NCBI RefSeq assembly: GCF_024970185.1
Contig: NZ_CP103965.1
Span: forward strand, 4,460,001 to 4,524,000
Source of the DNA: Pseudomonas sp. N3-W
GTDB lineage: Bacteria > Pseudomonadota > Gammaproteobacteria > Pseudomonadales > Pseudomonadaceae
Direction of reading: 5' to 3'
DNA: 64,000 nt
In this document: one piece after another, positions 1 through 64,000 of the stretch
How positions within the stretch are numbered: the stretch's first letter is position 1
How the letters are laid out: every line of letters starts with the position of its first letter
Notes under the pieces: model-generated
Seen by the model: only the letters and a program-made list of their open reading frames with translations
Told to the model about the DNA's origin: nothing
The model's database searches: none
Position numbers and translations under genes: made by a program

Positions 1-984
1 GGCGTTGACGATGTCCCAGTCAATGCTCAGCATTTTCGCGACGGTGGCCTGGTCAGGCACTTTTGCCAGCACCGCGGGTGGCAGTTCGGTGTGCTTGTTG
101 ACCGGCGCCACGCCCTCTTCATCGGCGAACAGCGCCTGCACTTCCGGGGTCAGGCTGTACTGGACAAACTTCTGGGCCAACGCATTGACCGTATCGTGCT
201 TGACCGGGCAAACGCTCAGGCCCAACGCCATGGCGCCTTCCCTGGGGGCGACGAACTTCACCGGCACGCCCTGATTACGCAGTGACTGGGTGCGGCCTGC
301 ACCCCAGGCGCCGATCCAGAGGCTGTCGTTCTGGAACAACTCGGAAATTTTTCCCGGTGACGGGTCGAAGGACAGAACGTTAGGTGCCACGCTGGCTTTT
401 ATCGCGGCAAAACCCGGCTCGATGTTCTGCTCGCTGCCGCCATTGAGGCGCGCGAACATCACCAGGCTTTCAATGCCGTAACCGTTGGTGACGCTGGGGA
501 ACTGCACATGGCCCTTGTACAAAGGGTTGGCCAGGTCGTTCCAGGACGTAGGCGGCGCCCAGCCCTTGGCGGCAAATACGCGCTCGTTGTAGACGATGCC
601 CGTGCCGTCGAGACCGATCGTTACCGCCTTGTTGCTTTTGAAATGCGCAGCGTCGTACAGGTCTTTATAGACGGGGGCATCGCTCAGCGTCTCGCAATAA
701 CCCAGCTGCGCCGCCTGGGACATGGGACCGTCATCCAGAAACGCCACGTCCAGCGTCTGCTTACCCTTCTGAGCTTGCATGCGAGCCATGGTGGTGGTCG
801 TGTCGCCCGGTACCAGGATCACTTTGCTGCCGGTCATTTTTTCGAAAGGCGGCACGATCTGCTCTTTGAGCAACTGCTCGAAAGAGCCGCCGAAAACGGC
901 GACGTACAGTGTCGGTTGCTCGGCGTGTGCGTGGCTGGCGAACAGCGAGGCCGCGATGAGTGCGGGGGCAAACCTTCTGATCAT
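1..984 (-). CDS. Periplasmic substrate-binding protein of a spermidine/putrescine-type ABC transporter (3' end outside window)
   Basis: Reading the minus strand from the ATG at 984 gives 328 open codons to the window edge, so the C-terminus is missing. The protein starts MIRRFAPALIAASLFASHAHA, a Sec signal peptide with a likely cut after residue 21 or 22. A bacterial extracellular solute-binding fold (SBP_bac_8/PotD-like) follows, with family-like stretches such as LYVAVFGGSF, TGIVYNERVF and PTSWNDL. An AGGAG sits 6 bases before the ATG. In the family, such proteins bind a small cationic or organic solute in the periplasm and hand it to an inner-membrane permease. The permease and ATPase genes would be expected beyond position 1. 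The gene diverges from the LysR regulator at 1269, which probably controls it. The substrate cannot be named from sequence alone. Confidence 0.82.
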   Translation of the reverse strand, partial: MIRRFAPALIAASLFASHAHAEQPTLYVAVFGGSFEQLLKEQIVPPFEKMTGSKVILVPGDTTTTMARMQAQKGKQTLDVAFLDDGPMSQAAQLGYCETLSDAPVYKDLYDAAHFKSNKAVTIGLDGTGIVYNERVFAAKGWAPPTSWNDLANPLYKGHVQFPSVTNGYGIESLVMFARLNGGSEQNIEPGFAAIKASVAPNVLSFDPSPGKISELFQNDSLWIGAWGAGRTQSLRNQGVPVKFVAPREGAMALGLSVCPVKHDTVNALAQKFVQYSLTPEVQALFADEEGVAPVNKHTELPPAVLAKVPDQATVAKMLSIDWDIVNA

Positions 985-1063
985 GTTGACTCCTGATATG
1001 AGTACCACTGTCGATGCCCGCACCTTCCGGGCAGACCCAGTGTCTGCAATTGATATCAGGGGG

Positions 1064-1100
1064 TCCAATCACAATTGGAATGACATTCATGTTTGAATGT
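1064..1100. promoter_or_regulatory. Two inverted repeats in the divergent transporter/LysR promoter region
   Basis: The 284-bp gap between the divergent starts (984 and 1269) holds two perfect inverted repeats: TCCAAT-N4-ATTGGA at 1064-1079 and ACATTC-N6-GAATGT at 1083-1100. LysR-type regulators bind interrupted dyads of this kind between themselves and a divergent target. The dyads are seen directly; assigning them to the LysR protein next door is inference. The rest of the gap is AT-rich with no other clear feature. Confidence 0.5.
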
Positions 1101-1268
1101 TATGTATTTTCCATGAGTCCTCTGGTTCAAAAAATTTGCTGAAACGCTTATTCTTCTTGAGCAAACAGCCTTTTGATCAGCGTTTACCGACAAGCCTCAG
1201 CCAAAAAGTTGCGCTAACGGTCAAATATCAAGCAAACGAATGTCAAAATATAATGAGTGCAAATAGCT

Positions 1269-2162
1269 ATGAAAAACAGGCAGCTAGAGGCGTTTCGCGC
1301 GGTCATGATTCGGCACTCGATCACCAGCGCAGCGGAGATGATGAGCGTGACTCAACCTGCGGTTACCCGCTTGATTGCTGATCTGGAAGCGGATGTCGGG
1401 TTCAAGCTGTTCGTACGTGAAAAGGCCCGTCTGTTTCCGACCTCCGATGCGGTACTGCTGTACCGGGAAGTGGAGCGCTCGTTTGTCGGCGTCGAACGAA
1501 TTGCCCATGCCGCACGCCAGATACGCTCATTGAACAAGGGCGCCCTGACCGTTTGCTGTGCCCCTGCCCTGGCCGCGACATTATTGCCATCCTGGATCGC
1601 GCAATTCATGGCACTGCATGAAGGGGTGACGGTGATATTCACCATCCAGGGAACCAAAATCGTGAGTGAAATGGTGGCCAACGAGCAATGTGACGTCGGC
1701 TTCGTGACGTATGCAACCTGGCAACCCGGCGTAAAGCTGGAGCGACTGTTCACGGCGCCCATGCGTTGCATTCTGCCGATCGGCCACCGGTTGGCAGACC
1801 GTGCCCATATCACGCCACAGGACCTGGCCGGTGAGCCTTTCATTTCATACCCCAAAGAGCTGGATAGCCGACGCGCCATTGACGAACTGTTTGCGAAGTA
1901 CCAGGTGGCGCGCCAGCTGAACATTGAATGCCATCTATCCACGGCCATCGCGTCCCTGGTCGGTTTTGGCGCCGGCGTTTCCATCATTGATCCCGCAGTG
2001 GCCGATACATTGGGCGACAAGGTCCTGGTGCGTCCATTCACGCCCCAGATTGACTTCGAATACGGGATTGTGATTTCCGAGCGCCTGGTTGCCTCGCGTT
2101 TGACCAAGGCGTTTTTGGGGTTTGTGAAGGAAAAGGTCATTGCCATGTCGCACCCAGGCTGA
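1269..2162 (+). CDS. LysR-family transcriptional regulator
   Basis: The product is 297 aa from the ATG at 1269. An in-frame GTG at 1257 would add four residues, but the family normally begins right before the helix-turn-helix, as MKNRQLEAF does here. Residues about 2-60 form the winged HTH (SAAEMMSVTQPAVTRLIADLE), and the remainder is a periplasmic-binding-protein-like effector domain. Overall it recalls the OccR/NocR-type group that senses amino acids or opines; this is from memory. It is divergent from the solute-binding protein gene, the standard arrangement for a LysR activator and its transport operon. No strong Shine-Dalgarno is visible for either start. Confidence 0.85.
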   Translation: MKNRQLEAFRAVMIRHSITSAAEMMSVTQPAVTRLIADLEADVGFKLFVREKARLFPTSDAVLLYREVERSFVGVERIAHAARQIRSLNKGALTVCCAPALAATLLPSWIAQFMALHEGVTVIFTIQGTKIVSEMVANEQCDVGFVTYATWQPGVKLERLFTAPMRCILPIGHRLADRAHITPQDLAGEPFISYPKELDSRRAIDELFAKYQVARQLNIECHLSTAIASLVGFGAGVSIIDPAVADTLGDKVLVRPFTPQIDFEYGIVISERLVASRLTKAFLGFVKEKVIAMSHPG

Positions 2163-2476
2163 GCGGCTTGGATGTTCCAATCTTCCGTCCGACGGCTCTA
2201 ACCGCCCTTGCGATTGGAGCGCGCCGCTATCACCCTGCAATCTCTGTCAATCCGGCACACCTGTATGGAATGGCTTCCCGGGACCGTGACGACTGAAGGG
2301 GTATGTGAAGGAAGTATTTATCCTGACATCGTGCAGGACTTTTCCCGGAGAAAAGAAAAGAGCCTCCGAATGTGGCTTTCGTCGCCCAACAATGGGCAAT
2401 AACAACTTCTGCATTGATGTAACTGATTAATTCCAGCAACATCCGCTCAGCTTATCCAAAGGACGGGGTTCAAGGC

Positions 2477-4465
2477 ATGCTGGACGCAAACGCAATCCAT
2501 ATCTCCCTCACGCTGGAAGGCGTTTCCACTGACCTGCAAGTGCTCAGCTTCGTCGGTCGCGAAGCCCTCAATCAGCCGTTCTGTTTCGACATCGAACTGG
2601 TCAGCAGCCGCCCCGACCTCAAGCTCGAAGAATTGATGCACAAACCCGGCAGCCTGTCCTTTGGCGCCACCGGCAAGGGCCTGATCCACGGCCTGGTGTA
2701 TCGCATCGAGCAAGGCGATTCCGGCAAAAGCCTGACCCGCTACAGCATCAGCCTGGTCCCGCAACTCGCCTACCTGCGGCACAACCATGACCAGCAGATT
2801 TTCCAGCACCTGAGCGTGCCGAAGATCATCGCTCAGGTCCTGGAAGCCCGCGGCATTCTGGCTGACGCCTACAGTTTCCAGCTGGGCGCCACTTACCCGG
2901 AACGCGATTACTGCGTGCAGTACGACGAATCCGACCTGCATTTCATCCAGCGCCTGTGTGAAGAAGAAGGCATTCACTTCCACTTCCAGCACAGCGCCAG
3001 CGGCCACAAACTGGTGTTCGGCGATGACCAGACCGTGTTCCGCAAACTGGCGCCGGTCAGCTACCAGCAAGACTCCGGCATGGCCGCCGAAAAACCGGTG
3101 ATCAAGCGTTTCAACCTGCGCCTGGAAACCCGCACCACTCGCGTCAGCCGCCGCGATTACGATTTCGAAAAACCACGCCTGCTGCCCGAAGGCGCGGCCA
3201 AAAGCGCGTTCGCCCCGGACCTCGAAGACTACGACTACCCCGGCCGCTTCACCGACCGCGAACGCGGCAAACAGCTGGCGACCCGCGCCCTGGAACGCCA
3301 TCGCGCCGACTACACGCGGGTCGAAGGCAAAGGCGACGAACCGAGTCTGGTCAGCGGCCATTTCCTGACCCTGGCCGAACACCCGCGCGCCGAATGGAAC
3401 GATCTGTGGCTGCTGCTGGAAGTCATTCACGAAGGCAAACAACCGCAAGTGTTGGGCGAAAACACCACCAGCGACGTGACCGACCACAAGGACGACTTCC
3501 ACCAGGGCTATCGCAACCGCTTCCTCGCCACCCCGTGGGACGCGCACTACCGCCCCGCCCTCGAACACCCGAAAGCCAAAGTCCTCGGCAGCCAGACCGC
3601 CGTCGTCACCGGGCCCAAGGGCGAAGAGATCCACTGCGATCAGTACGGCCGCGTCAAAGTACAATTCTTCTGGGACCGCGAAGGCCAGTCTGACGACAAC
3701 ACCACCTGCTGGCTGCGCGTCGCCACCGGCTGGGCCGGCAATGCCTACGGCGGCATCGCCATCCCGCGCATCGGCATGGAAGTGCTGGTCACCTACCTCG
3801 AAGGTGATCCCGATCAACCGCTAATCACCGGTTGCCTGTACCACAAGACCAACGTGGTGCCCTACGACCTGCCGGCAAACAAGACCCGCAGCACCTTCAA
3901 GACCCTGAGTTCACCGGGCGGCAAGGGCTACAACGAATTTCGCATCGAAGACAAGAAAGGCGCGGAACAGATCTACCTGCACGCCCAGCGTGACTGGGAC
4001 GAAAACATCGAGCACGACCAGAAGATCCATGTCGGCAACGAACGGCATGACACGGTCGAGGCCAATGTGTTCAGCGAGTTCAAAGTCGAAGAACACCGCA
4101 TCACCCATCTGGACCGCAAGACCGAAGCGCGAGCCGATGAGCACCTGACGGTGGGCGTGACCCAACATGTGAAGGTCGGCACCGCGCAGTTTGTGGAGGC
4201 GGGAACGGAGATTCACTACCACGCGGGTGAGAAGGTGGTGATCGACGCCGGGATGGAACTGACGGCCAAGGCAGGCGGGAGTTTTATCAAGATCGATGCC
4301 GGTGGCGTGACCATCAGTGGTGCCGAGGTCAAGACCAATTCGGGGGGTGCGCCTGGGGCGGGTACGGGGATCGGCATTCTTGCGCCGCTGATTCCTGTGA
4401 TTGTCGATCAAGCCCGGGCAGGCGGCTTGCTCAAATCAAAAGTCAGCGAACGCTATGACGAATAA
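2477..4465 (+). CDS. vgrG: Type VI secretion tip protein VgrG (TssI), probably cut short by an in-frame TAA
   Basis: VgrG trimerises into the needle tip of the type VI secretion apparatus and carries effectors into target cells. The 662-aa product has the classic layout: gp27-like N-terminal half (HISLTLEGVSTDLQVLSFVG, RDYCVQYDESDLHFIQRLCE), gp5 OB-fold (GEEIHCDQYGRVKVQFFWD, GGIAIPRIGMEVLVTYLEGD), then a beta-helix stalk ending about residue 640. The frame stops at TAA 4463-4465 right after SERYDE, where family members often continue YDEQF into a small transthyretin-like adaptor domain. The same frame stays open for 72 more codons (see 4466-4684) and ends in an ATGA overlap with the next gene, so the ancestral protein was probably longer. 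An AAGGA lies about 13 bases before the ATG. Confidence 0.92.
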   Translation: MLDANAIHISLTLEGVSTDLQVLSFVGREALNQPFCFDIELVSSRPDLKLEELMHKPGSLSFGATGKGLIHGLVYRIEQGDSGKSLTRYSISLVPQLAYLRHNHDQQIFQHLSVPKIIAQVLEARGILADAYSFQLGATYPERDYCVQYDESDLHFIQRLCEEEGIHFHFQHSASGHKLVFGDDQTVFRKLAPVSYQQDSGMAAEKPVIKRFNLRLETRTTRVSRRDYDFEKPRLLPEGAAKSAFAPDLEDYDYPGRFTDRERGKQLATRALERHRADYTRVEGKGDEPSLVSGHFLTLAEHPRAEWNDLWLLLEVIHEGKQPQVLGENTTSDVTDHKDDFHQGYRNRFLATPWDAHYRPALEHPKAKVLGSQTAVVTGPKGEEIHCDQYGRVKVQFFWDREGQSDDNTTCWLRVATGWAGNAYGGIAIPRIGMEVLVTYLEGDPDQPLITGCLYHKTNVVPYDLPANKTRSTFKTLSSPGGKGYNEFRIEDKKGAEQIYLHAQRDWDENIEHDQKIHVGNERHDTVEANVFSEFKVEEHRITHLDRKTEARADEHLTVGVTQHVKVGTAQFVEAGTEIHYHAGEKVVIDAGMELTAKAGGSFIKIDAGGVTISGAEVKTNSGGAPGAGTGIGILAPLIPVIVDQARAGGLLKSKVSERYDE

Positions 4466-4684
4466 CTGAAGTTCGTTACCCGCCGTGGACAGCCCGTCAA
4501 ATCCGTCAAGACGGCGCTGATCGTGCCCTCCGAAGCAGCGCCGCAAATTTCGAAAAGCGACGCCGCCGGTCTTCATCCCCGCTTGCAAACCGACGCCGAA
4601 GAACCGGTAAAGGCCCATCTGGTATGGGATGAACTGATTGTGCCTTCCGGGGCCGATGACTATGAGGCGAGCAGAAAGAAATGA
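4466..4684 (+). pseudogene. Detached C-terminal adaptor domain of VgrG (in frame beyond the TAA)
   Basis: Continuing the vgrG frame past TAA 4463-4465 gives 72 codons with no start codon at the head. The piece begins LKFVTRRGQPVKSV and includes SDAAGLHPRLQTDAEE and VKAHLVWDELIVPSG. This resembles the transthyretin-like domain at the end of many Pseudomonas VgrGs: a (YDEQ)F...G.P start, then a G.(S/T)D..G...R..T strand. Its TGA at 4682-4684 overlaps the ATG at 4681 as ATGA, the usual translational coupling of a vgrG with its effector. A single CAA-to-TAA change (Gln to stop) would explain the break. It is probably untranslated unless the stop is read through. Confidence 0.7.
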
Positions 4685-5680
4685 GCGCTCAACCGATTAC
4701 CACCTTCACGACCAATGACAAAGCCTGCTCCGTCCACGAAGTGGTCCTGGGCTGTGACAAGTGGTGGGCCATGGGCCAAGAAGAAGCCATACGCCGCTTA
4801 AGCAAAAAGCGCTCGTCGGCGTCAAGCAAATACGAACTGATTTCCGACTTCGGCGCCCGCGCCGCACGGATTGCCGCGGCTTATGCGGGGCTCTATCTGG
4901 AACAAGGCGAAGACGGGAAACCGCAACTCAAGGGCCGTTTCTACTGGATGGGCCTGGCGGCGTTTGCCAGCAAACAGGTCAAATGCGGCCTGGACTTCAT
5001 CCCCAATGATCCGTATCTGATACTGACCCCGCCCGTCATTCAACCGCCGCTGCGAATCGGCAAAAACTCCTTGGGTAAAGGCAACTTCTGGCTGTTCCAG
5101 GATATTTTTTGTCTGGCACTGGTTTTACAGCAAGTACCCGGAACAGTTCGATGAATGCGCACCGGAAAGGAATGCGCGTAGTTGCGAGGGGCAGAGACAG
5201 ACCAATATTGATAGTTTGCCTTGGGCGGAGGATGCGCTGCCTATATTGAAAAACTTGCAGGTTACCGACGAAATCAAATCAGGATTTCAGTACATTAAAG
5301 AAACAGAGAGCTTTCCTGCTGGATCATTAAGAAGCGACATGCAACTTTCTTCATTACTGGCAATAGCCAATCACGAGCAGCGTAAAATCCTTCAGCCTTT
5401 AATTTACGAAAGCAAACCCTTTCGAGCCACACTGAAGGTCCAAGCCGGTTTCGAATGGCTGCCATTTATTCCTGTCAGAGTGGCTGCGTTCAGTACTGCT
5501 TGCGACGTAAAAGACCCAGAACTGAGAGTGCAAATGGAAGACGGCGACTTATATGATGTCAGTGACCGGATGAAATTTATTGGCACTATTGCAAACCAAT
5601 ATCACAAACTAATGAGGACGCGAACGAATTACATGGAAGGTGAAATAGGAAAAATCTCGACTTGGTCGAACGCGCAATGA
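4681..5680 (+). pseudogene. Putative VgrG-linked T6SS effector, split by a frameshift in a T6 run
   Basis: The frame from ATG 4681 runs to TGA at 5154. The rest of the protein continues in the next frame (codon starts as at 5216) to TGA 5678-5680. The two halves join cleanly if one T is removed from the six-T run at 5105-5110: FWLFQDIF then VWHWFYSKYPEQFDECAPER. The restored product is about 332 aa. I recall similar proteins beside vgrG genes in Pseudomonas, possibly under the DUF2515 label; that is memory, not a search. There is no signal peptide, consistent with loading on VgrG. It overlaps the vgrG remnant upstream (ATGA) and the lipoprotein downstream (ATGA), so the three once formed one coupled unit. 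The second half is clearly more AT-rich than the surrounding genome. An assembly error in the homopolymer is the alternative. Confidence 0.65.
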
Positions 5681-6558
5681 GGCTTTGCTGGTTAATTATA
5701 TCCCTCACCCTTCTTGCCGCCTGTAATCAAAGTGATTCAGACATGACAAATAAAACACCACCTATTGAAATAACCCTAAACTCCCCAATACAGGAAGCCA
5801 TCGATAGCAATTCGAATTCATTCTCAAAGGAGTGCCTGACTGACCAGGAACTATGCTGGTATAAATCTGACAAGTCAGCGAACGACAAAAACCTTTCCGA
5901 TGTCGTCATAAAACATGCCAAGACAACGCTCAACATCGAAAAAGCGACCAACATTACAATCGTGATTGATGAGAGCGTTGGAGAAAACATAGAAAACATT
6001 GATATCACACTGAGAGGCCTTCCAGATAACAGCACTCACGAACAGAACAGAGCTTTTATATCCGCACTCATCACGAAGATCAAAGACGCTGGCTGGTCTC
6101 ACTTTTTCATGGCAGAAGACCCTAGAATCTCTGGTTCTCAAGCCGACAAAATTAACACGCCTTACAAAGTTCTAGGGCGTTACGTCGGCAGCCACCCATG
6201 GCTCGACCCTGACTATCAACCGAATCCGGAACGTTGGCTTCAAATTGGCCCTTTTTACAACTGGTACTTTTACAATAATGGAGCTTATCTTCATTTGAAG
6301 GCATGGCGACAAAACGATGAAGAAGCTCCATCCGAAAAAGCGACCTATTTAATGACTCTGGAGTTCCAGTCAGAAAGAGATTTCTGGCTCGATGGCATTA
6401 CCGATGAGAAGGAAAGAGCCCAGTGGAAAGAACTCTTGCCAAAAAGACTCGACATTTATCACGCTGCACGATTGGCGCTTGAAGAAAAGGCCCGCGCCGC
6501 GGGCATAGAAATTGATGAAACCTATCAAGATCCACCTATTCATGCACTAAACAAATAG
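5677..6558 (+). CDS. Predicted periplasmic lipoprotein, likely partner or immunity protein of the T6SS effector
   Basis: The start is taken as ATG 5677, which overlaps the previous stop as ATGA. The GTG-initiated version at 5662 would only add residues ahead of the signal. The 293-aa product starts MRLCWLIISLTLLAACNQ, a type II signal peptide with lipobox LAAC, followed by acidic and Ser/Asn-rich residues. The mature part has no family I can name; distinctive stretches are WLQIGPFYNWYFYNNGAYLH and LMTLEFQSERDFWLDG. Base composition is AT-rich, like the effector half before it. Gene position directly after a VgrG-linked effector is typical of an immunity or periplasmic effector-binding lipoprotein; that role is inference. 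Reading frame is intact, unlike both neighbouring genes. Confidence 0.7.
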   Translation: MRLCWLIISLTLLAACNQSDSDMTNKTPPIEITLNSPIQEAIDSNSNSFSKECLTDQELCWYKSDKSANDKNLSDVVIKHAKTTLNIEKATNITIVIDESVGENIENIDITLRGLPDNSTHEQNRAFISALITKIKDAGWSHFFMAEDPRISGSQADKINTPYKVLGRYVGSHPWLDPDYQPNPERWLQIGPFYNWYFYNNGAYLHLKAWRQNDEEAPSEKATYLMTLEFQSERDFWLDGITDEKERAQWKELLPKRLDIYHAARLALEEKARAAGIEIDETYQDPPIHALNK

Positions 6559-6707
6559 ATACCCCATTCTGAACGGCCTCGCACACAAGCCAGCTCGTGC
6601 AATAGCTGGACTTGTCTGCGGTATATAAGCAAAAAACCACATAGTCGGTTTTTATTAAGGCAGCTGCAGCAATGTCTCAAGCCAACAAAGGACGATTTCC
6701 ATAAGCA

Positions 6708-6938
6708 ATGAAAAATCTTCTACTCTGCATCGGACTTCTAACACTTGGCATCCCGGCATTCGCAGCTCAACCGCCGCTAAATACAGCAATCAATGGCGAA
6801 CTGGCTGGCCCCAACAATACGATTTCACTGTTACGCAGCTCGCCGATTGTAGACGCCTACCTCTATAAAACCCGTTACGCCAACAAAACGAAACTGTTGT
6901 ATGAGCGTTCAGATGAGTCTCGAGGCAGCGAACTTTAG
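6708..6938 (+). CDS. Small exported protein of unknown function (76 aa)
   Basis: The product begins MKNLLLCIGLLTLGIPAFA, a clear Sec signal peptide, and the mature part is only about 57 residues (AQPPLNTAINGELAGPNN onward). It ends at TAG 6936-6938. The same frame then stays open (WQCVSDKKVLKTVSPKK) into the next gene, which is also in this frame, so the TAG might be a premature stop rather than the natural end; I cannot decide. It belongs to the run of small exported proteins behind the vgrG cassette, which suggests an immunity-type or accessory role by context only. I do not recognise the family. Confidence 0.45.
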   Translation: MKNLLLCIGLLTLGIPAFAAQPPLNTAINGELAGPNNTISLLRSSPIVDAYLYKTRYANKTKLLYERSDESRGSEL

Positions 6939-6974
6939 TGGCAGTGTGTTTCCGATAAAAAGGTTCTAAAAACA

Positions 6975-7528
6975 GTGAGCCCCAAAAAAAACATCATCTG
7001 TCTGAGCCTGCTAGCCCTGCTTGCAGCTGGCCAGGTGTTCGCACAACCACCAAAACCCATTATCAACTGCCTGTTATCAGACGGAACCCAAGCCTCCTTA
7101 TTGGCTGAATCCAGCGCTGATGGCCAACGTCTATTCGTGAACATCGATAAAAAACACAACCCGCCTTCACCGACATGCCTGACGCTGACTTTGTCGGAGA
7201 AGTGGTCATGGCCAGGTGCGCGGGCTCCAGCCTGATCTTTGCGCTTGACTACGGCTCACCTTATTTGAAAGGTGTTGTATTACGGAAAAACCCTGTCAGT
7301 CATTCGATTGAACGCATTGATTTTGCCGAGAAAGCACTGCCGACCTTTCTGTATCTTGGGCAGACACAGATGCGGCTGGTCTTTCCCAACATCGGCAATG
7401 AAACGCCGAAGCGCTTTCTGATTTATGACTATGTCTCGGGCAAAGGCCAAGGTGAAGAAGCCAGTGGCAGCGATATCGTGCCGGGCAAGTCCGGGTTCGA
7501 AGTGATCGATTTAAAGCCGGCTCAGTAA
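6975..7528 (+). pseudogene. Exported protein of unknown function, frameshifted in an A6 run
   Basis: A GTG at 6975 opens a protein with signal peptide (KKNIICLSLLALLAAGQVFA) and mature start QPPKPIINCLLSDGTQAS. The frame stops at 7235, but the protein continues in another frame from about 7154 to TAA 7526-7528 (PAFTDMPDADFVGEVVMARC ... SGFEVIDLKPAQ). Adding one A to the six-A run at 7149-7154 rejoins both parts as a protein of about 184 aa. An ATG at 7175 could start only a signal-less C-terminal piece. The family is not recognised. Position after the effector and lipoprotein suggests an exported accessory or immunity protein; this is inference. Confidence 0.55.
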
Positions 7529-7543
7529 TGCGCCTTTGAGGCT

Positions 7544-7590
7544 GTGACGCAGAGCGTCACGGGCTGCATTCCCACGCAGAGCGTGGGAAT
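7544..7590. repeat. Tandem hairpins between the T6SS cassette and mgtA
   Basis: There are two perfect stem-loops: GTGACGC-AGA-GCGTCAC at 7544-7560 and ATTCCCACGC-AGA-GCGTGGGAAT at 7568-7590. The second is a type often seen between convergent Pseudomonas genes. There is no T-tract, so any terminator role for the converging genes is tentative. Confidence 0.6.
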
Positions 7591-7603
7591 GATCGCATGT
7601 TCA

Positions 7604-7652
7604 GGTTAACGACGGCTTCGCCGCCGAGCGGGGGCAAGCCCCCTCGCCACAA
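7604..7652 (-). repeat. REP-type palindrome
   Basis: On the minus strand this reads TGTGGCGAGGGGGCTTGCCCCC, then CGGCGGCGAAGCCG. It is an imperfect palindrome of the REP family common in the P. fluorescens group, placed just 3' of the ATPase gene. Confidence 0.6.
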
Positions 7653-7677
7653 AAGGCAGTCCGTGGGATGGGGCTGA

Positions 7678-10401
7678 TTACTGCCAGCCGAACCGCCGAA
7701 TGTAAAACCCCTTCACCGCCTGAGTCAGGCCCATGTACGCCAGCAGAATCACCGGCAAAAACACGAAGTACAGCGACGGCAGCGCCTGCAGTTTGAAGTA
7801 GTGCGCCAGCGGGCCCATGGGCAGGAAGATGCCGACGGCCATGATGATCGCGGTCATGATCATCAGCGGTGGGGCCGCACGGCTTTGCAGGAACGGGATT
7901 TTCGGGGTGCGGATCATGTGCACGATCAGGGTCTGGGTCAGCAGCCCCACCACGAACCAGCCGGACTGGAACAGGGTCTGGTGGTCCGGGGTGTTGGCGT
8001 CGAACACGTACCACATCAGGGCGAAGGTGGTGATGTCGAAGATCGAGCTGATCGGGCCGAAAAACAGCATGAAGCGCCCGACGTCCGCCGGCTGCCAGCG
8101 CTGTGGTTTTTTCAGCATGTCGGCATCGACGTTATCGAACGGGATGGCGATCTGCGAGATGTCGTAAAGCAGGTTCTGCACCAGCAGGTGCATCGGCAGC
8201 ATCGGCAGGAACGGGATGAACGCGCTGGCCACCAGCACCGAGAACACGTTGCCGAAGTTGGAACTGGCGGTCATCTTGATGTACTTGAGCATGTTGGCGA
8301 AGGTCCGGCGCCCTTCCAGCACGCCCTCCTCCAGCACCATCAGGCTCTTTTCCAGGAGGATGATGTCCGCCGCTTCCTTGGCGATGTCCACCGCGCTGTC
8401 CACGGAAATGCCGATGTCGGCGGTGCGCAGGGCCGGCGCATCGTTGATGCCGTCGCCCATGAAGCCGACCACATGGCCGTTGGCCTTGAGCAGGCGCACG
8501 ATGCGTTCCTTGTGGGTCGGCGTGAGTTTGGCGAAGACGTTGGTGGTTTCCACCGCCAGCGCCAGTTGCCGGTCGCTCATGCGCTCGATGTCGTTGCCCA
8601 TCAGCAGGCCCTGCTGCTCCAGGCCGACTTCACGGCAGATCTTGGCGGTCACCAGTTCGTTGTCGCCGGTCAGCACTTTCACCGCCACGCCGTGGGCGGC
8701 CAGGGCCTTGAGGGCCGGAGCGGTGCTTTCTTTCGGCGGGTCGAGAAAGGCCACATAACCGATCAGCGTCAGCTCCTGTTCATCCGCCAGATTATAGGTG
8801 TCGCGCCCGTCGATCATCGGCCGTGCAGCCACGGCGACGACCCGCAAGCCTTCGGCATTGAAGGCCGCCGTGACTTGCCGAATGCGCGCCAGCAATGGTT
8901 CGGTCAGCGCTTCTTCGGCCTTGCCGTGGCGCACGCGCGTGCACACGGACAACACCTCTTCCACTGCACCTTTGCAGATCAGCAGATGCGGCTGGCTCTG
9001 CTCGGCCACCACCACCGACATGCGCCGACGATTGAAGTCGAAAGGGATCTCGTCGACCTTGCTGAACGCCGTGCCGACTTTCAGCTCGCGAAAGACCTCG
9101 ACGTGTTCCAGTACCGCCACGTCCAGCAGGTTTTTCAGACCGGTCTGGTAGTAGCTGTTGAGGTAGGCCATTTCCAACACGTCGTCGGAGTCTTCACCCC
9201 AGACGTCAACGTGGCGCGCGAGGAAAATCTTGTCCTGGGTCAAAGTGCCGGTCTTGTCGGTGCACAGCACGTCCATCGCGCCGAAGTTCTGGATGGCGTC
9301 GAGGCGTTTGACGATGACTTTTTTGCGCGACAGAAACACCGCGCCCTTGGCCAGGGTCGAGGTGACGATCATCGGCAGCATTTCCGGGGTCAGGCCCACG
9401 GCAATCGACAGCGCGAACAACAGCGCCTGAGTCCAGTCGCCCTTGGTGAAACCGTTGATGAACAACACCAGCGGCGCCATGACGAACATGAAGCGGATCA
9501 GCAACCAGCTGACGTTGTTGACGCCCGTCTGGAACGAGGTCGGGCCACGGTCGGTGGCGCTGACCCGCAGCGCCAGTGCGCCGAAATAGGTGTTGTTGCC
9601 GGTGGTGAGAATCACCGCCATGGCGGTGCCGGACACCACATTGGTGCCCATGAACAGGATGTTGTCCAGGTCCAGCGGGTTGCTGGTATCGCTGTCCTGC
9701 TGGCGGGGGAATTTTTCCACCGGCATCGATTCGCCGGTCATCGCCGCCTGGCTGACGAACAGATCCTTGGCGCTGAGTACCCGGCAATCGGCGGGAATCA
9801 TGTCGCCGGCCGACAGCACGATCAGATCGCCCGGCACCAGTTGCTTGATCGGCAACTCGATGCGTTGCGTCGCCTGCTCGGTGTCGGCATCGCCACGGCG
9901 CAGCACGGTAGCGGTGTTGCTGACCATGGCCTTGAGCGCGTCGGCGGCCTGGTTGGATTTGGTTTCCTGCCAGAAACGCAGCAGCGTCGAAAGCAACACC
10001 ATGGAGAAGATCACCGTGGCGGCTTTCAGGTCATCGGTCAGCAGGGAAATGACGGCCAACAGGGTCAGCAGCAGGTTGAACGGGTTTTTGTAGCAGTGCC
10101 ACAGGTGCGTCCACCAGGGCAGCGGCTGCTCGTGCTCGACCTCGTTGAGACCGAAACGCTCGCGCAGGGTGTGCGCCTCGGCTTCGCTCAAGCCGTCGGT
10201 GTGGCTGCCAAGACGATTGAGCAACGGGCCGGTGTCGCTGTTGGCGGCAGTCACCAGGGTTTGTGCGAGTGACGGCGGCACTTCGCGATTGACCGTGGCG
10301 TCGGTGAAACTTTCCAGCAACGCCAGACGGCGAAAGTGCCGGGCGATGTGGCGGGTGCGCAGGAATCCGGCGAAGAATTCTTTGAGCAGGGTCAGGTTCA
10401 T
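7678..10401 (-). CDS. mgtA: Magnesium-translocating P-type ATPase (MgtA/MgtB type, P3B)
   Basis: The enzyme imports Mg2+ across the inner membrane using ATP. The start is taken at ATG 10401 (MNLTLLKEFFAGFLRTRH; 907 aa, normal for the family) rather than the upstream in-frame ATG at 10437, whose extension is not family-like. Visible motifs are the cation-ATPase N-terminal domain (LGSHTDGLSEAEAHTLRERFGLNEV), the TGES actuator motif (QAAMTGESMPVEKFP), the phosphorylation site DKTGTLT, KGAVEEV in the nucleotide domain, the hinge GDGINDAPALRTADIG, and a C-terminal cation-ATPase membrane block. The N-terminal spacing and SNFGNVFSVLVASAF stretch fit the Mg2+ group rather than Ca2+ or K+ pumps. It stands alone; the region upstream of 10401 holds a hairpin that may regulate it. 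Confidence 0.93.
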   Translation of the reverse strand: MNLTLLKEFFAGFLRTRHIARHFRRLALLESFTDATVNREVPPSLAQTLVTAANSDTGPLLNRLGSHTDGLSEAEAHTLRERFGLNEVEHEQPLPWWTHLWHCYKNPFNLLLTLLAVISLLTDDLKAATVIFSMVLLSTLLRFWQETKSNQAADALKAMVSNTATVLRRGDADTEQATQRIELPIKQLVPGDLIVLSAGDMIPADCRVLSAKDLFVSQAAMTGESMPVEKFPRQQDSDTSNPLDLDNILFMGTNVVSGTAMAVILTTGNNTYFGALALRVSATDRGPTSFQTGVNNVSWLLIRFMFVMAPLVLFINGFTKGDWTQALLFALSIAVGLTPEMLPMIVTSTLAKGAVFLSRKKVIVKRLDAIQNFGAMDVLCTDKTGTLTQDKIFLARHVDVWGEDSDDVLEMAYLNSYYQTGLKNLLDVAVLEHVEVFRELKVGTAFSKVDEIPFDFNRRRMSVVVAEQSQPHLLICKGAVEEVLSVCTRVRHGKAEEALTEPLLARIRQVTAAFNAEGLRVVAVAARPMIDGRDTYNLADEQELTLIGYVAFLDPPKESTAPALKALAAHGVAVKVLTGDNELVTAKICREVGLEQQGLLMGNDIERMSDRQLALAVETTNVFAKLTPTHKERIVRLLKANGHVVGFMGDGINDAPALRTADIGISVDSAVDIAKEAADIILLEKSLMVLEEGVLEGRRTFANMLKYIKMTASSNFGNVFSVLVASAFIPFLPMLPMHLLVQNLLYDISQIAIPFDNVDADMLKKPQRWQPADVGRFMLFFGPISSIFDITTFALMWYVFDANTPDHQTLFQSGWFVVGLLTQTLIVHMIRTPKIPFLQSRAAPPLMIMTAIIMAVGIFLPMGPLAHYFKLQALPSLYFVFLPVILLAYMGLTQAVKGFYIRRFGWQ

Positions 10402-10562
10402 GGCAGTTTTCCCAGGAGCAGCCGGGGAAACCTTCAAGCAGGCGTGTCTGCGCCGTGATGGCGACGGGGTAGTCGAACATCACGCGCTGTTCAGCGTCGA
10501 TGAGAGGGACGTCGTGAGTCGGGCCGCAACTGGCCGCGATCGGGATGCCGCTACTCGCTTTT

Positions 10563-10604
10563 CGGCGAGATAACGGCACAAAAAAACTGCGCGTTATCTT
10601 GCCG
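10563..10604 (-). promoter_or_regulatory. Stem-loop in the upstream region of mgtA
   Basis: The arms CGGCGAGATAAC (10563-10574) and GTTATCTTGCCG (10593-10604) pair over 12 positions with one mismatch around an 18-base loop that contains a run of seven A (T on the minus strand). It lies about 160-200 bp upstream of the mgtA start on the transcribed strand. mgt genes in other bacteria are often controlled by leader structures, so this may be regulatory. No leader peptide is evident. Confidence 0.35.
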
Positions 10605-10765
10605 AGAATATGCCGGTTATCAAAACCGGCCGACTACTGTCACTCGAACAAGTGCCCACTGTGGGTCTCCGCTATGGATAAAATCGCGCGAAGCTTACAT
10701 ACCGCTACAGGGAGAGTAAACGACGCCTTGACGGCTGCCGGGGCAATTGCAGGGTTATTCAGGAA

Positions 10766-11148
10766 GGGTTCAGGTTGGGGCTCTGTGGTGCTTTCGATGG
10801 CCCCATCGCGAGCAAGCTCGCTCCCACATTTGATCTCTGTCATGCACAAAATTTGTGCTCCCTGAAGATCTCCTGTGGAAGGGTTCAGGTATATGGCTTT
10901 GTGGTGCTTTCAATGGCCCCATCGCGAGCAAGCTCGCTCCCACATTTGATCTCTGTCATGCACAAAATTTGTGCTCTTTGAAGATCTCCTGTGGGAGGGT
11001 TCAGGTATATGGCTCTGTGGTGCTTTCGATGGCCCCATCGCGAGCACGCTCGCTCCCACAGGGATCTTCAGTGAATACAGATTTTGTGTACAACCGAAGA
11101 TCAAATGTGGGAGCGAGCTTGCTCGCGATGGCGGCGGTACAGGCGCCG
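10766..11148. repeat. Tandem array of about 115-bp units, each carrying a REP palindrome, with an inverted copy at the end
   Basis: Unit 1 (10766-10880) and unit 2 (10881-10996) are nearly identical through GGGTTCAGGT, GTGGTGCTTTC, ATGGCCCCATCGCGAGCAAG and ATGCACAAAATTTGTGCTC. Unit 3 starts at 10997 and diverges after about 70 bp. An inverted REP arm (GTGGGAGCGAGCTTGCTCGC) follows at about 11107-11130. Apparent open frames here are artefacts of the repeat. Together with 10402-10765 this is about 750 bp without a gene, between two minus-strand genes. Confidence 0.85.
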
Positions 11149-11154
11149 AAAATC

Positions 11155-12492
11155 TTAGCTGGCGGTCGCCAACAACAGATCCATCACCGAACGGCCATGC
11201 CCACGATGCTTGCCATGGTCATACAAAGACCCGGCAATCTCATCGGCACGAATCGGCAGGATCGACAGCAAGGTGTCACTCAAGCCGTGGCTCGCCTGGC
11301 AGAAGCCCTGCATGTAGATGCCGGCCTTGCAGCGTTCGTCGGTGATCAGTTTGTAGTTGCGGTCCACTTCAAAATCACCCAGGTATTCTTCCAGCGGCGC
11401 CAGCAGTTTGCGGTGCATCTGGCGCTCGTAACCGGTGGCCAGCACCACGGCGTCGTACAGACGGACCGTGACTTCGCCAGTGGCGTTGTTGCGCACCGCC
11501 AGTTCGATACCGCGCTCGGTGGCGGTGGCTTTTTCGACGGTGGTCAGGGTACGGAATGCGTGCCGGGCAATGCCCGAGACTTTCTGGCGATAGAAGATGC
11601 CGTAGATGCGTTCGATCAGGTCGATGTCCACCACCGAGTAGTTGGTGTTGTGGTACTCGTTGACCAGCCGCTCGCGCTCGCTGTGGGCCTGCTGGAACAC
11701 CAGGTCGGTGAACTCCGGCGAAAACACTTCGTTGACGAACGGGCTGTCATCCGCCGGTTTCAGCGCCGAGCCGCGCAGGATCATGTCGACCTTGACCGTC
11801 GGGAAGCTGTCGTTGAGGTCGATGAACGCCTCTGCCGCGCTCTGCCCGCCGCCGATGATCGCGATGTTCATCGGCTGATTGTTCACGCATGGCTGCTTGG
11901 ACATCTGCGCCAGGTACTGGGAATGGTGGAACACCCGGCCGTCATCTTTCAGCGCCTTGAACGCCTCGGGAATGCGCGGTGTGCCGCCAGCGCTGACCAC
12001 CACCGAACGGGTGGTGCGCACGTGTTGATGGCCCTGGGCATCACGGGAAATCACCCGCAGCGCCTCGACGGTCTGCTGATGCAGCACCGGCTCGATGGCC
12101 AGCACTTCTTCGCCGTAGCGGCTCTGCTCGGTGAACTGCCCGGCGACCCAGCGCAGGTAGTCGTTGTACTCCATGCGGCACGGATAAAAGGTGCCCAGGT
12201 TGATGAAGTCCACCAGACGACCGTGGTGCTTGAGGTAATTGACGAACGAGTACGGGCTGGTCGGGTTGCGCAGGGTCACCAGGTCCTTGAGGAAGGAAAT
12301 CTGCAACTCGCTCTGGGTCACCAGGGTGTTGCCGTGCCAGCGGTAGTCGGCCTGCTTGTCGAGAAACAGCACATCCAGCTCGCCCTGGCTCGGCCCGCGC
12401 TCTTGCAGGGCGATGGCCAGCGCCAGGTTCGAAGGGCCGAAACCGACGCCGATCAGGTCGTGAACGATGGGCGATGCAATTGCCTGTGTCAT
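11155..12492 (-). CDS. pvdA: L-ornithine N5-monooxygenase PvdA
   Basis: PvdA uses FAD, NADPH and O2 to make N5-hydroxyornithine, the source of pyoverdine hydroxamates. The start is ATG 12492 (MTQAIASPIVHDLIGVGFG; 445 aa, close to the 443 aa of P. aeruginosa PvdA), preceded by AGAGGA. The longer frame from 12615 overlaps the promoter and is rejected. Visible are the FAD-binding GVGFGPSNLALA near the N-terminus, the substrate/FAD segment QSELQISFLKDLVTLRNP, the NADPH-binding IIGGGQSAAEAF, and the C-terminal ATGYERQMH, all typical of class B N-hydroxylating monooxygenases. A perfect PvdS box lies at 12585-12608. Its neighbour upstream is the fpvI sigma gene on the same strand. Confidence 0.96.
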   Translation of the reverse strand: MTQAIASPIVHDLIGVGFGPSNLALAIALQERGPSQGELDVLFLDKQADYRWHGNTLVTQSELQISFLKDLVTLRNPTSPYSFVNYLKHHGRLVDFINLGTFYPCRMEYNDYLRWVAGQFTEQSRYGEEVLAIEPVLHQQTVEALRVISRDAQGHQHVRTTRSVVVSAGGTPRIPEAFKALKDDGRVFHHSQYLAQMSKQPCVNNQPMNIAIIGGGQSAAEAFIDLNDSFPTVKVDMILRGSALKPADDSPFVNEVFSPEFTDLVFQQAHSERERLVNEYHNTNYSVVDIDLIERIYGIFYRQKVSGIARHAFRTLTTVEKATATERGIELAVRNNATGEVTVRLYDAVVLATGYERQMHRKLLAPLEEYLGDFEVDRNYKLITDERCKAGIYMQGFCQASHGLSDTLLSILPIRADEIAGSLYDHGKHRGHGRSVMDLLLATAS

Positions 12493-12584
12493 TTCCAGTG
12501 TCCTCTGGATGAACCCCTCAACACGGGGTAAGCCTAAGTGACCCGGCTGGCCTTGCGCCGGCCAGGGTCGTCTGTTGAGTAGGA

Positions 12585-12608
12585 ACGAGGACGATGAAAA
12601 AAAATTTA
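12585..12608 (-). promoter_or_regulatory. PvdS-dependent iron-starvation box of pvdA
   Basis: On the minus strand TAAAT (plus 12604-12608) is followed by exactly 16 bases and CGT (plus 12585-12587). TAAAT-N16-CGT is the known iron-starvation promoter recognised by the sigma factor PvdS. It lies 93 bp upstream of the pvdA start. Confidence 0.88.
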
Positions 12609-12619
12609 ACGGCAAAGGA

Positions 12620-13102
12620 TCAATGGGCGTCCCATTGCTTGATGCGCACGCGGCAATGCTTCATGGCATTGACGATGTGCTTTTCCACCAGCGCCCGGGA
12701 AATGCCCAGGTGTTCGGCGATTTGCGGGTGCGACAGGCCCTCGATCTTGCGCAGCAGAAAACTCTCGCGGCACAGCCTTGGCAACTCCGCGAGGGCGCGC
12801 TGGAGCATCTCCACGCGTTGGCCATGATCGAGGCTGTGATGGGGCGACGGGGTGAAATAGCGCTCTTCGCTATCGAGCACATCCAGCGACTCGACCTGAC
12901 GCAGGGCGTTGCGCCGATGGTCGTCGATCACCAGATTGAGTGCGGTGCGATACAGAAAAGCCCGGGGTTGCTCGATCGGCGTTTCGCTGGAGCGCTCCAG
13001 CACCCGCACATAGGCGTCATGCACCACATCTTCGGCCACCTGACGGTTGCCCAGCCTGGCGTTCAGAAAATACACCAGTTCGCGATAGTAGTTTTCCAAC
13101 AT
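12620..13102 (-). CDS. fpvI: ECF sigma factor FpvI (ferripyoverdine receptor regulator)
   Basis: FpvI directs RNA polymerase to the fpvA receptor promoter when ferripyoverdine binds FpvA. From ATG 13102 the product is 160 aa (MLENYYRELVYFLNARLGNR), matching the roughly 159 aa of P. aeruginosa FpvI. A GTG at 13117 or the ATG at 13186 would be longer; the ribosome site does not settle it. Sigma region 2 is seen in VAEDVVHDAYVRVLER and PRAFLYRTALNLVIDDHRR, and region 4 in LPRLCRESFLLRKIEGLSHP and IAEHLGISRALVEKHIV. It sits next to pvdA as in P. aeruginosa, but the anti-sigma gene fpvR that normally follows is absent. A Fur-box-like site lies upstream at 13203-13217, and no PvdS box is seen, in line with known Fur control of fpvI. 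Confidence 0.88.
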   Translation of the reverse strand: MLENYYRELVYFLNARLGNRQVAEDVVHDAYVRVLERSSETPIEQPRAFLYRTALNLVIDDHRRNALRQVESLDVLDSEERYFTPSPHHSLDHGQRVEMLQRALAELPRLCRESFLLRKIEGLSHPQIAEHLGISRALVEKHIVNAMKHCRVRIKQWDAH

Positions 13103-13202
13103 GACTCCCGGCCGCACGGAGTGCGGGTCCTGTCCTTGAGCCAGACCGGCCACCGCCAAAATGGGCAATAGCACGATAGTGGCCATTCAAGGTGCGTAAT
13201 TT

Positions 13203-13217
13203 ATAGTAATTCTCATA
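13203..13217 (-). promoter_or_regulatory. Candidate Fur box upstream of fpvI
   Basis: The minus strand reads TATGAGAATTACTAT, which matches the Pseudomonas Fur-box core AATGAGAATCATTAT at 12 of 15 positions. It lies about 100 bp upstream of the fpvI start in an AT-rich patch. Fur with Fe2+ would repress fpvI here. The core sequence used is recalled. Confidence 0.5.
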
Positions 13218-13291
13218 TAGATTTAAAGCACTGGATCCATCTGCCGGACAAATAACCCGCCGGCGGAGCTGTAACCCAATGTATCAAGGCT

Positions 13292-13315
13292 TAAATTCCT
13301 GCGAAGGGTTCTCGT
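13292..13315 (+). promoter_or_regulatory. PvdS-dependent iron-starvation box of pvdRT-opmQ
   Basis: TAAAT at 13292-13296, a 16-base spacer and CGT at 13313-13315 form a perfect box on the plus strand. It lies 108 bp upstream of the pvdR start. Confidence 0.88.
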
Positions 13316-13356
13316 TAACAGGACAGCCTCCCGTGTCTGTCGCGCCCTGCGACAGC

Positions 13357-13391
13357 GTATGGCGCTGCGCAAACATTGCGCAGCGCCATAC
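13357..13391 (+). promoter_or_regulatory. Perfect 16-bp stem-loop in the pvdR leader
   Basis: GTATGGCGCTGCGCAA (13357-13372) pairs perfectly with 13376-13391 around a 3-base loop (ACA). It falls between the PvdS box and the pvdR start, so it is probably in the 5' leader of the mRNA. No T-run follows, so it is not a classic terminator. It could affect mRNA stability or bind a protein. Confidence 0.6.
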
Positions 13392-13423
13392 GACGGGCCG
13401 ATACCCACCGGCTGGAACCCTGC

Positions 13424-14587
13424 ATGAAACGTCCCCGTCCCACCCGACGCGCCCTGCTTGTAGCACTCTGCCTGATCCCCGCAATGGCCTTCGCAGCCTG
13501 GCAAGTCATCCCGCCGGGTCGGGAAAAACTGGCCACGGCGCAGGTCTCCCGGGCCGATATCGAAAGCAGTGTGACCGCCCTCGGCACCCTGCAACCGCGC
13601 CGCTATGTCGATGTCGGCGCCCAGGCGTCCGGGCAGATCCAGAAAATCCATGTCGAGGCTGGCGACGAAGTCAAGGAGGGCCAGTTGCTGGTGGAAATCG
13701 ACCCGTCGACCCAGAAGGCCAAACTCGATGCCGGGCGCTTCTCGATCGACAACCTGAGAGCGCAGTTGCAAGAACAGCGCGCCCAGCACGATCTGGCACA
13801 GCAGAAGTACCAGCGCCAGCAGCAACTCGCCGCCGGCGGCGCCACCCGTGAAGAAGATGTGCAGACCGCCCGCGCCGAAGTGCGGGCGACCCAGGCGCGC
13901 ATCGACATGTTCCAGGCGCAGATTCGTCAGGCTCAGGCCAGCCTGCGCAGCGACGAGGCCGAACTCGGCTACACGCGCATCTATGCGCCGATGTCCGGCA
14001 CCGTGGTCGCGGTCGGCGCGCGCGAAGGCCAGACGCTCAACGCCCAACAGCAAACCCCGCTGATCCTGCGCATCGCACGCTTGTCGCCGATGACCGTGTG
14101 GGCCGAAGTCTCGGAAGCCGACATCGGCCACGTCAAAGCCGGCATGAGCGCCTACTTCACCACCCTCAGCGGCGGCAAGCGTCGCTGGAGCAGCACCGTG
14201 CGCCAGATTCTGCCGGTGCCGCCCCGTCCACTCGAACAGTCCCAGGGCGGCAGCCCCACCAGCGGTCGCAGCGGCGCCGAACGCGTGGTGCTCTACACCG
14301 TATTGCTGGACGTCGATAACGCCGATAACGCCTTGATGGCGGACATGACCGCGCAGGTGTTCTTCGTCGCCCAACAGGCCCGCAACGTGCTGACCGTGCC
14401 AACCGCCTCGCTGCAGAGCGGGCCGCAAGCCGACCGGCACATGGCACAGGTCGTCGCCGCCAACGGCGACATTCAGCCACGCGAGGTACGTACCGGTATC
14501 AGCGACCGCCTGCGCACCCAGGTCCTCGACGGCCTGGCCGAAGGCGATCACGTGCTCAGCGCCCCGGCTGTCGGCAGCGGAGGCTGA
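13424..14587 (+). CDS. pvdR: Pyoverdine efflux periplasmic adaptor PvdR (MacA-like)
   Basis: PvdR links the inner-membrane ABC protein PvdT to the outer-membrane channel OpmQ in the pump that exports and recycles pyoverdine. The start is ATG 13424 (MKRPRPTRRALLVALCLIPA; 387 aa), with an N-terminal membrane anchor or signal. Membrane-fusion-protein features are visible: lipoyl halves (RYVDVGAQASGQIQKIHVEA and YTRIYAPMSGTVVAVGAREG) around a long coiled-coil hairpin rich in Gln, Ala and Arg at about residues 100-180, then beta-barrel (PMTVWAEVSEADIGHVKAGM). Only TGA/ATG separate it from pvdT, so they are co-translated. The operon pvdR-pvdT-opmQ has a PvdS box upstream. No fpvR lies between fpvI and this gene. 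Confidence 0.94.
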   Translation: MKRPRPTRRALLVALCLIPAMAFAAWQVIPPGREKLATAQVSRADIESSVTALGTLQPRRYVDVGAQASGQIQKIHVEAGDEVKEGQLLVEIDPSTQKAKLDAGRFSIDNLRAQLQEQRAQHDLAQQKYQRQQQLAAGGATREEDVQTARAEVRATQARIDMFQAQIRQAQASLRSDEAELGYTRIYAPMSGTVVAVGAREGQTLNAQQQTPLILRIARLSPMTVWAEVSEADIGHVKAGMSAYFTTLSGGKRRWSSTVRQILPVPPRPLEQSQGGSPTSGRSGAERVVLYTVLLDVDNADNALMADMTAQVFFVAQQARNVLTVPTASLQSGPQADRHMAQVVAANGDIQPREVRTGISDRLRTQVLDGLAEGDHVLSAPAVGSGG

Positions 14588-16561
14588 ATGCAAACGCCCC
14601 TGATTGACCTGCGCCAGATCCGCAAAGCCTATGGCGGTAACGACAGCCCGTTGGTGGAAGTGCTGCGCGGCATTGACCTGTCGATTCATGCCGGTGAGTT
14701 CGTGGCGATTGTCGGCGCTTCCGGCTCCGGCAAATCGACACTGATGAACATCCTCGGCTGCATCGATCGCCCCACCCGCGGCGAGTACCTGTTTGCCGGC
14801 GAAAACGTCGCGCAACTGGACAGCGACGAACTGGCCTGGCTGCGGCGCGAGGCGTTCGGCTTCGTGTTTCAGGGCTATCACCTGATCCCGTCCGGCTCGG
14901 CCCAGGAAAACGTCGAGATGCCGGCCATCTATGCCGGTACCCCAGCCGCTGAGCGCCATGCCCGCGCCGCGGCCCTGCTGGACCGTCTGGGCCTGGCCAG
15001 CCGCACCGGCAACCGCCCGCATCAGCTCTCCGGTGGCCAGCAACAACGGGTGTCGATTGCCCGGGCCTTGATGAACGGCGGCCACATCATTCTGGCCGAC
15101 GAACCCACCGGCGCCCTCGACAGCCACAGCGGCGCCGAGGTCATGACCCTGCTCGACGAACTCGCCAGCCAGGGCCATGTGGTGATCCTGATCACCCACG
15201 ACCGGGAAGTCGCCCAACGCGCCAACCGCATCATCGAAATCCGCGACGGCCTGATCATCAGTGACACCGCCGATGAACCCGCTGCTGCGCCCCGCCAGGC
15301 CAACCCCGGCGCCTTGCAAGCCGTAGACCTGCGCCAGCGCCTGAGCGCCGGCAGCGAGCACGCCGGGGCCTGGAAAGGTGAACTGGTGGAAGCCGTGCAA
15401 GCGGCCTGGCGCGTGATGTGGATCAACCGCTTCCGTACCGCCCTGACCTTGCTGGGCATCGTCATCGGCGTCGCCTCGGTGGTGGTGATGCTGGCGGTGG
15501 GTGAAGGCAGCAAGCGCCAGGTGATGGCGCAAATGGGCGCCTTCGGTTCCAACATCATCTACTTGAATGGCAGCGCCCCCCACCCACGCACGCCACCGGG
15601 CATCGTCACCCTGGACGATGTCGCCGCGCTGGCAGACCTGCCACAAGTGCAACGCATCATGCCGGTCAACGGGGCGACAGCCGGGGTGCGCTTCGGCAAC
15701 GTCGATCACACCAGTTACGTGGGCGGCAACGACACCAATTTTCCGGTCATCTTCAACTGGCCGGTGGTCCAGGGCAGTTACTTCACCCAGGCCGATGAAG
15801 ACAGCGCAGCCGCCGTCGCGGTGATTGGCAAGAAAGTCCGGGACAAATTGCTCAAGGACGTGGCCGACCCCATCGGTCAGTACATCCTGATTGAAAACGT
15901 GCCATTCCAGGTACTCGGCGTGCTGGCCGAAAAAGGCGCCAGCTCCGGCGACTCGGACAGCGACAACCGCATCGCCGTGCCCTATTCGGCGGCCAGCGTG
16001 CGCCTGTTCGGCAGCCGCGACCCGCAATACGTGGTGATCGCCGCCAGGGACGCGGCCAAGGTCAAGGACGCCGAGCACGCCATCGAACAGACCCTGTTGC
16101 AGCGGCACAAGGGCAAGAAAGACTTCGAGCTGACCAACAACGCCGCCCTGATCCAGGCCGAGGCCCGTACCCAGGGCACGCTGTCGCTGATGCTCGGTGC
16201 CATCGCCGCGATCTCGCTGCTGGTGGGCGGTATTGGCGTGATGAACATCATGCTCATGACCGTGCGCGAGCGGACCCGCGAAATCGGCATCCGCATGGCC
16301 ACCGGCGCCCGCCAGCGCGACATCCTGCGCCAGTTTCTCACCGAGGCCGTGATGCTCTCGGTGGTCGGCGGCCTTGCCGGTATCGGCCTGGCGCTGCTGG
16401 TCGGTGGCGTGTTGCTGCTCAGCGATGTGGCCGTGGCTTTCCAGTGGTTCGCCGTGTTCGGTGCCTTTGGTTGCGCCCTGGCCACTGGCGTCATCTTCGG
16501 CTTCATGCCTGCCCGCAAGGCTGCCCGGCTCGACCCGGTCACGGCCCTTACCAGTGAATGA
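14588..16561 (+). CDS. pvdT: Pyoverdine efflux ABC transporter PvdT (MacB-like)
   Basis: The 657-aa protein fuses an N-terminal ATPase with a four-helix membrane domain, as in MacB. It energises pyoverdine release through PvdR and OpmQ. Visible are Walker [10 protein letters not shown] at residues 43-51, the ABC signature LSGGQQQR, Walker [10 protein letters not shown], the switch His in LITHDREV, then a membrane helix ([18 protein letters not shown]), a large periplasmic loop, and three helices near the end ([19 protein letters not shown] onward). The start codon follows the pvdR stop directly. The C-terminus reads [20 protein letters not shown], typical of MacB homologues. Confidence 0.95.
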
Positions 16562-16568
16562 TCGACCT

Positions 16569-17963
16569 ATGAAAGCGCCCCTGACCCTCCTTGCCGCCAG
16601 CCTTTTGCTGGCGGCCTGCAGCAGCCCCGCGCCACGTCCCGACAGCGGCCTGCAACCGCCCGCCGCGTGGCAGTCGCCCAACAACGCCAACACCGTGCAG
16701 AGCAACCGGCAATGGTGGACCCACTTCGCCAGTGCGCAACTGGACGGCTTGATCGAACAGGCGCGGCTGGGCAGCTTTGACCTGGCCGCTGCGGTGGCGC
16801 GGGTGCGTCAGGCCGAAGCCAGCGCGGTGATTGCGGGCGCCCCGCTGCTGCCCGAAATCAAGGCCGGCCTGAACGCCAATCGCCAGCGGCTGATCCACGG
16901 CAAGGGCTACAGCCAGCTGGATGTCAGCCCGAGCAACCGCTCGCTGGATTACTACGACGCCGAACTGAGCGCCAGTTACGAAATCGATTTCTGGGGCGGT
17001 AAACGTGCCACCCGGGACAGCGCCGTGTTCGGCTTGCAGGCCAGCGAGTTCGACCGCGCCACCGTCGAACTGACCTTGTTCAGCGGCGTCGCCAACAGTT
17101 ACACCCAGGCCTTGTCGCTGCGTGAACAGGGGCGGATTGCCGAACTGAACCTGGCCAACGCGCAAAGCGTCCTGCACCTGGTGCAAACCCGCTACGACGC
17201 CGGCAGCGCGACGGCCCTGGAACTGGCTCAGCAGAAAAGCCTGGTGGCCGAGCAGCAACGCAAGTTGCCGCTGGTGCAACAACAGGCCCGCGAAGCGCTG
17301 ATCACCCTGGCCGCCTTGCTCGGCCAACCGGTGCAGGAACTGACCCTGACGCCGCAACCGTTCGACCAGTTGCAATGGCCGGACATCGCCAGCGGCGTGC
17401 CCAGCGACTTGCTGCGCCGCCGTCCCGACATCGCCAGCGCCGAAGCCAGACTGGCCGCCGCCCAGGCCGATGTGACGGTGGCCCGTGCGGCGATGCTGCC
17501 CAAAGTCACGCTCACCGCCAGCCTCGGCACCGGCGCCGACATGGCCTCGGAGCTGATGCGCACGACCTTCTACAATTTGTCGTCGGGGCTTGTGGCGCCG
17601 GTCTTCAACAACGGCCGCCTGAGCGCCGAACGCGACAAGGCCACGGCACGTCAGCAAGAGCTGCTGGAAACGTATCGCGGGGCGATCATCAATGGTTTTG
17701 CCGATGTCGAGAAAGCACTGACCGGGATTCGTGGTCTTGATGAACAACGTCGGTGGCAGCATGAAGAACTGACCCAGGCACAAACCGCATTCGACATTGC
17801 CCAGAGTCGCTACCAGGCCGGAGCTGAAGACCTGCTTACGGTGCTGCAAACACAGCGCACGCTGTATGCGGCTCAGGATATGAATGTGCAGCTGCGGTTG
17901 TCGCGATTGCAGGCGAGTATCGCGCTGTACAAGGCGCTGGGTGGGGGTTGGCAGGTTATCTGA
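16569..17963 (+). CDS. opmQ: Outer-membrane efflux lipoprotein OpmQ (TolC/NodT family)
   Basis: OpmQ is the outer-membrane channel of the PvdRT-OpmQ exporter. The start is ATG 16569, 7 bases after the pvdT stop. The upstream longer frame overlaps pvdT and is rejected. The 464-aa product begins MKAPLTLLAASLLLAACSS, a lipoprotein signal with lipobox LAAC. It has the tandem repeats of RND-type outer-membrane factors (QWWTHFASAQLDGLIEQARL; AAVARVRQAEAS; PSDLLRRRPDIASAEARLAA; YRGAIINGFADVEKALTGIR; SRYQAGAEDLLTVLQTQRTL). The operon ends after it at a hairpin, facing pvdP. Confidence 0.93.
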   Translation: MKAPLTLLAASLLLAACSSPAPRPDSGLQPPAAWQSPNNANTVQSNRQWWTHFASAQLDGLIEQARLGSFDLAAAVARVRQAEASAVIAGAPLLPEIKAGLNANRQRLIHGKGYSQLDVSPSNRSLDYYDAELSASYEIDFWGGKRATRDSAVFGLQASEFDRATVELTLFSGVANSYTQALSLREQGRIAELNLANAQSVLHLVQTRYDAGSATALELAQQKSLVAEQQRKLPLVQQQAREALITLAALLGQPVQELTLTPQPFDQLQWPDIASGVPSDLLRRRPDIASAEARLAAAQADVTVARAAMLPKVTLTASLGTGADMASELMRTTFYNLSSGLVAPVFNNGRLSAERDKATARQQELLETYRGAIINGFADVEKALTGIRGLDEQRRWQHEELTQAQTAFDIAQSRYQAGAEDLLTVLQTQRTLYAAQDMNVQLRLSRLQASIALYKALGGGWQVI

Positions 17964-17990
17964 CTGCGTAAGGCTTGAGACCGCGTTATC

Positions 17991-18018
17991 GCCCTTCGCG
18001 AGCAGGCTCGCGAAGGGC
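17991..18018. terminator. Perfect 13-bp hairpin between converging opmQ and pvdP
   Basis: GCCCTTCGCGAGC (17991-18003) pairs with GCTCGCGAAGGGC (18006-18018) across a 2-base loop. It is REP-like in sequence and sits between two convergent genes, so it could end transcription from both sides. No T-tract is present. Confidence 0.5.
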
Positions 18019-18036
18019 GCGCTGCGGTCTACCTGA

Positions 18037-19662
18037 CTAAACCGCCCACCCCTTGACCTTCAGATGCCGCGCATACCACGGCCGTTGCGGCACTTTGCGC
18101 AGCAGGTCAGCCATGTTGTCTTCATCGCCAAAGGTGATGCGCAACGCCAGCTTCATGGTTTCCGGGTCCATTTCCACCGAGCGCCCCAGCTGCAAACCGG
18201 GCACCGTGCTACAGCCGTGGGTGTCCGGGCCGAGCCACGGGTCATCGACTTCCACCCAGCGCCCCGGCGCGAACCACGGCACGCCGTTGACCTCCAGCCG
18301 ACTGACTTCGCCCGGATGAAACCTTTCATGGGCACGGAACCAGTCTTCGACACGGTCGTCGATCCAGCCGTGAAAGCGCCAGAACACCGGGTTCACATGG
18401 GACGAAAACGGGTCGCCGAGAAAGTCATTTTCCGGGGCATACCAACGGGCTGCGAAGTCGGCCTGATCACGGGCCATCGGCACCGGGATATTGTTCGACG
18501 GATCGCGCGCCACCGACGCCCAGCGCATGTGCAGCCAGTCGTGCAGGCCCAGTTCGACCTCCGAGCCGAACTGGCCGAGGGTCATTTTCGACAGATAGCG
18601 CGGGTCACGGTACTGCGACTCCCAGACCTGGAAATTGCTGTGATAGGTCTCGGCGGCTTTGATATCGCTGACCCACTTGGTGTACTCGTCGTCGCCGTCG
18701 GTCAGCCAGGTCGGCGGCAAGGCGTTGCCGTCGTGGTTATCGAAATAGCGGGCGAAGCCCTGACGATCACGCTCAAGTTCCGGCTGCGGCATCGGAAACG
18801 CCGGCCACGATGGCAAATCCTGTTTGGAACGGGCGATGCCCAGCATGTGCCGGTGCATGAAGAAAAAGTCGATGCCCGAGCCGTTGCGATCCTTGCGTGG
18901 CCCTCGCGCATCACGCTCCTTGTCCCGTGGGCCGGGCTGCCAGCCGATGCCGCGCAGGGCATCGCGCTTCTTGTCCGAGAGCTTGTGCCACTTGTCCCGG
19001 GAGGCATGCCAGAGCTGATGGAACAGCCGGTGCTCGGGCGCCACCAGCCATGCCAGCAGCGGCGGATTCAAACCGGTTCGCTCCCGCGCTTCGGGAAACC
19101 GGCGCTTGATGGCGATAAAACGATTGTCCTGCTCGGGCAAGGCCAGCGGCCGATCCAGGCGCAGCACCTGACCATTGAACGTGCCGCTGCCGGCATTGCC
19201 GAACGCCGCCCAGACCTCGTCCAGCCTGACCTTGAACTCATACACCGGCGGCGCGGATGGTGCGTCGCTGCGCATCAGCCGCCAGTACAACTCGGCGCCA
19301 TTGCCCGGTGCGAGATCGCCGATCACCTGATAACGCGGCGCCTGCTCCGCGCGCAGGTTGACGCCTGTGTCCAGGTAACCGCGCAAACCGCGACCACGGT
19401 GGGCGCTGTCGAGAAACAGCTCCACGCCCTCGTGTGGCAGGCCATCGAGCCCGGCGTCAGTGCCGGTGAACCGTATGTCCCAGACCCCGCGCAGGCTGTC
19501 GGCCAGCTGTTGCCCGGCGGTGTCCGCCAAGTCGACCGTGGCTTCGCCGGGGGTGATCGGCTCCTCCTCACGGGTCAGCTCACGATGTGCATAAAAGGCG
19601 GCGGGCAGCGCAGCGCCCGTGAGTGCCAGGCCCGCCATGAACCAGCGTCGAGAAATCGTCAT
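18037..19662 (-). CDS. pvdP: Pyoverdine maturation tyrosinase PvdP
   Basis: PvdP is a periplasmic copper tyrosinase that completes the dihydroxyquinoline chromophore from dihydropyoverdine. The start is ATG 19662 (MTISRRWFMAGLALTGAALP; 541 aa, near the 544 aa of P. aeruginosa), with AGG 7 bases ahead. The SRRWFM motif is a twin-arginine signal, as known for PvdP. Candidate copper ligands appear in PEHRLFHQLWHASRDKWH, DFFFMHRHMLGIARSKQD, LGLHDWLHMRWAS and SSHVNPVFWRFHGWIDDRVE. The gene diverges from pvdM, and each has its own PvdS box in the 228-bp gap. It is the only pvd gene here that is transcribed alone on its strand between operons. Confidence 0.94.
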   Translation of the reverse strand: MTISRRWFMAGLALTGAALPAAFYAHRELTREEEPITPGEATVDLADTAGQQLADSLRGVWDIRFTGTDAGLDGLPHEGVELFLDSAHRGRGLRGYLDTGVNLRAEQAPRYQVIGDLAPGNGAELYWRLMRSDAPSAPPVYEFKVRLDEVWAAFGNAGSGTFNGQVLRLDRPLALPEQDNRFIAIKRRFPEARERTGLNPPLLAWLVAPEHRLFHQLWHASRDKWHKLSDKKRDALRGIGWQPGPRDKERDARGPRKDRNGSGIDFFFMHRHMLGIARSKQDLPSWPAFPMPQPELERDRQGFARYFDNHDGNALPPTWLTDGDDEYTKWVSDIKAAETYHSNFQVWESQYRDPRYLSKMTLGQFGSEVELGLHDWLHMRWASVARDPSNNIPVPMARDQADFAARWYAPENDFLGDPFSSHVNPVFWRFHGWIDDRVEDWFRAHERFHPGEVSRLEVNGVPWFAPGRWVEVDDPWLGPDTHGCSTVPGLQLGRSVEMDPETMKLALRITFGDEDNMADLLRKVPQRPWYARHLKVKGWAV

Positions 19663-19707
19663 TGCCCTACCTGTGTCAGCCATGAAGCAGGCTTTATCCA
19701 AGCTAGA

Positions 19708-19731
19708 ACGTTTGTTGCCTGAACAAATTTA
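19708..19731 (-). promoter_or_regulatory. PvdS-dependent iron-starvation box of pvdP
   Basis: On the minus strand TAAAT (plus 19727-19731), 16 bases, then CGT (plus 19708-19710). It is a perfect match, 46 bp upstream of the pvdP start. Confidence 0.88.
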
Positions 19732-19804
19732 AAAGCTTCGCAAGCAGCCTCGCGCTCACAGGATCAGCGCTGAAGCTGCTCGCGAAGAGGACGACACATC
19801 GGCC

Positions 19805-19828
19805 TAAATTCTTGCCTGGGTCGCTCGT
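19805..19828 (+). promoter_or_regulatory. PvdS-dependent iron-starvation box of pvdM-pvdO
   Basis: TAAAT at 19805-19809, a 16-base spacer, CGT at 19826-19828 on the plus strand. It is a perfect match, 62 bp upstream of pvdM, back to back with the pvdP box. Confidence 0.88.
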
Positions 19829-19890
19829 TCTTCCCAGATAGCAAAGGCCCCTGCGCCTGACCCTCGACGGCGAACCTGACTGAGACGGCA

Positions 19891-21228
19891 ATGACAAAAA
19901 CGCGTTCGAAAAAGGCTTTGTACATCGGCCTGCCACTGGCCCTGGCCATCGGTGCCGGCGCCGGCTTCCTGGCCTGGGACTACTGGTTTCGGAACAACCC
20001 CGGCTACCCGGTCAAGGTGATGAAACAGGCCACCGAGTTGCAGGACCGGATCCTCTCCTTCGACAGCCACATCACCGTGCCGCTGAGCTTCGGCGCCCAC
20101 GGCAACGAGGCGGACAAGGACGGCGCCGGGCAGTTCGACCTGATCAAGGCCAATCGCGGACGCCTGTCCGGCGCGGCCCTGACCGTGTTCGGCTGGCCGG
20201 AAATGTGGAACGGCCCGAACGCGCCGCACCGCCCTACCGAAGGCTTCGTCGAAGAGGCACGCAATCAGCAGGAGGTGCGCTACAAGATCATCTCCGGACT
20301 GGTGCGCGATTTCCCCAATCAGGTCGGCATCGCCTACACCCCGGACGACTTCCGGCGCCTGCACGGTGAAGGCAAGTTCGCGATTTTCATCAGCATGCTC
20401 AACGCCTACCCGCTGGGCAACGACCTGAACAAACTGGACCTGTGGGCCGCTCGCGGCATGCGCATGTTCGGCTTCAGCTACATCGGCAACAACAGCTGGG
20501 CCGATTCTTCGCGGCCGCTGCCGTTCTTCAATGATTCGCCCGACGCCCTCGACGGTCTCTCGGACATCGGCAAACAGGCCGTGCAGCGGCTCAACGACCT
20601 GGGCGTGATCATCGACGTGTCGCAGATGTCGACCAAGGGCCTGGAGCAAGTGGCGCAACTGAGCCGCACGCCGATGGTCGCCTCGCACTCGGCGCCCCGC
20701 GCGTCGGTGGACATCCCGCGCAACCTCAGCGACAAGGAATTGCAGCTGATCAAGAACAGCGGCGGCGTGGTGCAGGTGGTCGGCTTTTCGCAGTACCTCA
20801 AACCGCTGACCCAGGGCACCCAGGACAAACTCAATGCCCTGCGCGCACGCTTCGACCTGCCGCCGCTGCCGAATCTGGCCATGGCGCTGATGCCCGGCGA
20901 CCCGATCATCACCGCCTGGTCCGAACACAAACTCGGTCAGTACGCCAGCGGCCTGTACGCGATCCTTGAAGAAGAACCCAAGGCGACGCTCAAGGACTTG
21001 GGCGATGCCATCGACTACACCGTGCGCAAGATCGGCATCGACCACGTCGGCATCGCCTCGGATTTCAACGACGGCGGCGGCATCAAGGGCTGGGAGAACG
21101 TCAGCGAAGTGCGCAACGTGACTGCCGAACTGCTTCAGCGCGGCTACTCCGAAGCGGACATCGCCAAGCTCTGGGGCGGCAACTTCCTGCGGGTCTGGGA
21201 ACAGGTGCAGAAAGCTGCCAAACCCTGA
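19891..21228 (+). CDS. pvdM: Pyoverdine maturation dipeptidase-like protein PvdM
   Basis: The 445-aa protein is a member of the renal dipeptidase (M19) family and acts in the periplasm during pyoverdine maturation, with PvdP, PvdO and PvdN. An N-terminal membrane anchor or signal is visible (ALYIGLPLALAIGAGAGFLA). The metal-site stretches of the family follow: FDSHITVPLSFG near residue 55 (family D.H motif), an internal IDVSQMSTKGLEQV, PMVASHSAPRASVDIPRNL, and IDHVGIASDFNDGGGIKGWE. P. aeruginosa PvdM is 448 aa. It is first in a two-gene operon with pvdO. pvdN, which lies between them in P. aeruginosa, is absent here. Confidence 0.94.
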   Translation: MTKTRSKKALYIGLPLALAIGAGAGFLAWDYWFRNNPGYPVKVMKQATELQDRILSFDSHITVPLSFGAHGNEADKDGAGQFDLIKANRGRLSGAALTVFGWPEMWNGPNAPHRPTEGFVEEARNQQEVRYKIISGLVRDFPNQVGIAYTPDDFRRLHGEGKFAIFISMLNAYPLGNDLNKLDLWAARGMRMFGFSYIGNNSWADSSRPLPFFNDSPDALDGLSDIGKQAVQRLNDLGVIIDVSQMSTKGLEQVAQLSRTPMVASHSAPRASVDIPRNLSDKELQLIKNSGGVVQVVGFSQYLKPLTQGTQDKLNALRARFDLPPLPNLAMALMPGDPIITAWSEHKLGQYASGLYAILEEEPKATLKDLGDAIDYTVRKIGIDHVGIASDFNDGGGIKGWENVSEVRNVTAELLQRGYSEADIAKLWGGNFLRVWEQVQKAAKP

Positions 21229-21318
21229 GTGACCGTTGCACCTTTGCCTAACTTCCACAGGGGGGGCCAGCGCCCGCCTCTCTTTGCGAAGCACAGTTTC
21301 CCTTACCAGAGACGACTT

Positions 21319-22206
21319 ATGAAAAAGCCCCTCATGTCATCTTCACTCAAGGCCTTGTCGGCCATTGCCCTGACGGCCCTGCTCGCCAGCCTGGTGCCCG
21401 GCGTCGCGCAGGCGGCCACCCCGCCAGTGCCCGGCAAGGTGTTCAAGGACTGCAAGGACTGCCCGGAAATGGTGGTGCTGCCGACCGGCAGCTACACCAT
21501 GGGCACACCGGAGGATGAAGTCGGACGCGAGCCGGATGAAGGCCCGCGTCACCAAGTGACCTTCACCAAACCCTTTGCCATCAGCCGCTTCCAGGTATTG
21601 GTCAGCGAATGGGACGCGTATGTCCGTGAAACCGGCAACAAGCCCTACGATTTCGACGACCGACCGGGCCGTCGTTGCACCGCGGGCAAGCCGAGCTTCG
21701 CGCAAACCCCACGGGACCCGGCGGTGTGCATGAACGTGGCCGAAGCCCAGGGCTACATTGACTGGCTGTCGAAGAAAACCGGTCAGGCCTATCGCCTGCA
21801 AAGCGAATCGATCCGCGAATACGCCGCCCGTGGTGGCAGCACCGGCGCCTTCCCGTTCCCGTTCGATGAAGGCAGCGAGTACCAGATTTCCAAACACGCC
21901 AACACTTATGGCGCTGCCGACGGCTACAACTTCACCTCCCCGGCAGGCACTTTCCCGCCCAACGCTTTTGGTGTGTACGACATGCACGGCAACGTCTATG
22001 AGTGGACCGCCGACTGTTACCACAAAGATTATTCCGGCGTGCCGACCGACGGCAGTTCGTGGGTGCAGGCCAACTGTGAACGTCAGGTGATGCGCGGCAA
22101 CGACTGGGGTGAAGCCCCGGTGTTCTCCCGTTCCGGCAATCGCAACAGCAGCTGGCCGACCAGCAAAGGCGACTGGCTGGGCTTTCGCGTAGTGCGCGAC
22201 CTCTGA
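21319..22206 (+). CDS. pvdO: Pyoverdine maturation protein PvdO (FGE-sulfatase fold)
   Basis: PvdO has the formylglycine-generating-enzyme fold and is needed for a late periplasmic oxidation step of the chromophore. The start is taken at ATG 21319 (MKKPLMSSSLKALSAIALTA, signal peptide ending VAQA; 295 aa), just 90 bp after the pvdM stop. The frame also has a GTG at 21229, which would put a poor extension before the signal. Fold signatures are MVVLPTGSYTMGTPEDEVGR, FAISRFQVLVSEWDAYV, YRLQSESIREYAARGGSTGA, NAFGVYDMHGNVYEWTADCY and VMRGNDWGEAPVFSRSGNR. A strong terminator hairpin follows at 22219. Confidence 0.93.
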   Translation: MKKPLMSSSLKALSAIALTALLASLVPGVAQAATPPVPGKVFKDCKDCPEMVVLPTGSYTMGTPEDEVGREPDEGPRHQVTFTKPFAISRFQVLVSEWDAYVRETGNKPYDFDDRPGRRCTAGKPSFAQTPRDPAVCMNVAEAQGYIDWLSKKTGQAYRLQSESIREYAARGGSTGAFPFPFDEGSEYQISKHANTYGAADGYNFTSPAGTFPPNAFGVYDMHGNVYEWTADCYHKDYSGVPTDGSSWVQANCERQVMRGNDWGEAPVFSRSGNRNSSWPTSKGDWLGFRVVRDL

Positions 22207-22218
22207 TCCCGCCCCTCA

Positions 22219-22245
22219 CGACCGCAGACCTGTCTGCGGTCGTTT
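22219..22245 (+). terminator. Intrinsic-terminator-like hairpin after pvdO
   Basis: CGACCGCAGA (22219-22228) pairs with TCTGCGGTCG (22233-22242) over 10 bp with a 4-base loop, followed by TTT. It directly abuts the candidate pvdE promoter box. Confidence 0.75.
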
Positions 22246-22268
22246 AAAGAAAGTCGGCAATCGTTCGT
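22245..22268 (+). promoter_or_regulatory. One-mismatch iron-starvation box upstream of pvdE
   Basis: TAAAG at 22245-22249, 16 bases, CGT at 22266-22268. Only the fifth base of TAAAT differs. It lies 42 bp before the pvdE start and just after the pvdO terminator, where a promoter is required. Confidence 0.65.
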
Positions 22269-22310
22269 TTTCTTTAAAGCACTCCCTCCGCATCGAAGCA
22301 GGAATCCTCC

Positions 22311-23960
22311 ATGACCAAGCCAACGCGTGGGGCGATCAACGAATTGTTCGCCCTGCTCAAGCCCTTCCGCCTGATCGTCTCGGTGTCCATCATGCTCGGC
22401 ATGATCGGCGGCCTGAGCGTCACCGTGTTGCTGGCGACCATCAACAATGCCCTGCACTCGGCCGACGGCCTGACCCGCACCGTGGTCATGATCTTCGCCG
22501 GCCTGTGCGTGGTGGCGCTGCTGACCTCGATCCTGTCCGACATCGGCACCAACTACGTCGGCCAACACATCATCGCCAGGCTGCGCAAGGAACTGGGGGA
22601 GAAAGTGCTGTCGGCGCCAATCGACCAGATCGAACGCTACCGCAGTCACCGCTTGATCCCGGTGCTGACCCACGACGTCGACACCATCAGCGACTTCGCC
22701 TTCGCCTTTGCACCACTGGCCATTTCCCTGACCGTGACCCTCGGTTGCCTCGGTTATCTGGCCATGCTGTCGTGGCCGATGTTCCTGATGATGCTGGTGG
22801 CCATCGCCATCGGCACCACCATCCAGGCGATTGCCCGGGCCAAGGGCATGCGCGGTTTCTACGCGGCGCGCGACTGCGAAGACGAACTGCAAAAGCACTA
22901 CAACGCGATTGCCGAAGGTGCCAAGGAACTGCGCATTCATCGCCCGCGCCGTCAGCGCATGTTCGTTTCCGGTATTCAGAAGACCGCCGAGAAAATCTGC
23001 GACACGCAGATCCGTTCGATCAACACCTTTGTGATCGCCAAGTCGTTCGGCTCGATGCTGTTCTTTGTGGTCATTGGCCTGGCGCTGGCCCTGCAGTCGT
23101 TCTGGCCCAGCTCCGACAAGGCAGTGATGAGCGGTTTTGTGCTGGTGCTGCTGTATATGAAAGGGCCGCTGGAGCATCTGGTCAGCACCTTGCCGATCAT
23201 CAGCCGCGCGCAGATTGCCTTCCGCCGCATTGCCGAATTGAGCGAGCAGTTTTCGTCGCCGGAGCCGCACCTGTTGCTGGAAGATCAAGGCAGCAAACCC
23301 GGCCCGGTGCACAGTCTGGAACTGAGCAACGTGCGCTACGCCTTCCCGGCCGTGGAAGGCAGCGAGCCGTTCCGCCTAGGCCCGGTGAACCTGAAAATCG
23401 CCCAGGGCGACATCGTGTTCATTGTCGGCGAGAACGGCTGCGGCAAGACCACCCTGATCAAGCTGCTGCTGGGGCTTTATTCGCCGACCGAGGGCGAGAT
23501 TCGCGTCAACGGCCAGCCGATCACCGCCCTCAACCGCGACGATTACCGGCAGCATTTCACCACGGTGTTTGCCGACTACTACCTGTTCGATGACCTGATC
23601 CAGGGTGACCAGCAGGTGCCGCAGGACGCGACCCGTTACCTCGAACGCCTGGAAATCGCGCACAAGGTCAGCGTGCGCGACGGCGCCTTCAGCACCACCG
23701 ACCTGTCCACCGGCCAGCGCAAGCGCCTGGCACTGGTCAACGCCTGGCTCGAAGAGCGCCCGGTGCTGGTGTTCGATGAATGGGCGGCCGATCAGGACCC
23801 GACCTTCCGCCGGATTTTCTACACCGAGCTGTTGCCCGACCTCAAGCGCCTGGGCAAGACCATCATCGTGATCTCCCACGATGACCGTTACTTCGACGTG
23901 GCCGATCAACTGGTGCGCATGGAGGCCGGCAAGGTCAAAAGCGAACTGCAACCGGCCTGA
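22311..23960 (+). CDS. pvdE: Pyoverdine precursor ABC exporter PvdE
   Basis: PvdE moves the acylated pyoverdine precursor from cytoplasm to periplasm. The 549-aa half transporter has six membrane helices in residues about 15-300 (VSVSIMLGMIGGLSVTVLL; VVALLTSILSDIGTNYV; FAPLAISLTVTLGCLGYLAM; SWPMFLMMLVAIAIG) and a C-terminal ATPase with Walker A GENGCGKTT near residue 373, signature LSTGQRKRLAL, Walker B PVLVFDEWAADQDP and switch His in IVISHDDRY. The EWAADQ after Walker B is typical of the SyrD/cyclic-peptide exporter group. Unlike in P. aeruginosa, no pvdF precedes it. fpvA follows after a structured 114-bp gap. Confidence 0.95.
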   Translation: MTKPTRGAINELFALLKPFRLIVSVSIMLGMIGGLSVTVLLATINNALHSADGLTRTVVMIFAGLCVVALLTSILSDIGTNYVGQHIIARLRKELGEKVLSAPIDQIERYRSHRLIPVLTHDVDTISDFAFAFAPLAISLTVTLGCLGYLAMLSWPMFLMMLVAIAIGTTIQAIARAKGMRGFYAARDCEDELQKHYNAIAEGAKELRIHRPRRQRMFVSGIQKTAEKICDTQIRSINTFVIAKSFGSMLFFVVIGLALALQSFWPSSDKAVMSGFVLVLLYMKGPLEHLVSTLPIISRAQIAFRRIAELSEQFSSPEPHLLLEDQGSKPGPVHSLELSNVRYAFPAVEGSEPFRLGPVNLKIAQGDIVFIVGENGCGKTTLIKLLLGLYSPTEGEIRVNGQPITALNRDDYRQHFTTVFADYYLFDDLIQGDQQVPQDATRYLERLEIAHKVSVRDGAFSTTDLSTGQRKRLALVNAWLEERPVLVFDEWAADQDPTFRRIFYTELLPDLKRLGKTIIVISHDDRYFDVADQLVRMEAGKVKSELQPA

Positions 23961-23962
23961 TC

Positions 23963-24020
23963 GACGAAGCCGCGGCCTGATCGGAAAAATAGTTTTCCGG
24001 TTTACCGCGGCTTCCTCGTC
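23963..24020 (+). terminator. Two-part stem-loop in the pvdE-fpvA gap
   Basis: The outer arms GAAGCCGCGG (23966-23975) and CCGCGGCTTC (24005-24014) pair perfectly. An inner hairpin GGAAAA-ATAG-TTTTCC occupies 23983-23998. Extra pairing of GACG and CGTC extends the outer stem with a bulge. It could attenuate read-through from pvdE into fpvA; no PvdS box is present, consistent with fpvA using FpvI. Confidence 0.55.
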
Positions 24021-24074
24021 TTAATGAGATGAATAAGAACCATTAACAACTATACCTGCCAAGGTCTTAACCTC

Positions 24075-26555
24075 ATGTCCGCATCCCGCTTCATGCTCCG
24101 CCCTCTGACTCGAGCCTTGCTGATGCACGGCGCCACCCGCACGCGACTGGCCACCACCGGCCTCGGCCTGGCGTTGACCATGGCCGTGACACCCTATGTA
24201 CAGGCTCAGGAATGGAGCTTGAACATCCCGGCCCAGCCATTGGGCCAAGCGCTGCAAACCCTCGGTCAGCAGACCAGCCTGCAAGTCATCTACAGCCCCG
24301 AGACCATCCAGAACCTGCGCTCCGGCGCGCTCAACGGTCGCTTCGATGAAGACGCCGCGCTCAACGCCCTGCTCAAGGGCACCGGCATTCGCCATCAGCG
24401 TGACGGCAATACCGTGACCCTGCTGGCGCCGGCTTCGGGCGACGCGCTGGAGCTGGCACCGACCAGCGTGACCGGGCAGCAGCTGACAGCGACCACCGAG
24501 GGCAGCAACTCCTACACCACGGGCGGTGTGACCATTGGCAAGGGCGTGCACTCGCTCAAGGAAACCCCGCAATCGGTCACGGTAATGACCCGCAAGATGC
24601 TCGATGACCAGAACCTGAACACCATCGAACAGGTCATGGAAAAGACCCCGGGCATCACCGTTTACGATTCGCCCATGGGCGGCAAGTATTTCTATTCGCG
24701 CGGTTTCCGCATGACCGGCCAGTATCAGTACGACGGCGTGCCGCTGGACATCGGCAGCAGCTACGTACAGGCCGACAGCTTCAACAGCGACATGGCGATT
24801 TATGATCGCGTGGAAATCCTGCGCGGCGCGGCCGGCATGATGAAGGGCGCGGGCGGCACGGCCGGTGGCGTCAACTTCGTGCGCAAGCGCGGTCAGGACA
24901 CTGCACACACTGAACTGTCGCTGTCCGCCGGCACCTGGGACAACTATCGCGCCCAGGTCGACACCGGCGGTCCGCTGAACGACGCCGGCACCATCCGTGG
25001 CCGGGCCGTGGTGACCCAGCAGACCCGTCAGTACTTCTATGACGTCGCCAGCCGCAAGGACCAGATCTACTACGGCGCCCTGGACTTCGACCTCAGCCCC
25101 GACACCACCCTGGGTCTGGGCATCGCCTACGAAGACCTCGCCGCCACCCCGTGCTGGGGCGGTCTGCCGCGCTACGCCGATGGCAGCGACCTGCACCTCA
25201 AGCGCTCGACCTGCCTGAACACCTCGTGGAACACCCAGCGCAGCAAACGCGCCACGTATTACGCAGACCTGAAACAACAGCTCAACGACGATTGGGCACT
25301 GAAAGTGGCCGGGGTTTATTCGCGCAACACCCAGGACATGGAATACGCCTTCCCGAGCGGTTCGGTGCCGGTCGGCGCCACCAGCTCCAGCACCCTGATG
25401 CTGGGCAGCATCTATGATTACGATCAGGTCGACTATGGCCTCGATGCCTATGTCGACGGCAAGTTCGACGCCTTCGGCCAGCAACACGAGCTGACGGTCG
25501 GTGCCAACGCCAGTCGCTCGCGCAAGGACGACTTCTACGCCGTGGCCGCCCTGCCCCAGCGCCAGAACGTGCTCGATCCTGATCACCACATTCCCAAGCC
25601 CGACGACAGCTACTACCTGGCCAACGCGTCCCGTGGCGGCCCGGTGGACACCAGCATTTTGCAATACGGCGTCTACTCCACCGCCCGCCTGAAACTCGCC
25701 GACCCGCTGACCTTCGTGCTGGGCAGCCGCGTCAGCTGGTACAAATCCCAGACTGACGAGGTGCAGTACTACAAGGGCGACGGCACGCCAAACCATTCTT
25801 CGTCCACGGAAACCGGCCAGGTCACGCCGTTCGCCGGCCTGCTGTACGACATCAACGACAACCTGACGGCGTACACCAGCTACTCGGACATCTTCACCCC
25901 GCAAGGCGGCTACAAGACCTTCGATGGCTCGACCCTCAAGCCACTGATTGGCCAGAGCTACGAGCTGGGGATCAAGGGCGAGTGGTTCAACGGTCGTCTG
26001 AACAGCTCCTTCAACCTGTTCCGCACCATCCAGAAAGACGCGGCCCAGGATGACCCTCGTTGCGAGGACAGCAGTTGCTCGATCAACTCGGGCAAAGTCC
26101 GCGCCCAGGGCTTCGAAGCGGAAGTCAGCGGTGAAGTCATTGATCGCCTGCAACTGCTGGCCGGCTACACCTACACCCAGACCAAGATCCTCGAAGACGC
26201 CAGCCCGACCCAGGATGGCCTGTCGTACAACTCCTACGTACCGCGTCATCTGCTGCGCGTATGGGGCGACTACAGCCTGAGCGGCCCGCTGGAGCGCTTC
26301 ACCGTCGGTGCCGGCGTCAACGCCCAGAGCGACAACTACCGCACCTCGCCGACCAGCAACAAAAACATCACCCAGTCCGGCTATGCCATCTGGAACGGCC
26401 GCATCGGCTACCGCATCGACGACACCTGGTCGGTGGCGCTCAACGGCAACAACCTGTTCGACAAACGCTACTACACCACCATCGGCACCGAAGGCTTCGG
26501 CAACTTCTACGGTGACCCGCGCAACTTCGTGATGTCGGTGAAGGCCGACTTCTGA
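24075..26555 (+). CDS. fpvA: Ferripyoverdine TonB-dependent receptor and signal transducer FpvA
   Basis: FpvA imports Fe(III)-pyoverdine through the outer membrane and signals through its N-terminal domain to an inner-membrane anti-sigma factor. The 826-aa product has a long signal peptide cut near VQA(44), then a secretin/TonB N-terminal signalling domain (EWSLNIPAQPLGQALQTLGQ ... AALNALLKGTGI) at about residues 46-120. The plug domain follows (KETPQSVTVMTRKMLDDQNL; RVEILRGAAGMMKGAGGTAG), then a 22-strand barrel ending in the outer-membrane terminal Phe (FVMSVKADF). The signalling domain separates it from simple receptors and fits FpvI being encoded in this locus. A strong terminator follows. 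Confidence 0.94.
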   Translation: MSASRFMLRPLTRALLMHGATRTRLATTGLGLALTMAVTPYVQAQEWSLNIPAQPLGQALQTLGQQTSLQVIYSPETIQNLRSGALNGRFDEDAALNALLKGTGIRHQRDGNTVTLLAPASGDALELAPTSVTGQQLTATTEGSNSYTTGGVTIGKGVHSLKETPQSVTVMTRKMLDDQNLNTIEQVMEKTPGITVYDSPMGGKYFYSRGFRMTGQYQYDGVPLDIGSSYVQADSFNSDMAIYDRVEILRGAAGMMKGAGGTAGGVNFVRKRGQDTAHTELSLSAGTWDNYRAQVDTGGPLNDAGTIRGRAVVTQQTRQYFYDVASRKDQIYYGALDFDLSPDTTLGLGIAYEDLAATPCWGGLPRYADGSDLHLKRSTCLNTSWNTQRSKRATYYADLKQQLNDDWALKVAGVYSRNTQDMEYAFPSGSVPVGATSSSTLMLGSIYDYDQVDYGLDAYVDGKFDAFGQQHELTVGANASRSRKDDFYAVAALPQRQNVLDPDHHIPKPDDSYYLANASRGGPVDTSILQYGVYSTARLKLADPLTFVLGSRVSWYKSQTDEVQYYKGDGTPNHSSSTETGQVTPFAGLLYDINDNLTAYTSYSDIFTPQGGYKTFDGSTLKPLIGQSYELGIKGEWFNGRLNSSFNLFRTIQKDAAQDDPRCEDSSCSINSGKVRAQGFEAEVSGEVIDRLQLLAGYTYTQTKILEDASPTQDGLSYNSYVPRHLLRVWGDYSLSGPLERFTVGAGVNAQSDNYRTSPTSNKNITQSGYAIWNGRIGYRIDDTWSVALNGNNLFDKRYYTTIGTEGFGNFYGDPRNFVMSVKADF

Positions 26556-26571
26556 TTGCACTGAAAAAAAG

Positions 26572-26600
26572 AAAGCCGCGCATTTAGCGCGGCTTTTTTT
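26572..26600 (+). terminator. Rho-independent terminator of fpvA
   Basis: AAAGCCGCGC (26572-26581), 5-base loop, GCGCGGCTTT (26587-26596), continuing as a T-run to about 26600. It is a textbook GC stem with flanking A and T tracts, 17 bp after the fpvA stop. Confidence 0.93.
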
Positions 26601-26640
26601 ACGCAAAGACCCTGCCGGAAAAAGTGCGGCAACGCGAAAC

Positions 26641-26776
26641 CTGTGGCGAGGGGATTTATCCCCGCTGGGCTGCGAAGCGGCCCTGAAACCTGCGACTACA
26701 GTATTTCAGATATACCCCATTCGTAGATTTTGCGACTGCTTCGCAGCCGAACGGGGATAAATCCCCTCGCCACAGA
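26641..26776. repeat. REP pair in inverted orientation
   Basis: TGTGGCGAGGGGATTTATCC near 26641 and its complement GGATAAATCCCCTCGCCACA near 26757-26776 face each other around a spacer with further matching CTGCGAAGC and GCTTCGCAG segments. This is a mirrored REP doublet filling the gap between fpvA and the hydrolase gene. Confidence 0.75.
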
Positions 26777-26833
26777 GTGTGGGTCAGCCTTTGGAATATG
26801 CGAAATTTTCTGATCGCCCACCTTCCCCAGTGC

Positions 26834-27790
26834 TCAACCCAAATGCAGACTCAACGCCCGGCTCAAGCGTTCATGCACGGCCAGCACATCCGGCATCACC
26901 GAGGCCATGCGCAGCAGGTCATGGGTCAGCCCCGAGCAATGTTCGAGTTCGACACTCACGCCCTGCTCGCGCAGTTTGTCGACGTAGGCCTGGCCTTCGT
27001 CCAGCAGCGGGTCGAGGCCGGCCAGGAGCACAATCGCAGGTGCAACGCCGCGCAGATCCTCGGCCAGCAGGGGCGAGAAGCGCCAGTCCAGGCAGTCTTG
27101 CGGGGTGCGGGCGTAGTGCTGGTAGAACCAGTCCAGCGTTTCGTTTTCCAGCAGATAACCCTCACCGAACAACACCCGCGAATCATGGGTGCGCGACGCA
27201 TCAGTGACCGGGTAACACAGCAGCTGGGCCTTGGGCACGATGGCCACGGTCTGCGGCTGCACCACCGCCTGCAGCGCCAATACGGTGGCCAGTGTGGCCC
27301 CGGCACTGTCGCCGCCGAAGGCGACGCGGGCAATGTCCAGGTTCAGCGAGCGGGCGTGTTCGGCCAGCCAGGACAAGGCGTCCTCGCCATCCTCCAGGGC
27401 CGTCGGGAAGCGGTGCTCTGGCGCCAGCCGATAACCGACGGACAACACCGCACACGGCGTGCGGCGGCAGAACTCACGGCAGACGCCATCGTGGGAATCC
27501 AGGCTACCCACCACAAAACCGCCGCCATGGAAGTACACCAGCACCGGCATCGGTGCGCTTGCGCCATGCGGGCGATACAGACGCAAGGCCAGCGGCGCGC
27601 CGTCACGGGCCGGGGTGCTGACCTGCAGCACATCGATGTCCTGCGGCGCGTCCCAGCGCAGTTGCGCGGTGGTCTGTTCAAAAGTGTCCCGGGCCTGGGC
27701 CGGCGTCAGTTGGTGCATCGCCGGCAGGCCCGCGTCCTGGCTGTCTTGGGCCAGGTCGAGGAAGGCTTCCAGATCAGGGTGTAACGACAT
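26834..27790 (-). CDS. Alpha/beta hydrolase, hormone-sensitive-lipase (class IV esterase) family, inside the pvd locus
   Basis: From ATG 27790 (MSLHPDLEAFLDLAQDSQDA; 318 aa) with AGGA 9 bases upstream; an alternative ATG at 27814 is less likely. Family motifs are the oxyanion-hole HGGG at residues 88-91, the nucleophile elbow GDSAG at 160-164 (Ser162), an acid candidate in AGLDPLLDEGQAY, and the catalytic His in SGLTHDLLRM. There is no signal peptide, so it should be cytoplasmic. It lies 150 bp downstream of, and on the same strand as, the terminal NRPS, which lacks a thioesterase domain. A role in chain release or editing is possible but unproved; it may equally be an unrelated esterase. P. 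aeruginosa has no equivalent between fpvA and pvdD, as far as I recall. Confidence 0.8.
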   Translation of the reverse strand: MSLHPDLEAFLDLAQDSQDAGLPAMHQLTPAQARDTFEQTTAQLRWDAPQDIDVLQVSTPARDGAPLALRLYRPHGASAPMPVLVYFHGGGFVVGSLDSHDGVCREFCRRTPCAVLSVGYRLAPEHRFPTALEDGEDALSWLAEHARSLNLDIARVAFGGDSAGATLATVLALQAVVQPQTVAIVPKAQLLCYPVTDASRTHDSRVLFGEGYLLENETLDWFYQHYARTPQDCLDWRFSPLLAEDLRGVAPAIVLLAGLDPLLDEGQAYVDKLREQGVSVELEHCSGLTHDLLRMASVMPDVLAVHERLSRALSLHLG

Positions 27791-27840
27791 TCGATAGAGT
27801 CCTTGTTTCAACAAAGTGGAGAACGCGGCGCTATTCCCAA

Positions 27841-27930
27841 TGTGGGAGCGGGCTTGCCCGCGATTGCGCAGTGACAGACAAAATCAATATTGAATGTACT
27901 GGCCCAATCGCGGGCAAGCCCGCTCCCACA
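27841..27930. repeat. Mirrored REP doublet just after the terminal NRPS stop
   Basis: GTGGGAGCGGGCTTGCCCGC at about 27842-27861 and its complement GCGGGCAAGCCCGCTCCCAC at about 27911-27930 form a long inverted repeat around 49 bases. On the NRPS strand the first REP arm begins about 10 bases past the stop codon at 27941. Confidence 0.8.
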
Positions 27931-27940
27931 TGGGTTTCGG

Positions 27941-30900
27941 TTACAGCCGCGCCATGCAATGCTCGATCAACGCTTCGAGTTCCTGCTGGTAGCCCTGCAT
28001 GAAGCCGTCCATGGTCTGGGCCCGATAGCGCTGGGTGCTGTAGATGCAACGCAGCGCCAGTTGACCGTCATAGACCTGGCCGACGATTTCCAGCCAGTTG
28101 CCCAGGTTCGCCTTCAGGCTGTAGTTGTCACCGGTTTCCTCCAGTGCCGGCACCAGCAGGGCTTGCTCGTCGAAGCTCTGGTCGAACTGCCCCAGGTAGT
28201 TGAACGTCACCCGCGCCTGCGGCAGGTCCGCCAGTTGTCGGGCCAATGGCTTGCCGGCCAGATGACGCAGCACGCCATAGCCGATGCCCTTCTGCGGCAC
28301 CGCCGCCAGCTGCGACTGGACCTTGAGGATCGACGCACCGATGTCCTCGCCAGGGTTCAGGCGCACCGGGAACATGCTGGTGAACCAGCCCAGGCTGCGG
28401 CTCAGGTCGATGCTTTCGAACAGGTCTTCACGGCCATGGCCTTCCAGCAGAATCAGCGCCGAAGGCTGCTCGCTCCAGCGGCACAGCGCACGGCTGAGTG
28501 CGGTCAGCAGCAGATCGTTGATCTGCGTGCGATAGACCGCCGGCGCCTGTTTGAGCAACTGCTCGGTGTGCTCGCGGGACAACTTCAGTCGTGCCTGCGC
28601 CTGTTGCCGAACCTGATTCTTGCCACGCAGGTTGTCGCACGGCAGATCGACGCCCGGCTGATCCAGTTGCTCCAGCCAGTAGCCCAGTTCCTGCTCGGCA
28701 ATCACCGGCGCCTGCGCCTGTAACGCTTCGGCAAATGCCCGGTAGCTGCTGGTGCGGATCGGCAGTTGCGGCTCAAGGCCCATGACGCACGCCTCGTACG
28801 CCACCTTCAGGTCGTCGAGCAGAATCCGCCACGACACCGTGTCCACCACCAGGTGGTGAATGACCACCAGCAACCGCGCCGCGCCATCCGGCAAGGCGAT
28901 GTGCACCACTCGCCAGGCCGGCCCGTCGTCGAGCTTGAGGCTGCGCTGGGTCAGGTTGGCCAGGGCTTCCACCTGCTCACTGTCCTGCGCCTCGCGCCGC
29001 CACAGCAGCGGCTCGCGGTTGTCGCTCGGGGTGGCATAACCCTGCCACCAGCTTCCGCCTTCCTGACAGAAGCGCAGGCGCAGCGAATCGTGATGTTTTT
29101 CGATCCAGCCCAGCGCCCGCTCCAGTGCATCCAGGTCCAGGGTCTGGCGCGCACTCAGCAGCAGCGACTGGTTGTAATGGTGCGGTTCGGCCATGCCCTC
29201 GGCGAAGAACCACTCCTGAATCGGCAGCAAGTTGAACAGCCCTTCGCTGGCCACCTGAGTGACATCCACCCGCGGCGGCTGCGAGTCCGGCTTGGCCACG
29301 TCCTGCTCGACAAGGCCGGCAATGGTCTGCAAGCGCATCAAATCGCGCAACTTGAGTTCCATGTTCAGCGTCGGGTGGTTGCGGACCCGGGAAATCACTT
29401 GCAGGCTGAGGATCGAATCGCCGCCCAGTTCGAAGAAATTGTCGGTGATCCCGACCTGCTCCACCTGCAACACCTGCGCCCAGATCTCGGCCAACAGCTG
29501 TTCCTGCTGATTGCGTGGCGCGACGTATTCTTCGCTTTTGAACTCCGGTTCCGGCAGCGCCTTGCGGTCCAGTTTACCGTTGGGCGTGACCGGGAAAGCG
29601 TCGAGGCAGACAATCTGCGCCGGCACCATGTACTCCGGCAGCGTTGTCCGCAGACCGGCCTTGAGCGCGTCGCCCAGCTCCTGTCCGCCTTCGGTGACCA
29701 CGTAGCCGATCAGCTGTTTGCCGCTGGCGTTGTCACGGGCGATCACCAGCGCATCGCTGACCTGATCCAGTTGCCGCAGGCTGGCCTCGACTTCACCCAG
29801 CTCGATACGGAAGCCGCGCACCTTGACCTGATGGTCGATACGCCCGACATAGTCGACCACGCCATCAGGGCGCAGCCGCACCAGGTCGCCGGAGCGATAC
29901 AGCCGTTCGCCCGGGGTAAACGGGTTGGGCACAAAGCGTTCGGCGGTCAGGTCCGGGCGACGGTGATAACCACGGGCGATGCCGTAGCCGCCAATGTACA
30001 ACTCGCCGGAAAAGCCCGGTGGCAGCGGGTTCAGGTCTTCGTCCAGAACGTACAGCGAACGGGCGCCGACCGCACGGCCAATCGGTGCGTAAGCCGCTTC
30101 GCAGTGCTGGCTGACCGGCACTTTCCACAGCATCGGCGTGACCACGGTTTCGGTCGGGCCATAGCCGTTGGTGAAAAACTCGGGCCGCAGCGCCGCCTTG
30201 ACCTGCTCGAATGTCTGGTCCGGCACCGCATCGCCACCGAAGCAGTAGATGCGCACTGGCGGCGGCGCGATGCCACTCGCTGCGGCGTATTCAGCCAGCT
30301 GCTTGAGGTAGGCCGGCGGGAAGCAGGCGATGGTGATGCCGTACTGGTGCAGGGCCTCGTACGTCTGCTCCGGGGTCCACAGGCAACCGTCGCGAATCAC
30401 CAGGCGAGCGCCGCTGTACAGCGTGCTCAACCAGCGTTCATGGGCGCCGTCGAAGGCGAACGACATGAAGTGCAGTTCGCAGCTGCTGCTGTCCATCTCA
30501 TACAGCTTGGCGATGGCCTGACAGTGCATGCTCAACGGCCCCTGAGTGACCGCGACGCCTTTTGGCCGACCGGTGGAACCGGAGGTGTAGACCAGATACG
30601 CCAGCCCCTGCTCCTGCACCCGGCAAACCGGCGCGTGGTCGGGGTAAAGCGCTTCGTCGAGGTGATCGATTTCCAGGCGCAGCAGGCCTTCGGGGGCCGG
30701 CAGCGTGGCACGCAGGCTGCTTTGAGTCAGCAGCAGCGCCATGCCCGAATCCTCGATCATGTACGCCAGACGCTCCGGCGGATAATCGATGTCCAGTGGC
30801 ACGTAAGCCGCACCGCTCTTGAGCACCGCGAGGAAGCTGACGACCATTTCCAGCGAACGCGGCAGCGCGACGCCGATGACCACTTCCGGCCCGGCGCCAT

Positions 30901-33900
30901 GGGCGATCAGGCAGTGGGCCAGGCGATTGGCGCGTTGTTCGAGTTCGGCATAGCTCAGGCTCAACCCGGCGCATTGCAAGGCAATCGCCTCGGGCTGGTT
31001 CACGGCGTGCTGGCTGATCAGCTGCGGCAACAGGGTCGCCTGATGCTCGGCGGCCGGCGCCGCGCTCCAGGCCTGCATCGCCTGCCATTGCTCGCCCGAC
31101 AAACGCTGCAGGTTGCCCAGGCGTTCGTACGGCGCGCTCATCATCGCCTCAAGGGTGTTCTCCATCGTCTGGCGAATGCCTTGCACCGCCTCGGCGCTGA
31201 AGTGGCTGCGCAGGTACAGGTATTCGATGGACAACTCGTCACCGAGCATCACCGCCAGGTCCATCGGCACGTTGGTCACACCATGGCCGATGGACTTGCC
31301 AAAGGTCAGCTCGGTGTCATTTTCTTCCTGCAAGCGGTCATCGATCGGGAAGTTCTCGAACACCACGATGCTGTCGAACAGCCCCTGCCCGCCCAGATTC
31401 GACCAGCGCTGCACATCCGCCAGCGGCGCCTGTGAATAGTCGCGAATGTCCAGGTTGTAGGCCTGCACCTGATTCAGCCAGTCGGCCAGCCGCTGATCCG
31501 GCTCCGGCGTCTGGATGATCGGCAAGGTGTTGATGAACAGCCCGAGCATGTTGCCGACATTCGGCAAGCTCTCGGGACGCCCGGACACGGTGGCGCCGAA
31601 CGTGACAGTGCGCTGGCCGGTGTAACGCTGCAACAGCAATAGCCACGCGCCCTGGATCAAGGTGTTGGGGGTGATGCGCAGGTCGCGGCAGAACTGCTGC
31701 AAGCGTGCGGTCTGCGATTTGTCCCAGTTCGAATAGATCGCATCGTGCCCGGCCACATCCACCGAATGACGCGGATGCATGGCCTGGCTCAGCGCCGTCG
31801 GCTCGTTGACCGAGGCCAGGCGGGCTTTCCAGAACAGCTCCTGGGCGTCCTGATCCTGCGCTTGCAGCCAGGCGATGAAGTCGCGATAACGGCCGTTCTC
31901 GCCATTGACCTGACCGGTGCCGTAGTACTGCAACACTTCGCCGAACAAACGCGAACTGCTCCAGCCGTCCATCAGGATGTGGTGGCTGGTCCAGATCATC
32001 TGGAACTGCTCGTCGCTGAGGCGCAGCAAGGTCACTCGTTGCAGACGCGCCTGAGCCAGGTCGAACCCCAGCGCACGGTCTTCGGTGGCGAACTCGGCGA
32101 TCTGTGCTTCGCTGACCTCGCGCTCACGCCAGTCGAGTACCTGCATCTGCAACGCGGCGCGGTGCTGGACGATCTGTAACGGTTTGGCCAGCCCGTCCTG
32201 CCAATGGAAGCTGGTGCGCAGAATGGCCTGGCGCTCGATGATGAAGTCCCAGGCACCACGGAAACGCTCCACATCCAGCCCTTTGACCGGCAGGCTGACC
32301 TGCTGCACGTACAGGCTGCTGCCGTTATCCGACAGGGTGTGGAACAGCATGCCTTCCTGCATCGGCGACAGCGGGTAGATGTCTTCGATGTCGACCGCCG
32401 GCACCGGCAGTGCATCGAGTTGCGCCTGATCGAGGCCCGCCAGCGGGAAGTCCGACGGCGTCAGGCCACGGCTGTCCGGCAGGCAGCAATGCTCGACCAA
32501 TGCGCCCAGTTCCTGCACGTATTCCTGCGCCAGACGCTGGATGGTCGCGGTGTTGAACTGCTGCCGGTTGAACGACCAGTGCACCTGCAACTCGCCGTCG
32601 CGCAGCTGTGCATCCAGGCTCAGCCAGTGACTGGAAGAATGTTGCGCCGGGGTTGCAGCGCCGGCCACGAACACGCTATCGCCGACCACATCGACGCTGT
32701 CGTGGAAAGTGAAACCGATGCGCGCGCCCTGCCCTTGCAGACGCTCGCGCAACAGGCCGTAGCCGATGCCCTGATCCGGCACCGCACGCAGTTGCTCCTT
32801 GATCTGCTTGATCGAATCGGCCAGCCGCTCGCCGCCGGTCAAACGCACCGGGTAACGATGACGGAAACCGCCGACGGTGCGGCTCAGGTCCAGCGCCTCG
32901 CCCAGCGCATGTCGACCGTCTGCCTCAAGCTCGACCAGGGTTGACGCCTGACCACTCCAGCGCGAGATCACCCGCGCCAGTGCCGTCAGCAACAGCTCAT
33001 TGAGTTCGGTGCGGTAAGCGGCGGGGGCTTGCGCGATCAGTTTGTGAGTCGCGGTCTGATCGAGCGCTTCGACCAGCGTGACCGCCGCGGATTGACCTTG
33101 CGGCTGATCCAGCGGCAGCTCAATTGCATCGCCACTCAGTTGCGCCTGCCAGAACGGCCACTGCACCAGCAGCGCATCGCTGCGGCCATGCTCCAGCAGT
33201 TGTTCGCTCCAGCGTTTGAACGCGGTGGTCTTGGCCGCGAATTTCACCGTGTCACCGGCCTGCAGTTGCTGGCAGGCACGCTGCAAGTCCTGCAACAGCA
33301 GCGACCAGGAAACGCTGTCCACCGCCAGCCAGTGAGCAACCACCAGCAAGCGTTGCTCGCCTTCAGGCAGTTCGAACAACACCGCGCCGAGCAGCGGGCC
33401 TTGCACGGCATCCAGCTGGTTTTGCGCCTGTTCGGCGAAAATTTGCAGTTGTGCGAAGTCGCTCACGCGCTGCTGACGGAACATCGCGCCAGCCGCTTCG
33501 CGATAGTGAGCAACGCCGTCGGCGAAGCTCAGGCGCAGGCTGTCGTGCTGCTGCAGCAACGCTTGCAAGGCCTGTTCAACAAGCTCCGGCGTCAGCGCCG
33601 CCAGCGGTTCGAGCAACACCGAATGGTTGCCCGGACGTTGTGCGGCCGGTGCCTCCAGATACCACTGTTGCAGCGCCAACAACGGCGTGCTGCCGGTCAC
33701 GGCGCCTTGATCGGCCGCCAGCAGCGCCGGATCGAAAGACACCACCGTGGCCAGACCTTCAATGGTCTGTTGCTGGAACAGGTCTTTGGGCGTGAAGCGA
33801 ATGCCCGCCTGACGCGCCCGGCTGACCACCTGGATGGAGATGATCGAATCGCCGCCCAGGGTGAAGAAGTTGTCGCTGATCCCGACCCGTTCGATTTTCA

Positions 33901-36900
33901 GAATGTCTTGCCAGACCTGCACCAGTTGCTGTTCCAGCGCCGTGCGCGGTGCCACGTAATCGCGTTGCGCCGCGTTGGCGTCGGGGGTCGGCAGGGCCTT
34001 GCGGTCGAGTTTGCCGTTAGGGGTCAGCGGCAAGTGATCGAGGAACAGCCACTGCACCGGCACCATGTAATCGGGCAGGTGCGCCTTGAGCGCGGCCTTC
34101 AGCGCTTCGCTCAGATCGTCCTGTGCCTGCGGGCTCAAGTCGGCCTGGGTTGGCACCACATAGGCCACCAACTGTTGACCGCTGTGGCCATCCACCGCCA
34201 GCACCACGCCTTCGCGCACGCCGGCATTGGCCAGCAGCCGCGCTTCGATTTCACCCAGTTCGATACGGAAACCACGGACCTTGACCTGATGGTCGATGCG
34301 CCCGACGTATTCGATCCGGCCGTCGTCGCCCAGGCGCGTCAGGTCGCCGGTGCGGTACATGCGCTCACCGTTGTTCGCCAACGGGTTGGGCACGAAGCGC
34401 TCGGCGGTCAGGCCCGGACGGAACAGGTAGCCACGGGTGATGCCGTCGCCGGCCAGGTACAGCTCGGCCGCGACACCAATGGGCGCCGCTTGCAGCTGTG
34501 CGTCGAGCAGGTACGCCGTGGTGTTGACCAGTGGCCGTCCGATGTTCGCCTGGCCACCGGCTTCGCGGCGGGTCCAGGTCGAATACGTGGTGTCTTCCGA
34601 CGGCCCATACAGGTCGAAGACATGCTCCACCGACGTCTCGCGGTACAGCGTGTCCACCAGGCTTTGTTTGAGCGGTTCACCCGCCAGATTGATGATGCGC
34701 ACGCCCTGCGGAATCTGTGCAGCGCGTTGCAGCGCGGCGATGGCCGACGGCACGGTGTTGATCAGGCGTACCTGATCGCGCTCCGGCAGGTCCGGCAGTT
34801 CCAGCGCATTGCGCGCCATGACGATTGATCCGCCACGGGCCAGGGTGACGAAAATCTCCCACACCGACAGGTCGAAGCACACCGACGTCGAGGCCAGCAC
34901 GCCTTGCAGGTCGTCTTCGCTATAGACCTCGCGGGACCAGTGAATCAGCGCCTGTACGTTGCGGTGGGCGATGGCCACGCCTTTGGGTTTGCCGGTGGAA
35001 CCGGAGGTGTAGATGACGTACGCCAGGTTGGCCGAATCACCGCGCGGTTCAAGGTTGTCGGCGGCACACTCGACAAAGGCCTGACCGCCTGCCTCGACCA
35101 ACAGCAGCTGCGCACCGGTCTGCGGCAATTGCGCGAGCAGCGCCTGCTGGGTCAGCAGGACTTTTGCCTGGCTGTCTTCCAGCATGTAGGCCACGCGATC
35201 AGCCGGGTAATCCGGGTCCAGCGGCACGTAGGTGCCACCGGCCTTGAGCACGGCCATCAGGGCAATCACCAGCTCCGCCGAACGCGGCATCGCCACGCCC
35301 ACCCGCACTTCCGGGCCGACGCCCAGCGTCACCAGACGGCGAGCCAGCTGGTTGGCGCGGCGGTTGAGTTCGGCGTAGCTCAGGGCGACACCGGCATGAC
35401 TCAGCGCCAGCGCTTGCGGGCGAGTCTGCACCTGCGCTTCAAAGCTCTGCTGAATCAATAGTTCTGCGGGGTAGACGGCGTGATGCTCGTTCCACTGTGC
35501 CAGCGTGTGCAGCTCGGTGGCCGACAACAGGCCGATGTCACCCAGCAGGCGTTGCGGTGCTTCAAGGAACTGGCGCAGCACTTCTTGCAGATGCGCCGCC
35601 AGGCCCAGAATGCTGCGCTCGGCGAAGTGTTCGGTCAGGTAGTTGAAGTCCAGGTTCAACACGTCGCTGGCGCCGGCGATCAGGGTCAGGCCGTAGTTGG
35701 TCTGCTCGCGGTGTTCCAGGCCACTGAAGCGCAGGCCGCCCGGATTGGCTTCCAGCGCGTCCGAGACCGGGTAGTTTTCGAACACCAGCAGGGTGTCGAA
35801 CAGCGCTTCGCCACTGAGTTGGGCCAGGCGCTGGATGTCTTGCAACGGCGTCTGCTCGTAGTCGCGCAGCAGCAGGTTCTTGTCCTGCACGCTGCGCACC
35901 CAGTCGCGCACGCTGCTGGTGGCTGGCGGGCTGGCGATCACCGGCAAGGTGTTGATGAACAGCCCAAGCTGTTGCTCGATGCCCGGCAAATCCACCGGAC
36001 GTCCGGACACCGTGGCGCCAAAAGCGACGCTGGTCTGCCCGGTGTAACGTTGCAGCACCAGCAGCCAGGCGGCTTGCACCAGGCTGTTGAGGGTCACTTG
36101 TTGCTGGCGGGAAAAACCGTTGAGGCGCTGGGTGAACGCCGCATCGAAATGCAGGCGATGCATGCCCTTGCCCGGTCCCGGCACGGTCTGTCCCTGGCAG
36201 GCGGACGCCAGTCGTGTCGGCTCCGTCAGCTCGGCCAGTTGCCCGCGCCAGAAGGCTTGCGCGGCGTCCTTGTCCTGGCGTTGCAGCCAGGCCAGGAAGT
36301 CGCGATAACGCCCCTGGGCACTCGGCACCGGGTGCCCGGCGTAGTCTTGAAGCACCTCGCCGAACATCCGCGAGTTGCTCCAGCCGTCCATCAGAATGTG
36401 GTGGCAGGTGAAGATCAGGCGATGCCGATCATCCGCTGTGCGCAGCAGGCACAGGCGCAGCAGCGCCGGGTTCTGCAAATCGAAACCGCGCTCACGGTCC
36501 GACCGGGCACGGCTTTCAAGGGCGGCGGCCAGATCGGGTTCGCCGCGCACATCGACTTCCGGCATTTCCAGGGTCAGCTGGCGATTGATCACTTGCAGCG
36601 GCGTATCGAGACCGTCGCGGCCCCAGATGAAACCGGCACGCAGCACTTCATGGCGGTCCACCACGCGCTGCCAGGCTTGCTGGAAGCGCGGCACGTCGAG
36701 GCCGTCGATGTCCAGCAGCATCTGGTACACGTAGGCGCTGGCATCGGCGTCGTAGAGGCTGTGGAACAGAATGCCCTGCTGCATCGGCGCCAGCGGATAG
36801 ATGTCCTCGATCCGTTGTGCGGCCATCGGCAGGCTGTCCAAATGCGCCTGGGACAGACCGGCCAGCGGCACGTCGGACGGGGTCAGGCCGCCGCTTGGGT

Positions 36901-39900
36901 GGTTCAGGCAGTGATCGATCAGCTCGCCCAGCGCCACTTCATAGGCACGGGCCAAGGCGTTGATGGTCGCCTCTTCGAAGACGTCGCCACTGTAGGTCCA
37001 GGTCAGGCTCAACTGGCCCTGATACACCCGGCCATCGATGGTCAGCCAGTTGCTCATCGGCGCCTGTGCATCCTGGCCGGCGCCCTTGTCTTCGGTGGCC
37101 GGCACCCACAGGGCGTCTTCGTCGAAGTTGTTGTCGAACTGACCGAGGTAGTTGAAGGTGACTTTCGGTTGCGCCAGATCGCTCAGGGCCGCTTGCGATT
37201 CGGCGCTGCCCAGATAACGCAGCAGGCCGAAGCCGATGCCCTTGTTCGGGATCGCCCGCAGTTGTTCCTTGATGCCCTTGATCGAACCTTCGAGGCTCGC
37301 TTGCGGGGTGAGGCGCAGCGGGAACATGCTGGTGAACCAGCCCACGGTGCGGCTCAGGTCGAGGTCGTCGAACAGGTCTTCACGGCCATGTCCTTCGAGT
37401 TGCACCAGCGCGCTGTCCGAGGCGGTCCAGTCGCACAGCACGTGCGCCAGCGCGGTCAGCAGCAGGTCGTTGACCTGGGTGCGATAGACCGCCGGGGCCT
37501 GTTGCAGCAGTTGCCGGGTGCGCTCGGCATCCAGGCGCGTATCGACGCTGCGCTCGAAGCGGTTTTGCAGTTGACCCTGCGGGTTATCCAGCGGCAGCTC
37601 GACCGGCGCCACGGCCAGTTGTTCGCGCCAGTAAGCCAGCTCGGACTCCAGCGTGGCGCTGCGGGCATAGCCTTGCAGGCGCTCGCCCCAATCCTTGAAC
37701 GCGGTGGTCTTGGCCGGCAGGCGCAGGGGCTGTCCTGTGCTCAGTTGTTGATAGGCGCTCTGCAGGTCTTCCAGCAAAATACGCCACGACACGCCGTCCA
37801 CCACCAGGTGGTGGATGACCAGCAGCAGGCGCTGGCTGGCGTCCGGCAGCTCGACCAGCAGCGCGCGGATCAGCGGCCCGTGATTCAGGTCGAGGCTGCG
37901 TTGCAGCTCCAGGCACAGTGCCGGCAAGGCTTCGCTGTCCGCCAGGGTGACGCTGCGCAACAACGACTGCGGCTGATCGACAGCGGCATGTTGCTGGGTC
38001 CAGCCGCCTTCGGTTTCACGGTAGCGCAGGCGCAAGGCATCGTGATGACGGTGCAGGTGCAGCAGCGCCTGTTCGAGCGGCGCCGCGTGCAGAGGCTCGG
38101 CCGGGGTCAGCAGGATCGACTGGTTCCAGTGCTGACGCTCGGGGATGGCGTTACCGAAAAAGTACTGCTGGATCGGCGTCAATACCGCCGCGCCCAGCAC
38201 ATCGCCCTGCATCGCCAGCACCGCATCACTCTGTTGCGCGACGGTGGCCAGGCGTTGCACGGTCTGGTGCTGGAAGATGTCCTTGGGCGAGAAGCGGATG
38301 CCCGCCTGACGCGCCCGGCTGACCACCTGAATCGAAATGATCGAATCACCGCCCAGCTCGAAGAAGTTGTCATTGAGGCCGACGCGCTCGACTTTCAACA
38401 CGTCCTGCCAGATGTCGGCCAGACGCTGCTCCAGTTCACTGCGCGGCGCCGCATACACTTCCTGCACCGAGATCACGTCCGGCTGCGGCAGTTGCTTGCG
38501 GTCCAGTTTGCCGTTGGCCGTCAGCGGCAGGCGCTCGAGGAATGCCCAGCTGACCGGCACCATGTAGTCCGGCAGGGTCTCGCGCAGGTGCGCCTTGATC
38601 GCATCGCGCAGGGCTGCGTGAGCGTCGGCCTCCAGCGTCTGGTTCGGCACGATCCACGCCGCCAGCTGCTGACCGCTGAGCCCCTCGACCGCCAGCACCA
38701 CCGCTTCGCGCACCGCCGGGAATTTGAGCAGTTGGGTTTCGATTTCGCCCAGCTCGATACGGAAACCGCGGATCTTCACCTGATGATCGATGCGGCCGAT
38801 GTACTCGATCACCCCGTCGCCGCGCAGCCGCGCCAGGTCGCCGGTGCGGTACAGGCGTTCGCCACTGTGTGCGTTGAACGGATCGGGTACGAAACGGGTG
38901 GCGGTCATGCCCGCCTGATTCAGGTAACCCCGGGCCAGACCGGCGCCGGCAATGTACAACTCACCGATGCAGCCCTGGGGCACCAGGTTCAGCGCGCCGT
39001 CGAGCAAGTACCACGACAGGTCGACAATCGGCTCGCCAATCGGGCTGCTGTGGCTGTGCTGCAAGTCCGCCATGGACAGCGGGCGATAAGTGACGTGCAC
39101 CGTGGTTTCGGTGATGCCGTACATGTTGACCAGGGTCGGCGCACGGTCGCCGAAGCGCTCGAACCACGGGCGCAGGCTCTGCACTTCCAGCGCTTCGCCG
39201 CCGAACACCACGTAACGCAGGTTGTTGTTGCGCGCCGAGGCGCTGGCCACTTGCACCAGCGGCTTGAACGCCGACGGCGTCTGGTTCAGCACCGTGACGT
39301 TTTCATCGCACAGCAAGGTGTAGAAATCTTCCGGCGAACGGCTGACGTCATGCGGCACCACCACCAGTTTGCCGCCGTACAACAGCGCTCCGAAAATTTC
39401 CCAGACCGAGAAATCGAAGGCATAGGAATGGAACAGGGTCCAGCTGTCGTCAGGGCCAAAACCGAACCAGTGATCGGTGGCGCTGAACAGGCGGATGACG
39501 TTGCTGTGCGGCAGCAACGCGCCCTTGGGTTTGCCGGTGGAACCGGAGGTGTAGATGACGTAGGCCAGGCTGTCCGGCGTGGTCAGGCACAGCGGGTTGG
39601 CGTCGCTGCCCGCTGGCGGCTGGTTCAGGTCCAGGCAGACCAGCCCCGGCGGAATCGGCAACTGCGCCAACAGCTGACCCTGGGTCAGCAGCAATTCGAT
39701 GCCGCTGTCCTCGATCATGTAGCTCAGGCGATCGTCCGGGTAGCTCGGGTCCAGCGGCACGTAGGCACCGCCGGCCTTCAGCACGGCGACAATGGCGACG
39801 ATCATGTCCAGCGAACGCTCGACCGACACCCCGACCCGCACATCCGGGCCGACGCCCTGGGCAATCAGCTGATGCGCCCACCGGTTGGCCTTGCGGTTCA

Positions 39901-41506
39901 GCTCGGCGTAGCTCAGGCGCTCCTCGCCAAACACCACGGCCACCGCGTCCGGGTGACGTGCGGCCTGGGCTTCGATGGCCTGATGGATGCACTGGCTGAC
40001 CGGGTGTTCGACCCGCGCCGGGTTCCACTGTGCCAGCAACTGTTGTTGCCGGGCGCTGTCGAGCATCGGCAATTGCCCGATGCGCTGGGTCGGGTCCTGG
40101 ACAATGGCCTGCAACAGCTGGGTCCAGTCCTGAGCCAGGCGTTCGATGGTCGCCGTGTCAAACAGGTCGGTGGCGTATTTGAGCACCGCTTCGACGCCAT
40201 GGGCCTGCTCGGTGGTGTTGAGCACCAGGTCGAATTGCGCGGTCTGGCTCTGCCACTCCAGGGGTTCGATGTGCAGCCCGTTGAGACGGGTTTCGACGCT
40301 GGCCCGACGTTCCGCCGTGTGGTTGAACATCACCTGGAACAACGGGCTGTGGCTCAGGCTGCGGCCCGGCTCCAGCGCTTCGACCAGTTGCTCGAACGGC
40401 AGGTCCTGATGCGCCTGGGCTTCCTGCGCCGTTTGCTTGACCTGGCGCAGCAGATCGACAAAGCGGCCCTGGCCGTCCACGTCGGCCTTGAGCACCTGGG
40501 TGTTGACGAAGAAACCGATCAATCGCTCGATTTCCACCCGGCCACGGTTGGCCACCGGCACGCCGACGCGAATGTCGGCCTGGCCGCTGTAGCGGTGCAG
40601 CAGCGCCTGGAACGACGCCAGCAACAGCACGAACAGCGTGACGTTCTCCTGACGGGCGAAGGCCTTGAGGCCGTTGCTCAGCGCCGAATCAAGAATCAGG
40701 TTATGACTGGCGCCGGCGAAGCTCTGGTCGACGCTGCGGGCGCGGTCCATCGGCAGCTCCAGCACCGGCTGTTCGCCACCGAGTTTTTCCTGCCAATAGG
40801 CCAGTTGCCGCGCTTGCTCGCCGGCCTCCATCCACTGGCGCTGCCACAGCGCGTAGTCGGCGTATTGAATGGCCAGGGCCGGCAGGCCGGCGTCGTGCCC
40901 GAGGTTGAAACCGGCGTAGAGCTGCACCAGCTCCTCGATCATGACCTGTAACGACCAGCCGTCCGAGACGATGTGGTGCAGGGTCAGCACCAGCACATGG
41001 TCATTGGCGGTGACTTGCAGCAAGGCGGCGCGCAACAGCGGGCCGTGCTGCAAATCGAAAGTCTTCTGGCTCTGGGTCTGGACGAAGGCCTGGATGGCCG
41101 CATCCGGGTTATTCGCCTGTTCCGGGCTCAGTTGATGGGTATCAAGGGCAAAGGGCCCTGCGGGCAGGACCACTTGCAAGGGTTGGCCGGCTTCCTGAGT
41201 GAACACCGTGCGCAAGGTTTCGTGACGTTCGATCAGCGCCTGGACGCTGCGTTGCAGCGCGGACACATCCAGCGGCCCCTGCAAACGCAGGGCCGTGGGG
41301 ATGTTGTAGGCCGCGCTGTGCGGCGCCCATTGCCAGAGAAACCACTGGCGCTGTTGAGCGTAGGACAGCAACAACGGTTCTTCGGCCGTGCGCTTGAAAA
41401 CCGGGGCAATGTCAAAAAGGTTGACGCCTTTCTGCTTGAGCAGAACCGCCAGAGCCTTTCTTTGCTTAGCCGAAAGTTGTCCTACCGACTCGATTAACTC
41501 TTGCAC
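27941..41506 (-). CDS. pvdD: Terminal pyoverdine NRPS: C-A(Thr)-T-E / C-A(Ala-like)-T-E(degenerate) / C-A(OH-Orn-like)-T-E, no thioesterase
   Basis: The product is 4521 aa with three modules. Approximate residues: C1 40-480 (HHIVSDGWS), A1 520-1010, T1 Ser near 1054 (LGGDSI), E1 1110-1540 (HHLVVDGVSW); C2 1555-2000 (HHILMDGWS), A2 2040-2520, T2 Ser near 2553, E2 2600-3040; C3 3050-3480 (HHILMDGWS), A3 3520-4000, T3 Ser near 4032, E3 4080-4521 (HHLVVDTVSW). Pocket residues read by hand: A1 DFWNVGMVH (Thr code); A2 DLWNNALTY (like recalled Ala codes); A3 DGECCGGVT (Glu239 suggests a basic, Orn-type substrate). E2 reads HWLAVDSVSW, losing the catalytic His. The protein ends in E3 (EALIEHCMARL) with no TE. 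The symbol is by position as the fpvA-proximal, last-acting NRPS; naming among pvdI/J/D is conventional. Confidence 0.9.
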   Translation of the reverse strand: MQELIESVGQLSAKQRKALAVLLKQKGVNLFDIAPVFKRTAEEPLLLSYAQQRQWFLWQWAPHSAAYNIPTALRLQGPLDVSALQRSVQALIERHETLRTVFTQEAGQPLQVVLPAGPFALDTHQLSPEQANNPDAAIQAFVQTQSQKTFDLQHGPLLRAALLQVTANDHVLVLTLHHIVSDGWSLQVMIEELVQLYAGFNLGHDAGLPALAIQYADYALWQRQWMEAGEQARQLAYWQEKLGGEQPVLELPMDRARSVDQSFAGASHNLILDSALSNGLKAFARQENVTLFVLLLASFQALLHRYSGQADIRVGVPVANRGRVEIERLIGFFVNTQVLKADVDGQGRFVDLLRQVKQTAQEAQAHQDLPFEQLVEALEPGRSLSHSPLFQVMFNHTAERRASVETRLNGLHIEPLEWQSQTAQFDLVLNTTEQAHGVEAVLKYATDLFDTATIERLAQDWTQLLQAIVQDPTQRIGQLPMLDSARQQQLLAQWNPARVEHPVSQCIHQAIEAQAARHPDAVAVVFGEERLSYAELNRKANRWAHQLIAQGVGPDVRVGVSVERSLDMIVAIVAVLKAGGAYVPLDPSYPDDRLSYMIEDSGIELLLTQGQLLAQLPIPPGLVCLDLNQPPAGSDANPLCLTTPDSLAYVIYTSGSTGKPKGALLPHSNVIRLFSATDHWFGFGPDDSWTLFHSYAFDFSVWEIFGALLYGGKLVVVPHDVSRSPEDFYTLLCDENVTVLNQTPSAFKPLVQVASASARNNNLRYVVFGGEALEVQSLRPWFERFGDRAPTLVNMYGITETTVHVTYRPLSMADLQHSHSSPIGEPIVDLSWYLLDGALNLVPQGCIGELYIAGAGLARGYLNQAGMTATRFVPDPFNAHSGERLYRTGDLARLRGDGVIEYIGRIDHQVKIRGFRIELGEIETQLLKFPAVREAVVLAVEGLSGQQLAAWIVPNQTLEADAHAALRDAIKAHLRETLPDYMVPVSWAFLERLPLTANGKLDRKQLPQPDVISVQEVYAAPRSELEQRLADIWQDVLKVERVGLNDNFFELGGDSIISIQVVSRARQAGIRFSPKDIFQHQTVQRLATVAQQSDAVLAMQGDVLGAAVLTPIQQYFFGNAIPERQHWNQSILLTPAEPLHAAPLEQALLHLHRHHDALRLRYRETEGGWTQQHAAVDQPQSLLRSVTLADSEALPALCLELQRSLDLNHGPLIRALLVELPDASQRLLLVIHHLVVDGVSWRILLEDLQSAYQQLSTGQPLRLPAKTTAFKDWGERLQGYARSATLESELAYWREQLAVAPVELPLDNPQGQLQNRFERSVDTRLDAERTRQLLQQAPAVYRTQVNDLLLTALAHVLCDWTASDSALVQLEGHGREDLFDDLDLSRTVGWFTSMFPLRLTPQASLEGSIKGIKEQLRAIPNKGIGFGLLRYLGSAESQAALSDLAQPKVTFNYLGQFDNNFDEDALWVPATEDKGAGQDAQAPMSNWLTIDGRVYQGQLSLTWTYSGDVFEEATINALARAYEVALGELIDHCLNHPSGGLTPSDVPLAGLSQAHLDSLPMAAQRIEDIYPLAPMQQGILFHSLYDADASAYVYQMLLDIDGLDVPRFQQAWQRVVDRHEVLRAGFIWGRDGLDTPLQVINRQLTLEMPEVDVRGEPDLAAALESRARSDRERGFDLQNPALLRLCLLRTADDRHRLIFTCHHILMDGWSNSRMFGEVLQDYAGHPVPSAQGRYRDFLAWLQRQDKDAAQAFWRGQLAELTEPTRLASACQGQTVPGPGKGMHRLHFDAAFTQRLNGFSRQQQVTLNSLVQAAWLLVLQRYTGQTSVAFGATVSGRPVDLPGIEQQLGLFINTLPVIASPPATSSVRDWVRSVQDKNLLLRDYEQTPLQDIQRLAQLSGEALFDTLLVFENYPVSDALEANPGGLRFSGLEHREQTNYGLTLIAGASDVLNLDFNYLTEHFAERSILGLAAHLQEVLRQFLEAPQRLLGDIGLLSATELHTLAQWNEHHAVYPAELLIQQSFEAQVQTRPQALALSHAGVALSYAELNRRANQLARRLVTLGVGPEVRVGVAMPRSAELVIALMAVLKAGGTYVPLDPDYPADRVAYMLEDSQAKVLLTQQALLAQLPQTGAQLLLVEAGGQAFVECAADNLEPRGDSANLAYVIYTSGSTGKPKGVAIAHRNVQALIHWSREVYSEDDLQGVLASTSVCFDLSVWEIFVTLARGGSIVMARNALELPDLPERDQVRLINTVPSAIAALQRAAQIPQGVRIINLAGEPLKQSLVDTLYRETSVEHVFDLYGPSEDTTYSTWTRREAGGQANIGRPLVNTTAYLLDAQLQAAPIGVAAELYLAGDGITRGYLFRPGLTAERFVPNPLANNGERMYRTGDLTRLGDDGRIEYVGRIDHQVKVRGFRIELGEIEARLLANAGVREGVVLAVDGHSGQQLVAYVVPTQADLSPQAQDDLSEALKAALKAHLPDYMVPVQWLFLDHLPLTPNGKLDRKALPTPDANAAQRDYVAPRTALEQQLVQVWQDILKIERVGISDNFFTLGGDSIISIQVVSRARQAGIRFTPKDLFQQQTIEGLATVVSFDPALLAADQGAVTGSTPLLALQQWYLEAPAAQRPGNHSVLLEPLAALTPELVEQALQALLQQHDSLRLSFADGVAHYREAAGAMFRQQRVSDFAQLQIFAEQAQNQLDAVQGPLLGAVLFELPEGEQRLLVVAHWLAVDSVSWSLLLQDLQRACQQLQAGDTVKFAAKTTAFKRWSEQLLEHGRSDALLVQWPFWQAQLSGDAIELPLDQPQGQSAAVTLVEALDQTATHKLIAQAPAAYRTELNELLLTALARVISRWSGQASTLVELEADGRHALGEALDLSRTVGGFRHRYPVRLTGGERLADSIKQIKEQLRAVPDQGIGYGLLRERLQGQGARIGFTFHDSVDVVGDSVFVAGAATPAQHSSSHWLSLDAQLRDGELQVHWSFNRQQFNTATIQRLAQEYVQELGALVEHCCLPDSRGLTPSDFPLAGLDQAQLDALPVPAVDIEDIYPLSPMQEGMLFHTLSDNGSSLYVQQVSLPVKGLDVERFRGAWDFIIERQAILRTSFHWQDGLAKPLQIVQHRAALQMQVLDWREREVSEAQIAEFATEDRALGFDLAQARLQRVTLLRLSDEQFQMIWTSHHILMDGWSSSRLFGEVLQYYGTGQVNGENGRYRDFIAWLQAQDQDAQELFWKARLASVNEPTALSQAMHPRHSVDVAGHDAIYSNWDKSQTARLQQFCRDLRITPNTLIQGAWLLLLQRYTGQRTVTFGATVSGRPESLPNVGNMLGLFINTLPIIQTPEPDQRLADWLNQVQAYNLDIRDYSQAPLADVQRWSNLGGQGLFDSIVVFENFPIDDRLQEENDTELTFGKSIGHGVTNVPMDLAVMLGDELSIEYLYLRSHFSAEAVQGIRQTMENTLEAMMSAPYERLGNLQRLSGEQWQAMQAWSAAPAAEHQATLLPQLISQHAVNQPEAIALQCAGLSLSYAELEQRANRLAHCLIAHGAGPEVVIGVALPRSLEMVVSFLAVLKSGAAYVPLDIDYPPERLAYMIEDSGMALLLTQSSLRATLPAPEGLLRLEIDHLDEALYPDHAPVCRVQEQGLAYLVYTSGSTGRPKGVAVTQGPLSMHCQAIAKLYEMDSSSCELHFMSFAFDGAHERWLSTLYSGARLVIRDGCLWTPEQTYEALHQYGITIACFPPAYLKQLAEYAAASGIAPPPVRIYCFGGDAVPDQTFEQVKAALRPEFFTNGYGPTETVVTPMLWKVPVSQHCEAAYAPIGRAVGARSLYVLDEDLNPLPPGFSGELYIGGYGIARGYHRRPDLTAERFVPNPFTPGERLYRSGDLVRLRPDGVVDYVGRIDHQVKVRGFRIELGEVEASLRQLDQVSDALVIARDNASGKQLIGYVVTEGGQELGDALKAGLRTTLPEYMVPAQIVCLDAFPVTPNGKLDRKALPEPEFKSEEYVAPRNQQEQLLAEIWAQVLQVEQVGITDNFFELGGDSILSLQVISRVRNHPTLNMELKLRDLMRLQTIAGLVEQDVAKPDSQPPRVDVTQVASEGLFNLLPIQEWFFAEGMAEPHHYNQSLLLSARQTLDLDALERALGWIEKHHDSLRLRFCQEGGSWWQGYATPSDNREPLLWRREAQDSEQVEALANLTQRSLKLDDGPAWRVVHIALPDGAARLLVVIHHLVVDTVSWRILLDDLKVAYEACVMGLEPQLPIRTSSYRAFAEALQAQAPVIAEQELGYWLEQLDQPGVDLPCDNLRGKNQVRQQAQARLKLSREHTEQLLKQAPAVYRTQINDLLLTALSRALCRWSEQPSALILLEGHGREDLFESIDLSRSLGWFTSMFPVRLNPGEDIGASILKVQSQLAAVPQKGIGYGVLRHLAGKPLARQLADLPQARVTFNYLGQFDQSFDEQALLVPALEETGDNYSLKANLGNWLEIVGQVYDGQLALRCIYSTQRYRAQTMDGFMQGYQQELEALIEHCMARL

Positions 41507-41519
41507 GCGTTGTTCCCTC

Positions 41520-44500
41520 TCAAGAAATCAGTTTTTCCAGATCATCGAGGGATAGACGTTTGAGGGCCTCCAGGGATTTAGCCAATTCGTCCTGAACCGG
41601 CGACATTTCGACGCGCAACGCTTCTATCCGAGTGCAGAACGCTTGCAGCGTGTCGGTTTCGAACAGCTCCTTGAGTGCCACTTTGTCGCCCAGACGCTCC
41701 TTGATCCGGGTCACCACCAGGGTGGCCAGCAACGAGTGCCCGCCCAGCTGGAAGAAGTTGTCCGTGAGACCCACCTGCTCGACCTCCAGCACCTCCTGCC
41801 AGATGATTGCCACTTGCCGTTGCAGGTCCGTGTGCGGCGCCTCAAAGCGCTGCTGGATCGGACTGCCACCCATGGCAATCAGCGCCTTGCGGTCCAGTTT
41901 GCCGTTGGGGGTCAGCGGCACGCCGTCGATCAGGTGCAGGTGCCCCGGCACCATGTGCGCCGGCAAGCGGCCGCTCAGGGCCGAGCGCAGTTGTTCGGCC
42001 AGCGCCTGTCGATCCACGTCCGGTTGCGCGGCCACCACATACGCTTGCAGGTGCTTGCCGGCGGCGCCGTCCTGGGCCAGGACCACGGCTTCACGGACCT
42101 CGGGCTGCTCCAGCAGTCGCGCTTCGATTTCGCTCAGCTCGATGCGGAAACCACGGATTTTCACCTGATGGTCGGCGCGACCGATGTACTCGATCTTGTC
42201 GTCTGCACCCTGGCGTACCAGGTCGCCGGTGCGGTACAGACGCTCGCCGTTGCTGGCGAACGGGTCCGGCACAAAGCGCTCGGCGGTGAGTCCGGCACGC
42301 ATCAGATAACCCCGGGTGACACCGGCGCCCGCCAGGTACAGTTCGGCCGCGACGCCCGCCGGCAGCGGCTGCAACTGACTGTCGAGCAGGTAGGCGACGG
42401 TGTTGTCCAGGGGCCGGCCGATGTTGGCCTGACCGTGGGCGCTGCGCAGGGTGAACGTCGAGTACGTGGTGTCTTCCGACGGCCCATACAGGTCGTAGAC
42501 CTGCTTGACCGAGGTGCTCGCGTACAGCGTGTCCACCAACGTCTGCTTGAGCGGTTCACCGGCCAGGTTGAGGGTGCCGACCGACGGCGGAATCTGCCCG
42601 GCACGCTGCAGGGCGGCAATCGCCGACGGCACGGTATTGATCAGCGTGACCCGCTCGCGGGCCGGCAAATCGGCCAGCGCCAGAGCATTGTCCGCCAGCA
42701 CCATGCAACCGCCGCAGGCCAGGGTGACAAAGATTTCCCAGACCGACAGGTCGAAGCAGATCGAGGTTGACGCCAGCACGCCGCGCAACTGCTCGGCGCT
42801 GTACACGCCCTCGGACCACTGGATCAGCGCCCCGAGGTTGCCATGGGTGATCGCCACGCCCTTGGGCTTGCCGGTCGAACCCGAGGTGTAGATGACATAG
42901 GCCAGGTTCTGCGCATCGAGGCGGATCGCAGGTGCCGTGGCCGGGAAATCATCCAGCCAGTCCAGACGCGGCTCGACCACCAGCACTTGCGCCGACAACG
43001 TCTCGGGCAACAGCGCCAGCGCCGCGGATTCGGTCAGCAGCACCGTCGCGCAGCTGTCTTCCAGCATGTGCAGCAGGCGCTCTTGCGGATAGTCCGGGTC
43101 CAGCGGCACATAGGCGCCGCCGGCCTTGAGGATCGCCAGCAAACCCACCAGCATGTCCGGCGTGCGGCGCATGCACACGCCCACCCGCACTTCCGGGCCG
43201 ACGCCCAGCGCTTGCAGTTTGTGCGCGAGGCGATTGGCGCGCGCATCGAGGCTGCGGTAATTGATCTGCTGATCGGCGAACAGGATGGCGTCCGCGTCCG
43301 GCTGGCGCTGTACCTGCGCCTCGATCCGTTGCAGCACCGTGCGTGAATCCGTCGCGGTGATGCTGGCCTTGCCCCAATCGGCGGCGACCTGACGTTGCCC
43401 GGCGTCCAGCAGTTGCAGCGCGCCCAGCGGCTGCGTGGCATCGGCAAGGAACTGGGTCATCAGGCTTTCGAGCTGAACGCTCAGGCCGGCGATGGTTGGC
43501 GCATCGAAACAGGCCCGGTCGAAGCTCAGCCCAAGGCTCAATTCACGACCGGTCACCGCGACCAGCGTCAGCGGGTAGTGGGTCTGTTCCTGACGGGTAA
43601 TGCCGGAAAATGCCAGACCGGTGGCCTCGCCCTGCTCCAGCGCTTCGGCCATCGGGTAATTTTCGAATACCAGAATGCTGTCGAACAACGAACCCGCACC
43701 CAGACCGGCCCAGCGCTGCACGTCGTAAAGCGGCGTGTGTTCGTGTTCGCGCAGGGCCAGGTTGAGGCTCTGCACCTGTTGCAGCCATTGACCTACCGCA
43801 ATCTCGGCGGACGGCGCGGCCACCACCGGCAAGGTGTTGATGAACAGGCCAATCTGTTGCTCGACACCCGGCAAGTCGGTCGGACGACCGGCCACGGTGG
43901 CGCCGAACGCCACGCTGTCCTGACCGGTGTAACGCTGCAACAGCACCAGCCATGCGGCTTGCATCAGGGTGTTGAGGGTGACTTTCTGTTCCCGGGCGAA
44001 GCGGTTCAGGTCGGTCGTCAGTTGTTCGCTGAACACATGCTGGTGATCGGCATAACCGCTGCTCAGCGCCTGACGCGGCGCCATGGCACTGGCCAGACGG
44101 GTCGGCTCTTCAAGGCTGGCAAGCGCCGACCGCCAGAACGTGCGACTGGCCTGCGCATCGCGCTGGCCGAGCCACTGAATGTAATCGCGATAACGTCCCT
44201 GCGACGTGGCCGGGGTGATGCCGGCATAACGTTGCAGCACTTCGCCGAACAACTGCGAGGTGCTCCAGCCGTCCATCAGAATGTGGTGGCTGGTGTAGAT
44301 CAGGTGATGCCGGTCGTCGCCGGTTTGCACCAGCAGCACGCGCAACAGCGGTGCCTGGTCCAGCTCGAAACCGTTGGCCAGGTCATCCCGGGCCAACTGC
44401 TCCAGCGCCGTATCGAGATCAGCACGACCGCGCCAGTCCTGCACGCTCCACGGCATCTGCACCGTCTGGCGGACCACCTGCACCGCCGCCGCGGCGTCTT

Positions 44501-47500
44501 CAGGCCAGACAAACACGGTGCGCAGAATCTCGTGGGCATCGACCGTCTGCTGCCAGGCCTGGCGGAAACGCTCGGTGTCCAGATGCTGCACATCGACCCG
44601 CAACTGGTTGGTGTAGGCCGGGCCGTCGGGCTCGTTGACGCTGTGGAACAGGATGCCCTGCTGCATCGGCGACAACGGATACAGATCGCCGATGTCCCGC
44701 GCCGGCACCGGCAGTGCCGACAGCTGCGCCTGGGTCAGGCTCGCCAGCGCGAAGTCCGACGGGGTGACGCCAGCCTGCCCGCTGTCGCAGCAATGATCGA
44801 TCAGCCGCTCCAGTTCATGGCGATAGGCCGTGGCCAGCGCTTCGATGGTGTGCGGGCGATACATGCCGGTGCCGAAGGTCCAGCTCAGTTCCAGCTCGCC
44901 GTCATACACCTGGCCATCGATGCTCAGCCAGTTGCCCAGCGGCGCCGCGCTGTCCTGAGTGGCGCCGGTGCTTTCGCCGGTGGGCACGAACAAGGCGCCG
45001 TCGGCGGCGCTGAACGCACCGTCGAACTGGCCCAGATAGTTGAACGTCACCCGTGGTTGCGCCATGGCCCGCAGCGGCTCGGCCTGGGTCAGGTAACGCA
45101 ATACGCCGTAGCCGATGCCTTTGCCGGGCACCCCGCGCAGCTGTTCCTTGATCGCGCACAGGGAATCACCCGGCGCGGCTTCAGGGGTCAGGCGCACCGG
45201 GAACAAGCTGCTGAACCAGCCGACAGTGCGGCTCAGGTCCAGGTCATCGAACAGGTCTTCACGGCCATGGCCTTCGAGCTGGATCAGCACCGACGGCTGC
45301 TCGCTCCAGTCGCACAGCACCCGCGCCAGCGCCGTCAGCAACAGGTCGTTGATCTGAGTGCGGTAGGCGGCGGGCGCGACCTTGAGCAGCTTGTGGGTCA
45401 GCGCCTTGCTCAGGCGCGAGGTGGCACGGGCAGCTTGCTGTTGGGTCTGGACAGACTGTGGGAAATCCTGCGGCAGCTGTGCCCCGACGGCGTCCAGCGT
45501 ATGGCTCCAGTAATCGCGTTCAGCGGCCAGTGCTTCGCCCTGCCCGTAGCGATGCAGGTGCTCGGCCCAGCTCTGCAACGCGCTGCTTTTGCCCGGCAGC
45601 GCAATCGCCTTGCCCGCCGCCAGTGCGGTGTAGGCCTGCTGCAAATCTTCGAGCAGGATCCGCCAGGACACGCCGTCCACTACCAGGTGATGGATAACCA
45701 GCAACAAGCGCTGCGCGCCGTCAGGCAGATTCACCAGCAGCGCGCGCAACAAGCGCCCTTGTTGCAGGTCGAGACTGCGCTGAGCTTCATTCGCCAAGGC
45801 CGACAGATCGGCCAGGTCGTTCAGCTCACGCACCCACAGTAGCTCTGGATCACGCGGGCTCTGGAAGGTCGCTTGCCAACGGTCGCCGGACGCCTGGAAA
45901 TTCAGCGCCAGGGCATCGTGATGCTCGATCAGGGCAGACAGGGCCGCCTTCAGATGACCGGCATCGAGCGCCGTTTGCGGTTGCAACATCACCGACTGGT
46001 TCCAGTGATGACGCTGGGCAATGTCCATCTCAAAGAACCGCGCCTGAATCGGCAGCAACGGCAGGGTGCCGCTGACCTGTTGTGGCGCAACCACCGCCGG
46101 CTTGGCCTCGATCAGTTTGGCCACCGCTGCCAGTTGGCCGATGGTCTGTTTCTCGAACAATTGCTTGGGGCTCAGCTTGATGCCCTGACGCTTGGCCCGG
46201 GCGATGATTTGCAGGCTCAGGATCGAGTCGCCGCCCAGTTCGAAGAAGTTGTCGGTGCTGCCCACGCGCTCAAGCTTGAGCACCTCGGCCCAGATCGCCG
46301 CGAGCTTCTCTTGCACCTCACCCACTGGCGCGACATAACGCTGAGTGACCACGCCCGGCACCGGCAAGGCGCGTTTGTCCAGTTTGCCGTTGGCGGTGAG
46401 CGGCAGTTGGTCGAGCAGGACGATCTGCGCCGGCACCATGTAGTCCGGCAGACAGGCCTGCAACTGCTGACGCAGGTCCTCCACGGTCAGCGACGCGGCC
46501 GAGGCGGCCACGCACCAGGCGACCAGTTGCAGGCGCGATTCATCACCGTCCAGCGCCAGGGCCAGCACCGCGGCCTCGCTCACGCCATCGAGGCCGAGCA
46601 AGGTCCGCGCGACCTCGGCCGGCTCGACGCGATAACCGCGCACCTTGACCTGATCGTCGGCGCGGCCGATGAATTCCAGCGCCTGTCGCCGGTTGCGCCG
46701 CACCCGGTCACCGCTGCGATAGACCCGCGCACCGACCGCGCCAAACGGATCCGGCAGGAAGCGCTCGGCGGTCAGGGCCGGCTGGCCCAGATAACCGAGG
46801 GCCACGCTGTCGCCGCCGATGTACAACTCGCCGGCCACCTGATCGGCGACGGCGTTGAGCACGTCGTCGAGTACGTAGACGTGTGCGCCCGGCAATGCTG
46901 CACCGACAGGGATGCTGCGGGCATCCGGATCGAGCGCGACGACTTCATGGGTCAGCACGCCGACCGTGGTTTCGCTCGGGCCATAGTGGTTGATGAAACG
47001 GCAGCCCGGTTTCAGTTCCCGCACCCGTTGCAGCAGTGCCGGCGAGCAGGCTTCGCCGCCGACGATCAGCGCATGTTCGGGCAATACATCGGCGGCGCGA
47101 GTTGCCTGCAACAGTGCCGACAGATGCCCCGGCACGATTTTCAGCACGCCCACCCGGTGGGTCGCCATGTAGTCGGCAAAGCGGTCCGGGTCGAAGCCCA
47201 GTTCTTCCGGCAACACATGCAGCAGACGCCCGGAACACAAGGCGCCGAACAGCACGGTAAAGCCCAGGTCGGCGGCAATGGTCGAGACCAGCGCCATGCT
47301 CGCGTCCGGCGCCAGCGCCAGACGCTCCAGCGCCCCGCGCACGTAACTGGCCAGCGCGCCGTGGCTCACCAGCACGCCCTTGGGTTGCCCGGTGGAACCG
47401 GAGGTGTGAATCACGTAGGCCGGTGCCTGCGCCGACAGGTTCAGCGCAGGGCTGGTCAGCGGTTGGTCGTGCCACTGCGACGGCGCAAAGGCCAGGCCCG

Positions 47501-49346
47501 CGACGCCCAGCCGGGTGATGCGTTCGTCACCGTCAGCACACAGCAGCAGCCTTGCCTGGGCACTTTCGAGCATCGGCTGCAAGCGTGCGGCAGGCGCCTT
47601 GACGTCCAGCGGCATGTACACGGCCCCGGCCTTGAGAATCCCCAACACGCAGGTCAGCCAGTCCAGCGAGCGCTCCATCAGCACCGCCACCGGCTGGCCT
47701 GGCTGCACACCTTGGGCCTGCAAATAATGCGCGAGCTGATTGGCCGCCTGATCCAGCGCCTTGAAACTCAGGCTCTGTTCCAGCCCACGGGCGGCCAGCG
47801 CCTCGGGTTGCCGCGCGACTTCACGATCCCAGTGCTGCAACACCGGCAGCGCCGGCTCGCGCGGTGTGTCGGCCAATCGCACGGGTGTTGTGGCGACGTT
47901 GTGCAACGGTGCCTGCGGGGCCTTCAGCAGTTCGCCGAACAGGCCGAGCAACGCCGGGATAAAGCCTTCGATGGTCGAGCGTTGATAAAGGTCGCTGGCG
48001 TAGGTCATCTGCCCGTGGATCAGCGCGCCGTCGTCGGTGATGTCCAGCGCCAGGTCGAAGTGCGTGCCTTCCTTGTCCAGTGGGTATTCGGCAACGCTCA
48101 GGCCCGGCAGGTCCATCGCACGCTGTTTCTGCATGCCGACGTTCTGGTTGAACTTGACCTGGAACAGCGGGTTATGACCCAGGGTGCGCTCGGCGACCAG
48201 TTCGTCCACCAGTTGTTCGAACGGCAGTTCCTGATGCGCCTGGGCGCCGAACGATGCCTCGCGCACCTGCGCCAGCAGATCATTGAAACTGCCGCGCTCG
48301 TCCACCTGGCAACGCAGTACCTGAGTGTTGACGAAGAAGCCGATCAGCCCCTCGACTTCAGCCCGGCCACGGTTGGCATTGGGCACGCCGACGCGAATGT
48401 CCCGCTGCCCGGCCTGACGCGACACAAACAGCGAAAACCCGGCCAGCACCAGCATGAACAGACTGATGCCCTGGGCGCGGGCAAAAGCGTTGAGCTGGCG
48501 CGACAGGTCGGCGCCGAAATCGAAGCTCAGGGTCTGGCCTTCATAGCTCTGGTTCAGTGGTCGGGCAAAGTCCGCCGCCACGTCGAGCAATGGGTGTTCT
48601 TCACCCAATTGCTGACGCCAGTAGTCGAGTTGGCGTTCGCCCTCGCCGGCTTCCAGCCAGCGCCGTTGCCAGATCGCGTAGTCGGCGTACTGCAAGACCA
48701 GCGCCGGCAGTTGCGGTTCGCGCTCCAGGCTGAACGCCTGATAGCACTGCACGAACTCCTTGACCATCACGTCCATCGACCAGCCGTCGGAGACGATGTG
48801 GTGCATGCTCACCACCAGCACGAATTCATCATCGGCCAGGCAAAACAGGCTGGCACGCAGCAGCGGCCCGTGACGCAAATCGAACGGCTGCGCGGTGACC
48901 GCATTGACCTGCTGCGCCAGTTGCGCTTCGCGGTCTTGCGCAGCAATGCCCGACAGATCGATGCGTTGCAGCGCTATGTTCTGCTGGTCGAGGATCACCT
49001 GGGTCGGCTGCTCGCCGTCCGTGTGGAACACCGTGCGCAGCACCTCGTGGCGCGCCACCAGATGGTCGAAGGAGCGCAGCAGCGCCGACTCGTTCAGGTG
49101 CCCGTGCAGACGCAGGCCGGCGGCCATGTTGTAGGCGGCGCTTTGCGGCTCCAGCTGCCAGAGAAACAACAGGCGCTGCTGGGCAAACGACAACGGGATC
49201 TGCGCGCAGTCGTGACGGCTGACCGGCAACGGCAGCAGGCTGAAATCCTTGCCCTCCTCGCGCAACCTGGCCAGAAACAGTCGACGTTGCTCAAGCGGCA
49301 AACCGACGAACCTTTTAGCAATGCGTTCCGCCATAGTGCCGCTCAT
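41520..49346 (-). CDS. pvdJ: Middle pyoverdine NRPS: C-A(Asp)-T-E / C-A(Ala-like)-T
   Basis: The 2608-aa product overlaps the previous NRPS by four bases (stop/start), so translation is coupled; the next NRPS starts 13 bp after it. Domains by approximate residue: C1 40-480 (HHIVSDGWS, L-donor type), A1 490-985, T1 Ser near 1041 (LGGDSI), E 1075-1520 (HHLVVDGVSW), C2 1530-1980 (PLSPMQQGILFH and HHILMDGWS, D-donor type), A2 2000-2490, T2 Ser near 2538 (LGGHSL). Pocket residues: A1 DLTKIGHVG, nearly the Asp code; A2 DLWNNALTY, identical to module 2 of the next protein. It is predicted to add D-Asp, hydroxylated by the SyrP-like enzyme at 52980, then an L-Ala-type residue. The C-terminus (LEALKRLSLDDLEKLIS) may be a docking helix. 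The pvdJ symbol is positional. Confidence 0.9.
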   Translation of the reverse strand: MSGTMAERIAKRFVGLPLEQRRLFLARLREEGKDFSLLPLPVSRHDCAQIPLSFAQQRLLFLWQLEPQSAAYNMAAGLRLHGHLNESALLRSFDHLVARHEVLRTVFHTDGEQPTQVILDQQNIALQRIDLSGIAAQDREAQLAQQVNAVTAQPFDLRHGPLLRASLFCLADDEFVLVVSMHHIVSDGWSMDVMVKEFVQCYQAFSLEREPQLPALVLQYADYAIWQRRWLEAGEGERQLDYWRQQLGEEHPLLDVAADFARPLNQSYEGQTLSFDFGADLSRQLNAFARAQGISLFMLVLAGFSLFVSRQAGQRDIRVGVPNANRGRAEVEGLIGFFVNTQVLRCQVDERGSFNDLLAQVREASFGAQAHQELPFEQLVDELVAERTLGHNPLFQVKFNQNVGMQKQRAMDLPGLSVAEYPLDKEGTHFDLALDITDDGALIHGQMTYASDLYQRSTIEGFIPALLGLFGELLKAPQAPLHNVATTPVRLADTPREPALPVLQHWDREVARQPEALAARGLEQSLSFKALDQAANQLAHYLQAQGVQPGQPVAVLMERSLDWLTCVLGILKAGAVYMPLDVKAPAARLQPMLESAQARLLLCADGDERITRLGVAGLAFAPSQWHDQPLTSPALNLSAQAPAYVIHTSGSTGQPKGVLVSHGALASYVRGALERLALAPDASMALVSTIAADLGFTVLFGALCSGRLLHVLPEELGFDPDRFADYMATHRVGVLKIVPGHLSALLQATRAADVLPEHALIVGGEACSPALLQRVRELKPGCRFINHYGPSETTVGVLTHEVVALDPDARSIPVGAALPGAHVYVLDDVLNAVADQVAGELYIGGDSVALGYLGQPALTAERFLPDPFGAVGARVYRSGDRVRRNRRQALEFIGRADDQVKVRGYRVEPAEVARTLLGLDGVSEAAVLALALDGDESRLQLVAWCVAASAASLTVEDLRQQLQACLPDYMVPAQIVLLDQLPLTANGKLDKRALPVPGVVTQRYVAPVGEVQEKLAAIWAEVLKLERVGSTDNFFELGGDSILSLQIIARAKRQGIKLSPKQLFEKQTIGQLAAVAKLIEAKPAVVAPQQVSGTLPLLPIQARFFEMDIAQRHHWNQSVMLQPQTALDAGHLKAALSALIEHHDALALNFQASGDRWQATFQSPRDPELLWVRELNDLADLSALANEAQRSLDLQQGRLLRALLVNLPDGAQRLLLVIHHLVVDGVSWRILLEDLQQAYTALAAGKAIALPGKSSALQSWAEHLHRYGQGEALAAERDYWSHTLDAVGAQLPQDFPQSVQTQQQAARATSRLSKALTHKLLKVAPAAYRTQINDLLLTALARVLCDWSEQPSVLIQLEGHGREDLFDDLDLSRTVGWFSSLFPVRLTPEAAPGDSLCAIKEQLRGVPGKGIGYGVLRYLTQAEPLRAMAQPRVTFNYLGQFDGAFSAADGALFVPTGESTGATQDSAAPLGNWLSIDGQVYDGELELSWTFGTGMYRPHTIEALATAYRHELERLIDHCCDSGQAGVTPSDFALASLTQAQLSALPVPARDIGDLYPLSPMQQGILFHSVNEPDGPAYTNQLRVDVQHLDTERFRQAWQQTVDAHEILRTVFVWPEDAAAAVQVVRQTVQMPWSVQDWRGRADLDTALEQLARDDLANGFELDQAPLLRVLLVQTGDDRHHLIYTSHHILMDGWSTSQLFGEVLQRYAGITPATSQGRYRDYIQWLGQRDAQASRTFWRSALASLEEPTRLASAMAPRQALSSGYADHQHVFSEQLTTDLNRFAREQKVTLNTLMQAAWLVLLQRYTGQDSVAFGATVAGRPTDLPGVEQQIGLFINTLPVVAAPSAEIAVGQWLQQVQSLNLALREHEHTPLYDVQRWAGLGAGSLFDSILVFENYPMAEALEQGEATGLAFSGITRQEQTHYPLTLVAVTGRELSLGLSFDRACFDAPTIAGLSVQLESLMTQFLADATQPLGALQLLDAGQRQVAADWGKASITATDSRTVLQRIEAQVQRQPDADAILFADQQINYRSLDARANRLAHKLQALGVGPEVRVGVCMRRTPDMLVGLLAILKAGGAYVPLDPDYPQERLLHMLEDSCATVLLTESAALALLPETLSAQVLVVEPRLDWLDDFPATAPAIRLDAQNLAYVIYTSGSTGKPKGVAITHGNLGALIQWSEGVYSAEQLRGVLASTSICFDLSVWEIFVTLACGGCMVLADNALALADLPARERVTLINTVPSAIAALQRAGQIPPSVGTLNLAGEPLKQTLVDTLYASTSVKQVYDLYGPSEDTTYSTFTLRSAHGQANIGRPLDNTVAYLLDSQLQPLPAGVAAELYLAGAGVTRGYLMRAGLTAERFVPDPFASNGERLYRTGDLVRQGADDKIEYIGRADHQVKIRGFRIELSEIEARLLEQPEVREAVVLAQDGAAGKHLQAYVVAAQPDVDRQALAEQLRSALSGRLPAHMVPGHLHLIDGVPLTPNGKLDRKALIAMGGSPIQQRFEAPHTDLQRQVAIIWQEVLEVEQVGLTDNFFQLGGHSLLATLVVTRIKERLGDKVALKELFETDTLQAFCTRIEALRVEMSPVQDELAKSLEALKRLSLDDLEKLIS

Positions 49347-52300
49347 ACGTCTACTCCCTCCAAAGAACTCATGAACTGATCCATGTCGGACCAGTCGTTA
49401 TCCGTGGCAATGCCGGCCTGTTGTTCAAGCTCCAGCGCCAGATCACCCAGCAGCGGTTTCTCGAATAAAATGCGCAGCGGCAAGACCACGCCCAGTTGAT
49501 GCTTGATCCGGCCAATCACTTGCGCGGCCAGCAGCGAATGGCCGCCCAGCTCGAAGAAGTGGTCGTCGAGACCGACCTGGGGAACCTGCAACACCTCGCG
49601 CCAGATCTGCGCCAGGCACTGTTCGGTATCGCTTTGCGGCGCTCGATAGTCGACCTGCAACTGGCTCGGGTCCGGTGCCGGCAAGGCCTTGCGGTCCAGC
49701 TTGCCGCTGGGGGTCAGCGGCAGGCGCGGCAACAGCAGCAAATGGCCGGGGACCATGTAGTCCGGCAGGCTGGCTTGCAGCAGGCCTCTGATTTGCTGAC
49801 GGAAAACCGCCTGTTCGGCGGCGCTGTCGATGACCGCTTCATCGACGACCAGGTACGCCACCAGTTGCAGGCCGCCTGTCAGCGGCAAGGCCAGCACCAC
49901 GGCTTCACGAATGCCCGCGCATTGCTGCAGGCGCGATTCGATTTCGCCCAGCTCGATGCGGAAGCCGCGAATTTTCACTTGATGATCGACACGGCCGACG
50001 TATTCCACGGCGCCATCGGCGCGCCGGCGGGCGCGGTCGCCAGTGCGGTACAGACGCTCGCCAGCGGCAAACGGGTCGGCGATAAAACGTTCAGCGCTGA
50101 GGGTCGGCTGCCGGTGATAACCACGCGCCAGGCCGGGGCCGCCGATGTACAACTCGCCCACTGCGCCTTGAGGCAGCAGGTTCAAGTCATCGTCGAGCAC
50201 GTAGAGACGCCGTTGCGCCAGACCGAGGCCAATCGGAATGCCGCGCCACGACACCGCTTCTGGTGTCAGCGCAGTGCAGTCGTGAATGGTCGAGACCACG
50301 GTGGCTTCGGTCGGCCCATAGGTATTGAGCAGGCGCACATGACCGAGCCCGGCGCGTTGCCACAGACGCAGACCGTCCACCGCCATCGCCTCGCCGCCGA
50401 CGTGAATCTGGCGCAGGGCACCGAAATGCGCCGGCGGGTTGGCGGCGTAATCCTGCACCAGCCAGTACCAGTAGGCGGCCGGCAAGTCGGCCAGGGTGAT
50501 GCCGTGTTCGAGGATCACCTGATGCAGCGTCGCGCTGTCCCACAACCGTGTGTCGCGCAGCACCACGCAGGCGCCATGGCACAGCGGCGGGAAGAACTGC
50601 TCGACGAAACCGTCGAAGCTGCTGGTCGCGAACTGCAAGACGCGGTCGCCTTCGCGCAGGTCGCTGTAGTCGATGGCGCGCTCGATGAATTCGCTCAGTG
50701 CGCCGTGGCTGACCGCCACGCCTTTGGGACGCCCGGTAGAACCTGAGGTGTAGATCACGTACGCGAGGTTCTGCGGATCGACCGCGACCGGCGGGTTGTT
50801 CTCGACATCACCGTTCGGCAGGCGATCCAGGCACAGGCAGTCGATGCCTTGCAGCGTGGGCAGGTGGGTCAGGGTTGTGCTGTCGGTCAGCAGCAGTTGC
50901 AGACCACTGTCATCGAGCACATGGCGCAAGCGCTCGGCCGGGGTTTGCGGGTCCAGCGGCACATAGGCGCCACCGGCCTTGAGCACCGCCAGCAAGGCCA
51001 CTGCCAGTTCCAGCGAACGACCGAGCGCCACCCCCACCAGCACGTCGGGGCCGACGCCTTTGGCGCGCAAGTGATGGGCCAGGCGATTGCTGCGCTGATT
51101 GAGTTCGGCGTAGCTCAAGGACGGCGCTGCTTCGTCTGCCAGAATCAGCGCCTGCGCCTGCGGCGTGCGCGCCACTTGCGCTTCGAACAGCTGCTGCACG
51201 CAAGGCAACTGCGCTGGGCTGTCGGCGTTCTGGATCAAGCCGTCGCGTTCGGTCGCGGCCAGCATCGACAACTCGCCCAGCAGCTGTTGCGGATCGCGGC
51301 ACACCGATGCCAGCAGGTTATGCCAATGCCCGGCGAGCGCGGCGATGGTCGATTCGTCGAAGATGTCGGTGGCGTAGGTAAAGGCGGCGAACAGGTGCTC
51401 GCCCTCCTCCCTTGTATCGAGCATCAGGTCGCTGGTGGCGGCATGTTGGCGGCCACTGCCGGCCAGTTGCGCCTCGCTCAGGTAGCCCACCTGCAAACCG
51501 CAATCGAGCTGCACCGCTTGCAGGTCGGTGACCAGCGGTTGGTGGTTGAACATCACCTGGAACAACGGGTTGTGGCTCTGGCTGCGGGCCGGTTGCAGGG
51601 CTTCGATCAGCGCGTCGAATGGCAGCTCCTGATGGGCCTGGGCACCCAGCGCGGCTTGGCGCAGGTTCTGCAACAGGTCGGCGAAACGGGTGTGCGCGGT
51701 CACTTCGCTGCGCAGGATCTGGGTGTTGACGAAGAAGCCGATCAGGCCTTCGGTTTCGCTGCGGGTGCGGTTGGCAATCAGGCCGCCGACGCGGATGTCG
51801 GTCTGGCCGCTGTAGCGATGCAGCAAGGTCTTGAACGCGGCCAGCAGCACCACGAACAGCGTCACGCCCTGACGTTGCGCGAGGTTCTTCAGGTCCTGGC
51901 GCAGGGCGCTGTCGATGACTTTTTCCAGGCGCGCGCCCTGATGACTGGATTGCGCCGGGTAGGCGCGGTCGGTCGGCAATTCGAGGACCGGATGTTCTTC
52001 GCCCAGTTGCGTGCGCCAGTAATCGAGCTGACGCTCGCGCTCGCCCGCCTCCAGCCAGCTGCGCTGCCACAGGGCGTAGTCGCGGTAGTGCACGGTCAAG
52101 GCCGGCAGCGTCGGAGACTGGCCGGCGACGAGGGCATCGTAGGTTTTCATGAACTCGTCGATGAGGATGTTCATCGACCAGCCATCGGCAATGATGTGGT
52201 GCAGGGTCAGCAGCAGGACATGCTGGCGCTCGGCCAGGCGCAACAGGCGCAGGCTCAGCAGCGGCCCCTGTTGCAGGTCGAAGGCCTGGGTGGCTTCGGC

Positions 52301-52744
52301 CATCATGTGCTGCTGCGCACGGGCCCAGCGCTGGGCCTCGGGCACGGTGCTCAGGTCGGTGATCGCCAGCTTCAGTTCACGGGGCTCGCTGACCTGCTGG
52401 AAGGCACGTTCGCCCTCCTGACCGAAGGTGGTGCGCAGGCACTCGTGCCGCGCCACCAGCAGGCTGAACGCTTGCTCCAGCGCCTGGGGCTGCAACTCGC
52501 CGTCCAGGCGCACCGCCATCGGCAGGTTGTAGGCGGCGCTTTGCGGGTCCAGTTGCCAGAGAAACCACATCCGCTGCTGGGCGTAGGACAGGCCGTCACG
52601 CTCGGCGGCCCCGACACAGGCGGTCATGGGAAGCTGCGCAAAATCGATGCCTTCGCGGGCCATGCCGGCCAGGAACAAGCAGCGCTTGTCCTGTGGCAAC
52701 TCGATAAAGCGGCGGGCTAGTTTCTGTGCGTCTGCGGCATTCAT
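49343..52744 (-). CDS. pvdI: First peptide-chain pyoverdine NRPS of this locus: C-A(Lys-like)-T
   Basis: The product is a single-module protein of 1133 aa. C at about 50-480 (L-donor type; HHIIADGWS), A about 520-1010 with the A3 motif YTSGSTGRPKG, T near Ser1070 (LGGHSLLAAQV), and a short acidic tail (WSDMDQFMSSLEGVDV) that may dock to the next NRPS. Pocket residues read DGEDHGTVV; Glu239 and Asp278 suit a basic side chain, and I recall this as a Lys code in pyoverdine synthetases. With no E domain it should add L-Lys to the chain delivered by PvdL, whose last module normally ends without an E domain, matching the L-donor C domain here. ATG 52744 has AAGGA upstream, and a perfect PvdS box precedes it. 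The pvdI symbol is positional. Confidence 0.88.
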   Translation of the reverse strand: MNAADAQKLARRFIELPQDKRCLFLAGMAREGIDFAQLPMTACVGAAERDGLSYAQQRMWFLWQLDPQSAAYNLPMAVRLDGELQPQALEQAFSLLVARHECLRTTFGQEGERAFQQVSEPRELKLAITDLSTVPEAQRWARAQQHMMAEATQAFDLQQGPLLSLRLLRLAERQHVLLLTLHHIIADGWSMNILIDEFMKTYDALVAGQSPTLPALTVHYRDYALWQRSWLEAGERERQLDYWRTQLGEEHPVLELPTDRAYPAQSSHQGARLEKVIDSALRQDLKNLAQRQGVTLFVVLLAAFKTLLHRYSGQTDIRVGGLIANRTRSETEGLIGFFVNTQILRSEVTAHTRFADLLQNLRQAALGAQAHQELPFDALIEALQPARSQSHNPLFQVMFNHQPLVTDLQAVQLDCGLQVGYLSEAQLAGSGRQHAATSDLMLDTREEGEHLFAAFTYATDIFDESTIAALAGHWHNLLASVCRDPQQLLGELSMLAATERDGLIQNADSPAQLPCVQQLFEAQVARTPQAQALILADEAAPSLSYAELNQRSNRLAHHLRAKGVGPDVLVGVALGRSLELAVALLAVLKAGGAYVPLDPQTPAERLRHVLDDSGLQLLLTDSTTLTHLPTLQGIDCLCLDRLPNGDVENNPPVAVDPQNLAYVIYTSGSTGRPKGVAVSHGALSEFIERAIDYSDLREGDRVLQFATSSFDGFVEQFFPPLCHGACVVLRDTRLWDSATLHQVILEHGITLADLPAAYWYWLVQDYAANPPAHFGALRQIHVGGEAMAVDGLRLWQRAGLGHVRLLNTYGPTEATVVSTIHDCTALTPEAVSWRGIPIGLGLAQRRLYVLDDDLNLLPQGAVGELYIGGPGLARGYHRQPTLSAERFIADPFAAGERLYRTGDRARRRADGAVEYVGRVDHQVKIRGFRIELGEIESRLQQCAGIREAVVLALPLTGGLQLVAYLVVDEAVIDSAAEQAVFRQQIRGLLQASLPDYMVPGHLLLLPRLPLTPSGKLDRKALPAPDPSQLQVDYRAPQSDTEQCLAQIWREVLQVPQVGLDDHFFELGGHSLLAAQVIGRIKHQLGVVLPLRILFEKPLLGDLALELEQQAGIATDNDWSDMDQFMSSLEGVDV

Positions 52745-52801
52745 GCATGAGGTCCTTGCTGATCGGCGGCGTGACCGGGAGACCCGGTCGTATCAACAAG
52801 A

Positions 52802-52825
52802 ACGAATGACAAAGGGGATGATTTA
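52802..52825 (-). promoter_or_regulatory. PvdS-dependent iron-starvation box of the three-gene NRPS operon
   Basis: On the minus strand TAAAT (plus 52821-52825), 16 bases, CGT (plus 52802-52804). It is a perfect match, 58 bp before the first NRPS start. It probably drives all three NRPS genes and perhaps the downstream hydrolase. Confidence 0.88.
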
Positions 52826-52867
52826 GCGGGGGTGGGCGAAGCGCTCAGGCCAGGAGCCATAACCCGT

Positions 52868-52963
52868 GTGGGAGCGAGCCTGCTCGCGAAGGCGGTGTGT
52901 CATCCGACATCAATGTAGCTGACACACCGCTTTCGCGAGCAAGCTCGCTCCCACAGTGGGTGA
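52868..52963. repeat. Mirrored REP doublet
   Basis: GTGGGAGCGAGCCTGCTCGC near 52868 and GCGAGCAAGCTCGCTCCCAC near 52943-52962 face each other, with GGCGGTGTGTCA and TGACACACCGC as an inner extension. It separates the NRPS operon from the hydroxylase gene. Confidence 0.8.
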
Positions 52964-52979
52964 GTAGGGTGTTTGAGGG

Positions 52980-53963
52980 TCAGAACTCGTCCTGAGAATG
53001 CCCCTGCGCCATGGCGACGATCACTTTGCGCGGGCCTTCGAAGGGTGAGCGGGCGTGGGCCGAGAGCATGTTGTCGAGCATCAGCACATCGCCTGCCTGC
53101 CAGGGGAAGCTGATGGCGCAGTCGTCGAGCACCGCACGAATCTCGCTGAGCACGCTGTCTTCGATGGGCGAGCCGTCGCCGTAATAGACGTTACGCGGCA
53201 GGTCTTCTTCGTCGACGATGTCCAGCAGGCTTTCACGCACTTCCGGTTGCAGGTTGGAGATGTGGAACAGGTGCGCCTGATTGAACCAGACCATCTCGCC
53301 CGTCACCGGGTGACGCGCCACCGCCTGGCAGGTCTGGCGGGTGCGCAGTTCGCCGTCGTCCTTCCACTCGCAAAGGATGCCATGGGCCTGGCAATAGGCT
53401 TCGGCCACGGCCCGGTCTTCGGTGTTGAACACGTCTTCCCAGGCCACGTCCAGCCCGTTGCCGAAGTTGCGAACGTACATCAGGCCCTTGCTGACAAAGC
53501 GTTCGCGGATCGCCGCCGGAATGCGTCGATACACTTCGCGACTGTCGGCAATCGGCGTTTCGCCACCGGACCTGGCAGCGATCATGCTGTAGAACCAGAT
53601 GCGCATCGGCCAGTCCCGGGAATAGGCCTGTTCGTTGTGCAACGGAATGCTTTGATGCGCCGGGTACTCGGTGGAGGTATAGACCCCCTGAGTCACGTTG
53701 GTGCGCGGCGTCGAGCCAAACTCGTAGTTGAGCAACGGGTGCCCGAAGCTGGCGGCGAACTGGCGGAACGGCTCGGCACCGTCGAGCTTGAAGCCGCGAA
53801 ACAGAATGCCGCCATCGCGCAGCAAATGCTCATCGACCAGCGCGTTCAATTCATCGAACACCGCCAACAGGCTGGTATCCGGCTCGCTCGCCTCTACCAG
53901 CAATGGCAAGCGTCCGCGCTGCGGCAACAAGGGCCGAACGGAAAATCCCACAGCAACACCCAT
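52980..53963 (-). CDS. SyrP-like Fe(II)/2-oxoglutarate aspartate beta-hydroxylase
   Basis: The start is ATG 53963 with a strong AGGAGG 7 bases upstream (MGVAVGFSVRPLLPQ; 327 aa); the longer frame to 54092 overlaps pvdG and is rejected. The TauD-type fold has an iron triad of H109-x-E111 (PLHNEQAYS) and distal H303 (LSAHARSP), with R312 for 2-oxoglutarate. The HxE variant is shared with SyrP and clavaminate synthase. SyrP hydroxylates Asp tethered to an NRPS carrier domain; here the Asp-loading module lies in the protein at 41520-49346. The product would be beta-hydroxyaspartate, one of the iron-binding groups of pyoverdine. It sits 37 bp after pvdG and probably shares its promoter. Confidence 0.85.
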   Translation of the reverse strand: MGVAVGFSVRPLLPQRGRLPLLVEASEPDTSLLAVFDELNALVDEHLLRDGGILFRGFKLDGAEPFRQFAASFGHPLLNYEFGSTPRTNVTQGVYTSTEYPAHQSIPLHNEQAYSRDWPMRIWFYSMIAARSGGETPIADSREVYRRIPAAIRERFVSKGLMYVRNFGNGLDVAWEDVFNTEDRAVAEAYCQAHGILCEWKDDGELRTRQTCQAVARHPVTGEMVWFNQAHLFHISNLQPEVRESLLDIVDEEDLPRNVYYGDGSPIEDSVLSEIRAVLDDCAISFPWQAGDVLMLDNMLSAHARSPFEGPRKVIVAMAQGHSQDEF

Positions 53964-54000
53964 GACGGGCCTCCTGTAAACAGTCAATAAGTGAACCGCG

Positions 54001-54741
54001 CTAGTAAGCCGGCGCCGCCAGCTGCGCGTGACGGCGGTGATGGACTTCCAGATGGTTCTTGATGATCCGGATGACCTTGGCCTCATGTTCATGAATGAAG
54101 AAGTGCCCGCCGGTCATCATGTCCACCGAGAAACTGCCCTGGGTTTCCTTGCTCCAGCCGATCAACTGTTCGGTGGTGGCCTTGTCTTCCTTGCCGCCGA
54201 GCACATGCACGGGGCACTTGAGCAGGGGTCGCTGCATCGGACGAAAGCGCCCGCACAGCATGAAGTCGGCACGCAGGATCGGCAGCGTCAGGCTCATCAG
54301 TTCCTGATTGCCCAGCACTTCTTCGCTGGTGCCCTGAAAGGTGCGCAACTGCTCGATCAACTGGTCGTCGCTTTGCGCTTCGGCGAAACCCCGGTCGTAG
54401 TCGCTGCGCATGCTCGGGGCGGCGGTGCCGGAGGCGAACAGCGCCACCGGTTCCGGGACACCAAGGGCGCGGAACGCATGGGCCATCTCGCAGGCGAGCA
54501 AGGCGCCCAGGCTGTGGCCGAACAGTGCATAAGGCGCCTGCAATGCCGGCTTGTATTCCCGGGCCAGTTGCAGCGCCAGGGCGCGCATGTCGGTTTGCAG
54601 GGGTTCGTCGTAGCGGGCGCCGCGACCGGGCAGCTCCACCGGTTGCAGTTGCAGCCAGGGCGGCAATTGGCGCCGCCAGCGGCTGTAGACCATGGCGCTG
54701 GCGCCCGAATAGGGCAGGCACAGCAGTGTCAGTTTTGTCAC
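54001..54741 (-). CDS. pvdG: Type II thioesterase PvdG
   Basis: The product is 246 aa from GTG 54741, with GAGG 8 bases upstream. It is a standalone alpha/beta-hydrolase thioesterase of the kind that clears misprimed or stalled carrier domains in NRPS lines. It has the N-terminal LTLLCLPYSGASAMVY, nucleophile GHSLG at 75-79 (Ser77), PILRADFMLC lid motif, PVHVLGGKEDK with the likely catalytic Asp, and the His in TGGHFFIHEH. In P. aeruginosa pvdG lies beside pvdL; here it is placed with the hydroxylase upstream of the NRPS operon. A one-mismatch PvdS box lies at 54776. Because the last NRPS lacks its own thioesterase, a direct part in product release cannot be excluded. Confidence 0.9.
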   Translation of the reverse strand: MTKLTLLCLPYSGASAMVYSRWRRQLPPWLQLQPVELPGRGARYDEPLQTDMRALALQLAREYKPALQAPYALFGHSLGALLACEMAHAFRALGVPEPVALFASGTAAPSMRSDYDRGFAEAQSDDQLIEQLRTFQGTSEEVLGNQELMSLTLPILRADFMLCGRFRPMQRPLLKCPVHVLGGKEDKATTEQLIGWSKETQGSFSVDMMTGGHFFIHEHEAKVIRIIKNHLEVHHRRHAQLAAPAY

Positions 54742-54775
54742 CGCATTTACCTCAATGGGTTATCTGTAAAAGAGA

Positions 54776-54799
54776 ACGGATGAGGCACGGCGCGAATTA
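54776..54799 (-). promoter_or_regulatory. One-mismatch iron-starvation box upstream of pvdG
   Basis: On the minus strand TAATT (plus 54795-54799), 16 bases, CGT (plus 54776-54778). Only the fourth base of TAAAT differs. It sits 35 bp before the pvdG start and would serve pvdG and the hydroxylase. Confidence 0.5.
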
Positions 54800-54834
54800 G
54801 TCCGGGGCGTCGGCGGGCCGCCACCCACAGGCGG

Positions 54835-56007
54835 TCATTTCAAATGGCGGAAACTCTGCACGGCCGATCCCAGCACCACCGCCCCTGCCGCAATCGCCAG
54901 CCAGAAGCCACTGCGCGCACCGAAAGCGTCCACCAGCCAGCCGGAGCTGGCGGCGCCGATGGCCACGCCGACACTCAGGCCGGTCACCAGCCAGGTCAGG
55001 CCTTCGGTGAGTTTGGCCGGCGGCACGATCTGCTCGACCAGCGCCATGGCGACGATCAACGTCGGCGCGAAGAACAGCCCGGCGACGAACACGGCCAGTG
55101 ACAGCCCGAAAATATTGGTCGCCAATAACAGCGGCAAGGTGGTGACCGCGGTCGCCACCCCGCCATACAGGAACAGGCGTGGCAGCGGCACCTTGGAACG
55201 CAGAGCACCGAACGCCAGCCCCGCCAGGCACGAACCGATGGCGTACACCGACAGCACGATACTCGCCGCCGCCGGCTGCCCCTGTTGCTGGGCGAAGGCG
55301 ACGCTGACCACGTCCACCACGCCGACAATGGTGCCCATGGCCGTCATCAACAGCATCAGCAGGCGGATTTCGCCGGAGCGGATGATCGAGCCCTGATGCT
55401 CGGACTCGTGCGGGTGCACGGGCGGCTCGGTGCCGCGTTGCACTACGAATGCCGTGACGCCGATGGCCAGCGCCAGCAACGCCGCCAGCGGTCCGGCCTC
55501 AGGGAACGCCACCACGCACAGCCCCACCGACAGCGGCGGCCCGACAATGAAACACACTTCATCCAGCACCGATTCCAGCGCATAAGCGGTCTGCAATTGC
55601 GGCTGGCCGCGATACAGCTCGGTCCAGCGCGCCCGCACCATCGCCGACATGCTCGGCATGCAACCGGCGATGGCAGCGAACACGAACAGCGTCCAGTGCG
55701 GCGCCTGCAAGCGGGTGCAAAGCAACAGCAGCAACAGCGAACCGCCGCCGAGCAAGGCGGATACCGGCAGGATCCGGCCCTGGCCGAAGCGGTCCACCAG
55801 CCGTGACACCTGCGGTGCGCAGAATGCCGTGGCCAGGGCGAAGGTCGCCGCGACGGCGCCGGCCAGCCCGTAGCCGCCGTGCAACTGCGAGAGCATGGTG
55901 ATCAGGCCGATGCCAGTCATGGAAATCGGCATGCGCGCAATCATCCCGGCGATGACAAAAGCACGGGCGCCGGGGGCGTTGAAGAGTTCGCGGTAGGGGT
56001 TTGCCAT
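54835..56007 (-). CDS. MFS transporter
   Basis: The product is 390 aa from ATG 56007 (MANPYRELFNAPGARAFVIA). The longer frame to 56196 runs through a REP element and is rejected. About 10-12 hydrophobic helices are visible (GYGLAGAVAATFALATAFC; ILPVSALLGGGSLLLLLLC; LLMLLMTAMGTIVGVVDVVS; SGFWLAIAAGAVVLGSAVQS), with the cytoplasmic-loop motif VSRLVDRFGQGRILP typical of the major facilitator superfamily. The substrate is unknown. It lies 93 bp upstream of pvdG on the same strand, but the pvdG promoter candidate in that gap and the lack of a PvdS box before this gene argue against a firm link to pyoverdine. Confidence 0.85.
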   Translation of the reverse strand: MANPYRELFNAPGARAFVIAGMIARMPISMTGIGLITMLSQLHGGYGLAGAVAATFALATAFCAPQVSRLVDRFGQGRILPVSALLGGGSLLLLLLCTRLQAPHWTLFVFAAIAGCMPSMSAMVRARWTELYRGQPQLQTAYALESVLDEVCFIVGPPLSVGLCVVAFPEAGPLAALLALAIGVTAFVVQRGTEPPVHPHESEHQGSIIRSGEIRLLMLLMTAMGTIVGVVDVVSVAFAQQQGQPAAASIVLSVYAIGSCLAGLAFGALRSKVPLPRLFLYGGVATAVTTLPLLLATNIFGLSLAVFVAGLFFAPTLIVAMALVEQIVPPAKLTEGLTWLVTGLSVGVAIGAASSGWLVDAFGARSGFWLAIAAGAVVLGSAVQSFRHLK

Positions 56008-56094
56008 GGGGGGCGGGGCCTTGAGCTGGGTGTGCAAATTGCCACAAAGGCTGGTTGAGGGGAAAGGGTTGAAATGTTGGTTGAATGTTAAGGC

Positions 56095-56171
56095 CCCATC
56101 GCGAGCAAGCTCGCTCCCACAGTAATTTTGTGAACGCCACAGATCCCCCGTGGGAGCGAGCTTGCTCCCGA
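56095..56171. repeat. Mirrored REP doublet between the MFS gene and the SDR gene
   Basis: ATCGCGAGCAAGCTCGCTCC near 56099 and GTGGGAGCGAGCTTGCTCCC near 56151-56170 form an inverted pair. The rest of the 261-bp divergent gap shows no clear operator. Confidence 0.75.
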
Positions 56172-56268
56172 TGAGGCTGACACTGCCACCACACAACCGA
56201 GCACAAATGAACTCTCTGCCACAGCATCAGTCAGCTAAATAAGCCCTCACCTCAAGGCGCTAACCTCC

Positions 56269-57069
56269 ATGCTGATTTCCCTCGACCAACAAGTGGCCCT
56301 GATCACCGGCGCCAGTTCCGGCATCGGTGCCGGTGCCGCCAAGGCACTGGCCGCTGCCGGTGCCGCCGTCGTCCTCAACTACAACGCCCAGGCCGCACCC
56401 GCCGAAGCACTGGCCAAGCAGATCAACGACAGCGGCGGCCGCGCCATTGCCATTGGTGCCGACGTGTCCAGGGAAGAGGACGTTGAACGGCTGTTCGCCC
56501 AGACCCTCGACGCTTTCGGCACGCTGGACATTCTGGTGGCCAACTCCGGCATGCAAAAAGACGCCAACGCCGTGGACATGAGCCTGGCCGACTGGAATCA
56601 GGTAATCGGCGTCAATCTCACCGGCCAGTTCCTCTGCGCCCGCGCCGCCCTGCGGATCTTCAATAAACAGGGCGTGCGCGAAGGCGTGTCCCGCGCCGCC
56701 GGCAAGATCATCCACATGAGTTCGGTGCACCAGCGCATTCCCTGGGCCGGCCACGTCAATTACGCCGCGTCCAAGGGCGGCGTCGACATGCTGATGCAGA
56801 CCCTGGCCCAGGAAGTCAGCCAGCAGAAAATCCGCATCAACAGCATCGCACCGGGGGCGATTCGCACGGCGATCAACCGCGCCGCCACCGAAGGCGACGC
56901 CGCGCTGGAACTGCTCAAACTCATCCCCTACGGGCGTATCGGCGACGTCGAGGACATCGCCAACGCGGTGGTGTTTCTCGCCTCTGATTTGTCCGACTAC
57001 ATCGTGGGCACCACTCTATTTATCGACGGCGGCATGAGCCTCTATCCGGAGTTCCGTGGCAATGGCTGA
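56269..57069 (+). CDS. Short-chain dehydrogenase/reductase (glucose 1-dehydrogenase-like)
   Basis: The 266-aa product is a classical SDR with NAD(P)-binding TGASSGIGAGAA near residue 14, NSG in LDILVANSGMQ, active-site Ser in IIHMSSVHQRIPW, YAASK (Tyr-x-x-x-Lys) in HVNYAASKGGVDML, and C-terminal YIVGTTLFIDGGMSLYPEF, which recalls Bacillus-type glucose 1-dehydrogenases. The likely reaction is oxidation of glucose or a similar polyol with NAD(P)+. Its stop overlaps the start of the next gene, a GH15 enzyme, so the two are co-translated; the pair is common in Pseudomonas and suggests release of glucose from a polysaccharide or trehalose followed by oxidation. Substrate assignment is tentative. 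Confidence 0.85.
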   Translation: MLISLDQQVALITGASSGIGAGAAKALAAAGAAVVLNYNAQAAPAEALAKQINDSGGRAIAIGADVSREEDVERLFAQTLDAFGTLDILVANSGMQKDANAVDMSLADWNQVIGVNLTGQFLCARAALRIFNKQGVREGVSRAAGKIIHMSSVHQRIPWAGHVNYAASKGGVDMLMQTLAQEVSQQKIRINSIAPGAIRTAINRAATEGDAALELLKLIPYGRIGDVEDIANAVVFLASDLSDYIVGTTLFIDGGMSLYPEFRGNG

Positions 57070-58888
57070 TCATCACCTCGAACGACAAAGCCCAATCGAC
57101 GCCCACGGCATCATCGGTGACATGCGCAGTGCGGCGCTGGTCAACGACAAGGGCAGTGTGGATTTTTTCTGCTGGCCGGAATTCGACAGCCCGTCGATCT
57201 TCTGCTCGCTGCTGGACACGCCCGAGGCGGGGATTTTTCAACTGTCCCCCGATCTGCCCGATGCTCGCCGTGAGCAAATCTATCTGCCGGACACCAATGT
57301 CCTGCAAACCCGCTGGCTCAGTGATCGCGCCGTGGTGGAAGTCACCGACCTGCTGCCCATTGGGGACACCGAGGATGACCTGCCGGTGTTGATGCGTCGG
57401 GTGCGGGTAGTCAGCGGCACGGCGACGATGCACATGCGTTGCGCGGTGCGCCACGATTACGCACGCGCCAGGACGCGTGCAGGCATGGACGCCAAGGACG
57501 TGACGTTCGCGGCCGACGGGCAGCCGTCGATGCGCCTGAGGTCGGATCAGATCATGAGCACCGACGCTGACGCCGCGGTGGCCACGTTCACCCTGACGCA
57601 GGATCAGAGCGCCGAATTCCTGCTCGGTGGCATCGACGACCCACGCTTCAAGGAAGGCGGCGCTGTCATGTGCATGGAACGCACGCAGAAGTTCTGGCGC
57701 GACTGGATCGGCCAGTCCAACTACCGTGGCCGCTGGCGTGAAATGGTCAACCGCTCGGCGCTGGCGCTGAAACTGCTGACCTCACGCAAACACGGCGCGA
57801 TCCTCGCCGCCGCGACCTTCGGCCTGCCGGAAACCCCCGGCGGCGAACGCAACTGGGACTACCGCTACACCTGGATTCGCGACGCCTCGTTCACCATCTA
57901 CGCGTTCATGCGCCTGGGGTTTGTCCAGGAGGCCAACGACTACATGCGCTGGATGCGCGGTCGGGTCAGCGATTGTCATGGCCAGCCGATGAAACTCAAT
58001 ATCCTCTACGCCATCGACGGCCGTCAGGAATTGCCGGAAACGGAGCTGACGCACCTGTCCGGCCACGGCGGCGCGAAACCGGTGCGCATCGGTAATCAGG
58101 CTTACGATCAGGTTCAACTCGATATTTTCGGCGAACTGATGGATGCGGTGTATCTGGTCAACAAATACGGCGAAGCCATCTCCCACGAAGGTTGGAGACA
58201 CACCATCGAAGTGGTCGATCAAGTCTGCGAGACCTGGGAACAAAAGGACGTCGGCATCTGGGAGATGCGCGGCGAAAAACACGACTTCCTGCATTCACGA
58301 TTGATGTGCTGGGTGGCCGTGGACCGGGCGATCCGCCTGGCCTCCAAACGCTCCCTGCCCGCCCCGTTCGCCCGCTGGGACCAGACCCGCCAGGCGATCT
58401 ACGCCGACATCTGGAGCAACTTCTGGAACGAAGAACGCGGGCATTTCGTCCAGTACAAAGGCGGCACCGCCCTCGACGGCTCCATGCTGCTGATGCCGCT
58501 GCTGCGATTCGTCAGCGCCAAGGACCCGCGCTGGCTGTCGACGCTTGAAGCCATCCAGAAAACCCTGGTGCGCGACGGCATGGTCTACCGCTACCGCAAC
58601 GATGACACCGAAATCGACGGCCTGGTCGGCACCGAAGGCGCCTTCGCCGCCTGCTCGTTCTGGTACGTCGAATGCCTGGCCCGCGCCGGCCAGGTGGACA
58701 AGGCACACCTGGAATTCGAACAACTGCTGCGCTATGCGAACCCGTTGGGACTGTATGCCGAGGAGTTCGATAACCATGCACGGCATTTGGGCAATACCCC
58801 GCAAGCGCTGACACACCTGGCGCTGATCAGCGCGGCGAGTTTTCTGGATCGGAAGTTGAGTGGGGAGAAGAATTATTGGCAGCCGTGA
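57062..58888 (+). CDS. Glycoside hydrolase family 15 protein (glucoamylase/trehalase-like)
   Basis: The product is 608 aa from ATG 57062, which overlaps the SDR stop by eight bases; a GTG at 57056 is an alternative start with GGAG close upstream. The N-terminal beta-sandwich begins SPIDAHGIIGDMRSAALVND and GSVDFFCWPEFDSPSIFCSL. The (alpha/alpha)6 catalytic part has GGERNWDYRYTWIRDASFTI, VCETWEQKDVGIWEMRGEKH (conserved acid region) and LVGTEGAFAACSFWYVECLA. GH15 enzymes release glucose from alpha-glucans or, in this bacterial subgroup, often trehalose. There is no signal peptide, so it should be cytoplasmic. It works with the SDR upstream as a two-gene operon. Confidence 0.87.
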   Translation: MADHHLERQSPIDAHGIIGDMRSAALVNDKGSVDFFCWPEFDSPSIFCSLLDTPEAGIFQLSPDLPDARREQIYLPDTNVLQTRWLSDRAVVEVTDLLPIGDTEDDLPVLMRRVRVVSGTATMHMRCAVRHDYARARTRAGMDAKDVTFAADGQPSMRLRSDQIMSTDADAAVATFTLTQDQSAEFLLGGIDDPRFKEGGAVMCMERTQKFWRDWIGQSNYRGRWREMVNRSALALKLLTSRKHGAILAAATFGLPETPGGERNWDYRYTWIRDASFTIYAFMRLGFVQEANDYMRWMRGRVSDCHGQPMKLNILYAIDGRQELPETELTHLSGHGGAKPVRIGNQAYDQVQLDIFGELMDAVYLVNKYGEAISHEGWRHTIEVVDQVCETWEQKDVGIWEMRGEKHDFLHSRLMCWVAVDRAIRLASKRSLPAPFARWDQTRQAIYADIWSNFWNEERGHFVQYKGGTALDGSMLLMPLLRFVSAKDPRWLSTLEAIQKTLVRDGMVYRYRNDDTEIDGLVGTEGAFAACSFWYVECLARAGQVDKAHLEFEQLLRYANPLGLYAEEFDNHARHLGNTPQALTHLALISAASFLDRKLSGEKNYWQP

Positions 58889-59397
58889 GGGGGCCCTTCC
58901 GAACCACAAAACACCCGCTGAGCAACACAATCCCTGTGGGAGCGAGCCTGCTCGCGATGGGGCCATGGAGCAATGCGCAAAAATTGCTCGCCAGGCCCTG
59001 TCATCCCCAGCCACTACAGCATGTCGGAAATATCCCCTTTTCAGGTCAAATCCGTCGGATCGATACTTTAAAACTAAACGACTGCCTATGCCTGTAGCGA
59101 TACGACCTTCCCTGTTCGGGCATGCAGCGACCCTTTGGCCTATGGTCTTCCTCCCGGGAAGTTCCTGTATTTAAAGCATTTACGCTTATGGAGCTGCCGA
59201 TCGGTGCAACCTCCATCTGGACGAATCCACGTAGAACGCCGACCGACACAAAACAAACAAATCCCCCGCCATCCCCTCCTGCCGCTCGTCCAAACATCCT
59301 GAAATGCCTTGTTGCCAGCTGTTACATCCCCCCCTAACATCCATCGCCAACGGGCACAGCGGAGCTGTCCAATAAAACCCGAATTCAAGGAACGAGA
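58889..59397. other. 509-bp intergenic region with one REP arm
   Basis: It holds a REP-type segment GTGGGAGCGAGCCTGCTCGC at about 58937-58956, then about 430 bp with no credible reading frame, tRNA or obvious operator. I see nothing further I can name. Confidence 0.5.
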
Positions 59398-59787
59398 ATG
59401 ACCGTGCGTATCCACCGCCCCATCGATACTCCACTGCGATCCGGCCTGAACCGGGACGAGTTGTGGGAAGCCCATGACAAGGGCCTGATCAAATGCTGGG
59501 AAATCGGCCGCCAGCGCGCCGCCCGCTTTCCCGGCCTCGCCAGGCAGTGCCTCGCCGGTGAACTGCCGGTGCTGGGCTGGAAAGGTGGCGTGAGTCGCAG
59601 CCTGAAGAAACTCGAAAAGTACGGCTCGCTTAAGTACCTGGCGCAGTGGCAGGGGCTGCGCGGGGAGGATCTGGACGTTGATCTGGGGGAAGAGCGGGCG
59701 TTGACCTGTTCCCGGACGAAGATGGCGGTGACGTTTACGCCGGATCGGTCGAAGTATTTCAATCAGGTGGCGGAAGTGGAAGCCTGA
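59398..59787 (+). CDS. Small conserved-looking protein of unknown function (129 aa)
   Basis: ATG 59398 has a strong AAGGAACGAGA ribosome site. The product begins MTVRIHRPIDTPLRSGLNRD and is basic and soluble, with no signal peptide or membrane segment; notable stretches are WEAHDKGLIKCWEIGRQRAA and LKKLEKYGSLKYLAQWQGLR. I do not recognise a family. Codon use matches the neighbours, which supports a real gene. It stands alone, 105 bp before the next start and separated by a REP segment. Confidence 0.65.
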   Translation: MTVRIHRPIDTPLRSGLNRDELWEAHDKGLIKCWEIGRQRAARFPGLARQCLAGELPVLGWKGGVSRSLKKLEKYGSLKYLAQWQGLRGEDLDVDLGEERALTCSRTKMAVTFTPDRSKYFNQVAEVEA

Positions 59788-59825
59788 GGTTCGGCGCTGT
59801 TTAAAGGGGGGAGCGCTTCGCACTC

Positions 59826-59860
59826 CAGTGGGAGCGAGCGCCCTCGCCACGGGTTTCGCG
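59826..59860. repeat. Partial REP-type segment
   Basis: CAGTGGGAGCGAGCGCCCTC then GCCACGGG is a degenerate REP arm between the small unknown gene and the hydrolase. Confidence 0.4.
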
Positions 59861-59916
59861 AAGACTGAGTTCCGATCGTCTAAAGTTGCAGGGTGCTTTT
59901 TTTCTGGAGTCCCCCT

Positions 59917-60819
59917 GTGACCATGCCACCCGCAATCCAGTACGTGACGACGCCAAATCTGCATGTCGCCTACGAATCCCACGGCCCAACGACCGGCGAT
60001 CCCGTCATCCTGCTCCACGGCTTCCCCTATTCCCCGCGTGGCTACGATGCCATCGCTCCGGCCCTCTCCGCACAGGGTTATCGTGTCATCGTGCCGTATC
60101 TGCGCGGCTATGGTCCGACCCGTTTCACCCGCCCCGATGTTCCGCGCTCAGGTCAGCAAGCGGCGCTCGCCCAGGACTTGCTCGATTTGATGGATGCACT
60201 GGCCATCAAGCAAGCCGCCCTGTGCGGTTATGACTGGGGTGGTCGGGCGGCGTGTGTTGTGGCGGCGCTGGATCCGCAGCGGGTTCGCTGCCTGGTCACG
60301 GGAGATGGCTACAATGTGCAGGACATTCCCCGCTCCACGCAGCCGCTGGACCCGGTCACCGAGCATCGCCTCTGGTATCAATACTACTTTCACACGCCGC
60401 GCGGCGTTGAAGGTCTGACGCAAAATCGCCGGGCGCTGTGTGAGTTGCTTTGGCAGTTGTGGTCGCCGACCTGGGCCGAAGGTGCCGAGCGCTATCCGCT
60501 GAGTGCGCCGGCCTTTGACAACCCGGATTTCGTCGAGGTGGTGATTCATTCCTACCGCCATCGCTTCATGTACGCGCCCGGCGATCCGTCGTTGGAATGG
60601 ATGGAGCAGGCCCTGGCGCGACAACCGGCGATCGGCGTACCGACAATTTCCCTGTGCGGCGCTGAAGACGGTGTCGGGCCTGCTTCGGCAATCGACGAAG
60701 ACATCGAGCATTTCACCGGGCGCTATGAGCGCCGGGTGCTGGCGGGCGTTGGGCATAACATTCCCGAGGAAGCGCCGCAGGCGACACTCAAGGCGTTACT
60801 GGATCTGTTGCAGGGCTAA
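59917..60819 (+). CDS. Alpha/beta hydrolase, epoxide-hydrolase/haloalkane-dehalogenase-like
   Basis: GTG 59917 is preferred because GGAG lies 7 bases upstream; ATG 59923 is two codons later and ATG 59893 lacks a site. The product is 300 aa, with HGFPYSPRGYDAI (oxyanion HG), RGYGPT, and the nucleophile elbow CGYDWGGRAA, where Asp replaces Ser as in epoxide hydrolases and haloalkane dehalogenases. CGAEDGVGP carries a possible acid, and GVGHNIPEEAP the catalytic His. There is no signal peptide. Its end overlaps the end of the AraC-type regulator by 32 bp on the opposite strand. The substrate is unknown. Confidence 0.8.
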   Translation: MTMPPAIQYVTTPNLHVAYESHGPTTGDPVILLHGFPYSPRGYDAIAPALSAQGYRVIVPYLRGYGPTRFTRPDVPRSGQQAALAQDLLDLMDALAIKQAALCGYDWGGRAACVVAALDPQRVRCLVTGDGYNVQDIPRSTQPLDPVTEHRLWYQYYFHTPRGVEGLTQNRRALCELLWQLWSPTWAEGAERYPLSAPAFDNPDFVEVVIHSYRHRFMYAPGDPSLEWMEQALARQPAIGVPTISLCGAEDGVGPASAIDEDIEHFTGRYERRVLAGVGHNIPEEAPQATLKALLDLLQG

Positions 60820-61771
60820 CTGAAAACCGTTCGCGATAGGCCTGCGGCGTCACGCCCATGGCCCGCAGGAAATTGCGTCGTAATGTCTCTTCGCTGCCGA
60901 ACCCACATTGCACGGCCACCCGTTTGATCGCGACCCCGGTGTCGCTGAGCAGGCGGCGGGCAGTTTCCACCCGGATCAGTTCTATAGCGCGGGCCGGGGT
61001 CTGGCCGGTGTCGGCCCGATAATGGCGGATGAAACTGCGTTCGCTCATGCCCGCTTGAAATGCCAGGGTCGGGATGCCGAGGTCTTTGGTGAGATTTTCG
61101 CCGATCCAGGCGTGAAGATCGTCGAAACGCTTGCCCTTCTGTTGCAGTGACAGGGTCACGCTGAACTGTGACTGGCCGCCGGGGCGTTTGAGAAACACCA
61201 CCAGCTGCCGGGCCACGTCCAGGGCCATGGTCCGGCCAAGGTCGGCTTCGACCATGGCCAGCGCCAAATCAATGCCGGCAGTCACCCCCGCCGAGGTCCA
61301 GACCGGACCGTCGTTGATGAAAATCGGATTGGGTTCGACCTGAAGCAATGGGTGTTTCTGCGCCAACTCTTCGCATCGGGTCCAGTGGGTCACCACTCGC
61401 CGGCCGTCGAGCCAGCCGCTGGCCGCCAGCAAGAACGCCCCGGTGCACACCGAAGACACGCGCCGGCAACCTGCTGCATGCTCACGTACCCACGCCACCA
61501 GCTGTTCGTCTTCTGCTGCTGCGTAGACGCCCCAGCCACCGGCGACGATCAGGGTGTCGCTGGCCGTTTCGGGCAATGGCTCGGCCAGCATCGCCAACCC
61601 GGCAGATGACATCACCGCCCCACCACCGCTGGCAATCACCAGCGGCGCATAGGGTGCGGGCTGGCCCTGCTGCCGGGCGATGTCGTTGGCTGAGGCGAAG
61701 ACTTGCAGTGGCCCGGTGACGTCCAGCAACTGCACATTGGCAAACGCAAGTACGTGAATGGCTTTCGGCAT
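60788..61771 (-). CDS. GlxA/FtrA-type AraC regulator with DJ-1/PfpI (class I amidotransferase-like) sensor domain
   Basis: The product is 327 aa from ATG 61771 (MPKAIHVLAFANVQLLDVTG). The longer start at 61810 would place the palindromic operator inside the coding region, so it is disfavoured. Residues about 1-180 are a DJ-1/PfpI fold with the nucleophile elbow VSSVCTGAFLLAASG. Residues about 220-320 are the AraC/XylS double HTH (LAFQAGMSERSFIRHYRADT; RVAVQCGFGSEETLRRNFLR; MGVTPQAYRERF). It diverges from isonitrile hydratase, another DJ-1 fold protein, and probably regulates it. The regulator and enzyme share the FANVQLLDVTG/FPQVQQLDLTG opening, which suggests common ancestry of the sensor and the enzyme. 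Confidence 0.87.
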   Translation of the reverse strand: MPKAIHVLAFANVQLLDVTGPLQVFASANDIARQQGQPAPYAPLVIASGGGAVMSSAGLAMLAEPLPETASDTLIVAGGWGVYAAAEDEQLVAWVREHAAGCRRVSSVCTGAFLLAASGWLDGRRVVTHWTRCEELAQKHPLLQVEPNPIFINDGPVWTSAGVTAGIDLALAMVEADLGRTMALDVARQLVVFLKRPGGQSQFSVTLSLQQKGKRFDDLHAWIGENLTKDLGIPTLAFQAGMSERSFIRHYRADTGQTPARAIELIRVETARRLLSDTGVAIKRVAVQCGFGSEETLRRNFLRAMGVTPQAYRERFSVSPATDPVTP

Positions 61772-61774
61772 GAT

Positions 61775-61810
61775 TGGCGTAATTCGTGGGGTTATTGGCG
61801 TATACGCCAA
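61775..61810. promoter_or_regulatory. Palindromic operator in the AraC/inhA divergent promoter
   Basis: TTGGCGTATACGCCAA at 61795-61810 is a perfect 16-bp palindrome. A half-copy TTGGCGTAA lies at 61775-61783. It lies between the two divergent starts (61771 and 61863), so it is a likely binding site for the AraC-type regulator. Confidence 0.6.
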
Positions 61811-61862
61811 ATCCTACGAGCCTACAGTGAAGCCGTCTATCCCACCCCGGAGAAAAAATGCC

Positions 61863-62546
61863 ATGACGTTGCAGATCGGTTTTTTGTTGTTTCCACAGGT
61901 TCAACAACTGGACCTGACTGGCCCTTACGATGTGCTCGCCTCGTTGCCGGATGTAAAAGTGCACCTGGTCTGGAAAGACCTGATGCCGATCACCGCCAGC
62001 ACCGGCCTGGTGCTCAAACCCACCACTACTTTTGAAGACTGCCCGGCACTGGACGTGATTTGCATTCCCGGCGGCAGCGGTGTCGGGCCCTTGATGGAGG
62101 ATGAACAGACGCTGGACTTCATCAAGGCGCAAGCGGCGGCTGCGCGGTACGTCACCTCGGTCTGCACCGGCGCCCTGGTGCTCGGCGCGGCGGGCCTGCT
62201 CAAGGGCAAGCGCGCTACCACGCACTGGGCCTTTCACGATCTGCTGGCACCGTTGGGTGCAACGCCGGTAAAGGATCGGGTGGTGCGCGACGGCAATCTG
62301 CTGACAGGCGGCGGCATCACGGCGGGGATCGATTTTGCCCTGACGTTGGCGGCGGAGCTGTTCGATAAGGACACGGCGCAGTTGGTGCAGTTGCAGCTGG
62401 AGTACGCGCCAGCGCCGCCATTTGCATCGGGCAGCCCGCAGACGGCACCGGATTCGGTATTGCAGGAGGCGAACAGACGAACAGCAGTGTCGTTAAGGCA
62501 GCGTGGGGAGATCGTCCATAGAGTGGCCGAGCGGCTTGGCCTATAG
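61863..62546 (+). CDS. inhA: Isonitrile hydratase
   Basis: The enzyme hydrates isonitriles to N-substituted formamides. ATG 61863 gives 227 aa (MTLQIGFLLFPQVQQLDLTG), close to the 228 aa I recall for P. putida InhA. It has the DJ-1/PfpI fold; the catalytic Cys101 sits in VTSVCTGALVLGAAGLLKGK, and the residues recalled as essential in InhA (Asp17, Cys101, Thr102) are all present at the same numbers. TTHWAFHDLL follows the nucleophile. It diverges from the GlxA-type regulator across a 91-bp gap with a perfect palindrome. The longer frame from 61758 overlaps that regulator and is rejected. Confidence 0.9.
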   Translation: MTLQIGFLLFPQVQQLDLTGPYDVLASLPDVKVHLVWKDLMPITASTGLVLKPTTTFEDCPALDVICIPGGSGVGPLMEDEQTLDFIKAQAAAARYVTSVCTGALVLGAAGLLKGKRATTHWAFHDLLAPLGATPVKDRVVRDGNLLTGGGITAGIDFALTLAAELFDKDTAQLVQLQLEYAPAPPFASGSPQTAPDSVLQEANRRTAVSLRQRGEIVHRVAERLGL

Positions 62547-62574
62547 GCACGGGTCTCTACACCGCTACGGCCTG

Positions 62575-62592
62575 CGGCTGGTTATCCAGCCG
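62575..62592. terminator. Hairpin between converging inhA and the fimbrial genes
   Basis: CGGCTGG-TTAT-CCAGCCG is a perfect 7-bp stem with a UNCG-size loop. There is no T-tract; it may end transcription from either side. Confidence 0.4.
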
Positions 62593-62683
62593 ATGGCCGC
62601 GTTGGCAACACCTGCCACCGCTCCCCTGTCCAGAAGATTGCACGATGAAACGACGTGGCTTCGGCCTTAGCCTGGTGCGTGTG

Positions 62684-63658
62684 TCATGGCACACCCATCA
62701 CGAGTACACCGCTCCCGTTTATGGGCCCGGCGGCAGGCAGGGACCCTGCACGCCTGACAAGAGAAAACATCACATCGTCGCCCCCCGAGTTGTTGGTAAT
62801 CTGGCTCTGGAACGAACCGTTGACTCGCACCGCAGCCCCCCCACGGACAAGGGCGGTCCCCACATCCGGATTGCTCATCGTCAGCAGGCTCGTGCTGAAC
62901 GAGGACGGCGTGCCTTGGTAGGTGATGGTGATCGGGCTGGTAACACTCCCCGGGCCGGGGCATGAATAGTTCAGCCGTTGGTTCATGCGAACGGTCGATG
63001 TCAGCGGATCAGTGCCGATCGCCCTCTGATGCACCTCGTTGAAGTCGATCACGATCAGGTTGTTATTGTTGATCGTACAAGTTGAGGGGGAGATGGTGAA
63101 GTTGTTGGCGGCGGTGTAAACGAGCCTTAAAGTTCTCCAGGTGGGGTCATAATTGTTGGTCTGGTCGAGACGCAACGTGCCAAGAATGTCGCCTGTTCGA
63201 ATATCGATAGGTGTCACTGGATTGTTGCGCAGCAAAATATAGGGCGTTACATTGACCGGAACAGCGGCAGCATTATTCGGCATGGTCGCAATCCGAATCC
63301 CCCCCGGAACAGGGGCGTTGTAGAACGTTCCGTTTATTCGCAAGCCGGAGCCCAAGTGGCTGAACTTCGCGCCGGCTGTCCAGGCCGGGCCGAATGTTGT
63401 ACCGGTTGCCCAGTAATCCTGCGCAGGATTTGGGGTAGACCCCTCAGGGGTGAATCGGCACTCAAGCCTCGCCCCTTCAAGCAGGATACGGGTTGTGTCC
63501 GTGTCCGCCCGGACAGTCACCCGGACCTGGAAGTCCACACCATCGCCCGTATTGACCTCTAGCCAGGCTCCGCCATCTATGCGGCATTGATTGGCTTTCA
63601 CGGTCGTAGTCACACTGATCAGGCCGAGAAGTACAATGATTCCATAGAGTCGTTTCAT
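62684..63658 (-). CDS. Chaperone-usher fimbrial protein, probable tip adhesin
   Basis: The 324-aa product begins MKRLYGIIVLLGLISVTTTV with signal cleavage near VKA/NQC. Its size and two-domain form (N-terminal half around GARLECRFTPEGSTPNPAQD, C-terminal pilin half with LNYSCPGPGSVTSPITITYQ and GGAAVRVNGSFQSQ) suit a fimbrial tip protein rather than a major pilin, which is about 180 aa. The C-terminus SLVRRAGSLPAAGPINGSGV and LVMGVP differs from the usual final aromatic pilin strand. It overlaps the upstream fimbrial gene as TAATG, so they form one operon running leftward; usher and chaperone genes are expected beyond 64000. Confidence 0.75.
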   Translation of the reverse strand: MKRLYGIIVLLGLISVTTTVKANQCRIDGGAWLEVNTGDGVDFQVRVTVRADTDTTRILLEGARLECRFTPEGSTPNPAQDYWATGTTFGPAWTAGAKFSHLGSGLRINGTFYNAPVPGGIRIATMPNNAAAVPVNVTPYILLRNNPVTPIDIRTGDILGTLRLDQTNNYDPTWRTLRLVYTAANNFTISPSTCTINNNNLIVIDFNEVHQRAIGTDPLTSTVRMNQRLNYSCPGPGSVTSPITITYQGTPSSFSTSLLTMSNPDVGTALVRGGAAVRVNGSFQSQITNNSGGDDVMFSLVRRAGSLPAAGPINGSGVLVMGVP

Positions 63659-64000
63659 TACGGATAATCCAGTGTAAAAATAGAGCTCACCCTGTAGGCA
63701 CCATGCCCAATGGTCTGATCCCTGATGGCATTCGGCTCGCCCTGCACATAGGCTTTGAGCTCAATGATGTTGTTGCCATTGGTCAACCGCTGTTCGTCGC
63801 TGGCGGTATTGACGGGCAATAGCCTGTTGTTCAACGTCTCAATACCGAGCCCGATACCTGAGGCACCGCTTCCACCATCCAGTGCGAACAACCCGGGCAG
63901 CTCACGGTTTTCCACACCGCCGAACGTGATGCTGACCGACTCGCTGATCGTGGTGTCACAGTCGTCCAGGTGCAGTCTGAAACCTTTGCCTACCGTGCGC
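63658..64000 (-). CDS. Fimbrial subunit, C-terminal part (5' end outside window)
   Basis: The open frame enters from the window edge and ends at TAA 63658-63660. The visible 113 residues include GKGFRLHLDDCDTTISESVS and ITFGGVENRELPGLFALDGG, the conserved Cys and donor-groove region of chaperone-usher pilins, with the C-terminal beta-strand GHGAYRVSSIFTLDYP, which has the expected penultimate Tyr that fits the chaperone. It is probably a minor or major pilin of the same operon as the gene it overlaps. Confidence 0.72.
   Translation of the reverse strand, partial: RTVGKGFRLHLDDCDTTISESVSITFGGVENRELPGLFALDGGSGASGIGLGIETLNNRLLPVNTASDEQRLTNGNNIIELKAYVQGEPNAIRDQTIGHGAYRVSSIFTLDYP

Follow-up and report, generated by a model that had tools for sequence, protein, structure and literature searches.

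Organization of the pyoverdine locus

The analyzed window, a stretch of 64,000 nucleotides from Pseudomonas sp. N3-W, contains three adjacent NRPS genes on the minus strand with open frames at 49343-52744, 41520-49346, and 27941-41506. They encode six modules in the order Lys, Asp-E, Ala, Thr-E, Ala-E*, and Orn-E, the asterisk denoting a degenerate epimerization (E) domain. Pfam detected 10 domains of the condensation (C) family (six C and four E domains), six A domains, and six T domains, the number required for six modules; none of these proteins contains a thioesterase (TE) domain. The A-domain codes were read by motif-anchored alignment, using the anchor positions of GrsA. This returned, without a change, all six codes that had been read by hand in an earlier note on this DNA, and its assignment of the E domains was likewise confirmed: E2 and E4 keep the HHxxxDG core, E6 has HHxxxDT with its remaining motifs whole, and E5 is degenerate. 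The codes of modules 3 and 5 are identical. In a smaller re-alignment, the Thr and Ala modules of relatives showed T, D, or E instead of N at code position 4, which we attribute to the alignment being off by one column. The code of module 6 was found in the last module of the gene in all 24 clusters that carry it.

Table 1. Features of the pyoverdine locus (window coordinates)
Feature	Position	Strand	Evidence or remarks
PvdA, ornithine N-oxygenase	11155..12615	-	PF13434 5.8e-110, best of 4 genome matches
PvdRT-OpmQ-type efflux genes	13376..17963	+	PF16576, PF12704, PF02321
Putative PvdP	18064..19722	+	position only; no Pfam or NCBIfam match
PvdM-type dipeptidase	19891..21228	+	PF01244; PvdO next
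PvdO (start probably near 21319)	21229..22206	+	NF051459 529.9 bits, cut-off 500
PvdE-type cyclic peptide exporter	22311..23960	+	TIGR01194 above cut-off
FpvA-type TonB-dependent receptor	24075..26555	+	
Alpha/beta esterase, just downstream of NRPS 3	26834..27814	-	PF07859 3.9e-68; also in related loci
NRPS 3, module 6 (C-A-T-E)	27947..32386	-	code DGECCGGVT = OH-Orn; terminal E core HHLVVDT; no TE domain
C6, DCL-type C domain of the E-lacking clade	31079..32386	-	HMM type and tree
NRPS 3, module 5 (C-A-T-E*)	32417..36808	-	code DLWNNALTY = Ala
Dead E5	32450..33691	-	HHLVVDG -> HWLAVDS; EGHGRE -> EADGRH (first E, GR kept); FNYLGQF -> FT----F
NRPS 3, module 4 (C-A-T-E)	36902..41374	-	code DFWNVGMVH = Thr; E core HHLVVDG
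NRPS 2, module 3 (C-A-T)	41622..44687	-	code DLWNNALTY = Ala
NRPS 2, module 2 (C-A-T-E)	44751..49202	-	code DLTKIGHVG = Asp; E core HHLVVDG
NRPS 1, module 1 (C-A-T)	49343..52744	-	code DGEDHGTVV = Lys
TauD-family dioxygenase, likely Asp beta-hydroxylase	52980..54092	-	PF02668 8.8e-49
Free-standing thioesterase, candidate for editing or release	54001..54741	-	PF00975 1.4e-42

In related loci, homologues of the TauD dioxygenase precede the Lys module. The window also carries genes for chromophore maturation: PvdO, PvdM- and PvdE-like products, and the putative PvdP. The presence of pvdA noted earlier was verified, as was the absence of pvdF from the pvd regions: the pvdA product is the best PF13434 match of the genome, and the window contains no PF00551 formyltransferase. 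Genome-wide, PF00551 had seven matches, none of them in the pvd regions; one, at 3.806 Mb, lies beside genes that look ectoine-like by eye. The earlier note had pointed to the rest of the genome for pvdL, and a frame of 4375 aa was found there, 74 kb from the NRPS genes (G000:C1:4586626-4599750). It contains three A domains of the TSGSTG type, the last with a Dab-like motif, and adjoins a sigma-factor-like frame; we take it to be PvdL, the chromophore NRPS, from its content rather than from a PvdL model. The presence of pvdA and the lack of PF00551 matches in the pvd regions would fit a cyclic, non-acylated OHOrn at the end of the peptide, but an Acetyltransf_8 gene also adjoins the PvdL frame. 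Further NRPS regions are located at 2.97, 3.00, 3.87, and 4.37-4.41 Mb, but an extra pyoverdine module elsewhere in the genome is unlikely.

Probable inactivation of the epimerization domain of module 5

The reading frame of E5 is open, and the second His of its core motif is replaced by Trp and NYLGQ is deleted. The loss of this His and of further conserved residues bears out the earlier description of E5 as degenerate, and as a consequence residue 5 would stay L-alanine. Of 24 genomes that carry this synthetase, eight have an intact E5, two a dead one, two a short scar in its place, and 12 no E5. The two dead copies are those of the window strain and Pseudomonas sp. ANT_J12, in which the motifs are broken, while they are whole in L043, L044, and L061; the scars, in L042 and L052, retain the ends of E5. 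L047 and L049 (the latter the same strain as L072) were left out because their sequences end before E5, and the partial L072 was not used for the backbone tree or the A4/E4 controls. A DNA search with E5 over 398 genomes yielded mostly partial matches of 65-76% identity, many evidently to other E domains, and the terminal E6 was the cleaner search marker. Among the literature matches listed, no title or beginning of an abstract mentioned this synthetase as having a dead E domain.

No domain of NRPS 3 is less constrained than E5. Between the window strain and ANT_J12 its omega was 0.335 (0.259-0.445), compared with 0.042-0.132 for the remaining 11 domains. The interval of T5 in the same pair, 0.029-0.314, overlaps that of E5. 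An omega below 1 means that some constraint remains. Intact E5 was also the least constrained domain, with an omega of 0.187 (0.097-0.350) for L044 versus L041, so that part of the high value of the dead E5 may be intrinsic. With a quick tree method, dead E5 grouped with intact E5 (SH-aLRT 99), and the stem lengths were 0.89 for dead and 0.11 for intact E5.

The condensation domain downstream of E5

The domains of the window itself were used to build models of LCL, DCL, and E domains. C6 was classified as DCL-like in 20 of 20 synthetases tested, including those in which E5 is absent, and the call was repeated without C6 because C6 had been among the domains used for model building. The closest solved relative of C6 is a C domain of PvdL. 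Taken alone, a DCL-type C6 predicts a D-configured donor and thus conflicts with L-Ala at position 5. Nevertheless, the call of L-Ala5, made from sequence, can probably be upheld, because E5 has lost its His and C6 belongs to the clade of synthetases lacking E5: the C6 tree united all 16 synthetases that have no functional E5 in one clade (99/99; 96/97 in a tree of 14 rows).

When six intact synthetases were compared with 14 others, 44 of the 436 columns of C6 had no residue in common. The same count gave 0/434 for C5, 0/490 for A5, 2/76 for T5, 1/495 for A6, 0/75 for T6, and 1/430 for E6. At half of the C6 sites (22 of 44), each of the two training groups had a single residue throughout. Of the held-out sequences, L141 had the intact-type residue at 44/44 sites and the diverged L148 at 33/44, with the other-type residue at eight sites and neither type at three; the other-type score was 42/44 for L146 and 44/44 for L147. 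L141 and L147 are weak tests, as their C6 domains are near-copies of those of L061 and L057, respectively.

Exchange of the T5-C6 stretch between lineages

L042 and P. lini are 92-100% identical over the C4-A5 part and 91-95% identical once C6 ends, but 73-90% in the stretch between. P. iridis switches partner within A5, and combines an intact E5 with a backbone resembling that of P. anatoliensis, which lacks E5. By these identities, at least two moves between lineages have involved the stretch from T5 through C6. In both mosaics, the type of C6 stays matched to the state of E5.

A plausible but doubtful explanation is that the 44 differences in C6 are linked neutral differences of two old alleles that do not set donor chirality. 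A single clade split accounts for most of the sites, C6 could have hitch-hiked with E5 in both mosaics, and L148 has other-type residues at eight sites. However, linkage of this kind sits poorly with the 0-2 such sites in the neighbouring domains and with the match of C6 type and E5 state in both mosaics. It is unlikely that the E-lacking form is ancestral and intact E5 was gained by recombination, as P. iridis with its intact E5 on a backbone like that of P. anatoliensis might suggest, since the E-lacking C6 clade still holds remnants of E5, in the form of dead copies and scars, and C6 is of the DCL type even where E5 is absent. Instead, the ancestral synthetase would have carried an intact E5 and produced D-Ala5. 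One lineage presumably saw E5 die and C6 change alongside, before E5 decayed to a scar or disappeared.

As E5 is intact in some relatives and lost in others, the peptides of related species are likely to be alike except for the configuration of a single alanine. The E5 states, the C6 split, and the moved stretch together suggest that the window strain likely makes the L-Ala5 form and P. lini or P. mandelii a mass-identical D-Ala5 form. Receptor matching was dropped as a test of Ala5 handedness, because the FpvA tree mixes scar with intact strains and gave no support. It does not follow the state of E5, scar strains grouping with intact strains (96/100); intact strains as one clade were not rejected (p 0.607), the dead pair was unplaced, and L050 and L051 are without FpvA in this tree.

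The predicted peptide

Pseudobactin B10 has a succinamide side chain and the configuration L,D,L,D,L,D along its peptide. No pvdN was found between pvdM and pvdO, the closest match to P. lini PvdN anywhere in the genome had 23% identity, and none of 16 of the 17 PF00266 matches (L131 was left out) has a PvdN-like Tat start. With pvdN missing, the succinamide of B10 is not expected in the window strain, and the side chain may differ; according to PMC6206403, this group is made by PvdN. The computed masses, 988.425 with succinamide and 989.409 with succinate, fit the published 989 (PMC4219678 and PMC8888394). For a strain lacking pvdN, the predicted [M+H]+ would be 1018.411 with ketoglutarate or 1019.443 with Glu, instead of 989.432 with succinamide.

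The B10-type residue order proposed earlier agreed with the peptide epsilonLys-OHAsp-Ala-aThr-Ala-cOHOrn, as given for Pseudomonas sp. W2Aug36/B10 (PMC4219678, Table 2) and strain S3a20 (PMC8888394). The agreement concerns the residue order and is predicted from the six codes; genes for the hydroxylase and PvdA are present here. The Lys is probably epsilon-linked, a linkage that the earlier note left out. In three published tables, eight of nine Lys-OHAsp entries, not all distinct structures, are epsilon, and PMC4019867 writes plain Lys. The A code does not reveal the epsilon linkage, as DGEDHGTVV is also found in clusters with a different residue order.

P. syringae 1448a (PSPPH_1922-1926; PMC3207962) has the same succession of an Asp hydroxylase gene, a single Lys module, and an Asp-first synthetase. 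Modules 1 and 2 share their 8-residue codes with the single-module Lys NRPS PSPPH_1923 (Table 2 therein) and with module 1 of PSPPH_1924 (predicted Asp), respectively. That system continues with Thr-Thr-Ser-OHAsp-Ser, whereas the window continues with Ala-Thr-Ala-OHOrn, a terminal E, and no TE domain. P. fluorescens 28B5 (L066), P. pharyngis (L060), and Pseudomonas sp. TH15 (L056) also end with a DGECCGGVT module and E, without TE, but differ in residue order.

During assembly, PvdL would hand the chain to the Lys module, the side-chain amine of Lys likely accepting it. The TauD enzyme would hydroxylate Asp, and the D configuration of OHAsp, aThr, and OHOrn would be due to E2, E4, and E6, respectively. 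Finally, the last residue may use its N-hydroxyl amine to close the ring and thereby release the chain without a thioesterase domain.

It is quite unlikely that one DLWNNALTY module loads glycine or another small residue and that the product is not of the B10 type. A P. putida GB-1 module, which may have another code, was predicted to be specific for Ala and turned out to incorporate Gly (PMC4019867), but here modules 3 and 5 share one code and the residues together follow the order of a known peptide. Very improbable is a D-Ala at position 5 owing to a still active E5 or an epimerizing C6: the HMMs class C6 as DCL-type, E5 keeps an open frame and an omega below 1, and the first Glu of EGHGRE is retained, but the second His of HHxxxDG is Trp, NYLGQ is deleted, and C6 clusters with synthetases wholly lacking E5. 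Our preferred reading, to which we assign a probability of roughly 80%, is that the codes of the three genes predict the B10 peptide and that the broken E5 would leave residue 5 as L-Ala.

Implications

We tentatively propose, with less than even confidence, that B10-type pyoverdines comprise L-Ala5 and D-Ala5 variants indistinguishable by MS, which would be toggled by exchange of one cassette containing the end of T5, E5, and a handedness-tuned C6. The window would be a living intermediate, with a dead E5 in an L-tuned cassette and a C6 of DCL fold turned to L donors. PMC11366639 describes a similar case in type XVI pyoverdine synthetases: otherwise similar synthetases differ in an E domain and, along with it, in the neighbouring T and C domains. 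There, the residue is Orn, E is just present or absent, and receptors mostly track the subtype, whereas here dead and scar stages of E persist and receptors do not track.

If this proposal is true, natural synthetases differing at one E and one C domain would test how C domains read donor handedness, with 44 named C6 sites to examine rather than the whole domain. The exchanged stretch would be a natural guide for engineering. A further warning is that diastereomers can be lumped together when siderotyping relies on mass alone, with possible consequences for which strain can take up another's iron.

Three synthetase genes encode the six modules

The host genome comprises a single contig of 6.67 Mb, in which the window occupies G000:C1:4460001-4524000. 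The pocket codes of all six modules, which had been read by hand in the earlier note, were obtained again by motif-anchored alignment, with nine out of nine letters identical in each case.

Nonribosomal peptide synthetase (NRPS) genes of the window; domains from Pfam and motif-anchored alignment (E*, dead E5)
Gene	Position	Strand	Residues	Domains (pocket code)
NRPS 1	49343-52744	minus	1133	C-A(DGEDHGTVV)-T
NRPS 2	41520-49346	minus	2608	C-A(DLTKIGHVG)-T-E, C-A(DLWNNALTY)-T
NRPS 3	27941-41506	minus	4521	C-A(DFWNVGMVH)-T-E, C-A(DLWNNALTY)-T-E*, C-A(DGECCGGVT)-T-E

About 74 kb beyond the NRPS genes, PvdL is accompanied by a sigma-factor-like frame and an acetyltransferase gene. The gene adjoining pvdL (G000:C1:4600686-4601705) belongs to Acetyltransf_8, a siderophore acetylase family; the predicted product contains no acetyl-OHOrn. 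All 36 related loci of the named genome collection came from Pseudomonas. The module with the code DGECCGGVT was the last of its gene in 24 of the 24 clusters of the window and these loci that contain it. A terminal module that ends in an E domain and has no TE domain was shared by the window and those relatives with this end of the synthetase in sequence. Chain release would occur by ring closure; a stand-alone thioesterase or the esterase downstream of the NRPS genes would be alternative candidates.

The E domain of module 5 has a broken core motif

The EGHGRE and FNYLGQF motifs, in addition to the core motif, have roles in E domains. In E5, the core reads HWLAVDS, versus HHLVVDG in E2 and E4, the second motif is changed from EGHGRE to EADGRH, with the first E and GR retained, and the third is changed from FNYLGQF to FT----F. 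Nearly the same changes were found in E5 of Pseudomonas sp. ANT_J12, and all three motifs are kept in P. mandelii, P. lini, and P. iridis. HHxxxDG is described as required for epimerization (PMC8949500).

Between the window and ANT_J12, E5 had an omega of 0.335 (0.259-0.445) and the remaining 11 domains had values of 0.042-0.132, with the T5 interval reaching 0.314 and thus overlapping that of E5. In a control pair with intact E5 (L044 and L041), the highest omega was likewise found at E5 (0.187, 0.097-0.350), and therefore E5 is loosely held in any case. The value of the dead pair was about 1.8-fold higher than that of the intact pair, with overlapping intervals, and some purifying constraint remains on the dead E5. 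In an E-domain tree built with a quick method, dead and intact E5 grouped together (SH-aLRT 99), with stems of 0.89 for dead versus 0.11 for intact E5 and the ANT_J12 row flagged as long. What carries the case is the missing histidine together with the C6 clade, and not omega.

Four E5 states occur among related synthetases

In the 20 scorable synthetases of the named loci and the window, E5 was intact in six (L041, L043, L044, L046, L061, L072), dead in two (the window and L040, from ANT_J12), a scar in two (L042, L052), and absent in ten. The scar, SPVxGSTAFKRSSxPGSHxLTPSDFPLA, by eye resembles the start, a middle piece, and the end of E5. As a second sample, 398 genomes, including that of the window, were drawn evenly from across the genus. 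The terminal E6 was found at a nucleotide identity of at least 80% in 11 genomes (next best, 74%), of which three had an intact, one a dead, one a scar, and six an absent E5. Six of ten sequences fetched from the draw were taken as being among the named loci, and four (L141, L146, L147, L148) were counted as new. Some of these four may share species with named loci, because in C6 L141 is nearly a copy of L061, and L147 of L057. The combined tally (n=24) was 8 intact, 2 dead, 2 scar, and 12 absent.

C6 is split according to the E5 state

With models built without C6, C6 was of the DCL type in 20 of 20 synthetases (464-490 bits, versus 99.9-111.5 for LCL). At 44 of 436 C6 columns, the six intact and the 14 other synthetases had no residue in common. 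In the same rows, this applied to 0/434 columns of C5, 0/490 of A5, 2/76 of T5, 1/495 of A6, 0/75 of T6, and 1/430 of E6, and, without the partial L072, to 0/494 of A4 and 0/430 of E4. The four new genomes had been held out when the 44 sites were picked. Intact-type residues were found at 44/44 sites in L141 and 33/44 in L148 (of the remainder, eight were of the other type and three of neither), and residues of the non-intact type at 42/44 in L146 and 44/44 in L147. Only L148, which has diverged further than any other in the set, poses a hard test, and its result is imperfect. The C6 tree united the 16 synthetases that lack a working E5 in a single clade (99/99), and the eight with an intact E5 grouped together with weaker support (82/81).

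A quick tree of module 4 plus C5 placed the scar strains with P. lini and P. mandelii, and the intact P. iridis with the E-lacking P. anatoliensis. These placements are explained by breaks in sliding identity. The identity of L042 to P. lini was 92-100% between C4 and A5, fell to 73-90% across T5 and the greater part of C6, and was 91-95% where C6 ends and beyond. P. iridis was 96-100% identical to P. anatoliensis until early A5, 93-98% to mid A5, and 71-90% thereafter, and 89-97% identical to P. mandelii from T5 to the gene end. The P. iridis gene (L061, 9980-23656) is a mosaic that resembles P. anatoliensis as far as A5 and P. mandelii from T5 on. In both mosaics, C6 travelled with the E5 state.

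The FpvA phylogeny does not follow the E5 state

Among 17 related loci and the window (18 rows plus five outgroup rows), the FpvA phylogeny did not follow the E5 state. The E5-absent strains formed one clade (99/97), the scar and intact strains formed a joint group (96/100), and the dead pair fell into no resolved group. Like the constraint left on the dead E5, this result counts against the proposed reading of module 5, and it differs from type XVI pyoverdine, for which receptors are described as sorting mostly by E state (PMC11366639).

Among the matches listed in our literature searches, none described a dead epimerase, a graded E5 series, or a matched C6 for this synthetase; gain or loss of an E domain with a changed neighbouring C domain is already known from type XVI (PMC11366639).

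Other loci

In the window, two adjoining frames (4681-5154 and 5216-5680), located 3' of a gene resembling VgrG, correspond to consecutive parts of DUF2515 and may be a single interrupted gene. Three NRPS frames at G000:C1:4370717-4404789 (2922, 4357, and 5364 aa) contain 11 C domains split 2-4-5, a size pattern that we take to be that of amphisin-type lipopeptides. By eye, a second Lys/Orn N-oxygenase (G000:C1:890255-891262) adjoins GNAT-like and aminotransferase-like frames, which suggests another small hydroxamate pathway, and a 266-aa formyltransferase-like frame (G000:C1:3806319-3806582) lies in odd company between ectoine-synthase-like and aminotransferase-like frames.

Side chain and peptide

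pvdN is missing from the window, in which PvdM ends at 21228 and PvdO starts near 21319. Of the related loci, the 14 with both pvdM and pvdO located all have 1.20-1.35 kb between the two frames, and the frame within this gap was a Tat-type PvdN wherever its start was read. In the whole host genome no close PvdN was found, the best match to P. lini PvdN having 23% identity. As succinamide is made by PvdN (PMC6206403), this side chain is predicted to be lost, and Glu, or ketoglutarate if PtaA is present, would be expected.

For Pseudomonas sp. W2Aug36 and B10, the listed peptide is epsilonLys-OHAsp-Ala-aThr-Ala-cOHOrn with 989 Da (PMC4219678, Table 2), and that of strain S3a20 is the same (C42H59N11O17, [M+H]+ 990.41686; PMC8888394). 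The succinamide form has a computed mass of 988.425 and the succinate form one of 989.409. P. syringae 1448a has identical 8-residue Lys and Asp codes and a similar gene order, with the hydroxylase first (PMC3207962). Lys directly before OHAsp is given as epsilon in eight of nine rows of three tables (sources include PMC4219678 and PMC8888394), not all rows being distinct structures and epsilon for S3a20 being taken from the text because the sign was lost in the table; PMC4019867 gives plain Lys. The earlier assignment to the B10-type peptide is supported, and the predicted product is of a known type.
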